Shown: positions 1 through 64,000 of the stretch, piece after piece
How the letters are laid out: every line of letters begins with the position of its first letter
How positions within the stretch are numbered: the first letter of the stretch is position 1
NCBI RefSeq assembly: GCF_000003815.2
Contig: NC_049981.1
Coordinates: 12,853,304-12,917,303 of the forward strand
Origin: Branchiostoma floridae
Taxonomy: Eukaryota > Chordata > Leptocardii > Amphioxiformes > Branchiostomatidae
Direction of reading: 5' to 3'
DNA length: 64,000 nucleotides
Translations under genes and position numbers: made by a program
Notes under the pieces: model-generated
Seen by the model: only the letters and a program-made list of their open reading frames with translations
Databases searched by the model: none
What the model was told of the DNA's origin: nothing

Positions 1-131
1 CCCCAGCATCTTACGTGTCTTAAGACGAGACTGAAGATCTCCACAGCTTTCCTTCCTCAGCAGGAGGGGTGGGGAGGAGGAGGAGGATGGTGTTGTGGAC
101 GGTGTCGTCTGGTCCAAGGAACCTTCCTTAT
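1..131 (-). CDS. Possible partial coding exon running off the left edge
   Basis: On the minus strand a plausible 3' splice site (…GAACAG) is followed by 131 nt without a stop in one frame, reaching the window edge. The reading is Ser/Thr/Pro-rich (TTPSTTPSSSSSPP) and then basic (LQSRLKTRKML). No domain is recognisable. It may belong to a gene lying mostly to the left. The evidence is only open frame plus one splice signal, so it is weak. Confidence 0.3.
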
Positions 132-270
132 CTGTTCAGGCAGAGCAAAAAGGAGGAAAAAGGCAATCAGAGATGGTAGGCTTCTGATCCCTTTAGCCAT
201 CCTGCTTTTGGTCCTTCCAAATCAGAGACAAAAATTTATCATAGAAATACGTGCACACACTTTCCCCCTT

Positions 271-349
271 CACACACTCACACATACTCTCACACACGCA
301 CGCGCACACACACACACACACGCACGCACACACACACACACACACACAA
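271..349. repeat. (CA)n microsatellite
   Basis: Long, slightly interrupted CA tract with CACG variants. The overlapping Cys/Val- or His/Thr-rich open frames are translations of the repeat and not genes. Confidence 0.9.
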
Positions 350-2019
350 ACAGCTTGTGGTTTAACTTGTGCTTTCTGCCACCTTTTTAATCCACAACAT
401 GTTTCCCCAACCATGCATGTGGTATTTTGTACACAAAGCTCAGTCCCCCACAATTTGAGTTGGTCGGCCCACCAATGACTACTCATTCTTCTGATGAAAA
501 CACTTCAGCACTAAGGACATACCCTACAAAGTAGAAAATAAAACCGCGGCCGGTGAGCTAGACGCTTATTGTTTCCTTCTCGTACAAAACACTATGATAA
601 TCATTATCCACAGTAATCTTTGGATATATTTGTTTCGCCAGGGAAAATGATCCCACATTTGATAATTACGCATTGGGAGAGGAAACATTAGTCCGGGTTG
701 CGCAGTAACCGGTGACGTTTACTTAAACGAAAGCTGATGTAGCCAGCAGAATGGGGATGTTTAAAGATTCTTTACCCATCTCAGGCGTAGCATGTCTGGA
801 GATCATATAGCATTCTATAGATCCTACTAAAATATCCGATTTTTGGTAGAAAATGATGTAATAGATCGTTACCTGGCGTCTTTGCAGCGCACATATTGGC
901 TTTTTCCGCGTCCGCTCGGCCGGATATGACGTAGTCATGTACTTAGACTACTACATTCGGAACAGTATATGGGGAGGCAAGGGCTTGGAATATACGATTT
1001 ATTTCAAAATGGTGAGTGACATTTGTCTTCGTGTGGGCTTTATCAACGACCATTGTAAAATTGTCCACAGGTTTTCATACTGTATCTAGGTGTATTGCGA
1101 TTTGATTTACAATTAACGTTAACACGTATTCTGTTGGAAATTTTCCTATAGCTTTAAATTTCATTTATATACAACCCCGCCTTAATGCTAAAAGATATGA
1201 TCGAAATATACGAAAATCTTGTCCCATGAAGACAAAATTTCCTAAATCATGTGACGATAAGATACATTACCGGTAACCGCTGTACACTACTTTAAATACA
1301 AGTCTACACTACTTTAAATACAGGTGTACATATGTTCACCCAAAAGAACAATTGCAAAGCATCAAATTATTTTCAAAACGCCTGAACGATCCGTTTAAAG
1401 CTACATAAGATCCGATTGTTTAAATCTTCCGTTACAAGATTTCACTAAAAGCCGAAAGACCCTTTAAACAGAACTGAACAATATTCAGTGTAGACCGTTT
1501 GGCTGACATATTTTGCCGTTAACAAGATCATCAGGTAGAGAAATCATCTGTTGAATCACTTTTTCCGGTACGCCATTTTTTCAGGTCACCTTCTTCCAGC
1601 AGGTGTCAACACCTGACGTCGTGCCGTGTAAGGTGGGTTTCTTATGTCCTTGTGTGTTTGGTAATTCAACGAGACATAAACCAACATTCCAAATAAGTTT
1701 GTAGACCGTAATATTCAGGTTATGTTACAGAATACGTCGTCCGTTAATAGGCAGTACGTTATAATGAATACATGGTTTCGACGCCCATATAACGTTAACG
1801 TTAGGTTCTATAGTACACAGTGAAAATGGTGTCGTAATTGTTCAAGTCTCAATCTTTTGCATTGACGGTGTAAATGGATTAGGAAATAAGTACATAAACA
1901 ATTACGTAAATCGTATATGACCGGTATAATCAGTGAGACAATGCATGTAAACTATGCCTTTGTTATCATAGCTAGACTTAAGTTACATCCTACTATTCAT
2001 TTGAGCCGTCTTTCTGCAG
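350..2019. other. Non-coding stretch, no gene seen
   Basis: No convincing exon was found. A donor-like site follows an ATG at about 1009-1014 and a 3' splice site precedes 2020, so part of this could be a 5' untranslated exon and first intron of the small gene at 2039. Otherwise it is AT-rich unique-looking sequence. Confidence 0.4.
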
Positions 2020-2038
2020 AACTGCTATTCACCGAGAC

Positions 2039-2422
2039 ATGGGGAAAAGCCGTGCGGAAATACAAAAGGCGTACAGGGAGAGACAGAAGGCGAAAGACGG
2101 ACAGTTCTTGGCGAGAGAAAGGCAGAGGCATCAAACACTTTACGTACCTACCTGCTTTCTTTCAAAGAAATATCTGGAAAAGAAGAGGAAAGAGGTGAGG
2201 GAAAGAGTTGCCCAACACAGGCACAAGAAACGTCGAGAGAATCGTCGAGAGAAACGCCCGTCATTTGATGCAAGTCCAGAGAACAGCACAAATGTAGACG
2301 CAGCGAATCCAAGCACTTGCCAAGATCAATGTCAAGAAAAACAGTCTCAAAGATGGATTTTGGAACAAAGAAGAAAAGGATCAGAGAAAGGTTCAGAGAA
2401 GAACGCTGAACAAATGAGCTGA
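2039..2422 (+). CDS. Small highly basic, probably coiled protein (127 aa), function unknown
   Basis: Intact ORF of 127 codons starting MGKSRAEIQKAYRERQ and ending in TGA. It is dominated by Arg, Lys, Glu and Gln, and the spacing suggests a charged helix or coiled coil; there is no signal peptide or membrane segment. From memory, short proteins with an MGKSR.EIQ.AYRERK start are common in fish, corals and lancelets, often as multi-copy genes of unknown role; that link is recall and not a search. A polypyrimidine-AG acceptor (ending 2019) precedes the ATG by 19 nt, implying an upstream non-coding exon, and an AATAAA lies 430 bp downstream. It could be a host gene or a transposon-associated ORF. 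Confidence 0.6.
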   Translation: MGKSRAEIQKAYRERQKAKDGQFLARERQRHQTLYVPTCFLSKKYLEKKRKEVRERVAQHRHKKRRENRREKRPSFDASPENSTNVDAANPSTCQDQCQEKQSQRWILEQRRKGSEKGSEKNAEQMS

Positions 2423-2850
2423 GCTCTGTACATAACAGTCTACAGGGGTGCAAGTTTTCAAAACCTCACAGGCCTCATTGGACATATACATGGACAATAT
2501 ACTGCCCTGAACCAACGTTTCCCTGGTCTGAAACTTAGATGACATATTTCTATACATATTTGCCTGCATCATGGAAATCTTTTTTTTTTCTTAGTAGAAA
2601 AATCCGGACTTAAAACAGAAACTGTTTACAGTATAGGACCTATACAGAAATATGCAGTGTTATACAATGTAAAATTTCAACTTCCTTTACAAGTACATTC
2701 TGCTGGATATGGATATGAATATACTATTATATTTTTGTTCAAAGATACTGATTGTGATTCACCTTTATAATGTGATATAATAGTGATGAGTATGTACTGC
2801 TCACCTCAGTGTAATATGATACGTTTATTTCAAGAATATAGAAATGACTT

Positions 2851-2856
2851 AATAAA
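2851..2856 (+). terminator. Candidate polyadenylation signal for the 2039 gene
   Basis: Canonical AATAAA about 430 bp after the stop codon. The intervening sequence is AT-rich with no other ORF, as expected of a 3' UTR. Confidence 0.4.
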
Positions 2857-3196
2857 CCAACAGATAACATAATTTCTCCCTTGAATATTATGCTGAGTCT
2901 GATATCTGCATACTGACCTAATTATCAACCAAATAGTTATATTCCAAAATCTGGTCTCTTATCAAGAAAAAGAACAACGTAAAAAATATTCTAAACCAAC
3001 AGATATTCAAAGTTATTCTTAGGCTATCAGATATTTGTTAACTAAGTAATAATGTCCCCAGTTTGATTCTGGATGTCTATTTTATACTTATGGAGTTGCC
3101 CTTCGTATCTCAGTGACCTTACACACAGATGGGCTGATATCACGTATAATTTTATGTAAAACTGATGTAAAACATTATTACCAGCCATTAATTATT

Positions 3197-3437
3197 CCTA
3201 GGGGTTAATCCTGACATGCATAATTGTGCATAATCATAAGGTTCTTTGAGTTTTGCATAATTATGCAAAAGACTCCAAGGGGTATGCATGATTGTGTATA
3301 AGGTGTCAAGTTTCATGCATAATCATACATTATGCATAAGGTGCCAAGAGTTCTGCAAAATGTTTCAAAAACGTATGCACAATCATGCCCTCGGAACCTT
3401 ATGCATATTTATGCATACAAGGATTATTCCCCAGGGG
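3197..3437. mobile_element. Fold-back / MITE-like element rich in ATGCATAA
   Basis: The left end (CCTAGGGGTTAATCCT at 3197) and the right end read in reverse complement (CCTGGGGAATAATCCTTG) match imperfectly, giving inverted termini about 45 bp long. The interior carries many ATGCATAA or TTATGCAT units in both orientations. It has no ORF. The class is not identified. Confidence 0.55.
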
Positions 3438-3837
3438 GTCATGTTTATTTTTTATGACTGCTACAATTTTCAAACACCATGCATATCAGCTCATCTGGGA
3501 GGAAGGTTACAGAGATATGGGTGGTCACTCCAGAATGTTTAATCTAATTGTTCATTAACAATTTTCTATTTCAACTTTAACTGAACATGTTAACTTAACA
3601 AAATCCTCTTAATGACATCTGATCAAGTCTTTGGTGTTTCTGCAAGATCTGTCGAAGGGCAGGCCTCAGCGCTTGGTAGTGTTTACTAGGCTCGAGTCTT
3701 GAGATTAAGGTTCTGGAATTCGAATGATGTACAATAACTATGGTTAATTTGATGTTTAAGAATAGCGACCACAAAATACGTGAGGCAAGAAGAATATGCA
3801 ACAGGTATCGGTGTGTGTATGTGGGTAAGCATGTATG

Positions 3838-3840
3838 TAG

Positions 3841-3872
<32 letters not shown>
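3838..3872. repeat. (GT)n microsatellite
   Basis: About 16 uninterrupted GT units in a wider GT-rich tract reaching to about 3970. Confidence 0.9.
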
Positions 3873-3873
<1 letters not shown>

Positions 3874-4037
3874 GCTCGAGTGTGATGCTTACCCGAAATG
3901 ATGATGGTGCTTGTGTGTGATTGGTATTTGTGCGTGTTTGTGTGCGCGTGTAGATTGCTTGTGTATTAATGTTCGTGTGCAAGCAAAAACAGTACAGCAT
4001 ATATCAGAAACAAACTCTACACCTTTTTGAATGAGTC

Positions 4038-4157
4038 CTAATCACAATAAACAAGTCGGGAAACAGTGTCTTCAACACACTCCAGGAGCTGGGGGTCCCC
4101 AGATCCGACTGGACTGTCCACAGTGTAGAACAACGTGGCGAGAACTGTCTGAACTGT
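4038..4157 (-). CDS. Gene A candidate cytoplasmic-tail exon
   Basis: A CTACAG acceptor is followed in phase 0 by about 39 codons ([18 protein letters not shown]…[14 protein letters not shown]) and a TAG stop. The phase matches the donor of the transmembrane exon. No known domain or polyadenylation signal is obvious. A competing short exon on the same strand near 3715 would also end the frame (NLNLKTRA, stop). Confidence 0.35.
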   Translation of the reverse strand, partial: TVQTVLATLFYTVDSPVGSGDPQLLECVEDTVSRLVYCD

Positions 4158-4194
4158 CTGTAGCCGCCACTCATCAACATATGATGCATGCGAA

Positions 4195-4229
<35 letters not shown>

Positions 4230-7200
4230 GAAACAGTGTGTGTGTGAGTGTGCCTTTGTGCAAGTTCGTGTATATATTTTGTGTTTGAGTGTGTGTGTGC
4301 ATGTGCGTGTGCCTGTGTGTACCCTTGTTGCTGTACAACACTGAACTTCTACTTTTTCAGACATTTGTGTAGCGTATACGTACCATATACAGAAACTGTA
4401 GCAGTGCAGTTGAACTTGCATTCAGATAAGTTTTAATGAAGTTCAATTCAAACCAACCGTTTGTCGACACATACCTCCGTCCTCCGTACCCTTGCACATG
4501 GCTTCTTCTGAATCAAGATGTACGCCGCAGCACCTGCCAGAGCAACAGCTGCAAGCATTCCGATCACGATACCGGCGATGCCTCCTGAACCTATCCCTCC
4601 TCCTATTAGAATGTCAAAAAAGTCTCAAAATGTCAAATGCTTCTCATAAAAGGGGGCGGGCTGGATAAGAAAGTCAATCGCAGTTATGAACCTGGAGGAG
4701 GAGGTATATAAACGTAGCCACGTTTGGGATTGTGTTCTCGCCGCAAAAGCGCCACCTACATCGGCTACATAAAGCGGCGAGAAGTAGTACTCCAGTCAGA
4801 AGCTCTGAGGAAGGTGCCTGAGAGACACCGAAACGTGAGCAAAGTGAGTACAGATTGGTTGAATGTGTTGAATAATCCTCCTATATCCAAGCTTCTCATA
4901 AAAGTGGTCAACGTTTACAATTTTGAAAGAAGTCGTTGATTTTTTCAAACACATTTTAACCTACTGCATGACTAAGTTACAAGCTGTATAGTTTTACCTG
5001 TAGCCATAGGGCGTCCTTGAATAGCTGTAGTCGCCGCAGTGGATGCCATAATGACTGTATTACGTTGCTGAGAGGTGGGTGGCGCATTCGTAGGTGTTGT
5101 GTTAGCTTAAACAACACACCGAACGTTGAGGTAAACATGTGAACATGGCTAAAATGTTTTTAAACTACACCAGACCAAAATACAAGTCCATTCAGTCGTT
5201 CTTGAGCCGACTGACAGACAAATTCTGCTGAAAATATAACATCCATGACATACTGGTACTTTATGGCTGAAAGTGTCTTCGTCGATGAAGGGGGCATCTC
5301 TTATAGAACTTCAGTCAAACATCAATTTTTTCATAGTTACGGAAATGTGAAGCAAGTGAATATGGCTAATATGCATGTACGATTACAACTGGCTGATAAA
5401 ATCTTACTGGTGGTGGTGCTCGGCAGTTGAGTTGTGTTTGATGCTCCAATGGTAACATTAACCGCGGGTGTTGTGGCACTTGTGGCTGGAAAGGGATAAA
5501 AAATGTCTGATCAGTGAAAATCAGACTGAATTGAATGTTATTCTTCCTACTTGAAATATTATATAAACTAATGCACAAAGAGATATTCATCTGCAAGTAG
5601 ACTAGATCTATGTACCGAGTATAAAGTCAACTAAGAATCAAATGTNNNNNNNNNNNNNNNNNNNNNNNNNNNNNNNNNNNNNNNNNNNNNNNNNNNNNNN
5701 NNNNNNNNNNNNNNNNNNNNNNNNNNNNNNNNNNNNNNNNNNNNNGCGGCAGAGCTTGTTCTCCACATGTAGCGTTAATCTCATAACAAAGGGAACGGCA
5801 TGGGAAACTGTAAAGTAGAAAAATAAGACAATGTCGTCTGTCCAAAGTGTGTTCCTCACAGAAGTGGGATAACTATTGTTGCTACGATAAGGTGATACTT
5901 TTAACTTATCAAATTAGACCCTATAGAGATATTATTCGCGAAGTAGGTTTTTGTCTATAAGCAACATAATTTAAAAAGCTTTGAATTTGTTATGCGTCCA
6001 TCCATCCATCCATCCATCCATCCATCCATCCACCCATCCATCCATCCATCCATCCATTCATCCATCCATCCATCCATCCATCCATCCATCCATTCAATTA
6101 TTTTATAGATTCATGTAAAATTTATTAACGTTACTCACATTTGTCCTTCAGGTGTACACTGGGGGAAGAAAATCGAACACAGGACGAAATTCAGGTCCGG
6201 ATGACAGTCACTGATAGGGTCGTATGTTGGGAACACAAACGGGGCTGTCTGAACAGCGAAGTCCTGACTCGGCCACTGGTAGAGGTTCGGGAAGGATGTT
6301 TGGGAATACGACAGGCCCATGCAACGGCTGTACCGGATAGGCTCACATTCTAAAGTAGAAAAACAGGAAACTACACATATATAAAGCTTCAGGAGAAACA
6401 CATCCATCAACTACATCAATAGCTATATCATCTCTGTTCAGATATGTCATCAGGAGAGGCGTATGCTCTATTTGGTTCAGAAAGACTGAATAGAATTACA
6501 AACGAAAGTAAATTTAGAATTAGGCATGAAATATCCCTCTTGAGACACTTAAGTGTAAGTGTAAGAATATCAAGATTGATTCAATGAATATATAAGACAT
6601 TTCTTGTTCGCTGATTGGTTGTGAACCGGTTCAGTCATATTGAATACTGAAGAACACAATGTACTGACAGAAGAAATATTGGTTTGCTAATAGATCATGC
6701 ATTTAATCGTAGCATTCGTCACACATAATGAACATTCAACTGTAGAATGTTTTAAATAACATGGTTCTACTTACGCTTTACTGCAAAACATCCCGGATCG
6801 CTGTTCTTGTCCGGAAATTCGTCACATGAAAATGGTAGACCCAACCCAACCGGTGTGCACCTCACGTTTATTTCCTCACAGACACTCCTGCACAACTGTA
6901 TCTAAAGTCATTTAGAAAAGAATAAAGATCAACATGCATCACAATTACCTGTGATTTCAGTAATGCCAATATGCTTAACAATTGGCTGACAGCAATATAC
7001 TAATACTATAACCCACCTCTGTCAAAATGTAGAAATGCAAAATAAAAAATTTAAAACGCGTATATTTAACAAACTCTCTCATTGGTCGAACCACGAATTG
7101 TAATAGGCAGTCAGAATCGGCCTATATGTGAATGGTTCAATGCATCATGTAGTCTACAACGGGGTGGATAAAAGTTGTGGAAACTGCAAACATGATTCAA

Positions 7201-10200
7201 TGCCCTAAGGTATTCACAATACTTGTTCTTTTACCTGCGCGTTATTTTCACATTCAGGCATGAACATCCTACACAGTAATGCGAAAGAGGCACCCGTGTA
7301 GCAGCTTGTTGAAATGTTGGCTAGAGACAAATAGAATAGGGAGAACTCTCGAGAGGTTAACATCTGCTGGAACGACAGATGTCCGAAGGAGTTCGGGAAT
7401 GATGTAGCGTTGTAGCCGGCGGAGAGTTCGCATGTGCTCCGAAATGCTTGTGGAAGCGGTTCACATGCACCTGTGGAAAAAGAACATAATATCATTAATA
7501 AACTTTAAAATTGATACAGTTGTCGACGAGTAGCTTCCCGACTCCTAGTGTCGTAGTAGTGACAGAAATTATAAATGGTGTCAACTTAGTTGATATTGTA
7601 TTCTACAGACAAATGATGCGTTGCAAGACAGAAAAACGTCTTGCAGCTTGGTGTATTGAAAACCTAATCATAACACATTGAGTGTTGCTTCCGAACAGTT
7701 TTAGAAATCAATTCGGAGGCAACGCTCTGGAAAGTGGAGTGGAAAAGTCGTACTTAAATCGTACAAAAAGAAGTATCTTAATCGATGTGTTCATATTTTC
7801 TCGACCTGACAAAGTTTTGAATTTACCAGGTGTTGGCTCAAGACATTCCTCGTCATCCCTGCTCGGCAGATCTGAGCAGTCTCTTGGCCATTCTTCTCCC
7901 ACAGCTTGCAGTGAGGCTTCACAACTGGTCCTGACTTCATCACACAGTTCTCGGCATGGCGGGACCTGAGCAGCGAATAGAAGAAGACGACAAGGAAGGG
8001 CTGATATTACTTAGGTGCAAATGCAGCACATTTGAGTCCGTCTCTCCCCCCAATAAAAAATGGACTGTCCAATATCAACCTACATATCTCATAGGCATGT
8101 CTCCCAGGCACCTCTATACCAAATTCAAGTCATTTGGTTGTAATACCATGGCACAGGAGGCAAAATATAATTTTTGGTCTTGACATATACATGCACACCC
8201 CTACCAAATTCCAGGTCATTTGGTTCTCTTAGCTTTCTTAAAGCTTACAGTCTCTACTTTGCGTTAAAGGCTATATCAAGTTGTTTGCACCTATAGTATT
8301 TATGATAAAGTAAAAAAAAAACAATATAACGTATATTTTCCCACAATCTTTCGTACTAAGCTCTACAGCACCAGTAAGATTACCATGAACAACAGTACAA
8401 CGGTCATGGGAACATAGAGACGATACAAAGGAGGGAAAAATACCACGGTGTTCCTTAAGGTGAGGTAATGATTAGACATTGTCCTTGGTGCTGAACTGAA
8501 TATAATCGCTATCTTGGAGAAGACAAGATACCAAGATGATCGGACGTATTTAACGGGAACGCTACCCTTGACGTTGATATTCAACAACTCACCTGCTGAT
8601 CAACCTCGCACTTTGGAAACAATGTCGTGCACATGAGGAATGTAAATGACGGATGACATCCCGATGCTTGGTTCAGGACAGATGCAGCTTGGAGAGACAG
8701 TGTCTGTGAGGTGTGGTTTAGGTAGTTCGGTAACGATGTGTTCTCATACGGCAAGAGATGGGTACAAATGTACTCTGCTGAAGGAGTGATAGGTTGGCAT
8801 ACACCTGTAACAAATGAAACAAAAAGATCAAAGTAAATCGAGTTACACGGCCTCTTGATTTCGCCACATGATATTAACGTTTTCGAATAACATATGATAT
8901 ATGTTTCTAATCTTCTCTAAATAACACAATAATAAAGTATAAAAGACGTTCTGAGCAAAGAAGGCAACCACCCTGACAGTCATCATCTACATCTAACTTC
9001 ACCTGCACTTAGAATCTAAATGTCGTATGACATTCTCATAATTTACCACCGTAAAATTAGCGCATTATCAACTATACAAATGAGCTCTTCATTTGCATAC
9101 TTTACACATATCGATATTTCTCGTAACGTTAACAGGCAGACTTATACCGTCTCCATGAAAGAATGAAGATGATAAAAGAATGTTACAATATTAGCTTACC
9201 AAGTGGTTCATTACTAGTACAAGATGCCTCGTCAATGCCATCACTACAGTCTGGAACTCCGTTACAAAACTTGACCAAGGATATGCACTCGCCGCTGAAG
9301 ATGCATTGGACTTGTAATCCTGTACATTGCTCTGTTCGAGAGGTATGGAAAGACGTCAAGAAAAGAAACATTAACATACAGTACATACTCTTTCGTAGTT
9401 TTGAGAAACCGGTCCAAAATTCTGTGAATAAAATATAAATGAATTTTCTACTCACATCCTGCTGAATGCCAATGGACAACGCAAAAAAGTGATCATCTAA
9501 TTGTATCTTGAATGTTCACATTAGTAACCGTTTGTTCACGTCCCCTATAGATTACCTTTTACATACAATTGAATTACAAAACGCCTGTTGACCTTACCTA
9601 ATTGTAATTAAATATAAATAGCTTTGTACGATAGACAGTAGACAGTAGCCTTCCTCTAGAACTGGATAAGATAATGTGTACATTTTCATAAGTTTCGATT
9701 CAACTTTAATCATTGAAGGGGGCGGAAAACAATGTGAAACATCTTTGTGGCTAACATGCACATGTTAGTTTAACAGAAATGACTGTTGTAATCTTACCGG
9801 TGGTGGTGCTTGCCAGTTGAGTTGTTGTGCCCGAAGGTGTTGTAGCTCTTCTCGCTGGAAAGGAATACAGAAAGAAACCAAGCAATGAATATCGCAATTC
9901 AGGTTGAACTACATACATGGTTATATAGGAAAGCACACTCATGAACAAGGGGCCCCGGGCCTGGGTGGCATGTTAGAGTAACAGCAGAAGGATCTTTGCG
10001 ACAAAAACTGGAAAGCAATATATACATAACATTTACAATTGAAAGACAGTTATCAAACGAACCAAAGGATCATCCTAATCAATCTACAGTGAGGTATAGG
10101 AATGATGTTTGGGAATACGACAGGCCCATGCAGGCTCACAGTCTACTAGCATCCCACTGAACGCCGGCGGCCAGAGCTCGTTCCCCGCAAGTAGTGTTGA

Positions 10201-13200
10201 TCTCATTGCAAAACGAGCGGCATGGAAAACTGTAAAATACAACAATTCAATCATTCAATATTTTCTATTTATCAATTTCAATTAAGATAGATGCTGCTTG
10301 CAAAGATAAAGTTATATTGCACAGTTATTCTAACTTTTCCATATCGAACCTTTTAAAGCCGAGTATCTGACAGCAGTTTACTATTGGACTTGTATTAATG
10401 CTTGTAGCCTTTTCCAGATTAAAATTACATATCTGAAGTTTTGTAAGAAACATGTCTGGTACGCAACAGATCATAATGTCCCCCAGTGGAGGTCTTCACG
10501 CTTCGGTGTAAAAATATTTAGATCTATGCGAAGGATCTTGAGATGTTGTGCTACATCTTGAGATGTTTGGACTCTAACTTGAAATGTTTTGAATCAATCT
10601 TGAGATTTTCTAAAAATCTTAAGATTCTTGCAAAAGCCTCAAGATATTTTGAAAGTTGCTTTAAAAATCTTCCATGCCTGGAGATGTCTGGAAAAATCTT
10701 GAGATCATTTACAAAAATCATGAGACTTTCTGAAAAATCTCACGATTGGTTGAAAACATCTCAAGATTGTTTCGAGAGATATCAAGATTGTCTCAAAATA
10801 TATCAAGATTGTCTCAAAATATATCAAGATTGTCTAAAAAAAATCTCAAGATTTTTTTCATTTTTAATAAGGCGTGAAGACCCACCCCCAGTATGATCCG
10901 ATGTATAACTTTTTCTCAAAATATTAGATATGCACCTTGCTGTAAACGGTCAAAAGCATTAGTCCAAAGTGCTCTACTCAGTCCAATAATAGGTGTGAAA
11001 AGCGGTCGTTTTGACTGGTGATCGGCTTGGTGGGGAGCACCTCACAAACCGACCGAGACATACATGTAATGTAAACTAAATCATTTAATGTCAATTACCA
11101 TATTACACAGACAGACGATTTGATTTGAGACAACATAACGACCAACAGGTTTATGTTTTATACACAATAGTATCATATTACAAAAGGTGACTAAAATGAA
11201 AGAACATTAAGTTTGTATCGTTTGAACCATCGTCGTATCTTCCTGTGCTTGGTACATGATATATTGGATAAGTTGAAATTGAAACCGATGCCCTTTTCTT
11301 TAGCTTTAATGTTGAGTAAAGATGATCAATGACTTATGCAGTTATAGTCGACTATTTAATAGCTCCCCAAGATACTCACACTTGCCCATCAGATGTACAC
11401 TGGGGAAAGAAAATCGAACACAGGAAGAAATTCAAGTCCGGATGACAGTCACTGATAGGGTCGTATGTTGGGAACACTGTCGGGGCAGCCAGAAGAGCAT
11501 AGTCCTGATTGGGCCACTGCACGAGGTTCGGGAAGGATGTTTGGGAGTATGAAAGGCCCATGCAACCGCTGTACTGGATAGGCTCACATTCTGATAAATA
11601 AATAAGGCAAATTAGGAAAATACATGAAGTTTAAGGAGATAAACTACATATTATATAATGAATACAACATCTAAAACCCCTGAAAGGCAGTTATATTACT
11701 GTAACATGTGTAGCTTATTAGCACCAGTAACTGTTTAACATGTTAGACTAACACGCATGCGTATATGACGTAGCAAGAGACGCCCAAGAGAGAACCTCCA
11801 CAGACAAAGAAGTCTGTGCAGAGACCTTAAGAATAAACAGCTTGAAAGTGCATACTGGCCTGGTTTCATCCTGATGGATTCCTACCTAGAGGTAGAAGGA
11901 CGGTCCGAGAACAGATAGGACGTGTCACAATTACTAACTCAGAGAATTATTTTAATCATACAATGTACCTACAATGAGGTCTAAAGTCTTATATTCAACC
12001 CACCGTTCGGTACGGAACAGCTATCCTCAGGGAGTTGCGAACAAAGTGAAGCATCCCACTGAACGCCGGCGGCCAGAGCTCGTTCCCCGCATGTAGCGTT
12101 GATCTCATTGCAAAAGGAGCGACATGGGAAACTGTAAAGGACAACAGTTCAATCATTATTTTTGGGTTAAAATATGTTTCTTAGATTTGTTATTAATAGG
12201 ATAGCTACTGTTACCAATTTCATATTGCGCAATTATTACATATCGTACCTGGCAAAGACGACCATCCGGCGACCGGGCAAACGTGGTCGTTCTAGACAGG
12301 TGGTAGGCTCGAGCAACTCACAAAATGACAAAGACAATGGTTTCCAAATCGGTCTAGACTGTTTTAAAGTCAATTATCGTATTGCAAAGACGGGCTGCAA
12401 ATGAGACAGCATAACAGCCGACAGGTTTAATTTACACGGTATATTACACAAAATTATGTTACATATACAGGATGGCTAAGATATGAAAGAGCGTTAAATT
12501 TTACACTGTTGAACCATCATATATTGCGTTGCGTGTCATATACTAGCATTTGATGAGTTGAAATTGAGGCAGAGGTCCTTATTTATACTTATATATGTTG
12601 AATGAAGATAATCAAGTACACAACTCTGTTTACGGTGCGCCATCCAGTTGACTATTTTATGGCTCCAAGCGATACTCACATTTGTCCTTCTGACGTACAC
12701 TGGGGAAAGAAAATTGAACACAGGAAGAAATTCAAGTCCGGATGACAGTCACTGATAGGGTCGTATGTTGGGAACACTGTCGGGGCAGCCAGAAGAGCAT
12801 AGTCCTGATTGGGCCACTGCACGAGGTTCGGGAAGGATGTTTGGGAGTACGACAGGCCCATGCAACGACTGTACCTGATAGATTCGCATCCTTAAGAAAT
12901 CGTAAGAAAAAGAAGAAGAAAATACACATAGATGAAGCTTGGGAAGATATATATGTATCACGTACTACAGTAATAGATACATCATCTGTGCACAAGCAAT
13001 ATGTACACACAGATAACAACAGTGATACTATCACTGCTGCACGGTATGTTTCTTCGATACTTTTTAGTGTTTATGAATGCTTTCATTATCTGATTGAATT
13101 TAGTACACATATCTATATAATTCAGCATGGACATTTATATCTTAAAAGAAGACATGACAATTTCTAGCAACTATATTGATAATTTTCTGTAACTTAATAG

Positions 13201-14153
13201 ACTCTAAAAATACACCTCTCCGATTTACGCTGTTTCAACATTTCTGCTTCACGTTTCCAGACTAAACATTAATAAGTGTCATGGAGCATTTTATATTAAA
13301 GTCATGATGTGCGCACGTAATATCATAGATTAATGAAACATGGCAGATGGACGTACCTTGAGCGTAACAGGACGTTACGTCTGAAATGTAAGGTACAAAT
13401 AGCACAAATCATAATGTATAACTTTGACACCATGATTATAAAGTTTATTGTAATTACATATGCCGGAGGGTTATTTTTTTATTACAAAGTACAAGTTGTC
13501 ATATATACTCGTTATAATGAAAAAATACAATCATAATATGAACTACCTCCAGTTTTACAGTACATTCTAAAATACACGTATACATGATACTGGACTAGTT
13601 TCGTTGGGTCTGACTGCTTCCTTCGAGACAGTTAATCAACAATTATATTGTATGATAAGTACTGTACCATTGATACGCTCATAATAACAACACATTGAGG
13701 ATTGTAAACCATAATGATGATGACAATGACTAGTTTCTTGATTGTTCACAAGACACGTATCTTGCAGCTCAAGGCTAATAGAAAGTGCACATTGTTTTGC
13801 TCGACTTAACATATCAGTGCAAGTTTACCTTACACTGGAATGTATGCCATGAAATTCAATCTCGTGCAGATACACTCCTATCTTTCACCCAAATACTGCT
13901 ACTGTTTATATCCCATGAGTATATCTTACGTATACATGTATAGCGAATATACATATGCAAAAACATATTATGTATATGATCTTTCCATCCTCCCTCAAGT
14001 CATCATGCAACGCTAAAAATGTTTGATTGACTTGGATACCAGATTATCATGAGTTTTGCTTATGAATAGAGACAGAGCAGTAAGATTTGAGAAATATTTA
14101 CCTGCTAATATTAGAGCAGTAGTGATGACCGCGGTTATTATACACAGCTTCAT
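4038..14153 (-). CDS. Gene A: membrane-anchored multi-Frizzled-CRD / LDLa protein (spliced, minus strand)
   Basis: Reconstructed by reading exons with GT..AG borders and consistent phases. Order from the N-terminus: signal peptide (14153-14102), 8-residue linker (13380-13357), Fz CRD 1 (12890-12680 + 12131-12004), Fz CRD 2, damaged (11590-11380 + 10229-about 10147), Thr-rich linker (9854-9798), LDLa (9331-9200), Fz CRD 3 (8804-8593 + 7965-7827), Fz CRD 4 (7470-7235 + 6901-6775), Fz CRD 5 (6349-6139 + 5807-gap), Thr-rich stalk (5485-5408, 5105-4998), transmembrane segment and basic stop-transfer (4602-4475), and a tentative tail exon (4157-4038). About 800 aa. Fz CRDs are ten-cysteine domains that in Frizzleds, SFRPs and corin bind lipidated Wnts or act in protein recognition; LDLa modules bind calcium. 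The product should be a type I surface protein. It is the inverted paralog of Gene B at 20555. The CRD 2 exon is broken by a deletion and may truncate the protein; a 100-bp gap hides part of CRD 5. Confidence 0.8.
4194..4229. repeat. (GATT)n microsatellite
   Basis: About nine perfect GATT units. The Ser-Ile-Asn-Gln repeats in one antisense frame are an artefact of it. Confidence 0.9.
4475..4602 (-). CDS. Gene A transmembrane exon
   Basis: 128-nt exon from a TAATAG acceptor to a GTATGT donor. It encodes a Gly-rich lead, a hydrophobic helix ([18 protein letters not shown]) and a basic stop-transfer ([12 protein letters not shown]), so Gene A is a single-pass membrane protein. It ends in phase 0, and at least one further exon must lie downstream. 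Confidence 0.85.
4690..4910 (+). mobile_element. Possible Penelope-type retroelement tail in a Gene A intron
   Basis: Contains a short frame with [15 protein letters not shown] and the sequence CACCGAAACGT. From memory, GAGG.GACACCGAAACGT-like endings are common at the 3' ends of Penelope-like elements. No GIY-YIG or RT domain is visible, so the assignment is weak. Confidence 0.3.
4998..5485 (-). CDS. Gene A Thr/Ser-rich stalk (two exons)
   Basis: Exons 5485-5408 ([19 protein letters not shown]) and 5105-4998 ([14 protein letters not shown]), both phase 1-1. They are low-complexity with N-x-T sequons, as in a mucin-like membrane-proximal stalk just before the transmembrane exon. Confidence 0.75.
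5646..5745. other. Assembly gap (100 N)
   Basis: Exactly 100 N, the customary length for a gap of unknown size. It removes the end of a Gene A coding exon and possibly further CRD exons. Confidence 0.99.
5746..6349 (-). CDS. Gene A Fz CRD 5, incomplete because of an assembly gap
   Basis: The first-half exon 6349-6139 is complete ([25 protein letters not shown]). The second-half exon starts at 5807 with [14 protein letters not shown] and runs into the run of N at 5745. The remaining 60 or so nt, with the last two cysteines, are unseen. The intron holds an (ATCC)n microsatellite. Confidence 0.8.
5996..6093. repeat. (ATCC)n microsatellite
   Basis: About 24 tetranucleotide units with two or three interruptions, inside the intron of Gene A CRD 5. 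Confidence 0.95.
6775..7470 (-). CDS. Gene A Fz CRD 4 (two exons)
   Basis: Exons 7470-7235 and 6901-6775. Starts with a C-E-P-L pattern and includes [15 protein letters not shown], then CRMFMPEC and [12 protein letters not shown]. The acceptor at 6902-6903 is chosen because Gene B uses the equivalent site (ATACAG start); an alternative AG lies 6 nt further in. Paralog of Gene B CRD 2. Confidence 0.85.
7827..8804 (-). CDS. Gene A Fz CRD 3 (two exons)
   Basis: Exons 8804-8593 and 7965-7827. Ten cysteines, with [11 protein letters not shown] in the FPN position and [12 protein letters not shown]. The second-half exon is almost identical at the DNA level to Gene B exon 22842-22983, while the first half has clearly more differences, as expected from patchy gene conversion. 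The intron between them contains a dispersed repeat at about 8085-8230. Confidence 0.9.
8085..8230. repeat. Dispersed repeat, same family as 46070-46560
   Basis: Two partial units of the pattern ACCAAATTCAAGTCATTTGGTT followed by a stretch ending in GCAAAATATAAT. The same module recurs in tandem at 46070-46560. It lies in the intron of Gene A CRD 3, or just upstream of it, and has no ORF. Confidence 0.6.
9200..9331 (-). CDS. Gene A LDLa repeat
   Basis: A 132-nt symmetrical phase 1-1 exon holding one whole LDL-receptor class A module: six cysteines and the calcium-site pattern [13 protein letters not shown]. It corresponds to the first LDLa exon of Gene B (22063-22191), which shares FSGECIS and [10 protein letters not shown]. 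In Gene A it follows two CRDs; in Gene B it precedes all of them. Confidence 0.9.
9798..9854 (-). CDS. Gene A Thr-rich linker exon
   Basis: A 57-nt phase 1-1 exon with TTTCCAG acceptor and GTAAGA donor, encoding [19 protein letters not shown]. It is low-complexity and probably O-glycosylated. A similar exon lies at 5408-5485. Confidence 0.7.
10147..11590 (-). pseudogene. Gene A Fz CRD 2, second-half exon damaged
   Basis: The first-half exon (11590-11380) is intact. The second-half exon starts normally at 10229 but after GVQWDAS it departs from its paralogs and reaches a stop (TGA, around 10135). The sequence that follows (10140 down to about 10090) is the start of a different first-half CRD exon lacking its intron, so a deletion appears to have fused two CRD exons. 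The last two cysteines are missing. A weak donor at 10146-10145 would keep phase 1 and skip the stop, giving a shortened CRD. Either a truncating lesion or a tolerated shortened domain. Confidence 0.65.
10478..10894. mobile_element. MITE-like element with internal CTTGAGAT repeats
   Basis: The left end carries GGTCTTCACG (10491-10500) and the right end its complement CGTGAAGACC (10873-10882), each flanked by a CCCCCA or CCCCCAG-type stretch that extends the inverted repeat to about 20 bp. The roughly 370-bp core is an imperfect array of the self-complementary motif ATCTTGAGAT and its degenerate forms spaced by 20-25 bp. The open frame across it is an artefact. It lies in a Gene A intron. Confidence 0.65.
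12004..12890 (-). CDS. Gene A Fz CRD 1 (two exons)
   Basis: Exons 12890-12680 and 12131-12004 split the domain at the usual phase-2 point. The first half carries C-x-x-I-x-Y-S-R-C, then [10 protein letters not shown], the Phe-Pro-Asn motif typical of Fz CRDs, then [12 protein letters not shown] and FPQC. The second half carries LPC-type [14 protein letters not shown] and two more cysteines, giving the ten expected. The sequence is nearly the same as CRD 2 and CRD 5 here and CRDs 3 and 7 of Gene B, pointing to exon duplication or homogenisation. Confidence 0.85.
13357..13380 (-). CDS. Gene A micro-exon (8 residues)
   Basis: A 24-nt exon between a TTTCAG acceptor and a GTACGT donor encodes DVTSCYAQ in phase 1-1. 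Gene B has the matching exon at 21490-21528 (DVKSCSAQG plus Thr). It is very short, so its support is conservation between the paralogs. Confidence 0.6.
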
Positions 14154-14212
14154 CCTAAGGTCCGGATGTCAGGACTCAAGGACTGTTCATCAACCGAGAT
14201 GACAGGCAATGT
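14102..14212 (-). CDS. Gene A first coding exon: 5' UTR and signal peptide
   Basis: Acceptor at 14213-14214, 59 nt of 5' UTR, then ATG at 14153 and a signal peptide reading [18 protein letters not shown], ending at donor GTAAAT in phase 1. Gene B's first coding exon has the same length after the ATG (52 nt) and the same phase, and its UTR is clearly similar. The start choice rests on this paralog agreement and the hydrophobic signal sequence. Confidence 0.85.
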
Positions 14213-15364
14213 CTATTACGATAAATCTAATACACAGAGGTATACATATACACCATGTGGACTGAAGAAACAAACATAACACCAACTACAATGCGGGCCA
14301 AAGCGATGTAGATTCAACATCACATGGCTTCAAAAATATTCTAGGTCATTTGATAACTGCATAGATGATAAACTAAATGTTTTGCCCGGTTCAATGTAGT
14401 TTCGTTGGATAATCCTTTACTGAATCCTTGACTAAACCATTTACTAGACTGCGCGGTTAAGAAGAAGAAATGAAATTCTTATCCAATGTCCTTGACTGAA
14501 TATGTTCTATTTATGCAGTTTGAATGTCAGTGAACCCAGTTAGCCTGAGCAGAACATGCACAGAGTTGGGCTAAGCACGCTACAGCCGCGGGCTATTGAG
14601 AAGGGGCAACAACAATCTGATATGCTTTCGAGTGATTGTCAACTTTGAGGAAGTACAGAATGTACACACAACTTTTTCTTCTCTTTTTGGAGAATGCCTA
14701 CCTCCAGACTGCTCAAAATGGACATCACAGATGCAAAGATAAAGACACTGCAGGTTAAGCTACAAAGTTGTCAGTGCAATCCTGATTACAACAACACATT
14801 ACCGATAAGTATCTACAAAGGACTATGACCCACAAATTACAGTGGCAGTAGACACTGTAGATGGCTAGCCTCCTTCACTTATACAGCACTGACGTTATTT
14901 TTTTTTGGGGGGGGGGGGCTGATTTGCGATTTTCAATATGGGCTGTGAGGTTCTCTAATGTAGTCTCTACCAGACTAACTAATAGTTAGGGGAATCAGGG
15001 GGAATAGTTTGCCAGGGGAGTTTGGCCACCATAGGGTTTCATTGGGCGAAGGAGAATTATTCACTTTTTTGCTGAATTCTACGATCAGTACCTCCGTAGG
15101 AAGGCCTTGCTGAGGCTACAGTCTCCAATTAATGCTGGAACATGGAGTTTCTGCGCTGACCTGAAAGCCTATGAAGGAGGCTATAGCTATAGTTAGTAGA
15201 TGACTTTTTCAGGGGGTGCCCCAACTCATAGGAGTTTCTGACCGAGATATCAGTTCAGTTCGATTTATCCCAAGTGTTTGGGACTTACACCACATTTTAC
15301 AAAAAAAGAAAAATACATAGTAAGGTGTAGTACAAAATACAAAAACATGTTCAGAGATACTTAC

Positions 15365-15600
15365 CCGGGCTCAAATTAGCCACCAGTTAGCCACAGGGCA
15401 AACTTAGACAATGGAGTTAACCCCTGGTTTGGCTTCTCCAAAGTGGTTGAAATCCTTCGCAGAATCGCAAGTTGGGCCTGTATGTCTGTCCGACTAGAGA
15501 GACGCTGTGTGTTGTCGCACACACGGACAAACTCCGACAGTAGACATCTTCTTCAAAGAAGGCGTGGAAAGGAAATGTGCGGTGGACGCAACCGTTTCCG
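15365..15600 (-). promoter_or_regulatory. Gene A 5' untranslated exon and promoter block
   Basis: Reverse complement of this block matches 19590-19781 upstream of Gene B over about 200 bp, including a donor (GTAAGT) at the 15365 end and the strongly kept stretch around 15573-15598 (GAAACGGTTGCG…CCACCGCACATTT). It is read as a non-coding first exon spliced to the exon ending at 14212, with the promoter just outside it. The transcription start itself cannot be fixed from sequence. Confidence 0.55.
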
Positions 15601-16360
15601 TGTGTGCCTTCTCTGGGTAAGTGTTGAGATACGATAGGCGAGGTTCAGGTAACCTATCACGACGTCCGCAAAATGCCACAGGCATTTACACAATTATCCA
15701 CGTAACTATGCATTTGGTGTGTGTGTGTGTGTGTGTGTCTGTGTGTCCAAACTGCTATAGTACTGAAAATTGTTCCCGATATATGATGTATAAATTGAAT
15801 AATTAATTAGTTTGAAATCTCATCGGTACGTAGGTGAACGGAGCATTTGATATTGTGTCATTACTTTGTGACGGAGGGTAAAAGTATTGTAGTTGTCAGA
15901 TGTGATGACTGTTCGCAACTGTATCTGTATATTCCTTTTGCCGCACTCGTATTTAGTTTGGCATGTCGTCTGCTGGTAGTTGCGTGATGATACACCTTGT
16001 TTTTTACGGTTGCTGTTGGTATAATCGATGTAATGTTTTCAGATATCACCCTACAGTACGTCCTTCGGTATTGTGGTCTAAGTCTGCGTTTTCTTCGTGC
16101 GTTAGACCTTGCGGTAATAGGATTCTGCCAAGCATATGTTGCGTGATTTTCTCTGATCGTTCTGTGTACGTCGTGTTTCCAGGATTATCAGTGTTAGCGT
16201 CTGCAGTGTTTACTAATCAAAATTAATTAATCAAAATGGGAGCATATGTAGACGGATTCGATTGTCAAAATTGATTGTCAAATATGATAGTAAAACATTT
16301 GTTCTTACAATTTGATTCAACAGATCACTGTCGTATTATTAACAACCGAAGTCGGGTTCC

Positions 16361-16495
16361 CATTTGTACATATGGGTGGTGTGAGGAAAGTCGGGTATAG
16401 GGCCTTTCGCAAGGGTAAAAAACATGACAGTATTCGAACCCACGATATCTGGTTTCTGGGCCATATCTACCTTACAGGTTGCGCAACCCTATCCC
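16361..16495 (-). mobile_element. tRNA-derived SINE fragment
   Basis: On the minus strand, a decayed tRNA-like head with a B-box-like GGGTTCGAATAC is followed by CGAAAGGC…CGACTTTCCTCACACCACCC, a conserved central block that also occurs at 20795-20870. Small size and this order are typical of tRNA-headed SINEs. The SINE family is not named. Confidence 0.65.
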
Positions 16496-16891
16496 AAAGA
16501 TTGAAATGAATTTAGAAGCTAATGGGTAAAATTATTGAAAAACATGTTTTACCTTTTTAACATTTCATAGTTCCACGCAGGTTCCTTTCAAAAGGATATA
16601 TAATTTCCTTTTTTTGCGAAAGAGAAAACAAAGAAAACCACGAATTACGTCAGAACAAGATTAAACATTGATCTACTGTGTGCATTGATAAATTGTATAA
16701 ATGAAATTGGTCATCTGACATGAAAATATCATATTGGTGACCCACAAATTGAAAGAATATATTATGTTAATGAGGGTGGAAGGTTTCATATCTACTGCAG
16801 TTCTTACAAATACCGCAAGAGGCATGGTTGTCTGTCTGCATATGTATTGATATAGCTTTATCGGGAAACGCACGTTTGTTGCAATCTAGTC

Positions 16892-17480
16892 ACATTCTTT
16901 CCCCTTTTAAAAGGGTTTTAGACGACTCCGAAAGTACAAGTTGTGTAGTAGAGTACTTAATGAAAAGAAAATAGACCTCGATGATCTCGATGTTCAACGA
17001 TCTCTCCATGTGATTTTATTTAACATCCAGATTTTTCTTCTAACAAGGACATTATGTAACGTCCTTCCTACTAATAAGCCCACTGAACGCCACTGTTACG
17101 CAATGGAATCAGAACGGCCGATCGGTCTAAGCTGCTGCATTCATACGTCAGTTTAGATCTGCAGGTGTGTGTTTTTTCTTTGTTCAACAAATTCCATGTG
17201 ATGTTTTTTGATAGAAAATAGACCAATTCAACACGTTTAATGCTTAATCCCTCTCTTTCCATGTGATTTTGTTTAACATCCAGGCTTTTTCTCTCCAAGA
17301 TACGCACTTTTCGTGTTTTCAAGAGCCCCCGAGTTTCGGTCTGTTTTCTGTGAAACCTTGGCGGTCTGTCAACCCGTATAACAGAGGGGGAGATCTAGAG
17401 GGCATTCTTTCCCCTAGCTTTTAAACGGGTTTTAGACGACTCCGAACGTACAAGTTGTGTACTAGTGAACTTGATAAAAT
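16892..17480. repeat. Direct-repeat cluster
   Basis: The block starting CATTCTTTCCCC at about 16892 (TTTTAGACGACTCCGAAAGT…) recurs at 17404 with few changes. Between them, a second motif (CCATGTGATTTTATTTAACA) at about 17010 recurs at about 17263. No ORF supports a protein. It may be a degenerate tandem duplication or an element with terminal direct repeats. Confidence 0.5.
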
Positions 17481-18998
17481 AACCAAGCGTTTCGTGTTTG
17501 TGTATGCAAAATGAGACTGTTTCTGCTTTCAAATGTTCGCCATTTCGCGATTGGTGTCATTTTGTATCAAATTTGCCACGAGGGTGTGTGTGTGTTTTAG
17601 ACATGTCACAAACACTATAAAGGGCAAACGTCAGCTTTTTCAAAAGCACTTGTTTTTCTTGCTATCTCATATCCATTTAAAAATATGGAAAGGTGGTATC
17701 CATTACTCGGTTGTCCAACCACTTCATGCCCATGCTGTTTTGGTCCATTGATTCGCGCCGACCTGTACACGGTCCAGGTACTAGGTGTTCCTGACAGTTC
17801 ATCCTACATCGGTACGTAAACATTCTTTAAACAATATTTCTAGCATAGGCGATGTGGTAGTAAGTCACGAATAGGTGCATTTTCTCAATTTTTCGTGCAA
17901 GCTGAATTCAGAGGCAAATGAGTAAACAATTCAAGCAATCTTTGACTGAAGGAAGAAACTCTGCACACGTTTAGTTTGATTTTTCATTCAATCATGTCTG
18001 ATGGGTGGTCAAGGCACGCTTCAAGATTTAAGCATATTGTGTAACACATCGTGCAACACAAGTCAGATGCGAATCTAAACACCAGTTCCGCACCTGTTCC
18101 TGCAGATACCTGTAAAATGGTAATGCACTGTTTCACAAATAGCTTGACCTAAATAATACTTCCAAGGGTGTAACTGTGATTTTTATGTGAATTTAACGGA
18201 AAAACGTCTAGAAATACTTTAAGATTTCAGTGAAAATGTATGTGAAAGGGACGAATTGAAATGTTAGGGAAATGTGAAACATGAAATGTGATGCAGATAA
18301 ACATCCTGACATACTTACATGCCCTGTTCAAATTTGCTCATTGTATACTTGTCTGCAACAACGCCCACTTTTCTGTCATTCTGTAACTTCCCTCCAATAT
18401 CTAGGTACTATTTTGCAATCATGTGTTATTCACATACTTTCACAAAACATTTCATATTGTCCCTTTTCACATATGTTTTGACGTAGTCACATTTTGTTAC
18501 ATTCCTATTAACGTTCCCCCATATCAAATTCACATGTCAGAGGTCATATTTACACCCCTGGCAGTGTAAGGGGGCATATGTCTCGGTTCTCACTTAAGTC
18601 GAAGGCTCTGGTCTTCCTTTCTTCCCATCGCATCAAAATTTTGTTCCTTCAAAATCAAGAAAGCCAAATAAGGGCAGGCTGAAATAGTCGTGTTCACTGT
18701 GTTCGGCTTGTAACTAAGCATCAAGCCCTTTTGAGAGGATGACGTCAGTAAGAAGAGAGGCTCATATGTAACCTGTTCAACCACTTCTGCTAGCATGCTG
18801 CATTCGTCACTTTTCTTTGAACCGGTTTTTAGTCATAAGATGCTCAAATCGGCCAGCTCTTATACGACTTGCAGTACCCCCCTCTCCGAAAGGAGGACGA
18901 GCACAAGCTCCACTTTCTACAAACCTTGAGTGCATATTAACCATTTCAACATATTAACACTAACATACTGATGTAACTGAAACCAGCTCAGGGCACAC

Positions 18999-19217
18999 AT
19001 GGGGAAGCACCACCTCAAATTCCAAGCCATACACGCCAAAATAGATACATATACTAGTATACTGTATAATATACATTATCCCCCCTCTCCATTCCAGTGG
19101 AATGCCCTGCCTGGCACGGTTGTGAGCTCTCTCACCATTGAGTCCTTCCCTGCCAGACTGGAGGCCTGTCCGCCCCACCCCGGGACACCCTACCACCCCC
19201 TACTTTGTGCCTGATTA
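18999..19217 (+). mobile_element. LINE reverse-transcriptase C-terminal remnant
   Basis: A frame reading HLKFQAIHAKIDTY, then FQWNALPGTVVSS, LTIESFPARL matches the C-terminal signature of CR1/Jockey-type non-LTR polyproteins (pattern H..F....ar.d.Y..SF.PRTI..WN.LP..VV.a.SLESF...L), here without the upstream RT. It ends at a TGA. Inferred from family pattern, not from a search. Confidence 0.7.
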
Positions 19218-19357
19218 TTTGAGGGTACAGCCCATGTAATTGAAGAAATCAAATTGACCTTTCAAATGCTCAGTTCAACCGATTACGTTTCTCCTCAGTG
19301 ATTAAACAGACACATGCTTTGATTCATCACGTACTACACGCACTACACGTACTACAC

Positions 19358-19363
<6 letters not shown>

Positions 19364-19402
<39 letters not shown>

Positions 19403-19441
19403 ACATACATACATATGATACACACACACAGACATACACAT

Positions 19442-19477
<36 letters not shown>
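19364..19477. repeat. (CA)n and (AG)n microsatellites
   Basis: CA tract (about 19364-19440, with interruptions) directly followed by an AG tract (19448-19477). Open frames through it are artefacts. Confidence 0.95.
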
Positions 19478-19480
<3 letters not shown>

Positions 19481-19589
19481 ATACATACACACACACTTGA
19501 GCTCACTTACCAAAATGCATCCCTGTGTGGATAACCTGAACTCAACCATCTTCTAACAGCATTACTTCAGAAAAGCCGCACACCGTGAG

Positions 19590-19781
19590 AAACGGTTGCG
19601 CCCACCGCACATTTCATATTCTCTGAAGAATATACTGTCGTCCTGAGAGTGTGTGACACACAGCATCTCTCTTGTCAGCCAGACATTACAGGCCAACTTG
19701 TGAGAAGGATTTCAGCCACTTTTGAGAACACAAGGGGCGATCCTAAGCTTGCCCTGTGGCTGGTGATTGATTTGAGTTCGG
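19590..19781 (+). promoter_or_regulatory. Gene B 5' untranslated exon and promoter block
   Basis: Inverted copy of the Gene A block at 15365-15600. It ends in a donor (GTAAGC at 19782) and would splice to the acceptor at 20493-20494, 60 nt before the Gene B start codon. Conservation of non-coding sequence and of the donor between the copies is the evidence. Matching sequence continues downstream, at about 19890 (with 14830), 19990 (with 14750) and 20260-20340 (with 14400-14540). Confidence 0.55.
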
Positions 19782-20494
19782 GTAAGCATCTCTGATCATG
19801 TTGTTGTATTGTTAACTGCACCTTACAATGTTTTATTCTCCTGGTGTAAAATATGATTAAGTTCTGGATAAACTGAAGTGAACTGATATCTAGGTCAGAA
19901 ACCCCACTGTGGATGCGACTGTAATTTGTAGGTCTATGTCCCTTATAGATACGTAATGTGTTTTGTTGAATAGTCAGAATCCTTTGCTGCAGTTTAACCT
20001 GTCCATTTTGAACTGCCCGGTTCTGCAGTTATCTGGAATAAGGTATCCTCCAAAAGGTTAGGTATCCTCCAAAAGACTGTATCTGCCTTAGATTGAAATT
20101 TATGTGTTTATATCCAAGAAAAAAGAAATCCGTGTGTACATCCTGTACTTCCCCAAGGTCACAGACAGACACCGTATATTTTTGTTACCAGTTTTCAATA
20201 GCCCGCGGCGGTGGCATAGTAATCTCTGTGCTGTGCATAATTGGGTAAACTCTGTGCTTGTCCTGCTCAGGCCAACGAGGTCACTGACATTCAGATTGTA
20301 TCACGCGAGCATTTCGTAAAGGATTATCCCACGAGAATCATTGAACCGAGCAAAACAATTGGTTTCTTCTACATCAGATACCAACCACCCTAAAAGTTGT
20401 TTGAATCCACGAAGTGTTGAATCTATATTCATGTTTGCTTCGTGAAATTCAGTCTGCATGATGTATTCATTTCTGTGTACTATTATGTTTTTAG

Positions 20495-20606
20495 ATATTG
20501 CCTGTCATCTCGGCTGATGAACAATTCATCCAGTCCTGACGTCCAGATATCAGGATGAGGCTGTCTGTTATAACTGCGGTCATCACTGCCGCCGTAGTTT
20601 TAGCAG
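20495..20606 (+). CDS. Gene B first coding exon: 5' UTR and signal peptide
   Basis: Acceptor TTTTTAG at 20494, 60 nt of UTR, ATG at 20555, then [18 protein letters not shown] and donor GTAAGT in phase 1. It matches the Gene A exon in length, phase and sequence, and the UTR of both contains ATTGCCTGTCATCTCGG. Confidence 0.85.
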
Positions 20607-23600
20607 GTAAGTGTTTCTCAAATCTTACGGCTCTATCATTTTTCTCTATGACATAAACGTCACTTACACATTTGCATCGTTGCATGATTTAATATGAGGG
20701 AGGATGACAAGATCATATTATAGTGATTTCGGTATATGTTTGTGCATGTGTTATCTCGCTATACGTATGATGTCCAGTCATGCTCGTGACCGATCTTGTG
20801 CCTTTGGGACAGGTGCTTTACACGACTTTTCTCACCTCACTCCACCTAGGTGTAACTGTGTACTTGTTCCTAAAAGTAGTCTATATTTTGGACACGTACA
20901 GGAATTAGTATTTTGATGTTTGTGATTGTGGTGCTGAAAAATGTGATGTTATTTGAACTCTACTTTTTACGTACATTTGTAATCCACAGCCCCTCAAAAG
21001 AGCTATCTTATTTTTTTATCAGCTTTTATATCAAAACACATTGTTGCCATGGTAACGGGTGAAATACTTTTCTATCCATTATAATACCCCATTCTTGGCG
21101 CCTCAAAAACAGGAAAATTCTTTATTGTGTAATCAGATATATTGTAATTCTTGGGCAACCTGAAAGCAATTCGCTGTTTGAATTTGCTGCCAAAAATGTA
21201 CGGTTGGACACAACCTTGTAACATTGGAACTTCTTGGGGCTTCAAATTTGAATCATATATAGGTAATTAGACTTCATGCATCAAAAGTATTGTTGCAACT
21301 TTCGGGCCATTTTTGGTCATCACGTCGTTTTCCTCAAATGTTGGACACTTTTTTCACGGTTATCAAAAATTATGAAGTACTCCGGGCAACAAAGTAAAAT
21401 ATTACCATGAGCGTATGAACGACTTACTACTTACCATAGTCTCGAAGTTATGCATTATAATTTGAGCAATTTATACCTTCCATTTTCAGACGTAAAGTCC
21501 TGTTCTGCTCAAGGTACAACAACAACAGGTACGTTCATCTACCATGTTTCATTCTCATTTAAATTCTGGCATAAATTCGGCACGTACCTCAGTCTACTAC
21601 TGTCAACATACGAAAAACTACGTCATCCTCTGACACACTACATGAACTGTGAGTGACAACTATTGATATGTTACGCCGAAGGACGGCCAAACCGGTTGGA
21701 CACGTCAGATACAGAACGTCTGTAAATCATAACATCAATGATTTATTAGGTAAAACTAGAAAGGCAAGTATTTGCTTCTGAGCAAATTCAGCATATTTCA
21801 CTCCACCCTCTTCTTTATGCAAAAATGGACTGTTCCAAAATTGAATTTGAAACAAAATCCTCCCCTGTTAGAATGGGCTTTTAATAATGTAAATGCTATG
21901 TCTAGAAATCGCCCGAAATCCCCATCCTTTGAACTCAAGCCACTTCAGGAAAAAACGATTGAATTTTTGGTCGAGCAGAGAAACGATGTTTTTGTACTGT
22001 AATTCTTGAACTGTTAACGGTCACCTTTCAATCGCTCAAAACCCTTTGTCCTCCTTGAACAGAGCCATGTACAAGATTCCCATGCTTCAGCGGCGAGTGC
22101 ATTTCCCTCGTCAAGTCCTGTAACGGAGTTCCGGACTGTAGTGATGGCAGCGACGAGCACCCGGCATTTTGTATGAATGATGAACCCCACGGTAAGCTAT
22201 CATTTTACCGTTCTTTGCATTATGTATGCGACTATGATCTACAGGAGTCCAATGCTGATAAATTACAGTCAGCACTCTGAGCTATTGTTTTCCTGCGAGA
22301 CACAATCATGGTAATTATGTACTGTAATGTGGAATGGACATCTTTGCAGAGTTTGGGACTTTGGGACTCTCTCTCTTTCTCTCTTTTATATTATAACTAT
22401 ACATTGTCTTATTTCATACAGGTGTATGCCGACCTATCACTCCTTCAGCAGAGTACATTTGCACCCATCTCTTGCCATATGGAAACACATCGTTACCGAA
22501 CTACCTAAACCACACCACAGAGACATCGTCTTTCCAAGCTGCATTTGCCCTGAACCAAGCATCAGGATGTCATCCTTCATTTACATTCCTCATGTGCACG
22601 ACAGTGTTTCCAAAGTGCGAGGATGACCTTCTAGTGAGTAACATACTAATATAACCTTGAACATGTAAGATACTTTCTAGAACTTTACCTTGATGCAAGG
22701 TTTCTTCCACACGTGACTTTGGCGCTTAACGCTTAGGCTGTGTATGATGATGACAACGAAGCATATCTTCATAATCATGAAGCTAGCAGCAAATGAATCC
22801 GATCAAGTCTCCTGAATTCCGCTATCTTATTCGCTGCTCAGGTCCCGCCATGCCGAGAACTGTGTGATGAAGTCAGGACCAGTTGTGAAGCCTCACTGCA
22901 AGCTGTGGGAGAAGAATGGCCAAGAGACTGCTCAGATCTGCCGAGTAGAGATGACGAGGAATGTCTTGAGCCAACAACGTCTGGTAAGATTAAAGTTTCC
23001 TTGACTTGAATGAGGTCATACTTAGTTTGGCCATTTTAGATGCTTGTGCTAATTCATCATTTCTAAAAGCAGTGCTCACAAAACGTTGATGATTTTATGA
23101 TTTCTTGAATGTGTAAGATTTAATTTTCAAATATTTTTTAATACAAAAACATTTCTGTCTTCTGGTAGATATAATTTGTATCAAGAAAACAACACCACTA
23201 GTGCATAGATTTCACAATTATGTCTGTGTATTAGTATAGGTAAAAGGGACAGGAGTCAGGGGATTTTACTTTGATTTTACATTTACTATAATCTGTTATG
23301 TTCCTTCTGTGCAGGTACATGTGAACCATTTCCACAAGCATTTCAGGACTTATGCAAATCCGTCACCGGATACAACGCTACATCATTCCCCAACTCCTTC
23401 GGACATCTGTCGTTCCTGCAGATGGTAACCTCTCAAGAGTACTTCCTCTTCGGGTCGGCTCTAGGCAATATTTCAACAAGCTGCTACCCGGGCGTCTATA
23501 CAGCGTTTTGTAGGATGTTCATGCCTCAGTGTGAGAATGGTATCCAGGTAAGAACAGTGTATGCAATTGAAACATTCAACAAATATTCCGTAGTTTTGTT

Positions 23601-26600
23601 GTGTCTTTTTCTATGCAGCATAATTTACTAACTCATACATTAGGCTGTTGAAAAATCGCTGTCAGCCAAGTGTAAGTATATAGAGGTATTGTATAAAGTT
23701 GCAGGTAATCTATAGAGAGCGTCAATATCAGTAGGTCGATATATGACATATACTGTTTGTTCTTCGGCTGCAGATACAGTTTTGCAGGAGCGCCTGTGAA
23801 GAGATCAACACAAGCTGCTCTCCGGTTGGACTAGGTTTACCATTTTCATGTGACGTATTTCCCAGCCGGGATGACGATCCAACTTGCTTTTCGGTCTATC
23901 AGCAACCAGGTAAAAATATGTCAATATGTGACAAACCATTTCACAACTTCATAAAGAAATGCTACCGTACTTTAAACCTTAATATAAAGTACATTGTAAG
24001 CAGTTGTTTTACATATATTACCTTAGTCTTGAATATTCAGCCATCTCTGTAGGCTGATTTTGTTGTCTTCCTTTACTATAGAATGTGAACCCATTCGGTA
24101 CAGCCGTTGCATGGGTCTGTCGTACTCCCAAACATCCTTCCCGAACCTCTACCTGTGGCCGAATCAGGACTTTGCTCTTCAGACGGCCCCGTTTGTGTTC
24201 CCAACATACGATGCTATCAGTGACTGTCATCCGGACCTGAATTTCTTCTTGTGTTCACTTTTATTTCCCCAGTGTACACCTGAAGGGCAAATGTGAGTAT
24301 GGTGGGAAGTTGACGAGTACACATACATTTCATTTGATTGGGTGATGGAATGCAAACAGAGCTGTGTTATCTAATGATAGTGTATAACTCATACCCAACT
24401 CATCCAGGCAAAAATAAATGCTCAGTACCATCCTATATCGCTCACAGGAATAGCAATCGGGTAATTGTTTGTTTTGGACAATATAACATCTACTATTTCA
24501 ATCATTTATTTTACAGACTCCCGTGCAGCTCCTTATGTTATGAGGTTAACGCTACATGCGGAGAACGAGCTCTGGCCGCCGGCATTGGATGGGATGCTTC
24601 GATCTGCCCTCGTCTCAGTGACAACAACTGCTCTTTACCCATCGGTGAGTTAAAATAATGACTTATCCATGCCATTTTGGGCATAGTTATGATGTTTTTG
24701 TTGTTGTTACAGTATTAATATCATTTCATCGTCAGATATTTCATTTGTGTATCATTTCATGTACATTTTATACAGCCCCGTTTTTTGCTATAATATCCTG
24801 TTTATCTAAAAGTTCAACCACTCTAATCTTCCCGCTACAGATAAAGGTGAAAATCACTTTCATTCACATGGTCATGCAATATATTGTTTCTACTTTTATG
24901 AATGAATTAAGATGACTCTTTTCACAGCACCCTCAGATTGCCAACCAATACCGTTCGACCGTTGCCAAAACATGTCCTACTCCGACACGTCCTTCCCGAA
25001 CTGGCTCGGCTGGCAGGGACCAGAAGACGCCGTGGCAAATGCGACATTGATATTTGGAGCTCTGGACCAGATTTCTGACTGCCACAAGGACCTGGGCATC
25101 TTCCTGTGCTCATTGTACTTTCCATCGTGCACACTGGCAACTGGAGTACAGTAAGTCTTGCGTTCAAGTGGAGTTCTGGAGCGACAATAATCTATTTTGC
25201 ATACATTTGCATTTACATTTATCACAAGGTCTTTGCAAGAATAGAAATACGGCGATTTTAGCCTTCTTAATGTTCCTGCTTGCCTTTTCTGGTAACCTAA
25301 GATAGCCTTTCGATCGATATAATCTAGGTGCAAATGTCTGTTCCATTCACGCATTGATAAATCGACTTTTCTACTTGTGTGTTCATGCAATGGCCAAATT
25401 GTAAGACACCTATTTCCCGCCGTTTACAGCTTTCCTTGTCGGTCTTTCTGTGATGAGATTAATAACGCATGCGCAGTGCCCGCCCTTTCCGCTGGCATTC
25501 CGTGGGACACCTCTGGCTGCACCACGCTGCCGGCAAGTAGCTATGGGGAGGACTGCATCGCTCCTGAAGGTATCGTTTTCATTTTGTTACCCCGGGAAGG
25601 ATGGTCCCCTCCTGACGGAGTATTGTAGTTAGGGTTATGCTGTTCGCAGCTGTATCTCACGATCCATTTGCTTGTTCTTTTTAAGCCGTAGTTGTTTGTA
25701 TAAGAAATGTAATATTTCAGTCCTCCTCTAAGTCCCCCTCTATTTTCATGTTCAATATTAACCTGAACGTTTGATGCCTTCAACAGTTAAATCGTAATTT
25801 CTAGGCTACAAGGAATCATTTGCTGTACATTGTCACGGGGTGCATTTCCATTGTATCTTGTGGTATTTCAATCGAAGCAGAAAGCTGTTGTAAGTTGAGT
25901 TGTGTTGTGTTGTTACCTTCCCTACAGCGACGTGCGATGACTGGCCGTACGAATGTTACGGATCTCCCGGAAGCTGTGTGGGTGCTTGGCAGTTCTGTGA
26001 TGGAGACAGCTTTTGTCCATTCAATGACGACGAGAGTATCTGCAGCAGCTGTAAGTAGCATTTAAATAAAACAATGTTGAAGTTGCAGGTATTCTGTTAT
26101 ATGACGCACATTCAACAAGAAGTCATAAAAACTTCAACCAGGAACACATACCTTCGCCAAATAACCATGCCTTTATCCAAGAATTTAAGGTCACATTCAT
26201 GTATTACTAAAGAGTATACCTGCCCCAAAAGTAAACGACTGTATGGACGTGTGTTTATACATGTAGCTGGTAGAAATTCCATTTAGTCCATCCCAATGTT
26301 GTCGAAGGCAATGAATATGAGACGCATCGTTTAAGTTATATCGGAGGAAGCTTGTGGTTTTTGTCTTAACCCCAAATCAGTGATATCAACATTAATAATA
26401 GTGATGACTCTTCATTGTAGAAAGTGCTATATAAGACATATTCGATTGGTAACAGACCTAATTGTAAGGTGTTTACGTTTGCTATGCTGTGGTACAATGC
26501 AAAAGGAAATCATTATTTTCAGATACGTGCATGCCCATGGAGCTTGAGTTCTGCCAGGATGAAGTTCCCTACAACAGAACGACGTTTCCAAACTACCTTG

Positions 26601-29600
26601 GGCAGCAGAATTTGACGATGATTGAGGAATCCGACATACATGCAAATGTGTCTCTTCTAGCCGACACGGCGTGCCACGAATACGTGAAATTCCTCTACTG
26701 CCATATGGTATGATTACCTCTATCATATTCATTAAGCATCTGGAATGAACTCTTAACCACTACAAATGTTCATCAGTTGAAAATACTTACAAACTTCAAA
26801 TTCATTTTTAACATATTCCGTCACCAGTATAGCTTGTCCTTTTTATCGACATCACAAAGTCAGAGCAGACTAGAATACCAAATACATTACCCCTAGTACC
26901 TTTGGTTGTTGTGCGTGTATTAATGTATTTTATGTAGACCACTGGAAGAATAGCTGGCAACATAATGTTGTAATAGCTAAAAGTGGATCTGAATAAAGTC
27001 AAGTCAAGTCAAGTAATATGTCTCAGCTACTTTTATAATTTCACCGGTTGTATATATACATATTACGGATTTTAACACACAAATATCATCTGTTATCACA
27101 GGCGGTTCCTGAGTGCGTCAGTGATGGTGAACGAGGCCGACCCCTATGCCGTACTCTGTGTGAAGAGGTCAGACAAACCTGCTCCACGGAGATACAGGAG
27201 ATTGGGTTCGAGTTTACAAAGAGCACCTGTGACGGCATCTTTCCGGATTCTGTTCAGAAGGATACATGCAAGCTGATAAAAGGTGTTGTGGTATTGGTCT
27301 GACTACTGAATGGTATTTTCATGCAAATTGATATATTTGATAAATTCGCAGATTAAACAAGTAGATTCAGAATGTATTCATGTTCGGACCATCTACGAAT
27401 TCAACAGCTTAGCATTACGATATAATAAAATGAAACTAGTACCACATTCTCCATGTTCAAGTCGGCCAATATCAACCCAGTAGAGTTGCCAAAGGATGTG
27501 TGTTTTGTCGTTAATAGAATAGTTGGTGTAGTAGATGAAGTTGTCTAATTTCTCATTCCCGTTGCAGAATTTGACTGCTCATTCGATGTGGACTCGTGTG
27601 GGTGGCTGGCCGGCAACTACAGTCAGGTTGAGATGCTGCAGCCTAGAAACAACTCTAAATTTGGTCAGTGCTTCAATAGAATTTATCTAGTACTATGCAC
27701 TGTGATGATAACTTCATGCGGTGCACTTACACCCCCCTCACATTAGGCGAAAATCGATCGGAAGACTAGTCTACGAGCTCTAAATGACATTTTCGTGAGA
27801 AAGACGTCCGGTGTTCTCACGATCATCTTGCGATTTTTAGGGATCGTCGGCGATTTTCAGGGGTCGTACGATGGTCGCGGTGCAGCAGAACATGTTATTA
27901 ACATATGCGACAAATCGCAGGAGATCTCTGAGATCGCAGAGCTCGTTACCGAGTCAAAGATCGTGCGCGCAAATCGTGCGTACCTCGCAATGGTATCGGT
28001 CAATGGTCTTGCGTCAATCCAACGATTGAAGGCCGATAGGCGAGCACAGACATAGTTATTAATTATCGAGCGCAAATCGGATGGCGAACGCCCGTCAGTC
28101 GGGCGACGTTCGGGTGACGTTCGCCCGACTTACATATTATGGCCCCTGTGGTAGTATGTAGGCTGGCTTTTTGACAAACTTTCCTTTCTTGTAGCATTTT
28201 TATTTTGCCCGCGCATTCCATTCATTGCTTTAAAAGATTCCGACAACAAAATAAGCAACATTTATTGATCTCTTGCCTTTTTTGAGGGACGTTTTGTGTT
28301 CATTATCATAGATTTATTCACTGTCGATCGCACGAGCCTCGCTTATATGTGAGGGGGACAGTTTTGGGGCGAAAAATACGAAAGACCATCTAAGATCTTA
28401 AAATCAGCCGACCTTCCTGCGATCGCGAAGTACGTCCGAAGATCGTATATAATGTGAGGGGGGTATAAGAAATAAGATTGACAGACGTAAGATGAAAGTT
28501 GATACGCTGTCATATACATGTCTGAAAAACTCTACTAATCTATGAATCAACGATCAAATTGCCATCTTTCAACACGTTACATCTAACAGCTGTGGATACC
28601 CCCATGTATTACAAAACAACTTGCCGCACAAGGAAATAGATGCAATGTCCTGAACGTCGACTACTCCAAATTTTTATCATTTCTCTCATTCGAATGTTGT
28701 ATTCCAATAGGCATGTATCTATCTTTGGATGGAGTCTCGTCCAAACCAACAAGCCCGACCATGTACACGGACAACAAGTGCCTAAAGTTGGACTATTGGC
28801 TGAGAGGTGACGGCAGTAAGTTAACCGTGTACGTGTCTGGACCGGGAAATAGTATCTTCTTCACGTGGCGACAATCTGATGATGATGATGATGAAGATGG
28901 AATGGGGTGGTCATCACTCAGTCTGAACATCAACAAAGGATGGCCTTGGTTCAAGGTGATCTAGATGTTTTACTTTAATAAAAGGTATATAGGAGAAAAA
29001 CATCCAATAGTTGCGCACTGTTTAAAATTTGGCCAAAACGAAGATGCTTAATATGTATCTTGTATCGAAATCTATTAATCATGGCTGATAAACGTTGATA
29101 TTGCTTCTACTTTATATGTTCAAACAGCAGCTAACTCATGAACACAATTATATTCATGGTTTCTTGACGTAACTATGTTCTTGTTTCGCTATCATCAACA
29201 GTTATCAATGTAATAAGCGTCTAGGTTTCATGGCAATCCCGGCAACAAAATGAAAGTTGAAGTTTATTCATTGCAGGTGTCTTTGGACGCGTACGTGTTC
29301 GATGGCGGGGAAGTGGGGGTTGATGATGTCACCCTGTCGGACGGCTCGTGTGAAGGACAAGGTAAAAGAAAGTTACATTGAAGTTACAATCAGCAGAAGT
29401 ACATGATGAGAATTCTCTCTCCCTCCCTCTCTCTCTCCTCTCTCTCTCTCCCTCTAACGAAAATTCTATTTCAGTTTCTCCAGGATGTGAGGAAATAGAG
29501 TTTGTGCGTTGCTTGGCTATGCCCTACAACTTCACCACCTACCCGAATCTGCTCGGCTGGGACAAAGATCTCGCCCTTTCCATCGCCCCCGAAACCTTCC

Positions 29601-32600
29601 AGGCGTTTGACCAGATCGCAGACTGCCATCCTGACTTAGAGTTTTACCTCTGCTCGGTGATCTTCCCCCAGTGTACGCCAACAGGAACCAGGTAGAGTAT
29701 TTTGAATTTATCAAACTAATTTTCAAATGTTCTCTCTGTGCGTTAATTTCTATGGTATGTACATGTAATAGGGTTAATGACTGAGGTGTGTACAACATGT
29801 CCAGTTCCTATAACTACTAAGTTATCCTATAACTACTACCATATAAACCACTAAGTGGTTGAAGCAAACGAGGTGGTTTATGAGGTGTAAAGGCACCGAC
29901 AACAAACTGTTTGACCATAATAAGAGACTTACTGCTAATCGCTTACTTTTTTCCCGCCCCATAAGCCACTGAGTGGCCGAGGCGAACGATGTGGTTCATG
30001 AGCTGCAATGACACAGGCAATGTATGTTTTGACCATCACATGAGACATATTGCTAATCACGTACCCTTTCGTGATTTGCTAGGCTTCCATGCCGCTCGTT
30101 CTGTGAGAACGTGACCGCTGCTTGCGCAGCCAGAGCAAATGCCATCGGCCTCAGATGGGATCCAAATGGCTGTCTCGGTTTTCCCATAGCCGATGGACTG
30201 GACTGTGTTGCTCCGATCGCGAAAGCAGGTTAGCTTGTCTCGTCTTTGTTTCATATGCCTGTGTTCTAAGTTATCATCCCTTTTTTCAGTCCCCTGGTCG
30301 TCTGTTTACTTTCTTTATTTTTCTTTGACATATATCTGTGCATACCCAGCGTCTTCTACTGTCTATATACAAAAAGGAAATAATTCCCTGAGTCTGTAGA
30401 CAAAGGGACTTGCTACGAGTGACATAAAATTGTCCATAATGCAACCTAATGCAAACCACACCATCTCAAATTGTAGATTTATTCAGTTAAGCGTACACTT
30501 CGATAGCCTTTTTTAGTTGATTACAGTTCATGTGGCATTGCGTTTACCTTGTCGAATGTAATTCTCGTATCTTACTGTTCCAATTACCTTTCAACTTTAG
30601 GTTGTGAAGCCATCCAGTACAGCGGTTGCATGGGCCTGTCGTACTCCCAAACATCCTTCCCGAACCTCGTCCTGTGGCCGAGTCAGGACTTTGCTCTTCA
30701 GACGGCCCCGTTTGTGTTCCCAACATACGATCCTATCAGTGACTGTCATCCGGACCTGAATGTCTTCTTGTGTTCTATTTTGTTTCCCCAGTGCACGTCT
30801 GAAGGACAAATGTGAGTATTATAGCGAATATAACATTACATGTATAATTGATTTCAATGACACCATGCCAACATGGGTTGTTTGTTGTTTCTAACACAGA
30901 TGCATTAACTAACAAATCTGAATTGCACCTGGCATATCTAACACATTTCATTTACCTCAAGTCACAATCATCACATACCAGCTTCGTATGTCACATTATT
31001 ATTACATTCCTCAAGAAGGTTATGTTCTTGGCAAAACTTGTAACGGTTTTGGACGTATATGTGCGCATAACTCGAGAAGCCGTTGATGATTTCGGCTCAA
31101 TACTTTCGCTGGTTAACCAGTGGTCACTACGGAGGATAGTACTCAGGCTAATTTGGTATGTGGTTTGGTGTCAGAAATACAAAAGCCAAGCTCGATAATG
31201 AGCATCGTAGCTGCTTCCTACTGCAGATGCGGATACGAAACACCTACAGATTATACAAATGAATACCTGATAAGAAGATATGACGTGAAGATGATACTTA
31301 ACGTTATACAATTATAGTATCATAAAGGATGATATTGGTTGGTAAGGTATGAGGTCGAGGAACTCTAGTTGTAATATCATTCCCATCACTTTAAAGTATG
31401 GAAAGCACAATATCTAAAAGACGACATTATCTTAATATGTCTATTTTTCAGACTACCATGTCGCTCATTTTGTTACGAGATAAATGAGACATGTGGGGAA
31501 CGAGCTCTGGCCCTGGGTCTGGATTGGCAGGACTCCATTTGTCCAACTCTAACTGAGGAAGAGTGCCTTCTGCCGGATGGTAGGGTTAATCTCTAATATA
31601 CTCACACTCAAATGTCTATCAGTAATGTTTGATTATAATGTAATATTTCGCCCTCGCGTCCTTATTGCTTAGTCCTTGTGGGACAATGTGTGATATTTGA
31701 TCGATATAAGCTATTTAGACGGATTGCGTAATGTGTGTGTTATATCTTCAACCACCTGCTTACTTTCCATGTTTCTATCTTGACATAAATTTGGACTTTA
31801 CTTCAGTCTAGCTGTCAACGAACTGTCAAATTGCGCAATTCTCTGAGACTCTATACGAATTGACTTGCCAAGAGTGTCATCAGTTAATGTTTTGCGAGAG
31901 ACAGTCATACTTGTAGAACAATTTAGATTCAGATCATTAATAAGTAGCGTTTAAAGTACTTGGCAAAGTAAAAGAAAAAATACGCCATTATAGTTATGAA
32001 GTTTCCTGAAGTTCGTTTTGAATGAAATATTTCAGTCAAATATTTCATTTATATATCAATTCATGTAGTGCTGCATGCTTTGCTGTCCAGTTTTTGTTAT
32101 GATATCTTGTTTACATACATTGTAGAAGTTCAATAGGTGGTACGATATTCGCATTTGTCCTGTTTGTCCTTGAGTACTTTGAATGGCATTCCCAATGTCT
32201 TTATTTCCTTTCTTTGTATTGATCTCACGTTACTCCTCTAGACGATATAATATGTACTTTGATTTGAATAACATAAATTGACTTTAGACTTTCTACATAG
32301 CAATGGGCTTTTCTATTCGCAGATAGATTTGCCTTTGAAAATATAATGTAATATTTCAAATATAAAGGCTAGTTAAAACTCAAGTACGATATACAATACT
32401 AGTCATTTTTGTACCCCTTCTCCACGGTGTCAAAAACTACAACTCCGGCAGACACAACCAGTGGAACTACAACTCCAGCAGACACAACCAGTGGAACTAC
32501 AACTCCAGCAGACACAACCAGCGGAACTACAACTCCAGCAGACACAACCAGCGGAACTACAACTCCAGCAGACACAACCAGCGGAACTACAACTCCAGCA

Positions 32601-33908
32601 GACACAACCAGCGGAACTACAACTCCAGCAGACACAACCAACCTTCGTCCTTCAACACCGACACCTACCCCTCGCACAGGTGACAGCATATGATCACTGG
32701 CGTAAAAACATAGACGAGACAGGACAACAAAAAAAGAAAAGCAAGCAGATACCAAGGGATGATAACTTGTAAAATATTAACGTTGTCTTGACAATCTAGT
32801 CAATGTTTCACCATACATATGACAAGACATATGTTGAAAAAATGCTATGATAGAAAATTCTCACTAATTATGCAAATGTAACACCTTTTGCATAATTCAT
32901 ATTTAATTTTGTACATTTTGGTCTAAGCTACCTGCTACCAAAAACCATGGAAATCCGTTATCCCTACCTTGAGTAAGTGTGATGCACAGAAAAACGTAAG
33001 TATGCAGTGTGTTGAGCAGAAAAATAGGTGTTGCACATTGTTGCTACCGGTCACGGTAGGTCCAGGTCATTGTCCTGGAGAAGGAAGAGATTCCATTCCG
33101 GGCACAGACAAATGGGGTGTTTATATGGTGATCCGTGATTGAAAAAAAACTGCAGAGAAAGTTAGGGGACGTCTTTATTGATCAATAATTGAATAATGAA
33201 TCTTCTCGTGTCTGTCTACAGAGTGCCCCTATGGATACAGGCGACACAGGGGTGGCTGCTACCGCTTCTGGGGCGGGAAAAACGCTAAGAGCTACAGTGA
33301 TGCCAGGAGGGTCTGTCAGGAGAACGGAGGGGACATCTACATGTGGAGGAGCGCTGCTGCTGTCGCTAGACTCAAGAGGAAACTGATCCGGTAAGAAACT
33401 TTACTGTTTTATAAAAGCTACCTGTTTGGAAAAATAATACCCCATGACTTTATGAGCTGATTGTACCACGAACATACATCTTGACATCAATTAGCTTGGC
33501 TACACTAGAAAGTGACATTGCAAAGTAACTATTGAAACACCACATATAGTGTGTGAGTGAGTCTGCAATGAATTCAGTTTTTGGGGTGCTATAGTAAACC
33601 CGGAACGAGTGATCCTGTATTAAATTGTACACAAGTATACAGCGGCATGGCTTGTGCATGTCTGTTTCAGCAATCGCGCCCCAAGTCTGTGGGTAGGCCT
33701 GAGTGATGAGGACCTGGAGGAAACCTTCCTGTGGGCTGACGGCCCAGCTTTGGACGGGAACGACTTCACCGACTGGTCTCCCAACCAACCGCGCAACACG
33801 GCTGAGAAGGACTGCGTCGTCGCACGGAGGGTCCACCGGTACCGCTGGAAGGTCGTGCCCTGCAGCTACAGGAGGGCCTTCATCTGTCAATCACCAGGGG
33901 CTCCGTGA
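20555..33908 (+). CDS. Gene B: secreted 7x Fz CRD / LDLa / MAM / C-type lectin protein (spliced)
   Basis: About 24 coding exons and roughly 1,300 aa, read from splice sites with nearly continuous phase. Order: signal peptide (20555-20606), linker (21490-21528), LDLa 1 (22063-22191), Fz 1 (22422-22633, 22842-22983), Fz 2 (23315-23547, 23774-23909), Fz 3 (24082-24292, 24517-24644), Fz 4 (24928-25150, 25430-25569), LDLa 2 (25928-26050), Fz 5 (26523-26707, 27102-27282), MAM (27568-27663, 28711-28955, 29277-29361), Fz 6 (29475-29691, 30083-30228), Fz 7 (30601-30811, 31452-31579), Thr-rich repeat (about 32403-32679), C-type lectin (33222-33390, 33671-33908, stop TGA). No transmembrane helix is visible, so it should be secreted. 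Every CRD keeps ten cysteines. It is the inverted paralog of Gene A; the block LDLa-Fz-Fz-Fz is shared, and the rest differs by exon gain or loss. I know no standard family with this full domain order. Confidence 0.85.
20795..20870 (+). mobile_element. SINE conserved-domain fragment in Gene B intron 1
   Basis: CCTTTGGGACAGGTGCTTTA and CACGACTTTTCTCACCTCAC, then TCCACCTAGGTGTAACTG, the same conserved block seen on the minus strand at 16361-16420. The tRNA-like head upstream is too decayed to identify. Confidence 0.6.
21490..21528 (+). CDS. Gene B linker exon
   Basis: Encodes [13 protein letters not shown] between a TTTCAG acceptor and GTACGT donor. An earlier donor (after CAAG at 21513) would give the same 24-nt length as in Gene A, so 12 nt may be alternatively spliced. 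Confidence 0.6.
22063..22191 (+). CDS. Gene B LDLa repeat 1
   Basis: Symmetrical phase 1-1 exon of 43 codons with six cysteines and the calcium-site pattern [13 protein letters not shown]. Paralog of Gene A exon 9200-9331. Confidence 0.92.
22422..22983 (+). CDS. Gene B Fz CRD 1 (two exons)
   Basis: Exons 22422-22633 and 22842-22983. Ten cysteines, [11 protein letters not shown] in the FPN position, [25 protein letters not shown]. The second exon differs from the Gene A counterpart (7965-7827) at very few positions apart from its last codons, much less than the first exon does. Confidence 0.92.
23315..23909 (+). CDS. Gene B Fz CRD 2 (two exons)
   Basis: Exons 23315-23547 and 23774-23909. [23 protein letters not shown] and [12 protein letters not shown], with ten cysteines. 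Counterpart of Gene A CRD 4. Confidence 0.92.
24082..24644 (+). CDS. Gene B Fz CRD 3 (two exons)
   Basis: Exons 24082-24292 and 24517-24644. [30 protein letters not shown] and [16 protein letters not shown]. Very close to Gene A CRD 5 and to CRD 7 of this gene. Confidence 0.92.
24928..25569 (+). CDS. Gene B Fz CRD 4 (two exons)
   Basis: Exons 24928-25150 and 25430-25569. [48 protein letters not shown]. Ten cysteines. It has no close counterpart in the visible part of Gene A, but could be missing there or hidden by the gap. Confidence 0.92.
25928..26050 (+). CDS. Gene B LDLa repeat 2
   Basis: Phase 1-1 exon, 41 codons, six cysteines ([15 protein letters not shown] … [14 protein letters not shown]). 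The calcium-binding acids are only partly canonical, with SFCPFNDDE in place of DCSDGSDE. Confidence 0.8.
26523..27282 (+). CDS. Gene B Fz CRD 5 (two exons)
   Basis: Exons 26523-26707 and 27102-27282. [36 protein letters not shown]. The most divergent CRD of the gene; the exon junction is shifted towards the N-terminus compared with the other CRDs, but all ten cysteines are present. Confidence 0.88.
27568..29361 (+). CDS. Gene B MAM domain (three exons)
   Basis: Exons 27568-27663, 28711-28955 and 29277-29361. The start [13 protein letters not shown] matches the MAM entry motif (F-x-C-x-F-E-x-x-x-C-x-W); then [11 protein letters not shown], and the end [17 protein letters not shown] is the usual GeiavDDi..s.g.C close. 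A run of five Asp and nearby acids lies in the middle exon. MAM domains mediate adhesion and oligomerisation. The first intron hosts a MITE-like insertion. Confidence 0.88.
27731..28463. mobile_element. CGATCG-rich MITE-like element in the MAM intron
   Basis: Both ends read ACCCCCCTCACATTA inward (27731-27745 and, in reverse complement, about 28450-28464). The interior is unusually rich in GATCG/CGATC words and short palindromes, with GTCGGGCGACGTTCGGGTGA-type self-complementary stretches near 28100, unlike the AT-rich surroundings. The 86-codon open frame inside is not supported as a gene. A similar word style recurs near 44930. Confidence 0.65.
29475..30228 (+). CDS. Gene B Fz CRD 6 (two exons)
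   Basis: Exons 29475-29691 and 30083-30228. [15 protein letters not shown] (Y in place of F before PN), [26 protein letters not shown]. Ten cysteines. A TC-rich tract sits just before the first exon. Confidence 0.9.
30601..31579 (+). CDS. Gene B Fz CRD 7 (two exons)
   Basis: Exons 30601-30811 and 31452-31579. [44 protein letters not shown]. Close to CRD 3 and to Gene A CRDs 1, 2 and 5. Confidence 0.92.
32403..32679 (+). CDS. Gene B Thr-rich tandem-repeat exon
   Basis: Seven 30-bp units (about 32434-32640) encode [10 protein letters not shown] repeats, then [12 protein letters not shown] and a GTGACA donor in phase 1 that joins the lectin exon in frame. The 5' border is uncertain: the only nearby AG (32401-32402) gives this frame in phase 0, whereas the preceding exon ends in phase 1. 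Either an unseen small exon intervenes or a non-canonical acceptor is used. All forward frames stay open because 30 is a multiple of three. Confidence 0.6.
33222..33908 (+). CDS. Gene B C-type lectin domain and stop (two exons)
   Basis: Exons 33222-33390 and 33671-33908. [17 protein letters not shown], then a long helix region, [27 protein letters not shown] and FICQ before the TGA, with the conserved cysteine pairs. The calcium/sugar motifs are not canonical: QPR stands at the EPN/QPD position, and there is no WND before the [10 protein letters not shown] end. Carbohydrate binding by the usual calcium mechanism is therefore doubtful; protein binding is as likely. Confidence 0.9.
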
Positions 33909-33979
33909 GACAGGCGTATGATTGCCATTCTCTCTTTTTGTAGGTCAACCTTTTCTTGAAGCAATGTCTTTACCTAATG

Positions 33980-33985
33980 AATAAA
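33980..33985 (+). terminator. Candidate polyadenylation signal of Gene B
   Basis: AATAAA 72 bp after the Gene B stop codon, with another AATAAA at about 34104. Confidence 0.6.
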
Positions 33986-35992
33986 ATACTGTATTGAATT
34001 TTGGAATCAAATCGGGTTGAGATTCAGAACAATTGGTTGTATTTCTTTTCTGATTGGAAAGCCTTTGAATATATGTAGAGCCTGTAGGAACCCAGACCCT
34101 GTGATAAATAAAATGTAGGTCAGTAAGACAGTAGTATAGCCACACATAGTAGTTCAGTTCACTGTCTGATTTGTTGTGTTTTGGTGGCTAGGCATCAAAG
34201 TGTGTATACAACATCACTATACATAGCAAAGAAATAAATCTGATAGAGCGAACTATAGTGTATATGCTAAACAGTTAAATAGCGTAGTTTTGGGGCTCTT
34301 TCGGTGCTGTACCTAGGTACAACCTCTCATTAAATTGAATTATGTCTTTTGAAATTTTCTTTATTTCAATACGCTGTAACATGTTACTCATACATATATG
34401 GTGATAATAGCTAATCTTCAAGCAGATGTATGATCCAGCTCAGTCTTCTTTATTTCCTTCTTCTTCTCCTCCTCCCCCTTTTCTTTTTCTCTCTACCTCC
34501 TCCTCTTCAAGAGAAATATGTAGGTCTATCTACATCTGCTTGGAGAATGATAATAGGTATCTGGTCTCTTCTGTCCTTTCCAATACTCAGATATTACTCC
34601 AATATCGACGATAGTTATCCTGACAAGGTGCTTTAACGAGTATGCTTGTTCGAATTAGTGCTGACCTTTATCATGCAGTCTTTTTGGTGTCAGATCATAA
34701 GTATCATACACATGTAGAGAGGATTATAGATTGAGCATAAATGTTAAACTTATGTAGTTATTGCATAGAGTTTGCTTATTTCATCGAAATGTGTAAGATT
34801 GAATATATCATGTATGAGACATTATCATAAAAGGTGAATTTATCGCATGACTTGTCGGCATATTTGTTTATCAAGATGTAAGATTAGGAGCATAATATAT
34901 AGACAGGAAGTAAACTTAGTTACATACTAACTTAGCACAAACTACATGTAGGTATGTTTGATCATGTTGCGGTGACAATCCTACATGAACTTATGTGGTG
35001 AACAATCTTATAGTCCTTGTAGATAATAGAATGTAACAATGTTTATACATACATATATACGAGTATGTGCATAGTTCAATAAGCACTTATAGGGTGGCAG
35101 GAGTGAATTACATTTTTTACTTCTTTCCACTGCTTCCCAAGACGTTGGATTTTTTCGGAGATTTGGGTTCTGGTATCTGCAATAAATCCTTAAAAAACAC
35201 AAATGTTGTATACTTGTTTTCTTTTTGTCTGTAAGTACGGATGTGTTTTGGAGGAATTTAGTGGCTTCTTTAAAAGCTATTTTCTTTCATGATCGTAAAG
35301 GAAAAGTTTGAAATAAGATGGGTTTCGTCTTCCACCGTGCTTGACGTGCAGTATAGAAGAAACTCTTACAGTCTTTCAAACTATCTTATCCCATAATTCA
35401 TAGAGTCTTCTCATACCATAGTATGCGCCCTTGTATTATTGTACGTTAGCCTTATAAAACTGTATCAACAGCTGCCATGCTTTGTACCTTGTACAATTGT
35501 TGCGCAATAAAGTTACATATGTTTCGTCAGCTGAAAAAATACTTTATACCCTCAAATATGTTGTGTGTTCTGATTTGTTGCATCACCCACCTGGATAAAC
35601 TTTGAGTTATGGATTCAAATTGCCACCACTACTCTAGGGGATGACACTCGACTAAGAAGCTAGATTCATCCATGTAACGCCTCAAGTCATATGCTTCCCA
35701 ACGTCTGTACATTTACATTATCTACGTGATTCAAAAATAGAGGTTCAAAGAAACCATTAGCGTTTTTTAATTTTTTAACTCACAATACCTAATTTTATGA
35801 TTAAGTGCTCTATTTATCTCGTTCACTTTCTGTTGATCTACGTTTATGAAAGGCAAAAAATGAAACTTTTTCAAATTTGAAAAAGTCAACAGAAATTAAT
35901 CATGCAAATTGATAATGCAAAGTTAATTGCGAATTTTATAAATCCACTGCAATCCAGACATGAATCTCAGACTTCAACATAATGTAGATCAC
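33986..35992. other. Non-coding stretch after Gene B
   Basis: AT-rich, with only short open frames lacking splice context or domain patterns. A CT-rich tract lies near 34450-34510. No gene is supported. Confidence 0.5.
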
Positions 35993-37496
35993 AACTAGAG
36001 TTCAACGAACCCATCTCTTCGCCAAATAATCATGCCTTTATTTAAGACTTTAAGGTCTTATTCATGTATTACTAAATAGCAAATGACTGCATGAACTGTG
36101 TTCCTCACATGCAAACACACAAACATTACCAAAACCAGACTGTGACCTGACACAGATGACCTGGTAGCATCCCTGGTCAATCAGAATTTCATGCTTGTCA
36201 ATTTAGACTTTGTCCCCAGTGTAAGGGCGTCCTCCAGCAAACCATCTGTATAACAGCTGTGTCCATAGATATAGGTCAAAATGAGATATATAGAGCACAG
36301 TTTATTTCTGTTAATAAGTTTTGCTGCAGTACCTTAGGAAGCCGCTAGGGGGCCCACTATCATAATTTATCTTCGTTTTCCTGACCCCTACCCACCTACC
36401 AAATATCATCAGGATTTTTTCAAGGCTTCTCGAGTTATGCATTCCACAAACAAAAGGACGCACACACTCGGCCCACTACCGTCCTAACGGAAAATGCTAC
36501 GTCAACTATTTTCGAACACAACCTTCTTTTCCGCAGCCGCTACTTAAATACTAAATATCATGAAAATCCATACACAGCTTCTTGAGTTATATGCTGTTGG
36601 CATGGATTTATGAACTTTCCTCATTAATTATGCAAATAAGCTACTGATTTGCATAATTAGTATTACATTGTATAAGTCATCACTCATTCTATCTACATAC
36701 CGAAAATCCTGATGATCTGTTTACACGTTCTCAAGTTATCCTCGTCCAAAGTTTGAACGGAAATCGGTGCCTGCAGTTCCCAAAAAGCCGCTAGGGGGTC
36801 CAAACTCACAGCACTTACTCTCTGTTTCAAGGGCTATCTACCACTCAAAAATCATGACCACAGCATGTCCAGAACACGAAGTGCCAAAATTAAAAGTTTT
36901 GCTGCAGTACCTTAGGCAGACACTAGGGTGCCCATTATCGAACTTGACCTTCGTTTTCCTAACCCCAATCCACCTAACAAATATAATCAGGATCCATTCA
37001 AGGGTTCTCGAGTTATCTTGCATACAGACAAACGCACTTACATACAAATCCCGCTACAGCACCATAGGTAAGAGCCAGGTAAACCATTTTCGCACTTGAC
37101 CTTCCTCTCCAAAACCGCTACACACCTACCAAGTTTCGTGAAAATCGCCCAGCTAGATTTTGACTTATGCTGCCAAAAACAAACCGCAAAAAACATACCA
37201 AGCTCGCTGCAGTACCGTAGGAAAACGCCAGGTAAACCGCTTTCAAACTTGGCATTCCTTTCGACAACTGCTACACACCTACCAAAAATCACAAAGTTCC
37301 ATCCACAATTTCTCGAGTTATATGCTGTTGACCTACATACAGACCCAAGTCAAGCAATCTCATACTCTTCTTGGCGAAGAGAAAAATAGGAATATTTATA
37401 GATATCAATTATGCAAAATTTACAACGTTTCAAAACAAGCAACCTTCATAAAATCTTGTTTATTTGGCGAAGATATGTGTTCGTGGAACTCTAGTT
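35993..37496. mobile_element. TIR-bounded non-autonomous element with internal repeat modules
   Basis: The left end AACTAGAGTTC…CTTCGCCAAATAA (35993-36029) is matched in reverse complement by the right end (37461-37496), giving about 36-bp terminal inverted repeats. Inside, a module with GCTGCAGTACCTTAGG…GCCGCTAGGGGGCCCA and CTACCCACCTACCAAATATC recurs about five times in degenerate form. No transposase ORF is seen. The same module and terminus recur at 54.2-57.0 kb. Confidence 0.7.
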
Positions 37497-37948
37497 AGAC
37501 TCTAGTTAGACAAGGGGGGGACACTTCACATTAAGTTGATGGTATTGGGACGTAGGCCCTGGTTGAGGGCGTGGGAAAAAAGAACCAACCTAATCTAATG
37601 TAAAAAAAAAACACTACACAATCAGCTGATTTCAACATATTTGTTTAATAGCAATTGTTGACAAAACAGATGAATGCAAAGTGTATGATATATAAACCGC
37701 ATGATGAGCAAAGATACCCTAGCATCAAAAAATAACTTAACATCTAACCTATTTAGATTAACAAGTACAAGACTCAGTACATATTGACATCGTCAGTACA
37801 CGGTATAGAGGTAGCTGGGAGCCCTTGTACTTAAAGAATCAAAGTTTTTTTCAGTTTAAGGCTAAGGCATTTGAGCTGATTATTAGTGTCCGTCAAAAAG
37901 ATGTTGCATTAGTATGTTGGTGTGTGTTTGGTGGGGTTAGTCTGTTAG

Positions 37949-37972
37949 TGTGTGTGTGTGTGTATGTGTGTG
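37949..37972. repeat. (GT)n microsatellite
   Basis: GT tract with a single TA interruption. Confidence 0.85.
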
Positions 37973-38399
37973 TGCGTCATCGTGTTAGTGTCAGCAGCAG
38001 CCTTAGCCTTAGGTACAAAGGAAATTTCCAAAGAACGGTTTTATAGGGCTATAAACAGCCTCTACACAATCAACGGACAATGTTGACATCTACTGATTCT
38101 AACCCGACCACTTTTCTACAAGAATGAAAAAATGAAATACACAAAATAAAAATGAATCCAGCTTCAAACATCCCTGTAATGGAATGGTATGGCATTACAC
38201 AAATACCCTAAAAAATGTCTGAACAACACTACATCTCCAAGCCTCTCTACAAAAAAGACGACACCTACACTCAGAAATATGGAGAAACTATACCTAATAC
38301 TTAACATAAATAAGCTTAACTAAATGTACATGTATCTAACATCGTGATATGCATGATGACCGTGAAATTGTACACTTTGTATTCTGTTTGTTTTGATTC

Positions 38400-38786
38400 G
38401 GTTTCTGTGACTGTCGATACCAAGAAGCCTACCATTTCTAAAGGACTTAAATACAAAATAGGCTTTTCAACCACCTGCCTTCCTTTCTGGCCTGTGCCGT
38501 TCTCTCGTTTCGGGACCCAAGATAACGACACGAGGCAGATTATGTAATGGTCTAGGTTCCCGACAACCACTGACCACGACATAAACCAGAAATGACAACA
38601 GATGGCGAACCAGGGAAAACCCTGTTTATAAAGAACAAAATTAACAGTAATTGACCAATACTTTAACAATACTTTCCCGGCCATCGACACAGTCACAGGA
38701 ACCAAATCAGTCATACACCAGGCCTGCACACCACAGAAACGTACTGAAGCACTGAATACAAAAGGAGCCTCCATTTACAAAATGTA
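38400..38786. repeat. Copy 1 of a 390-bp direct duplication
   Basis: Closely similar to 41223-41610 along its length (shared landmarks CCTTTCTGGCCTGTGCCGTT, CGAGGCAGATTATGTAATGG, CACCAGGCCTG). No conserved ORF explains the identity. It is followed in both places by sequence containing a GATCTTTCTGGACGTCA motif. Confidence 0.8.
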
Positions 38787-39636
38787 CTGACTCACTACTG
38801 GCTACATCAACGCAGGACGCACAAACGAACACCGATCTTTCTGGACGTCACCGTGTGGAGATGGCGTCGGACATTCTCCCACCAGGAGAAGTCCCACCAT
38901 GAACATTGCAGCTGCAGTTGATCCGGAATTCATGGCATCAATGCGGTCCTGGAAGCAGCTGAGAGATGTCTCCTTCCCAACTTATTGTAACTGCAAGAAA
39001 GTGAATTACAATCAATTATGACGAACTAGACTTCCATTGTTTTGCTACTAGCTATAGCTTTCTAATCAAAATATTTTGAATAGGCACAAGGAAGTCATAT
39101 GTCCTACAGGGAGTAGAAATGGTGTCAATTATTATGCAGAGGAAGTTGATAAACTACTGTAATGTATGTGACGCTAACTGATTGTAACGCGAAATGGTCA
39201 AATTGTTGCTTACTGATCTTAACCAGGTCAAAGTTGGTAGAAACGGTTCAACAACAGTAGCCTGACGGTAGCCTAAATTTTTGAAAAAATTGTAGGCAGG
39301 GTCAGGTTGGAACGAGTTGTAGAGGATGCACTCACCTATCAACAGTCTCATGGTCTGCTTCCTCCCTCCAAGACAGGTGCAGAAGCAGGGCAGGGCCGGA
39401 ACGTGTGCACGCATCATCTGACTCACAGCTTAACTGTTCAACCAGTCTTAAGTTTGAAAAGTAAAAGAAAATTCTAGTAAGCACTGTTCACCTGAACATT
39501 GGTCATCAACCATTGAAACTAAGCTTACATTCGCCAAATTACAAGGACATCAGTTATCAACAAAGATTGCTATGCTACAACTGCATTCAGACAATATTGT
39601 ACAACACAAACAACTTATTATATGGGACTGTCCACC

Positions 39637-39743
39637 TCCTTAGTGATGCACTTGGTGTTGTCACGAAGCACGATATTGTCAGTGACGGTGATTCTTTACA
39701 CCGCCATTACCAGCTCCTCTCCTCCTTTATGGCGTCCAGACAT
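39637..39743 (-). pseudogene. Decayed histone H4 5' segment (copy 1)
   Basis: Minus strand starts ATGTCTGGACGCCATAAAGG, close to the H4 start (MSGRGKGG), and later reads GTGCTTCGTGACAACACCAA (the VLRDN… region). Stops and frameshifts lie between, and no C-terminal H4 follows. It is one of four in a row, all on the minus strand. Confidence 0.65.
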
Positions 39744-40084
39744 TTCTAACAAATAGGTAGAAGAAAAAAATATGCATGATTTGTCTCGACACCGCTGCAA
39801 CAAACACACAAGGCTCATGTCTGTCAAATGGCAAACGGGAATGTGGTGTGTAATTAGAACATCTCGAATGCTATTTCAATTGCTACTACGTCTATACAGA
39901 CTACCTAAACAATATACAACGCTACTAATATGGCTGATGCTATAAGACGACGTTTTGATTTCACGCAGAACAGTACAATACCTGCTCAAATGTCTGGTTT
40001 GTAGAGCTAATTTACATACGTACATCCAGTTATGGAATGTCATCTCAAGAAGCTGCTAAAATCCAGCTACGAGGGGAGACACTA

Positions 40085-40165
40085 AGACGCCTTCCGCCAG
40101 GACCATATTGTCTGCGCGGATGTTTTGAAGCGCCTTCGGTGACGGTACCGGTACCGTCCAGACAT
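40085..40165 (-). pseudogene. Decayed histone H4 5' segment (copy 2)
   Basis: Minus strand ATGTCTGGACGG… followed by CCGTCACCGAAGG and ATCCGCGCAGACAATAT, a strongly diverged H4 N-terminal region. Weakest of the four on its own; supported by position and order among the others. Confidence 0.45.
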
Positions 40166-40317
40166 TGCTGTGATATCAGTAAAGAAAAAAACATGCATCA
40201 GCTGCTCGCTACGTCAATACCGCTGTAACAAACAAAAGGTTCAGCACCTGCCCGATGGCATGTAGGAACTGTAGACACAATACAGCACAATACCTTGTCT
40301 ATGTCGGGAAAGACTCG

Positions 40318-40430
40318 TGCCCTGGCTTGGTGATGCACCGGATGTTGTCACGAAGCACTTGCAGTAACGGTGACACTTTGAAACCTCCATTCCCCGGTGC
40401 CTTTCCTCGCTTACCAAGCCCAGGCACTTC
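40318..40430 (-). pseudogene. Decayed histone H4 5' segment (copy 3)
   Basis: Minus strand contains a frame reading VLRDNIRCITKPG, almost the H4 segment VLRDNIQGITKPA, preceded by a frameshifted glycine/lysine-rich N-terminus. The start codon is lost (AAGTGCCTGG in place of ATGTCTGG). The clearest H4 match of the group. Confidence 0.75.
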
Positions 40431-40734
40431 TAGCAAATCTAATAAACAGACATATGCATAAGCTGCCACACCACCGCTGCCACAAACAAAGGCTCACGGC
40501 ATGTCCAATGGCAAGTGCCCAGAAAGTCTACACCCCAAATACTACAGTAACTATGTACTACTAGTATACAGTGATATACAGATGTTCCACCTGACAAACA
40601 GCCCCGGTGAATAAACTAAAATTGAAAATGGAAACTTAAACTAGTGTGCCAACACAAAGGGAATGAAAAATTTATTCATTGACAAAGACTGTTGTCCTAT
40701 AGTTAAAAACATGTGTGTTTTCACACAATACAGT

Positions 40735-40827
40735 ACGATACCTCGTCATAGAAGACTGCGAAGCCCGTTCGCTCACGTTCGACACCTTCCTTCGCCAGTC
40801 CTCGCCTCCCTTTCCGCGTCCAGACAT
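40735..40827 (-). pseudogene. Decayed histone H4 5' segment (copy 4)
   Basis: Minus strand begins ATGTCTGGACGCGGAAAGGG (MSGRGKGG), then loses the H4 frame within a few codons. The H4 start is the best preserved of the four. Confidence 0.7.
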
Positions 40828-41222
40828 TTCTTCTTACGGTACGATGATCCTCGAGAGAAAAGACGAGACAAAAGTTAAGCCTAACTCAGAAATATGGGAA
40901 GACTGTACCTAACACTATACCTAAAAGAAAGCTCAGTTACGTGTATTGGCATGGCAGGAAGTTCACTTGTTTTGTCATTGTAATTTCAATTCTAGCTTTA
41001 ACATATATATATATAACATTAATTATATAGAAATAGCGAGAGGAATCATTTTCTCTTAATTGGTGGCAGGGTGTTGAGTGTGCTTTGATGAATTCCCAAG
41101 TAATGCTGCTTTTGGCATAATGCTGTCTTTGTTTTGCTTGAATTTTCGAGACCAATGGCTACTTCTGCACTCATTGCTTCAGTCTGCTTCTGTGATATAC
41201 AAGCCCAATGTATAGCTGATTC

Positions 41223-41610
41223 AGTTTCTGTGACTATGCCGACGCCAAGTTTTTTTTCTAAAACTATTAATAACTAAACTAGTAGTATTAAATAGGCTCT
41301 TCAGCCACCTGTCCTCCTTTCTGGCCTGTGCCGTTCTCTTGGTTCGGGACCCAAGAAAACAACACGAGGCAGATTATGTAATGGTCTAGGTCCCCGACAA
41401 TCACTGACCATGACATAAAACAGAAATGACAACAGATGGTGAACCAGGGAAAACCCTGCTTTGTAAAGAACAGAATTTGAAATAATTGACCGAATACCAT
41501 CCTGGCCATCGACACAATCACAGAAACCAAACCAGCCACACACCAGGCCTGTACACCACAGAAACGGACTTAAGCCCTGGGTGCAAAAGGAGCCCCCATT
41601 TACAAAATGT
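41223..41610. repeat. Copy 2 of the 390-bp direct duplication
   Basis: Partner of 38400-38786 in the same orientation, 2.8 kb away. The segment between the copies contains the four decayed H4-like sequences. Confidence 0.8.
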
Positions 41611-42245
41611 CCTAATATAAACCCCTCCCGACAACATTGCTCGGAATGTCAACAAAACAAGCTCAAGTGCCTTACCATCAACTAAGAGTTTGTGCACTTA
41701 ACACAAAATCAAATATTAATTTACTTCCTACCATGCCGATGAAAAGCGAGTCCCAGCCCATCTATGCTTTATGTTTCCGTATACACCCCGTAAGACACAA
41801 GAGTACTTATTTAGTTTCAGGTCCTCTGGCAGGGCGTAGACTCGAGCACCGATCTTTCTGGACGTCATCTTGATGGCACCTGGAAGCAACAAAGCGAAAT
41901 TTAAACAATTAGTTAAAGAAAGATTTCTTGCTTTGTTGTAATTCATAACGCACAGAAGGCCGCACAAATTATTTACTTCCTATCATACCGACGACAAGTT
42001 AGTCCCAGCCCATCTCTGCGATATGTTTCCGTTTTACACCCAATAACTTAAAGACACACAAGAACGTATCTTAGTTCCAGGTCCTCTGATCTGGCAGGGC
42101 GTAGACTCGAGTATCGATCTTTCTGGACGTCACCGTACAGCTAGCAGTGGAGAAGGCATCGGACAACCTCTCACCAGGATAGGTCCCACCAGGAACATTG
42201 CAGCTGCAGTTGATCCGGACTTGATGGCACCAATAAGATCCTGGA

Positions 42246-45200
42246 AGTGAGAAAGGGAAACAATGATTAGGTCAAGACAGACTAACGACGCGCGACAATG
42301 AAGTGCAGCTATGTCTGCGTTTTTGTATCATCTGACTTTCACAAAAGAAATCAACAGTTATGTTACCTATTATTGACATAACATGGGATGATAACTTATA
42401 ACGTATAAACACACATATTTTTAGGTACTCTGAGAAGAAGGACGCCACTAACCTGTTATCTAATGTAGGACGCTCAAAAGACTCTGTCACACAGCGGCCG
42501 TGATGTTGTTCTGTACTGGAAAGCTGTGAGGTTTATATGTTCGTCACCCCAGACAGCTGGCAGACAAATGACGCGACGCTTGGGGCTCCAGACAGGCGCT
42601 GGCCCACGATTGGTCTCGTCTAAAAGATCCCAACGGTGTTATTGGTCAAAAGAATGAATTTGCATGATTGGTTATCTGAAATGATGACATAATTGCAGCG
42701 TGCAACCAAGGGTAGCAGCTGATGATGAAAATTACTGGCTTGTTCGACCAATCGCGGCAAAGCAGTAATCATGCACGGCCAATGATGTACGCGGATGACT
42801 GAGTGATGTGAATCATATTCACCTGTGTTGAACACACCTTTGTTCGTCTTCCCCATTGTCATTAGATTCCTCCACCAGATGAGACTGTACCCACTTCTTC
42901 TCACGGACTCGTACCGTAAGCAGAAATATCTACGCTCGGCAAGGGCTGCCGAAGGGAGATGTCATCCGTTACCGTAGGTGTTTCACGACAACACCCGGGG
43001 AGATGCATCTACGAGCGGGAATATTACGAACCACTGTATATTGAAAGCGGACGGTACCAAGAAATCCCTGAATTACGAGAAAGTGTCTTTCGCAAAATGT
43101 TCGACAAATGTCCAGAGGTCAACTGGGAAAGGGATGAATTCAGAATTATGTGATTGTTTGAAGAAGAGGGGGTCTCCTAAATTTCTAACGTCAGACGCAA
43201 AGCCTGGGACAAAAGAAGAAGGCGATTATACACATGAATACACAACTTGTCCTCTAATATACAACTGTTATTGTGTTATTCTGTTTTTCTTATGTGTGTA
43301 TTCTGCTCTGTTCAGCTCTGCGAAATATTGGTTTGATGGTTTTCATTTATGTGATTATGTTATGATATCTGTTCTGTTATCTAATTTGTTTAATAAGTAT
43401 CGATTATGTTCCTGCCATCCTCTTATGTTACAGTATTCTATGTTCACTTATACTTTGAAACAAATGACTGAACACACAGAGTATTGTATGCTGAACAACA
43501 GTTTCTTCATTTTTGTTCTGTCACATCTTCTTCTTTGACCTTGTAATTGACGTTGTTATTCACGTTTTCCGCTGTTTTTTTTAAATCTACGGCATATAGG
43601 TTCTCATTCTCGTTTTCAGCTGTTTTGTACGATTTACAGTATGATTGAAAACTTTTTTAAAAACGGCCGAAATTTGCGCGAGCGGAAGTCATCCATATAA
43701 TCAAATCAACATGGCAACATGGTGTTACGTGTAACTTTGGTAGAGGGAAGATGTTCCACTGACATAGATTATTCACCCAGATCCTCAATTGCATGATTAA
43801 TGGGATACAATAAACAAGAGACGCTTCCAACTCTATTTGTCGAAGGTATGAGGTTGTTGAACTCTTGTTCATTTTTGCTTTCTGGGAATCGACTCACTTC
43901 CTGTCACGACTATATGTCTAAAGTGACGTCATGGCGGAAGTTGGTTGCCAGATGACTTTGTTTTCCCCGAAGTATCCGGCGTGTATTCAGTGCAGCTTGT
44001 CGGTTTCCTATACCTTCGACACTCTTCATTATGAAGTATAAACACAGTAAGCCAGTAGCAGTAGGCCCGTGGACAGAACCTCCTGACAATTTATATCTAT
44101 TTCATCGTACTGTTCTGTGGACCCTATAGAACCTCTAACCAGCGTAGTTAGCCTGGTTCAAGGAGGTATTAAAGGTAGAATCCATGAGTGGAACTCAAAT
44201 GCAAATCAAACCGTTGATTAAACCTCCTTGGTCTGGCCATTTTCATAAGCGTACGATATGGTTCTTTGCTGACTGATCTCACCTTACCTGACCTATCCTT
44301 ATCAGAACACAGTACATCGCCCAAAGGGATTTACACGATCAACTACTCAAACGGAAAAAGCTGCCAGCCTCTGAGAAGCTATGCACGATGCTTTAAATTG
44401 TATAGTTGGGAGCATAAGAAAGGTACAAAAATCGAACTTGAGTTCAGAGTACAGTGTACAAAATATGTGGAAAATTAACTAAACGTGTCCAGCGGGTTCC
44501 TTTTGACGCCTTCTTTTATATGACGCTTAGCGGAGGTCATGGAACTGCAGCCCACGCACAGGCAGTATTAAGACGCAAATTTACGTCGCCCAAACAAAAT
44601 CGTAATCCAACTCACATTGTCTGAAAACTGATGTTTTCTTCTACCATACAGCAAGTTGCAAGTTACTCAAGTACTGGCGGCACTACTTTTTTACCCAAAC
44701 TACTATTAGGGTCGCCGAACACAGAATTAGTCCGCGACGCGGATGTAGACGAGTACTGTGGTCGGCGACCTTAACTTTAATACTTTTTAGGAAGTTGGGG
44801 CGGAAATCAGTCATCGAAGAGCCATCCTGACAGCTGGTAGGGGTTTGGTAAGTTTTGCCCTTTCCATTTCGTTTTGTGCACACATGTCCTATTAAGGGCC
44901 CGGCTTACGCTTACATTCGACGTACAACCGTCGTACGATCGCAATAAGTGTATCTTACGATCGCACTGAGGGCATTCCTGGGATAGTCTAATCTCCATGC
45001 AGATCTACCGGTGGCCCCAGTGGCTCCGAACACTACTTGGTCAGCTAAACTCCTTATACCAACGGTAGATCTGCCTGGAGATTGGGGATAGGCGTGCATG
45101 TGTCATACACAGCTGTCTTGTTACTGAAAGGTATGAATTTAAAGGTAACCTAAGCAATATCAGAGCATTATAAGCGGAGATAATCTGGATAAGGCAATCT

Positions 45201-46060
45201 GTATGAAATTGATATCTACTGCATCATATTCCCACATTTACATCATTATTTTATACTATCAGCGGTTAAAAACGGCGCAGAAACGGCTGCGCTAGCATTC
45301 CCTAAATAATGTCACCCACAAAGTTTATACTTCACGGCGTCCTCGTGACACTGTGGCATCGAATATTTGCTCCTTAAATGTATGGAATGGATTAGAGTTG
45401 CTTCATCTTATTGCGTAAAAATACCCCCAGAAAATGACTTTTATAATTGAAGTTCTACAACACTGACTTAGGTGATAGTGCAACAACACTACACTATTGG
45501 TATGGTTGACCCGGAAGCAGTTGATCCTAACCCCATGCAGTGCATAACTCGTCTCGAATACAATAGCGAAACGCACCGCTAAAACTCTGAAAATTGGTCA
45601 ACTTTCAGGCGTAATTACATGACTTCTAACTGCGGTCCAGCTTTCAAAAATAGTTCCTCGTGATTTATGAACCCCTTCCAAGAACGGGGAACAAAATTTT
45701 TTAGGCTGATATAACGCATCGCGGCTTTACTATACCGATTTTTATCGGACATACCGTAAGGACTCATCCGGGCTGAGTACAGCAGTCCAAAAATACACCC
45801 ATTGAAAAACTTTACATAAGAGTCCAAAGATGAATTTTTTTAAAAAAATGAACCCCTCCTTGCAACAATGGACTCTTCCAGATAACACCGGGCTCGCTGA
45901 TTGGCAGCCAAATCCTCCTCACGATATTGATTCGGGCTATGCGATTGGTTACCTTTTTAATTAAGTTATATTGGCATACAGAATGTGATCTGCAAGTCAG
46001 AAAGCCTCAAAATGGGGTCAACGACTCTGTGGTCATCAGAAAATGACCCCAAAATCCCCC
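42246..46060. other. Non-coding stretch, no gene recognised
   Basis: Mixed unique and repeat sequence. A perfect CRE palindrome TGACGTCA lies at 43924-43931, and a donor-like GTAAGC follows an ATG near 44031, so a first exon there is possible but unsupported. A 186-codon open frame at 42978-43538 is compositionally ordinary for non-coding AT-rich DNA. Palindromic GTCGTACGATCGC words near 44930 resemble the element at 27731. Confidence 0.4.
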
Positions 46061-46069
46061 CAAATTGTT

Positions 46070-46560
46070 TTGAAGTAGTTCATGCCATAAATAATACAAG
46101 GGTCACTTGAATGAATATCTAGTACACCCCTGTACCAAAATTTAGGTCATTCGGTTGCAAAACCAGTGTACAGGAGCCAAAAGTGTCAATTTTTTGTAAA
46201 AAAATCGCAATAAAATCGCAAAATTACGCATTTTGTTGTACTGTATGCCAACAGTGTTATTGAATCAATGTGCGCATATGTAAAGTGCACTTCTATGCAA
46301 GATTTCAGATCACTTGGTTGTAAAACCAGGGTACGGGAGCCAAAAATGTACTTTTTTGTCAAAAATGGCCCGAAAATCGCAAAATTAAGCATTTTGTACT
46401 ACTGTATGCCAAGACTGTTATTGACTAGTGTACATATAATCAAGGCACCTCTGTACCAAATTTCACGTCATTCTGATGTAAGACCAGGATACAAGGGCCA
46501 AAATATACAGTTTTGGTACTCCACCTTTGTGCCAAATTTCAAGTCATTCGGTTCAGGAAT
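46070..46560. repeat. Tandem array of about 170-bp units
   Basis: Three to four diverged units, each with CTGTACCAAATTTCA.GTCATT, GGTTGTAAAACCAGGGTAC, GGAGCCAAAA and CGCAAAATTA.GCATTTTGT. The same family is present singly at about 8085-8230. No protein frame persists between units. Confidence 0.7.
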
Positions 46561-46689
46561 GACGGACATAACGTGCTTTGAAGATTTGACAGGACAAAGA
46601 AGAAGAAGAAGAAGAAGAAAGAAGAAACATTACGAATACAATATATTTCACCATATCTATGGTATGGCTGAAATATAATAATATCGGGT

Positions 46690-46938
46690 GTATTTTGCAG
46701 CCAGTTGGTACCCAAAGTGTGGGTAATGAGGCTGTTTAACGCGGTCGAGGCACCTCCTTGAGCACGGGACCCCCGTTTTACGTCCCTCCCGGAAGACGAT
46801 TTCGTGGAAAGCTTCGTGAGGCTACAGCAATCCGGACGTCCTTGGTTAGTCCCCCATCCAAGTACTATCCGGATCGCGCGTTGCTTTACTTCCGAGATCG
46901 AGGGATCGGGTGTACCAACGCACCACGCGGCCGTAGCA
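46690..46938 (-). mobile_element. 5S-rRNA-derived SINE
   Basis: On the minus strand 46938-46820 follows 5S rRNA closely: CTACGGCC at the start, ACACCCGATC, GATCTCGGAAGTAAAGCAAC, AGTACTTGGATGGG and CTGTAGCC at the end. It continues into a non-5S body (GGGACGTAAAACGGGGGTCC, AAGGAGGTGCCTCGACCGCG, CGTTAAACAGCCTC). A 5S head with such a tail is the plan of SINE3-type elements. The 5S part has substitutions and indels, so it is not a functional rRNA gene. It ends about 160 bp upstream of the kinase gene start. Confidence 0.8.
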
Positions 46939-47097
46939 CTCAGGCATGCCGGCAAAAACAATATGTTTTCGATACCAGGGAAAACATTATTATCATGCAT
47001 GTGCCATGGTGCATTTCTAATTTCAAACTACAATGTGTACATCATTGCATATCCAGGTTTAGTCCAGTCCCATCAACACCGTGACGGTGCAGAGAAG

Positions 47098-47257
47098 ATG
47101 ACGTGGGCGACGTTTTGTGTCGTGTTCCTGCTCTTCAACCTGCTGACGTCGTCCCAGGCCCGCCGAGACGCCGCGGGTTGGAGTGAAAATGTCCCGATAC
47201 GTGAGGATGTGTCCGTCGGCAGCACAGTCTATAGCATCATTTACGGCGCGAGAAACG
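47098..47257 (+). CDS. Kinase gene exon 1: signal peptide
   Basis: ATG at 47098, then a hydrophobic signal sequence (MTWATFCVVFLLFNLLTSSQ), about 30 further residues and donor GTATTT in phase 1. Longer open frames upstream run into the SINE and were not used as the start. Confidence 0.8.
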
Positions 47258-50200
47258 GTATTTAACCTTCCGCCCGATATATTTCATAAATCACCTCTAA
47301 TAAACCTTGAAAGTTTTGAGGATGGCATAAAACATTCAGCAAGGCCATAAGAATAGGCACACATATCTGGAATGCAATGGGAATGTCTAAAATACACTAC
47401 AAATTCCCAGGAATATACAAAGAATTTTATTCAGAAGGTATTCCGACTCATTCCGATTCTCGTGTGAAGGGGCCTTTAACGATTCTGCGTTCTCTTCCCC
47501 AGTTGTACATGTATGGTTGATACGGAATCAGTCCCGGATTGTGGACCCCACCGACACTGTAACCTACTGGAGCCCGCTGATCGGCCCGGACCCACTTGCT
47601 GGCCAGAACGTCAACAACTGGTACATCGCACTGGACCTCGCAGCGCCCCGAACTCTGAACAGCATCGCAGTCAACAAGTACGGTGACACTACCAATGATA
47701 TCGCAGCCTTCACGTTGCAAAAATCGCAGGTTGGGAGTCCGTACGACTGGGAGGATGTCACGTCCGTCGATAACGTGCCGGAAGGGACGGCCCAACGCCA
47801 GGAGTACGACGGGTTCCAGGGAACAGCACGGTATTGGAGGTTCCTCGTCACTCGGACCCACTCGGGCTATCAGCCATACCTCACGGAACTGAACCTATAC
47901 GGAATTGGTAAGGGGAAAATCATTCCTGTTTTGTAAGCATATATACAAGGAAGGTACATTGTTTTTTTTGCGTCATTCGCGTTTCAAAATTACGTCTCAA
48001 AAAGGTATCTTGGAATGCAAAATCAACCGTCAATATATCAACAATGTTACGAATATCGCATGGGAAAGGTCGTTTGGGGTGCAACAAAGTTCTCCATTCA
48101 CAACCAATGAGACAGCATGCAGATAAATATCTAACACAGCTCATTTTGAAATTTAAAAAATGGTTCTGTATACCATCTTATGTATATTCAGTCATTTGTT
48201 CAACCTTCTAGGCCACCTAATAGAACAAATACAACTTTTGGGGGATTTTCTTTCTGGCACGCTCGCATTAGTTTTGGGGTGCCAAGAGGATGTCAACCTC
48301 ATAATGGAGTCAAATGGGGTGGGTGTAAGTGTGGCAGAATTGTGCAGATTACAACATTGTTGTTTTTCTGGTTATGTTGATATGTTTTGTTATGCTTTTG
48401 ATTTGTTTCTGGGATGCAGCTTATTCTCATAGAAGTGTGAAGTCTGCCAATCGTTAACAGCACTGTCGCCTTATTGGCACCAAGAAAATCGTTAGCATCA
48501 TTGTGATCACTGCGACAACTTTTTTTTTAAATTTCATATGATACCAGAATCATGCCAGATGGGAGATGGATCATCCTACCGAGGGACAGTCAATGTCACC
48601 GAAACAGGGAAGATGTGTCAGCGCTGGGACAGTCAGACACCGCACCCACACGACAGGACAGCCGATAATTATCCGTCATCCGGCCTGGAGGAGAACTACT
48701 GCCGGAATCCGGACGGCGAATCCGGAGTTTGGTGCTACACCACGGATCCTGACAAGAGGTTTGAGCTGTGTGACGTACCAGTATGTGGTAAGCTTTGATT
48801 CTGTAACCTTAGATAAGAACTGAATGTTTGTTCTGTGTTAATGATATGCTTTGATTTATGTTTCATCTACCGCTAAATTTGATTCGCACTGTCGTGCGCA
48901 TACACAAACATTTTGTCATGCTATATTTTGTAGCATCATAGGCGTCGACGTGTTTATGTATATTCCAGATAACGTTTTTAAGACGTAATTTTGACACGAA
49001 ATGATGCCATACTGAGTAAATACCCACAGTAGAGGTGGGACTGATACAGAAAATTCATGTCCAGGTATGGTTCAGGTCCAGAGGATCAGGTCCTGAACCT
49101 GGACATCATTGTTGGTGAAAGCGTTGAATGGGCAAAACTCAAAAGAATGGACCATTTCACTACAAAGGATTCTGTTTGGTGGAGTATTCTGTCTTCATGT
49201 AAACAACGCTAACCTCCTCTGTTAACTTGGAACAAGTTTGGCTACAGAAACTTTGTGAAAATGACTATCAACTCTTCTATCCTTCGCTCTTGTCATTTTC
49301 TTGGAGCGGTAAGCCCCCAAAAGACGAGAACCGATGCCGCCGCAATGCCGGTATAAACTGTTCCTTCTCTAATCGGTCCAAAATCCGGTCTACTGATTTT
49401 TAGGTCCGGTTTTTCCGGACCGGTCCAACAAGAAAAAATAACTTGGTACCGGTACGCCGTACCTGTACCCACCCCTAACCCACACGTATTGGATTGCAGT
49501 GTGAAGCGTTGATACACTAGGGACGAACGTCGACACGTATTCTAAAATTTATATCACACTCACATTAAACAAAGCGGTGTGAACAATTTGCATCCGTATT
49601 TTGACACAGATATGATGCTATACACGGTCAAACACCGGCGAGACTTTGTTAATGCCAGCACGGACTTCATGGAAGAGGAACACGGAACATCGATATGGTC
49701 ATTGAACATCACCAGAGGCAACGAGTTCGGACGGTTCGGGGTTGTAGCTGAGAACTTGTCGCTAATTATTACAGCACCGCTGGACTATGAGTTCTACTCG
49801 CGCCAGTACAACCTGTCCCTGGAGCTGACGAACACTGCCGACAACAGCGTTTGGCAGGTGAACCTCGCCATCCCGATCATGGACGTGACGGGATACCCGC
49901 CATACTACAACAAACGGTGTGAAACATCCGTCATACTTGATGATGGGATGACTGAGAACTATGTAGTCATGACCAGTACTAATGGACAATACGAACTAAA
50001 TGGGGTCAACAGTGGACAGTATCCCGACTTTTTCCCATGGTTGCGTGACAAACCCGTTGATGCTATCATGGGCGACTGCTCCCTTCGATTGTGCGCTGCT
50101 TTGACCGATGCCACAGCTTTGTTAGAAGTATTCTTTCTCCCCGCGCTTGAGCTGAATCGAGACAGAATCGAGCTTCAATGTCGCGACAGAGAGTTGAGAA

Positions 50201-52213
50201 ATAAGGGTCAGTTGGTTTTGATGTCGGACAAAAGATACGATACGTTGCCTGGGTGGATACGATACGTTGCCTGGGTGGGCACAGAGTGGTCAGTGTTTCA
50301 TGGCAAAGAGTGTCCGTTATGTTGTGCTTGTAGAGGTAAATGAGATATGGTCCACATTGCCTTATCGGATACAATGTGGTGCTAATGTCACATTGAAAAA
50401 ACTTGTCGAAGCGTCCGTGGAGTTAATGTTCCAGTTGGATATCATAGGATGTCCCGAGGGCAGGTACGGTCTGTACTGTGACAAGGACTGTGTTTGCAAG
50501 AACGGGGCCCGTTGCCATGGCTTTAACGGTGCCTGTGAGTGTCGCCCTGGATGGAGAGGAAGGGCCTGTGATATTCCATGGCCCGAGGTCGTCATCGTCG
50601 CGTCACCTGGCGATTCAGTCGTGAAGTACATCGGTACCAATCTGACTTTGGCCTGCCTGGCTCCACACATCCATGTGGTGAATATGACGTGGATTTACAA
50701 AGCAGAAAACGACTATAATGATTATGACACCAAGGTGGTTAACCTCCTTGATGACACAAAAGAAAAGGGGGTAGTGCAAAACAATTCCATCAACTTTAAG
50801 CCAATTTTGGAATCAGCCAATGGTGAATATATTTGTGTGGTACAACGTGTAGATGGTAAAGCTGTTAACGCAACTTTCGTTCTGAACGCCACCACATGCC
50901 CACCCAACTATTATGGAGAAGTTTGTAACCAAAAGTGCGACTGTCAGTACGGAGTGACGTGTGACAGGTGGGAGGGTTGTCTGTGTCCTCCCGGTCGTCA
51001 TGGAGACAGGTGTGAGCACACATGCACACCTGGCAGTTTTGGTTTGAACTGCAGCAGGATCTGTAACTGTCAGAACAATGCCTCATGTGATCCAGTGAAC
51101 GGCACCTGTTTTTGTGCTGAAGGGCAGTCGGGTGAATTTTGTGAGAAGCCTGAGAATAAGCAAGTCGTTGTTATAGTGTTGGCTTCCGTTATTCCAGCCC
51201 TGGTCATACTAGTCGGCTGCATCGTAAAAGTGACCCTGGTAAGGCGGCGTGGGTTAGAAACAAAGTACACAGAAGTGGACACAGAAATGGACACCCTTTC
51301 ATCATGGGAAATTGACAACGTGGACATCACTTTCGAACATATGATCGGCCAGGGAGAGTTCGGCCATGTTGTGCGGGGAAGACTGCGCGTGCCGGCAGGC
51401 TACCAGGTTTTGGTCGCCGCCAAAAGTATCCGGCCTGACCGCATGACAGCGTCGGCTGCCCGCGACTTTCGCCGAGAGATGGACATTCTAGCAAGGATCC
51501 ACGAGGACAAAGAGGGACACCCAAACGTGGTGAAGTTTTATGGAGTTCTGACTAAATCGGAGCCGCAGTACATTGTTGTAGAGTACGCCACTAATGAAGA
51601 ACTTCGCCGGTACCTGTGGAGTTTGAGAGAAGAGTACAAGGTGACAGGACAAAGGAGACTGTTAGAACGACTCGGCTTTGCTTCTGGCGTTGCCAGTGGG
51701 TTATCGGAGCTTGCACGTCTAAAGATCGTGCACAGGGACATCGCAGCTCGTAACGTCGTCATCAGCGACAGGAAGGTGGCCAAGATCGCGGATTTTGGGC
51801 TGTCTCGTGACGTTTATATGTCATCGGGGTACGAACGCACCAACCAGGGCGGGGAGGAGGAGCTGTTGCCGCTGAAGTGGATGGCCATGGAGTCGTTACG
51901 GGACGGGGTGTACACGTGCGAGAGTGACGTATGGTCGTACGGCGTGCTGCTTTGGGAGATCGCCAGCTTTGGGGAGGAGCCGCGCTATGCTGGTGGTCCG
52001 ATGCACCCGGACGTGTGCACACTGTTGGAGCTGCTGAGGAAAGGAGTCCGTCTGCAGCAGCCGGAGAACTGTCCGCTGTCGGTGTACCGCATCATCAGGT
52101 CCTGTTGGATAGTCGACCCATCGAAGCGACCGACGCCTGAGGATCTATTACAAAAGATAGACCAGCTGATGCCACGGAGGGATGCTGCTCACCTTGTTAA
52201 TCATAACATTTAA
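47098..52213 (+). CDS. Receptor tyrosine kinase with F5/8C, kringle, cadherin-like, EGF and Ig modules (spliced)
   Basis: Four coding exons: 47098-47257, 47503-47907, 48548-48787 and 49610-52213; introns are phase 1. The expected protein is about 1,130 aa: signal peptide, F5/8C (discoidin) domain, kringle, a cadherin-like region, an EGF module, an Ig-like domain, two more EGF-like modules, one transmembrane helix (about 51163-51240) and a tyrosine kinase domain (about 51325-52185) with GQGEFGHV, VAAKS, HRDIAARN, DFGLSRD, LPLKWMAMESL and SDVWSYGVLLWEI. All catalytic residues are present. EGF/Ig mosaics resemble Tie; discoidin occurs in DDR, kringle in ROR/MuSK; I know no standard family with the combination. 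The last exon is split into two frames by a 22-bp tandem duplication (50234-50277); removing one copy joins them. That may be a real allele, a pseudogenising event or an assembly error. Confidence 0.85.
47503..47907 (+). CDS. Kinase gene exon 2: F5/8 type C (discoidin) domain
   Basis: 405 nt, phase 1-1. WYIALDLAAPRTLNSIAV, then a YDWEDV segment, RYWRFLVTRTHSGYQPYLTE and LNLYGIG, the characteristic jelly-roll signature of F5/8C/galactose-binding domains (q.W..vDLg.p..i..i; aRyvRi.pt…; elelyGc). Such domains bind lipids, glycans or collagen. The typical flanking cysteine pair is absent, as in some family members. Confidence 0.9.
48548..48787 (+). CDS. Kinase gene exon 3: kringle domain
   Basis: 240 nt, phase 1-1, one complete kringle: C at the start, SYRGTVNVTETGKMCQRWDS, YPSSGLEENYCRNPDGE, GVWCYTTDP and a closing C..P.C; six cysteines. 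The LEENYCRNPDG and WCYT motifs are diagnostic. Confidence 0.95.
49029..49477. mobile_element. hAT-like MITE in a kinase-gene intron
   Basis: The ends read GTAGAGGTGGG (49029) and, in reverse complement, TAGGGGTGGG (to 49477), and both sides carry ACCCACA as a 7-8-bp target duplication (49022-49028 and 49478-49484). The interior is GC-palindromic (GGTCCGG…CCGGACCGGTCC, GGTACCGGTACGCCGTACC). Short TIR, 8-bp-class TSD and no ORF fit a hAT-derived non-autonomous element. Confidence 0.65.
49610..52213 (+). CDS. Kinase gene exon 4: rest of ectodomain, TM helix and kinase
   Basis: Starts after ACACAG in phase 1 (DMMLYTVKHRR). About 49610-49905 reads like one cadherin repeat (ITAPLDYEFYSRQYNLSLEL, then AIPIMDVTG). 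EGF at about 50448-50575 (CPEGRYGLYCDKDC…), Ig-like at about 50580-50890 (NLTLACLA … SANGEYICVV), EGF-like at about 50896-51010 and 51013-51150, TM at about 51163-51240, kinase 51325-52185. The C-tail after the kinase is only about 10-15 residues. The frame breaks at 50234-50277; the upstream frame stops at 50343 (TGA), and the downstream frame is open from before 50267 to the TAA at 52211. An exon of this length beside short ones may reflect intron loss. Confidence 0.8.
50234..50277. repeat. 22-bp tandem duplication that shifts the kinase reading frame
   Basis: Two exact 22-bp copies, 50234-50255 and 50256-50277, each beginning GATACGATACG. 22 is not a multiple of three, and the two long frames of the exon meet exactly here, so this single event accounts for the break. 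Confidence 0.95.
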
Positions 52214-52745
52214 AGGGGCATTCCACTCCACACGGTAGTGTTATTTTCCGATAGACATTCATTTTAGGAAGTGATAACTGCATACGACTTTACATTATAC
52301 GATAAAGTACCAAGTTGCTCCACATGCCTCAAAAGCATTCAGTCTTCTACTAAACTCCCCAAGTACCCTCTAATTGAATTAATACCATGGCTGAATACAA
52401 TGCAGAACTTTTAGGTAAGGTTACCAAACTAATTTCAGGTTCGCTAGGAAATTTCGTCTTGTTCTTGTATTCTTTGCTATCTTTTGAGCAATTTGCCTTC
52501 TCGGTGTGCTCAGCGTACCTCATTTATTCAGAAAATATGTACGATCAACAAAGTGTCTATGCGTATAGGGAATGGATGGGTGGGGTCTGTATAGGTTTAG
52601 TGAGTGTCAATATTATTGTTTTATAAAACACACATCACGTAATTCATCCCAAGGTGAATTCCACAAAATTCGGCTGATTATATATTCATTGACACATTAT
52701 TTATTGGAAAACAAGACTCCCTTCTGTAGTGGAATGCCCCTTTAA
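52210..52745. mobile_element. TTAA-flanked MITE on the kinase stop codon
   Basis: The left end TTAAAGGGGCATTCCACT (52210) and right end AGTGGAATGCCCCTTTAA (to 52745) are perfect inverted repeats of about 16 bp starting at TTAA, the target duplication used by piggyBac-type elements. The stop TAA (52211-52213) lies inside the left TTAA. Undoing the insertion still leaves ATT-TAA, so the protein end is unchanged but the 3' UTR now begins in the element. An open frame at 52387-52626 inside it is not considered a gene. Confidence 0.85.
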
Positions 52746-52770
52746 TAACAATGAAGTTTCTTCTTGAATC

Positions 52771-53066
52771 TATAGACCAAGGAGGTTCATTCAAATCCCC
52801 TAGTATAGACAGTCAAGGTCTTATATCGCCATGGTCTCTCGTCGGCTCATGGTTCTTGTTTTATTTCTGAGAAAAAGGTGGTTCAATCCAATTTGAGAAA
52901 CATTGTTTATCTTCGTTGGCTCTTCGTTCATTTGGCTCATTTAAAAGAAGGTTAATTGCAAGTTCATACCGGAGGCTAACTTGCAAGAACATGGTGGAAA
53001 CATAGTCATGTGGCAATGTACAGTGATAAAACATTTTTTAGATATTTATAGAACCTCCTTGGTATA
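52771..53066. mobile_element. Second MITE, ACCAAGGAGGTTC termini
   Basis: TATAGACCAAGGAGGTTC at 52771 is matched in reverse complement by GAACCTCCTTGGTATA at 53051-53066, giving a 296-bp element with short TIRs and possible TA or TATA target duplication. Related termini occur near 44155-44230 (CAAGGAGGT … ACCTCCTTGG). Confidence 0.6.
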
Positions 53067-54190
53067 AGTAAGGAAATTACAGATAGATTGTGATATTTGG
53101 TATGTGAAAACTCGTTGAAATGACAAAAGCAAAAGCCAACATTGCGCATTTTAGCGACTTTTCTTGGTACTACAGCAGTTTCCGGTTTTATATGAAATGT
53201 CTTAATTTTGTTGTTGCCAGGTAGGTTTTGTCTTTGGGAAGAATAGGTTGTGAATTTCAGCTCCCTGTCAGCTTGCTCTGAGCTGGTACTGGAGGGGCGA
53301 TTCTGTTTAAACATTTCAAAGAGGATATCTTAAGTATGGAATGACGAATTTTCATTGTCTTGTGCATATTGGTAGCTTAGAGAGAGGTGATGGCAACCGG
53401 CCCAATGGTATGTTAATTGTGCAAATTAGGACTACATTTGCATAAAAAGTATTAAAAGAAAGTTTATATTTCAGGTGACAGGTACTTCATACTCATTAGA
53501 TTAGAATGTAACTTGGTTGGGGAAGAACCTTAATGGATAAGAATAATTCAAGTCATAACCTAATTTGCATCATCAATAAGAAAATTGTATAATACCTTAG
53601 TATGAAAAAAAGGCATATTGATACTAGTGACACTTAGACACGTTAGATAAAGGTAAATAGATTAAGTAATTTTGACACATTTGCAAAATTGTACAATAAA
53701 AACCAGAAGAAAGACATTTTATATCGTGATTTCTAAAGAGAAGATAGTGGATTACCATGATACAAAAAATGTCTTCATTGTTTGATAACTACACTACAGT
53801 GCTGCCTTTATGTAACTTTAATAATTACATGTAGTTACATTAGGATGCTCTAAAGCGAAGTATTAAGCGAGTAGATTAAGGTAATTGATTGTAGAACACC
53901 TTACATCATATCTGTGCTCGTAGCAAGTACATGTACTCTAGTATGCAGTATTTGATTTCGAGAATAATGCTTCTTGATATGGCAATACTAATATTTCGAC
54001 AGCTACAATATACATAACGTTAATATAATGCATCAATACTGTACTTATGTCAAATCTGACTTATCTCTGCTATACAATTTTACAATATTTGGTTGAATGT
54101 GTAACTATACAGTAGATACAATAAATTGTTATTGTTGTTGTTGTTTCTCTAACCGCTTCAGTTCGTCGGTATATGGTCACAATAAAGTGA
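53067..54190. other. Non-coding stretch
   Basis: AT-rich, with short open frames only. Nothing recognised. Confidence 0.5.
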
Positions 54191-57005
54191 ACTAGAGTTC
54201 CACGAACACATACCTTTGCCAAATAACAAGGTTTGTTATGTAGAATGATGTCTGTAGACAAATGCGTTACTCATTTCATTTTCTTTATAATCATATGCTT
54301 GGAGTTGGTTTATAAAATTTCAACATTGATTATGCAAATTAGATCCCAAGTTACCATTAATCGATATCAAATTGTATCAAGTATTACTTAAGCTATCAGC
54401 ATACCAAAAATCATGATGATCCATTGATCCATTCTTGACTTATTCTCTTTCAGTCTTTAATAAAATACACCCCTTACTCTCTTCCCTCTTTCTCAGTTAC
54501 ATATGTGACAACTTTGATGAAAGTACTATAATGAAATGCAGTGGGTTTTTGTACTTTTCCTAATTGATTATGCAAATTAGCTGTTGATTTGCATAATTGG
54601 TATCTCATTATGTAGGTCTTCACTTACGCTACCTAAATACCAAAAAACATGATGATCCGTCAACATGTTCATATTTTCTCATTAATAATGCAAATGAGGT
54701 CATCATTTGCATAATTGATATCTATAGCCATTTCTCTCCTTCCCAGCTACATATCTGACAAGTTTGAAAGTCCTATCATGGAATGCTGTGGATTTATAAA
54801 TTTTCCTAATTAATTATGCAAATGAGCTGTTGATGTGCATAATTAGTATCTCATTATGTAAGTCATCACTCATTCTATCTACATACCAAAAATCATGACG
54901 ATCCGTCAACATGTTGTAGAGTTATTTCGTCCAAAGTTGAGTTTCTGCTGCAGTACCTTAGCAAGCCGCTAGGGGGTCCATTATCAAACTTGACCTTCGT
55001 TTCCCGATCCCTACCCACCTACCAAATATCATCAGGATCCATCCCAGGCTTCTCGAGTTATGCTGTTAACACACACACAGACACACAAACACATCCAAAA
55101 CCTAACCTTAGCCATTCTGGCAAAGGTAAAATTGTCGCAGTGGTTTTAGTCTATTGTCCAGGTTTGTGCGGCAACCCCTCAGCTCCAAAACCATAACTCC
55201 ACAAATGTGCATTTTAGTTGTATGAAACTGTTCAGAAGTCACCCTCAAGCTTAAAGCATCGAGAAACAAGTACCATTTCCACCACCCTGTCACAATTGCA
55301 AGGGGGTAGGCACTACTTCTAAGTTTGCACAAAGCCCACCATACCACATATTTATCTAGAAAGTATTATATAATATTCCCTGGAGAATCCCTTCTTTACT
55401 TTTTTGTAGACAGTCAATGAAAACATGTCTGGATATATATATCTTTCAACCACATTTTTAACAATGTACATTATGTACTTATTGTCTAACTGTGAATTCA
55501 GACATCCATAGAAAAAAGTAACCGATATTGTTTCAAATTTCCCTTACGCCTTGTAACCTGAATTCCTTACAGCTGTTCATCAGTTCATATTCAATTTGAT
55601 GACAGAGTGATAACACGCCTACTCACAATAGGGGATGTGTTAAAAAGTCCGAATGTTTGAAGTGTAGCCACAACTTGACTGTACATTAAATATATGTAAG
55701 TCAATTGGGAACAATGTCCCAAGCTCTGCTCTACTACCTCATGTTCCTTGTATCTCTATGTACACCCAAAAGATTTTCCACAAAATCACCTCCGTGTAAT
55801 TTCTGCTGGGCAATTGTCTTCTGAATTAGCTCTGCCCCAAATCTCACAACCATATGATATAAAAGGTAAGATACATGTTCTACATAGTTCAAGCTGACTC
55901 CTTGGAGACAGACTTGAATGCATGAAGGCTTTGAGACTGAAAATGGCTTTTAAAAGGCTTTGAGACTGAAAATGGCTTTTAAAAGACTACTGCAAGGACA
56001 GCTCAAATTGAGACCATGTAGTGAAAAGAGAGATGACAGTGTACCTACCTCTCAAACTCAAAGGAAGGAGAAGAATACAGACTAAGACCGTTGTTAGTAC
56101 ATAAGCCCATCATTTTGGCTTGCCAAGTTGATCATATGGCCTAAGGGTCAACTAACACATTTGCAAGGTCTGACCTTTACACCTCTGAAATATCAGGTTG
56201 CTCACAGTACTGACTGATCATAGGCCAGTCCAATTCATGGACCAGGAACCCCTCAACTGTGGTGACAGCTGCTAAGGTGGAGTGGGGTGTATACATGCTA
56301 TGTACACATAAGATTTAATAATCTGTAGACCAAGAATAAGGGCAACTAGGGGGCCCAAACTTATGTTACTAACTCCTGAGCATAAGAGCTATCTAACACC
56401 CAAAACTCGTGGCCATACCATGTTCAGAAGATGGAAAAACACACCCGGAAGTTGCGCTGCAGTACCAAGGGAAGCCGCTAGGGGGCCCATTATCGAACTC
56501 CCCCTTCGTTTCCCAGACCCCTACCCACCCACCAAATACCAGCTGCATCCGTCGAAGTCTTCTCGAGTTATGCTGTCCGCAGACAAAAGTTTGCAATTAA
56601 ACCGGCGCCTGCACTTCCATGAAAGCCACTAGGGGGCCCAAACTCGCAGCAATCACTCCCTGCTTTAAGGGCTCCCTAACGCTCAAAAATCACGACCGCA
56701 GCATGTCCGGAACGCGAGATATCAAGCATGCAGGTCCTGCTGCAGTACCTTAGCAAGCCGCTAGGAGGCCCATTATCGAACTCGACCTTCGTCTTCCACA
56801 CCCCTACCCACCCACCAAATATCAGCTGCATCCATCGAAGTCCTCTCGAGTTATGCTGCTCACAAACGGGGAGAACCACACCACCAAACCGAAAACATAA
56901 CCTTAGCCATTCTGGCAAAGGTAATAAAGTTCCACGAACACATACCTTTGCCAAATAACAAGGTTTGTTATGTAGAATGATGTCTGTAGACAAATGCGTT
57001 ACTCA
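54191..57005. repeat. Complex of dispersed-repeat modules bounded by a 78-bp exact direct repeat
   Basis: 54196-54273 and 56928-57005 are the same 78 bp (AGTTCCACGAACACATACCT … GCGTTACTCA) in the same orientation. The sequence is the terminus of the TIR element seen at 35993. Between them are several copies of the CTACCCACCCACCAAATAT / CGCTAGGGGGCCCA module, TTATGCAAAT-rich stretches and a LINE fragment. Probably nested insertions of one non-autonomous family. Confidence 0.7.
55540..55990 (-). mobile_element. LINE reverse-transcriptase C-terminal fragment
   Basis: Minus strand reads LSPRSQLELCRTCILPFISY, then GCEIWG, then in a shifted frame LHGGDFVENLLGVHRDTRNM. This is the end of the RT domain and following region in LINE-type elements (L…L..kcIlPil.YGcEvWG … lh..f.k.lLGv.r.t.N). 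Several frameshifts and stops show it is dead. Confidence 0.7.
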
Positions 57006-57085
57006 ATCACGAAGCTTGTGCAGTGAACTGGAGACGGCCCAAAAGCAAAGTCTACCAAAGCGGACCCTGTCCTCACCAACTAACC

Positions 57086-57134
57086 ATGGAGACAAGTTAC
57101 ACGTGTGCCGTTCTTCTGCTGCTCTCTCTAAAAG
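57086..57134 (+). CDS. Exon 1: start codon and signal peptide
   Basis: ATG at 57086 in a good context (ACCATGG), 16 codons rich in Leu, donor GTGAGT in phase 1. The signal sequence continues into exon 2 (GFLAAP). The 5' UTR follows directly on the dispersed repeat ending at 57005, so the promoter may lie in repeat-derived DNA. Confidence 0.75.
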
Positions 57135-60100
57135 GTGAGTAAGATATTCAAAAGACATGTGCAACTGGTTGGACATTTGGAGGATAACGTTAGTCGAGCT
57201 CTGCCTGTGGGAGGGGGGCGCCTGGGCTCTCACAAGGATGAAAACACTTTATGATGTGTTAATTGTAGACTTTAAAACAGTATGTACAAAGCAATTTAGG
57301 AACATGCTTTTAATATCGTGGGTCATTATGATTTTCTCAATATGCTTTATCAGCTGAAAACATAGTTTGATACCTGCAGGTATGTTCTGTTTGATAGCGT
57401 GACGCACCTGAATATAATAGTTAGAGTCTAACTTAAATGGCCGCCACTTTTTGTACCAGGCAGCAGGGCACTCGGCTAACTACGTCACACATGAAGCTAA
57501 CAAGCTGTTTACAAAATATGCTTACAAGCTATGATAACAAACGTGTCTACAAACCATGTCTACATTTTCTTCTTGTACATAATTTTTACATTACACAGAC
57601 TTTTCAAACAAGGTCTTATTTTAAGTTTACATGCTATTGTTATGTTCAAATACTTGCAAAACAAGAGACATAATTGTTTACAAACAAGCCTTAAGTACAA
57701 ACTGTCAAAACCAGAGGTTATGTAACAACCAGACAACAAGACTCACAGGCAGACAGACAGATACACACACACACACACAACATACGCACAGACACACATA
57801 CACACACACGCACATACAACATAACACACAGACCCACACATACACACACATAAAACATACGCACAGACACACACACATAATTTACACAACTTGACAAGCC
57901 CTAAAAATTAACTACCTTGTGGTCTAATATGTTGTTTAAAGTAGATCTTTATTCTCTTTGCAATTGCTCGTATAGCACAGATCTAAATGTTAAAAAAACT
58001 CACCCTCACTCTCAGCAGTTCTTTCCCATTTATTATTGGCTTCTACTGTATCTGTAATACTGTCTCCCAGGGTTCCTTGCAGCGCCAGCCAACCCAGAGT
58101 GCACTTCTCTGGATAACATCATCAGTCACATCCAGGCCCCCCCAGGGGGTACCATCCAGTGTCATCGCAATGATAGCTGCACGGGAATCACATGCACAGG
58201 GACAGCTCTGGTAAGTCATAGGAAATACAAATGTTGCATTTCCAGTTACCCAACACAAATATGGGATCAGAATCTGTCCTTGGACAATCAGTCGGGTTGG
58301 TACCTCACCAAAATACTGTGTTACGGTATACTGAATAAATATGCAAAATACTGTGTTACAGTATTTTGTGTCCATAGTGTATTCTATCAAGCTTGATTCT
58401 ATATATACATCAGCAGCAGCAGCCTTTGCTCATGGCTGAGAATGACAGATCATGTCAGTTACTGCTCATGGATGACGTCTCATGTCACCGGCTGCTCAAG
58501 CTCAGGGCAGTACGGAAATGTCTGGAACACTTACTAGTAACCCCGAACCTACCCGTACCCCTTCCCTATACCCTTCCAGGCTGGTCAAACATTCCACACC
58601 TCAGCCAGCCTACAGCACTGCAGTTCTCCTGTATCCATGAGTGTGAAGGTGGTGGTGCCATCCTTAGGGGTCAACTACCAACAGACGGTCAGCCACAACG
58701 ACATGTACGAGATACCAGGTCAGAAAGATAAATTTATACTGCAGTTTACGTCCTACTCTGTCTAAAAGCCCCCCCCCCCCCGCTTCCTTATCGCGTAACT
58801 TATTTGATTTGAATCTGGTGCCAAATGGATAACTTAGCAAGTAAGAGCTTAAAGTTGTTCTAAGAAGGACTTTAGCAGCAACAATGACAAATAATTTCAC
58901 TGTAGTTTTGTTGTTCATTTGTTTATTAAACTTGACCATCAAAATCACAATGGAGGTGGAGAGTCTGGAGACAAAATAGGTGATGCTCACCTCTGCATTT
59001 TGTCTCCCTGTACAAAACAAAATAGTCAAATAAATGATACAAGACAATATGGTATTACCATAACAGTAACAGCTAGAAGCAAAATATAACATGATATACT
59101 AGACATTATGAAATACTATTACAAGAAATAACAAAATGAGATTAGGGCTTCCTGGGCTGACAATTATATTGTCTTCTTATTTTGTAGCTTTGGGTGTACT
59201 GTAGGAAAGTGTGTTAATATCATTGTCTCATAGCAAGGAGTTCTATTGTACCTGACCATACTGTGGTACCCATGTCTTTGAAGGGTTAAGTGGTGATGTC
59301 CCAGTACTGGGGATCCAGGAGCACATACAGGGTTATCTACAAGTCAAGCTGGAGAAGAAGGACCAGAACACTCTGTCTATTGGGGTAATGTTCTTTACAT
59401 CTTACATCAATTCATACTGTCAAAATAGGTCAATATAAAACATCAAAATTTTGCAGTTTGAATATTTCAGCATCAGATTGCAGTGGAAATACATGTAATA
59501 CTAGCAGCACATGGAATTGCTTTAGGATTAACAGAATTGCTTTAACTTTACCCATGTTTTACCATCCTATCAATCATACTTTTCCCGACGTATGTCGTAA
59601 TAATGTAGTTTTACCTATTCTTCTTCTGCTTTGATACCACAAATTGATGTCTAGACAAACAGACATTACTGTTATTCAAGTTATCTTATTTTACTTGCAG
59701 CTACTTAGTACTTACGATTACCACGTATTTTTAAAGACAGTTATAAATTTTACTCATTCGTCAACCTTTTGTCTTATTATGATCATTTGTTGTTGTAACA
59801 TTATCACATCAGGATTCTCCTTCAAGGGATTATTGAAAACTGCCAGTAGGCATCATGAATATCCAGGCAGCATAGATAAACTAGAACTGAAGTTTCCTCC
59901 AAATGATCTTCCTTTTTATACATGTACAGGGATTGAATTACTTTTTTTCTGCATACCTGCACTGGTGCAGGTAACATTGAAAATCACCTGCACCAGACAA
60001 ATTTTACCTGCACCACTCTGAATTTAGGATGGATGGATCATGCTAAAATTGTTCAGGAACCGTTGCTATTGTTTTCTTTTATACTGTATAGGTGGTAACA

Positions 60101-63100
60101 TTCAATGCACCTAATGACAATCCACATACAGCTACATCATAGGACATTTATGTATAAAACCTAGTACATGTACCAGTGCAGGTTAGGTGCAGGTAGACAC
60201 CAGAAATACCTGCACAGCTCCACTTTTACCTGCACAAACCTGCATATGCAGGTGGTATTTCGAGCCCTGATGTATGAAGGGAAGCTCATGTTTTGTTGTA
60301 TCATTATGGACAGACTTTTTTCTCATTTTCAGGTGAAACTTTTAGGTGGAACGGAAATCTTTGGTATGATGGTGTATCCCCTGGAGTATGATGTCATCCC
60401 GGAGCAGGAGATCACTGTGGCCTCTTGCACACCAGGTAGGTATTAATCAGAAAAAAACTACGAAATATGTGGTGTCCATTTATGACAACACATATGTACC
60501 ACCACCTGGTCAACTAGAAATTATCACCAAACTCCCACAGTACAATTACACAGATGTTTGTCTGCTGCAGAGACCAAAGCACAATAACAACCAGACAAAG
60601 CACAAGCAACCATTTCAGGTTGTCCCAAAACCCCAGCAAGAGCTATAGGCTACTGTGGACCCAATATCAGTCTACCACCAGACATACGCTCAGCCCCAAC
60701 TCTGTTTTTTTTTCCCTTTGATTATAAAAATAGAGACTCTTAATGTGATACAGAGATGATAAATATGAATGGACTCATGTAGCAGCTCTCACTCTCATGT
60801 ATTTTGTACCATATATGTATGAAATATGTGTACTATACACAGCAAGATGTGCAAAAGTTAGGTGTGACAGGTCGTTCAGTGTAGTATAATCAGCTACTGC
60901 CGTTCCTCATGCCTTCGAAGCTGCAGTGCGTTACAGTGTGGCGGTTATGCCATCTATACAGATACAGATTGGTACAGATGGTATAACCTGTGACCATTTG
61001 GTGTAACACACCCACTTGTCCATTGGTATCTGTATGACCAGTATAACTGCCCCTCAGCGTAACTCAGCAGCTTGTGTATCAGCACATGTATAGTCAGTAT
61101 AACTGCCCTTCAGTATACACTTATATGACAGATAGACTTATATGACAGTTTGTGTGTTGCATCAAAAAGTGCTATACCACTTATGCAGATACAGATGCAG
61201 AAATATATGATGTGTTACACATGCAGGCAATGGTATGGCGAATATTTTGTATCTATCCTTTCTTTATTCCTGGAAAACTTGTTTATGTGTGATAAAAATG
61301 CCAATAACACACACTGTCCACCAACAGGTCGCCCCACCCCGGTGCCTGTACGTCCCGCCACTAAGCCACCTCTGCCCCCACGGAGCACTGTACACCCTCA
61401 ACCTCCAACCAGAGGGACCGTCATACCAAAACCTGTCGTAACAACTCCAGCTCCAGCTCTAAAGGTAAGTGTAGCTGTTCAAAACAATTCAGATCTGAAC
61501 TTAAGGCTATGACACAAAAATATGCAAGGTACAATGAATCAGTCTATTGAATACCTGGATACTGCAGCTGTGAATGCTTGCATTTTCGTGGTGGTTTTAT
61601 GTTGCCGTAGGAGAGAAAAGAAGGTTTTTGCTGTGCGATAAGTTCAAGGTAGAAATGATACTGCATATACAAGTAGATAATTCATGAGTTGGAAATGCAT
61701 ATTCACATTGTCCCCAATTTTTGGTGGAAAGTTCCCCACTGCAAACAGCGAAAACAAAACCACCAGAAAAGTTTCAAGATTTGAAGTATGGACCATAGTC
61801 CACTGTGCTCCCAAAGTAGGTTCTAACAGCTTGAGATGAAGTTATTCCAGAAGCATAGCTAAGTTACCAACTGCACTGTCTGCAGTCTTCTTAGTCTGAA
61901 AGTGCCAGAGCTGTCACACAGCTTCCATACCCAGTTCCCAAGGTAGTTGTTAAAAAGAAATAAGGAATGATATTCTGAACTCTTATATATGATTGTACAA
62001 CAATAATTAGATGCAAGATTTCTGTTCATTGTATAGTTCATTGTCACTAGATATGATTGTCACTATGTAATTGAATGCTACATCAAGCCTACATTGACAA
62101 ATTTCCCTCTAATGTTCAGACAACAACAACAACAAAAGCGTTGCCCACCACTTCTGTGGTGCCCCCTGTGGACCCATCTCTGAAGTGCAAGTCCATTGAC
62201 CAGATGGCCAACAATGTGACATCCCTCATGCCCACACTGGCTACCATCCAGTGTAAAAGAAATGCAGACTGCACTGGAGTGACTTGTTCAGCCCAAACCA
62301 AATCAGTGAGTACATGACTAAACTTATGTTTTAAAGTCCTCCTTTTGTAAATTTTGTACTTCAGCCCTAGGGAGTTTGTGAGTGATTGTGTGCATGCATG
62401 CATGTTACATGTGATTCTGTGTTATGTGATATCCAATTTTTATACAACATTGCCATACATTCTCAGTGCTGTTTTTTTTTTTTGTTGGACTGGAAGTGTT
62501 TATATTTTTTAGCAATTATAGATTGAGCATGGCTGCTAGGGATACAGAAAGCTACCAGCAAGGTTATCTTTTCTGTATAGTCTGCCATCTCTGATTGTAA
62601 GACTGTTGTTACAGGACACACCAGTAGAGTCTGCCATCTCTGATTGTAAGACTGTTGTTACAGGATACACCAGTAGAGTTTGCCATCTCTGATTGTAAGA
62701 CTGTTGTTACAGGATACACCAGTAGAGTTTGCCATCTCTGATTGTAAGACTGTTGTTACAGGATACACCAGTAGAGTTTGCCATCTCTGATTGTAAGACT
62801 GTTGTTACAGGATACACCAGTAGAGTTTGCCATCTCTGATTGTAAGACTGTTGTTACAGGACACACCAGTAGAGTCTGCCATCTCTGATTGTAAGACTGT
62901 TGTTACAGGATACACCAGTAGAGTTTGCCATCTCTGATTGTAAGACTGTTGTTACAGGACACACCAGTAGAGTTTGCCATCTCTGATTGTAAGACTGTTG
63001 TTACAGGACACACCAGTAGAGTTTGCCATCTCTGATTGTAAGACTGTTGTTACAGGACACACCAGTAGAGTCTGCCATCTCTGTTGTTACAGGACACACC

Positions 63101-63430
63101 AGTAGAGTCTGCCATCTCTGATTGTAAGACTGTTGTTACAGGACACACCAGTAGAGTTTGCCATCTCTGATTGTAAGACTGTTGTTACAGGACACACCAG
63201 TAGAGTTTGCCATCTCTGATTGTAAGACTGTTGTTACAGGACACACCAGTAGAGTTTGCCATCTCTGATTGTAAGACTGTTGTTACAGGATACACCAGTA
63301 AAGTTTGCCATGGACGTGACCCTACATGGATGTGCAGACCCAGTCTCTATGGATGTCACTATCAACTCTGCTGAGGTCGGGCTGGATCACACCCAGACTG
63401 TCACACAAAATGGGACCTACCAAATAGAAG
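57086..63430 (+). CDS. 5' part of a secreted or surface protein with repeated uncharacterised Cys domain (continues past the window)
   Basis: Exons read: 57086-57134 (signal peptide METSYTCAVLLLLSLK), 58071-58210, 58580-58718, 59284-59384, 60333-60435, 61328-61464, 62120-62305 and 63289-63430, with compatible phases. Domain copy 1 is 58071-60435: ECTSLDNII…, TIQCHRNDSCTGITC, HCSSPVSMSVKVVVPS, YEIPG, then a beta-rich tail ending ASCTP. A Pro/Thr-rich linker (61328-61464 and the start of the next exon) leads to copy 2 from 62120: KCKSIDQMANNV…, TIQCKRNADCTGVTC, GCADPVSMDVTINSAEV, GTYQIE. The conserved signature is C.S.D…, IQC.RN.DCTG[IV]TC, C..PVSM.V, Y.I. I do not recognise this family. The final donor is GTCAGA at 63431 in phase 1; further exons lie to the right. 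Confidence 0.7.
57757..57875. repeat. (CA)n-rich tract
   Basis: Interrupted CA/CACATA repeats with two near copies of AACATA(C)GCACAGACACACA, a small tandem duplication within the tract. Confidence 0.85.
58071..60435 (+). CDS. Repeat domain copy 1 (four exons)
   Basis: Exons 58071-58210, 58580-58718, 59284-59384, 60333-60435 in phases 1-0, 0-1, 1-0, 0-1. The first pair contains the paired-cysteine signature (IQC.RNDSCTGITC), the later two a cysteine-poor beta-strand region (GYLQVKLEKKDQN, LLGGTEIFGMMVYPL). About 160 residues in all. A (CA)n tract at 57757-57875 lies in the preceding intron. Confidence 0.7.
61328..61464 (+). CDS. Pro/Thr-rich linker exon
   Basis: 137 nt, phase 1-0, encoding GRPTPVPVRPATKPPLPPRS and similar. 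Low-complexity, probably extended and O-glycosylated, joining the two repeat domains. Confidence 0.75.
62120..62305 (+). CDS. Repeat domain copy 2, first exon
   Basis: 62 codons, phase 0-0. Poly-Thr start, then KCKSIDQMANNVTSLMPTLA and TIQCKRNADCTGVTC. It aligns with exon 58071-58210 of copy 1. Confidence 0.75.
62575..63288 (+). repeat. 49-bp minisatellite that copies a splice acceptor and exon start
   Basis: About 15 units (one shortened near 63081) of GACACACCAGTAGAGTTTGC + CATCTCTGATTGTAAGACTG + TTGTTACAG. Each unit ends with the acceptor-like TTGTTACAG and begins like the real exon at 63289 (GATACACCAGTAAAGTTTGC). Each also contains GTAAGA, a donor-like word. The array lies in the intron and ends at the genuine acceptor. 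Units differ at few sites, so it is young. Confidence 0.95.
63289..63430 (+). CDS. Repeat domain copy 2, second exon
   Basis: 142 nt, phase 0-1: DTPVKFAMDVTLHGCADPVS, then MDVTINSAEVGLDHTQTVT and YQIE, aligned with exon 58580-58718 of copy 1, which has the same end phase and donor word GTCAGA. Confidence 0.75.
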
Positions 63431-64000
63431 GTCAGACTCTGTAACATACAAAAACTGTGCCTCTCTTTGTACAAATTATCTCTTCACAATCTTTCACCTA
63501 TTAGGAATGTAGTCTGTGTAACGCAAACTCCGCTGTCCAGGGCTAATTACGTGCAGCAATGTAGGACAGGTCATAAAAAGCTTGATTAAATCAGGCTATT
63601 AGAGATGCAGCATTGCTTGATTGTCAAAGTCTACCATCTCTACTGCCTTATTGTCAATTTTTAGCATTTCTGCCATTCTTTAGTTCTTTTTCTGTTTATA
63701 TGTCACACTAAGAATATGTGGCATATAACATGTGTGCATGTCATTCTGTAGTTTGCATAAGTATTTCTACACTCTGCAATCAATCTTGCAAGTATGCTCT
63801 TCATGAAAAAAACTCTTTTATCAATTATCTAACAGGATGTGTGTATTAATCAAAACAATAATTAATGGAAAAGCTTTTCATCTGAAAAGCTTGTTTATAA
63901 ATGCATTATTGATCAAATAATACTTGCTTCGAATATGCTGATAAATTATGGATTCTAGTTGTTAACCTTGTTTACGTTATTACATGGGAATGAACACAGT
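63431..64000. other. Intron at the right edge
   Basis: No further exon of the repeat-domain gene is seen. AT-rich, with short inverted stretches such as GAAAAGCTTTTCATCTGAAA near 63870. Confidence 0.5.

Follow-up and report, generated by a model that had tools for sequence, protein, structure and literature searches.

Corin and MFRP are vertebrate proteins in which LDLa is joined to Frizzled-type CRDs, and the shuffling of phase 1-1 exon modules can produce chimeric genes. Genes A (minus strand) and B (plus strand) of the lancelet Branchiostoma floridae resemble Corin and MFRP in uniting LDLa with Frizzled-type CRDs in an extracellular or membrane protein, but they add MAM, a mucin-like linker, and a lectin or a type I anchor, and neither a protease nor a CUB domain occurs among the A/B pieces scanned. 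According to PMC6747125, Corin has two CRDs, whereas A and B have three to seven. Frizzled receptors and sFRPs have the CRD in common with the pair, but the A/B pieces scanned are without a seven-helix or NTR domain, and their CRDs are repeated. The single-pass hydrophobic exon joined in phase to A gave no match to the Frizzled 7TM, and Pfam found no NTR domain among 19 scanned pieces, 15 of them from the A/B pair. The symmetric modules of B are likewise those of exon-shuffled chimeric genes, with a tail from another chromosome-size contig; unlike the usual chimeras of this kind, B would have acquired its leader from the neighbouring donor gene through an inverted duplication.

The CRDs match the Pfam Fz profile (PF01392) with E values of 9e-22 to 2e-8. 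CRD3, CRD4, and CRD5 of B score 68-78 bits against a cut-off of 32.1 and contain ten cysteines counted by eye, which identifies them as Frizzled-type; the nearest solved CRDs are those of Frizzled-2 and -7. At least 145 Fz profile matches, which are exon pieces and include the true Frizzleds, exist in the genome (150 of 230 candidates scored), and a hand count places 11 of them in the window, the whole 64-kb stretch of DNA analysed.

Self-BLASTN of the window revealed an inverted, collinear match between A and B from the UTR exon through the third CRD, and both genes follow the order of 5' UTR exon, signal-peptide exon, 24-nt micro-exon, LDLa, and three Frizzled CRDs. The inverted blocks pair 15231-15615 with 19905-19568 (71%, E 2e-47), 13938-14428 with 20764-20308 (68%, E 5e-42), 13353-13434 with 21517-21435, 9175-9340 with 22216-22054, 8587-8822 with 22639-22404 (89%), 7831-7979 with 22976-22828 (98.7%), 7244-7489 with 23538-23296, 6813-6903 with 23862-23772, and 6132-6357 with 24299-24074 (91%). 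The inverted diagonal around 14-20 kb, which a preliminary description had set as a check, is therefore present. Our splice models also agree with its claim of common exons in the same phases: the phases are identical in the signal-peptide exon, the micro-exon, LDLa, CRD1, CRD2, and the first CRD3 half-exon, the coding part of the signal-peptide exon is 52 nt and the micro-exon 24 nt in both genes, and AG and GT are present at the exon boundaries used. An assembly or haplotype artefact is extremely improbable; a 100-N gap does lie inside A, but apart from one 149-bp tract the A-B blocks given above are 9-32% divergent, and the two genes, whose tails differ, sit together on a 34-Mb contig. An assembly artefact is rejected on this divergence.

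The leader of gene A (13332..15615, minus strand; BLASTN and splice models) comprises promoter-side DNA, UTR exon 1 ending at 15365, exon 2 (14212-14102) with the start codon at 14153 and the signal peptide, and the micro-exon (13380-13357). The leader of gene B (19568..21553, plus strand; BLASTN and splice models) is its mirror, with UTR exon 1 ending at 19781, exon 2 at 20495-20606 with the start codon at 20555, and the micro-exon at 21490-21513. The mirrored, matching 5' ends proposed earlier are borne out by the inverted alignment of the leader blocks, the UTR exons of both genes being placed by sequence conservation only. In a genome-wide DNA search, the leader segment 13938-14685 was confined to A and B apart from a 101-bp match on C146 (3 of 3 candidates scored). 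About two-thirds of the spacer between the leaders (15616..19567) has counterparts in dispersed repeats at other genomic sites. The start sites of a bidirectional promoter pair lie within about 1 kb of each other; the leader blocks of A and B are 3.95 kb apart (about 1.3 kb with the dispersed repeats discounted), and therefore, judged from these blocks, the pair does not qualify as a compact bidirectional promoter today.

On the minus strand, the body of gene A contains an LDLa exon (9200..9331; Pfam and splice model), followed by the first-half exon (8593..8804) and the second-half exon (7827..7965, nearly all within the 98.7% tract 7831-7979) of CRD1, CRD2 (6775..7470, as 7470-7235 and 6901-6775), and CRD3 (5746..6349). 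The first half of CRD3 spans 6349-6139, and the second half is interrupted by the 100-N gap at 5646-5745, which prevents one continuous A frame. The tail (4490..5485) consists of Thr/Ser-rich linkers (5485-5408 and 5105-4998) and a transmembrane exon (4602-4490, last donor uncertain) with a best 19-aa mean hydropathy of 2.41; the model stops at 4490, with the final exon or exons lying below this point. Extra exons were found at 9798..12890 (minus strand), namely an intact CRD0a (12890-12680 and 12131-12004), a CRD0b with its first half at 11590-11380 and a broken second half near 10139-10228, and a linker (9854-9798). The model predicts that A is a type I, single-pass membrane protein with LDLa and three or four Frizzled-type CRDs.

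Gene B reads, in order, LDLa, four CRDs, LDLa, CRD, MAM, two CRDs, a Thr-rich linker, and a C-type lectin. The splice model gives 1293 codons plus a stop in frame; the 22 exons as far as the linker form a single open frame, and the two lectin exons carry on by phase. On the plus strand, LDLa and CRD1 to CRD3 occupy seven exons (22063..24644; splice model), CRD4, LDLa2, CRD5, MAM, CRD6, and CRD7 follow at 24928..31579 with the MAM at 27568-29361, the Thr-rich repeat linker exon lies at 32452..32679 (acceptor choice tentative), and the lectin exons lie at 33222-33390 and 33671-33908 with the stop at 33908. The joined MAM matches Pfam at 34 bits (cut-off 26.4), whereas its separate exons gave no Pfam match. 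LDLa2, also without a Pfam match above the cut-off, is called from a cysteine/acidic pattern seen by eye and from conservation in a paralog, gene C. The half-CRD exons fall into two classes, with a junction phase of 0 in CRD1, 2, and 5 and of 2 in CRD0a, 3, 4, 6, and 7. From the model, B is inferred to be secreted and to carry seven CRDs and a lectin-like end. The contrast drawn earlier between a membrane-anchored A and a secreted, lectin-tailed B holds for the predicted ends, a transmembrane exon in A and a Lectin_C domain with a stop in B, but the earlier module list was incomplete, overlooking the second LDLa, the MAM, and several CRDs of B and the extra CRD exons of A at 10.1-12.9 kb.

Calcium-dependent sugar-binding C-type lectins carry EPN or QPD with a WND motif. 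The second lectin exon of B matches Pfam Lectin_C (E 6.7e-11, 43.3 bits, cut-off 22.6), and the first alone gave no Pfam match above the cut-off; the sugar-binding motifs are absent from the B lectin, which reads NQPRN and WKV, and three relatives on contig 4 read NQPRN or DQPHN with WKV. The B lectin exons are 89-92% identical to these three contig-4 loci, and the common segment (33189..35208, plus strand) includes the 3' flank. The contig-4 genes, which have VWD/EGF-like exons (named by eye) and a lectin end, use the same lectin phase as B, but their upstream exons were not seen in B. The B lectin segment sits after a dispersed repeat.

The B body has two relatives, C, a dispersed paralog 1 Mb away on the same contig, and D on another contig; B served as the guide in choosing their exons. 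The module order of C from LDLa to CRD7 is that of B, plus extra CRDs. It is quite improbable that the 25-34 kb part of B represents one or more separate genes, with B short and the lectin not its end, which would be compatible with the other readings. The lectin segment is a late arrival behind a dispersed repeat, and the match to the B linker in C sits after CRD3, not after CRD7; against this, C keeps the same module order to CRD7, the exon junctions are phase-compatible and carry AG and GT, and the genome's only leader copies are at A and B. Profiles of the A transmembrane exon matched nothing in the stretches around C and D. Hydrophobic open stretches occur in D (38832) and C (11820500 and 11819934) and are not tied to the C/D genes. 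In a search with the A tail, a dispersed repeat (4650-4889) was the sole other copy among the best 40 of 1914 candidates.

Comparison of the non-coding DNA separates the parts of B. In the leader, 812 of 2114 bp align between A and B (38%) at 80.2% with a JC of 0.23, whereas in the body only 108 of 2213 bp (5%) align, mostly exon edges; the A-C and A-D bodies align over 133 and 112 of 2213 bp, again mostly at exon edges. In the B body, 897 of 1247 bp align with C (JC 0.257) and 617 of 1247 bp with D (JC 0.254). Each flank was also tested against 30 plain shuffles. The six A-B leader flanks gave z values of 6.6 to 41, while 10 of the 12 A-B body flanks fell between -1.0 and 2.0, and two beside the CRD2 intron reached 4.1 and 5.7; z exceeded 5 in 10 of 14 flanks for both B-C and B-D, and 11 of 12 A-C flanks were at or below 2.5, the remaining one being 3.8. 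Upstream of LDLa the relation changes: C and D align over 2115 of 2590 bp (JC 0.186), but the B leader aligns with C or D upstream DNA over 0 of 1834 bp, and the region common to C and D differs from the A/B leader, matching only C and D plus a dispersed repeat among the best 40 of 2480 candidates in a genome search. In the 13.7 kb before C and the 4.6 kb before D, no micro-exon match exceeded 14 of 28, the chance level seen in A/B, and a search for signal-peptide exons over 4.6 kb before D and 6 kb before C yielded a single weak candidate per gene.

Since only the leader matches well between A and B in non-coding DNA, the body with C/D, and the tail with contig 4, B is probably a three-source mosaic of an inverted A-type leader, a C/D-type body, and a contig-4 lectin tail. 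The head-to-head inverted duplication described earlier stands for the leader, including its non-coding DNA; in the body nearly exons alone match, and A and B do not look like one duplicated gene that merely diverged. The B start (promoter side, UTR exons, signal peptide, and micro-exon) would be an inverted copy of the A start, the LDLa/CRD/MAM body would have been copied from the C/D branch of this multi-CRD family, and the lectin end would derive from the 3' terminus of a contig-4 gene that carries VWD/EGF-like exons and a lectin end. A would combine the leader with an older body and a membrane anchor. The switch from A-type to C/D-type homology may lie at 21554..22052 (plus strand). Every whole module in the gene models is bordered by phase-1 introns, so such joins preserve the frame. 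The homology pattern, the phases, and the open frames are directly observed, and the order and direction of events, the expression, and the ligand are what we infer.

Some evidence runs against the mosaic. The coding leader sites of A-B look no younger than the body, although the synonymous sites are few: dS is 0.47 in the signal peptide (14.3 synonymous sites), 0.23 in the micro-exon (5 sites), and 0.34 in the body. The aligned leader DNA clusters around exons, the pattern expected from constraint, and the loss of B homology with C/D upstream of LDLa could stem from insertions; the C intron after LDLa is 2 kb, versus 0.23 kb in B. It is possible, if unlikely, that the whole gene was duplicated in inverted orientation, the leader staying alike as regulatory DNA, the body introns drifting, and B seeding C and D, which gained another leader. 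Such a duplication fits the same exon order and phases in A and B, the A-B core dS of 0.34, not far from the B-C value of 0.26, the CRD1 first-half tree setting B, C, and D apart from A (89/91), and the agreement of B, C, and D against A in the lengths of four exons, those of C and D being B-guided. However, it expects body introns about as alignable as leader introns, where 5% versus 38% was seen, and the aligned leader DNA covers intron sides, not the promoter alone. We give little probability to the converse, that an older family member overwrote the LDLa-CRD part of A in an intact inverted pair: A is indeed the odd one in its introns and in the second half of CRD2 (dS 1.07-1.67 to B, C, and D), and it has extra and broken CRD exons, but C and D must then have switched leader too.

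Some CRD exons look homogenised by gene conversion. The second half of CRD1 is 97.8% identical between A and B although the introns are unalignable; this exon is alike across A, B, C, and D (90.8-97.8%), and A-B conversion is therefore not proven here. The first half of B CRD7 is 91.0% identical to B CRD3 versus 82.0% to C CRD7, and its B-C dS is 0.60 versus 0.06-0.33 in the other 11 exons from CRD4 to CRD7; B-C dS is 0-0.49 in seven core exons, and dN/dS is 0.23-0.44. Two further results count against the mosaic: the A-B synonymous heterogeneity disappears on removal of one exon, and informative sites over the four genes divide into 12 AB|CD, 10 AC|BD, and 10 AD|BC, a split that does not order them. 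Within the mosaic reading, later single-exon exchange by conversion between A and B, and among the B CRDs, would keep some CRD exons alike while introns drift.

The role of both proteins would most likely be recognition or adhesion outside the cell and not that of receptors for Wnt signalling. The titles and abstracts surveyed, a scope outside which subscription papers and genome annotations lie, hold no description of multi-CRD lectin proteins in lancelets. According to PMC12373286, the C-type lectin domain is over-represented among the dispensable genes of the lancelet pangenome, and a study cited there gives B. floridae the most novel domain combinations among eukaryotes. PMC3927609 has no bearing on the pair. 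It is a speculative and rather unlikely extension that the lancelet multi-CRD family is a combinatorial kit, in which half-CRD exons of the two classes are swapped one at a time by gene conversion and expressed from a few leader cassettes, themselves copied or even inverted onto new bodies and tails. The germline repertoire of recognition proteins, both membrane-bound and secreted, would then change fast, with a logic like that of expanded invertebrate immune receptors. The Fz matches point to Frizzled-CRD proteins as a large family in this chordate outgroup. If the mosaic reading is true, it would reveal in base-by-base detail how a gene can draw its promoter, signal peptide, body, and tail from different sites with the frame kept, and B would be a clear example of the building of new cell-surface and secreted recognition proteins.

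The minus-strand gene A and the plus-strand gene B, lying head to head, match along an inverted collinear diagonal in a self-BLASTN of the window (5.7–15.6 kb against 19.6–24.6 kb), and the inverted match reported in the preliminary description is real. The window corresponds to positions 12,853,304–12,917,303 of contig 3. The diagonal spans the 5′ UTR exon, exon 2, a micro-exon, the LDLa exon, and the Frizzled-type cysteine-rich domains CRD1–3, each CRD being encoded by two exons in both genes. The putative 5′ UTR exon, recognized from sequence conservation only, has a conserved donor at 15365 (−) in A and 19781 (+) in B. Exon 2, in which translation would start and a signal-peptide-like segment is encoded, lies at 14212–14102 (−) in A and 20495–20606 (+) in B, and the 24-nt micro-exon at 13380–13357 (−) and 21490–21513 (+), respectively. 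The exon phases are common to A and B, as had been noted, with phase 1 at both module ends; the split within the CRD is in phase 0 in CRD1 and CRD2 and in phase 2 in CRD3.

Two dispersed paralogs, C (contig 3, 11.820–11.836 Mb) and D (contig 217, 39.8–43.4 kb), place B differently in its leader and its body. Averaged over the exons of the shared core, identity is 85.8% for A–B (including the signal-peptide exon and micro-exon, which are absent from C and D), 85.9% for A–C, 83.6% for A–D, 89.8% for B–C, 87.7% for B–D, and 88.4% for C–D. The contrast is sharper in the non-coding DNA: A and B align over 812 of 2114 bp in the leader (80.2% identity) and over 108 of 2213 bp in the body, whereas the body of B aligns with C over 897 of 1247 bp (78.3%) and with D over 617 of 1247 bp (78.4%). 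Upstream of LDLa, C and D align over 2115 of 2590 bp, but none of the 1834 non-coding bases of the B leader aligns with either. A flank-by-flank test against plain shuffles gave the same pattern, with two weaker A–B matches in the CRD2 intron. Genome-wide (513-Mb assembly, 431 contigs), the A/B leader was found only at A and B, apart from one 101-bp match. Among the best 40 of 2480 candidates scored for the C/D upstream region, nothing outside C and D matched except copies of a dispersed repeat present in D. Because of these alignments, the flank test, and the searches, B appears to be an A-type leader joined to a C/D-type body, with the predicted switch at about 21.55–22.05 kb. The simple duplication and divergence of one gene proposed originally is not supported as stated, as the non-coding body groups B with C and D and not with A. 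However, the leader coding sites are no younger (dS 0.47 in the signal-peptide exon and 0.23 in the micro-exon, with few sites), the leader homology clings to exons, and the quartet sites are undecided (12 for AB|CD, 10 for AC|BD, 10 for AD|BC); duplication of the whole gene, followed by constraint on a regulatory leader, is a possible alternative.

Besides the apparent composite of leader and body, the lectin end of B seems to come from a third source. Window 33189–35208 is shared with the 3′ ends of three or more contig-4 loci (18.94, 18.95, and 19.09 Mb), which terminate in the same lectin exons as B and whose upstream exons are, by eye, Ig-like, EGF-like, and, in two of the three, VWD-like; one more match lies on contig 360 (best 40 of 1177 candidates). 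Identity to the lectin exons of B is 91.9% in one of the three contig-4 loci and 89.4% in both of the others. No lectin exons were found in the stretches of C and D that were examined, so a direction from contig 4 to B is inferred. EPN/QPD and WND are the usual motifs of calcium-dependent sugar-binding C-type lectins; neither was found in B or its contig-4 relatives, and such binding by B is therefore doubtful.

Local profiles and splice assembly upheld the lectin-tailed, multi-CRD form described for B, although its extent had been drawn too short. The order is LDLa, CRD1–4, LDLa2, CRD5, MAM (three exons), CRD6, CRD7, a Thr-rich repeat linker, and a C-type lectin (two exons, stop at 33908), in 24 coding exons totaling 3882 nt. 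Translated together, 22 of the 24 exons are stop-free, and the two lectin exons continue in phase. Pieces of B matched Pfam LDLa, Fz, MAM, and Lectin_C; the scanned LDLa2 piece had no Pfam match. That B is one gene is supported by C, whose modules follow the same order between LDLa and CRD7 and include additional CRDs. The match to the linker of B follows CRD3 in C and D but CRD7 in B itself, a placement that speaks for rearrangement. A dispersed repeat (32820–32974) lies between the linker and the lectin segment, with about 30 copies among the matches listed, 81–84% identical to it.

Gene A retains LDLa and CRD1–3, the second half of CRD3 meeting 100 N, followed by Thr/Ser-rich linkers and a predicted transmembrane exon. 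Between the micro-exon and LDLa are the additional exons of CRD0a, which is intact and could be spliced in frame, and CRD0b, whose truncated second half runs into a stop. At 10091–10255 (−), where this broken second half lies, a CRD second-half exon is fused to part of a CRD first half ahead of the stop, forming a debris exon within gene A. The dispersed repeat adjoining the transmembrane exon (4650–4889) occurs as opposite-strand pairs in several places among the matches listed. Beside the A/B pair, 47391–52213 (+) holds a tyrosine-kinase exon scoring 231 bits, a kringle scoring 102 bits, a galactose-binding-like piece barely above the cut-off, and EGF- and Ig-like matches below it, perhaps a single receptor kinase gene of unusual make-up. 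A tandem array of ~98-bp units, 93–98% alike by self-BLASTN, occupies 62575–63311.

A genome-wide Fz profile search, in which 150 of 230 candidates were scored, gave at least 145 matches, some of them in true Frizzled genes. By hand count from the match table, the biggest listed arrays each have all their matches on one strand: contig 4 at 10.2 Mb (23/23), contig 3 at 2.0 Mb (22/22) and 11.8 Mb (8/8), and contig 290 (9/9). The window has four minus and seven plus matches listed, a mixed orientation that is not unique, because matches on both strands also occur on contig 13 (near 7.2 Mb) and contig 6 (near 15.65 Mb), three at each site. In loci at 10.19–10.23 Mb of contig 4, the unit CRD-LDLa2-CRD-MAM-CRD recurs, in what looks like an extensive tandem array of multi-CRD modules. 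In a tree built from the first halves of 41 CRDs, 15 of them picked from the contig-4 array, CRD1 of A, B, C, and D cluster by position (94/92), the CRD2 copies cluster together (97/84), and CRD5 and CRD6 of B join contig-4 relatives, with many forks undecided.

A and B share 97.8% identity in the second half of CRD1, and its flanking introns are unalignable on both sides, although this half is similar in all of A–D (90.8–97.8%). The first half of CRD7 in B is 91.0% identical to CRD3 of B versus 82.0% to CRD7 of C; the neighboring CRD4–CRD6 exons are 91.5–97.3% identical between B and C. A–B synonymous differences range from 3/31 to 18/27 sites per exon (chi-square 30.2, p = 3.5e-5, seven exons; p = 0.16 without the second half of CRD2), and total differences are also uneven (p = 1.8e-10, six exons). 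Exon-limited gene conversion between A and B and within B would fit these patterns, with the A–B synonymous signal depending on one exon.

The dN/dS of 0.23–0.44, together with the open frames, argues that proteins of the A/B family are made. Among solved structures, their CRDs are closest to Frizzled-2/7; a published account describes the Wnt role of CRD proteins beyond Frizzled, sFRP, and ROR as mostly obscure or not fully demonstrated (PMC6747125). With a copied leader, co-expression of A and B is plausible, and our best guess at the predicted role of these proteins is extracellular recognition or adhesion.
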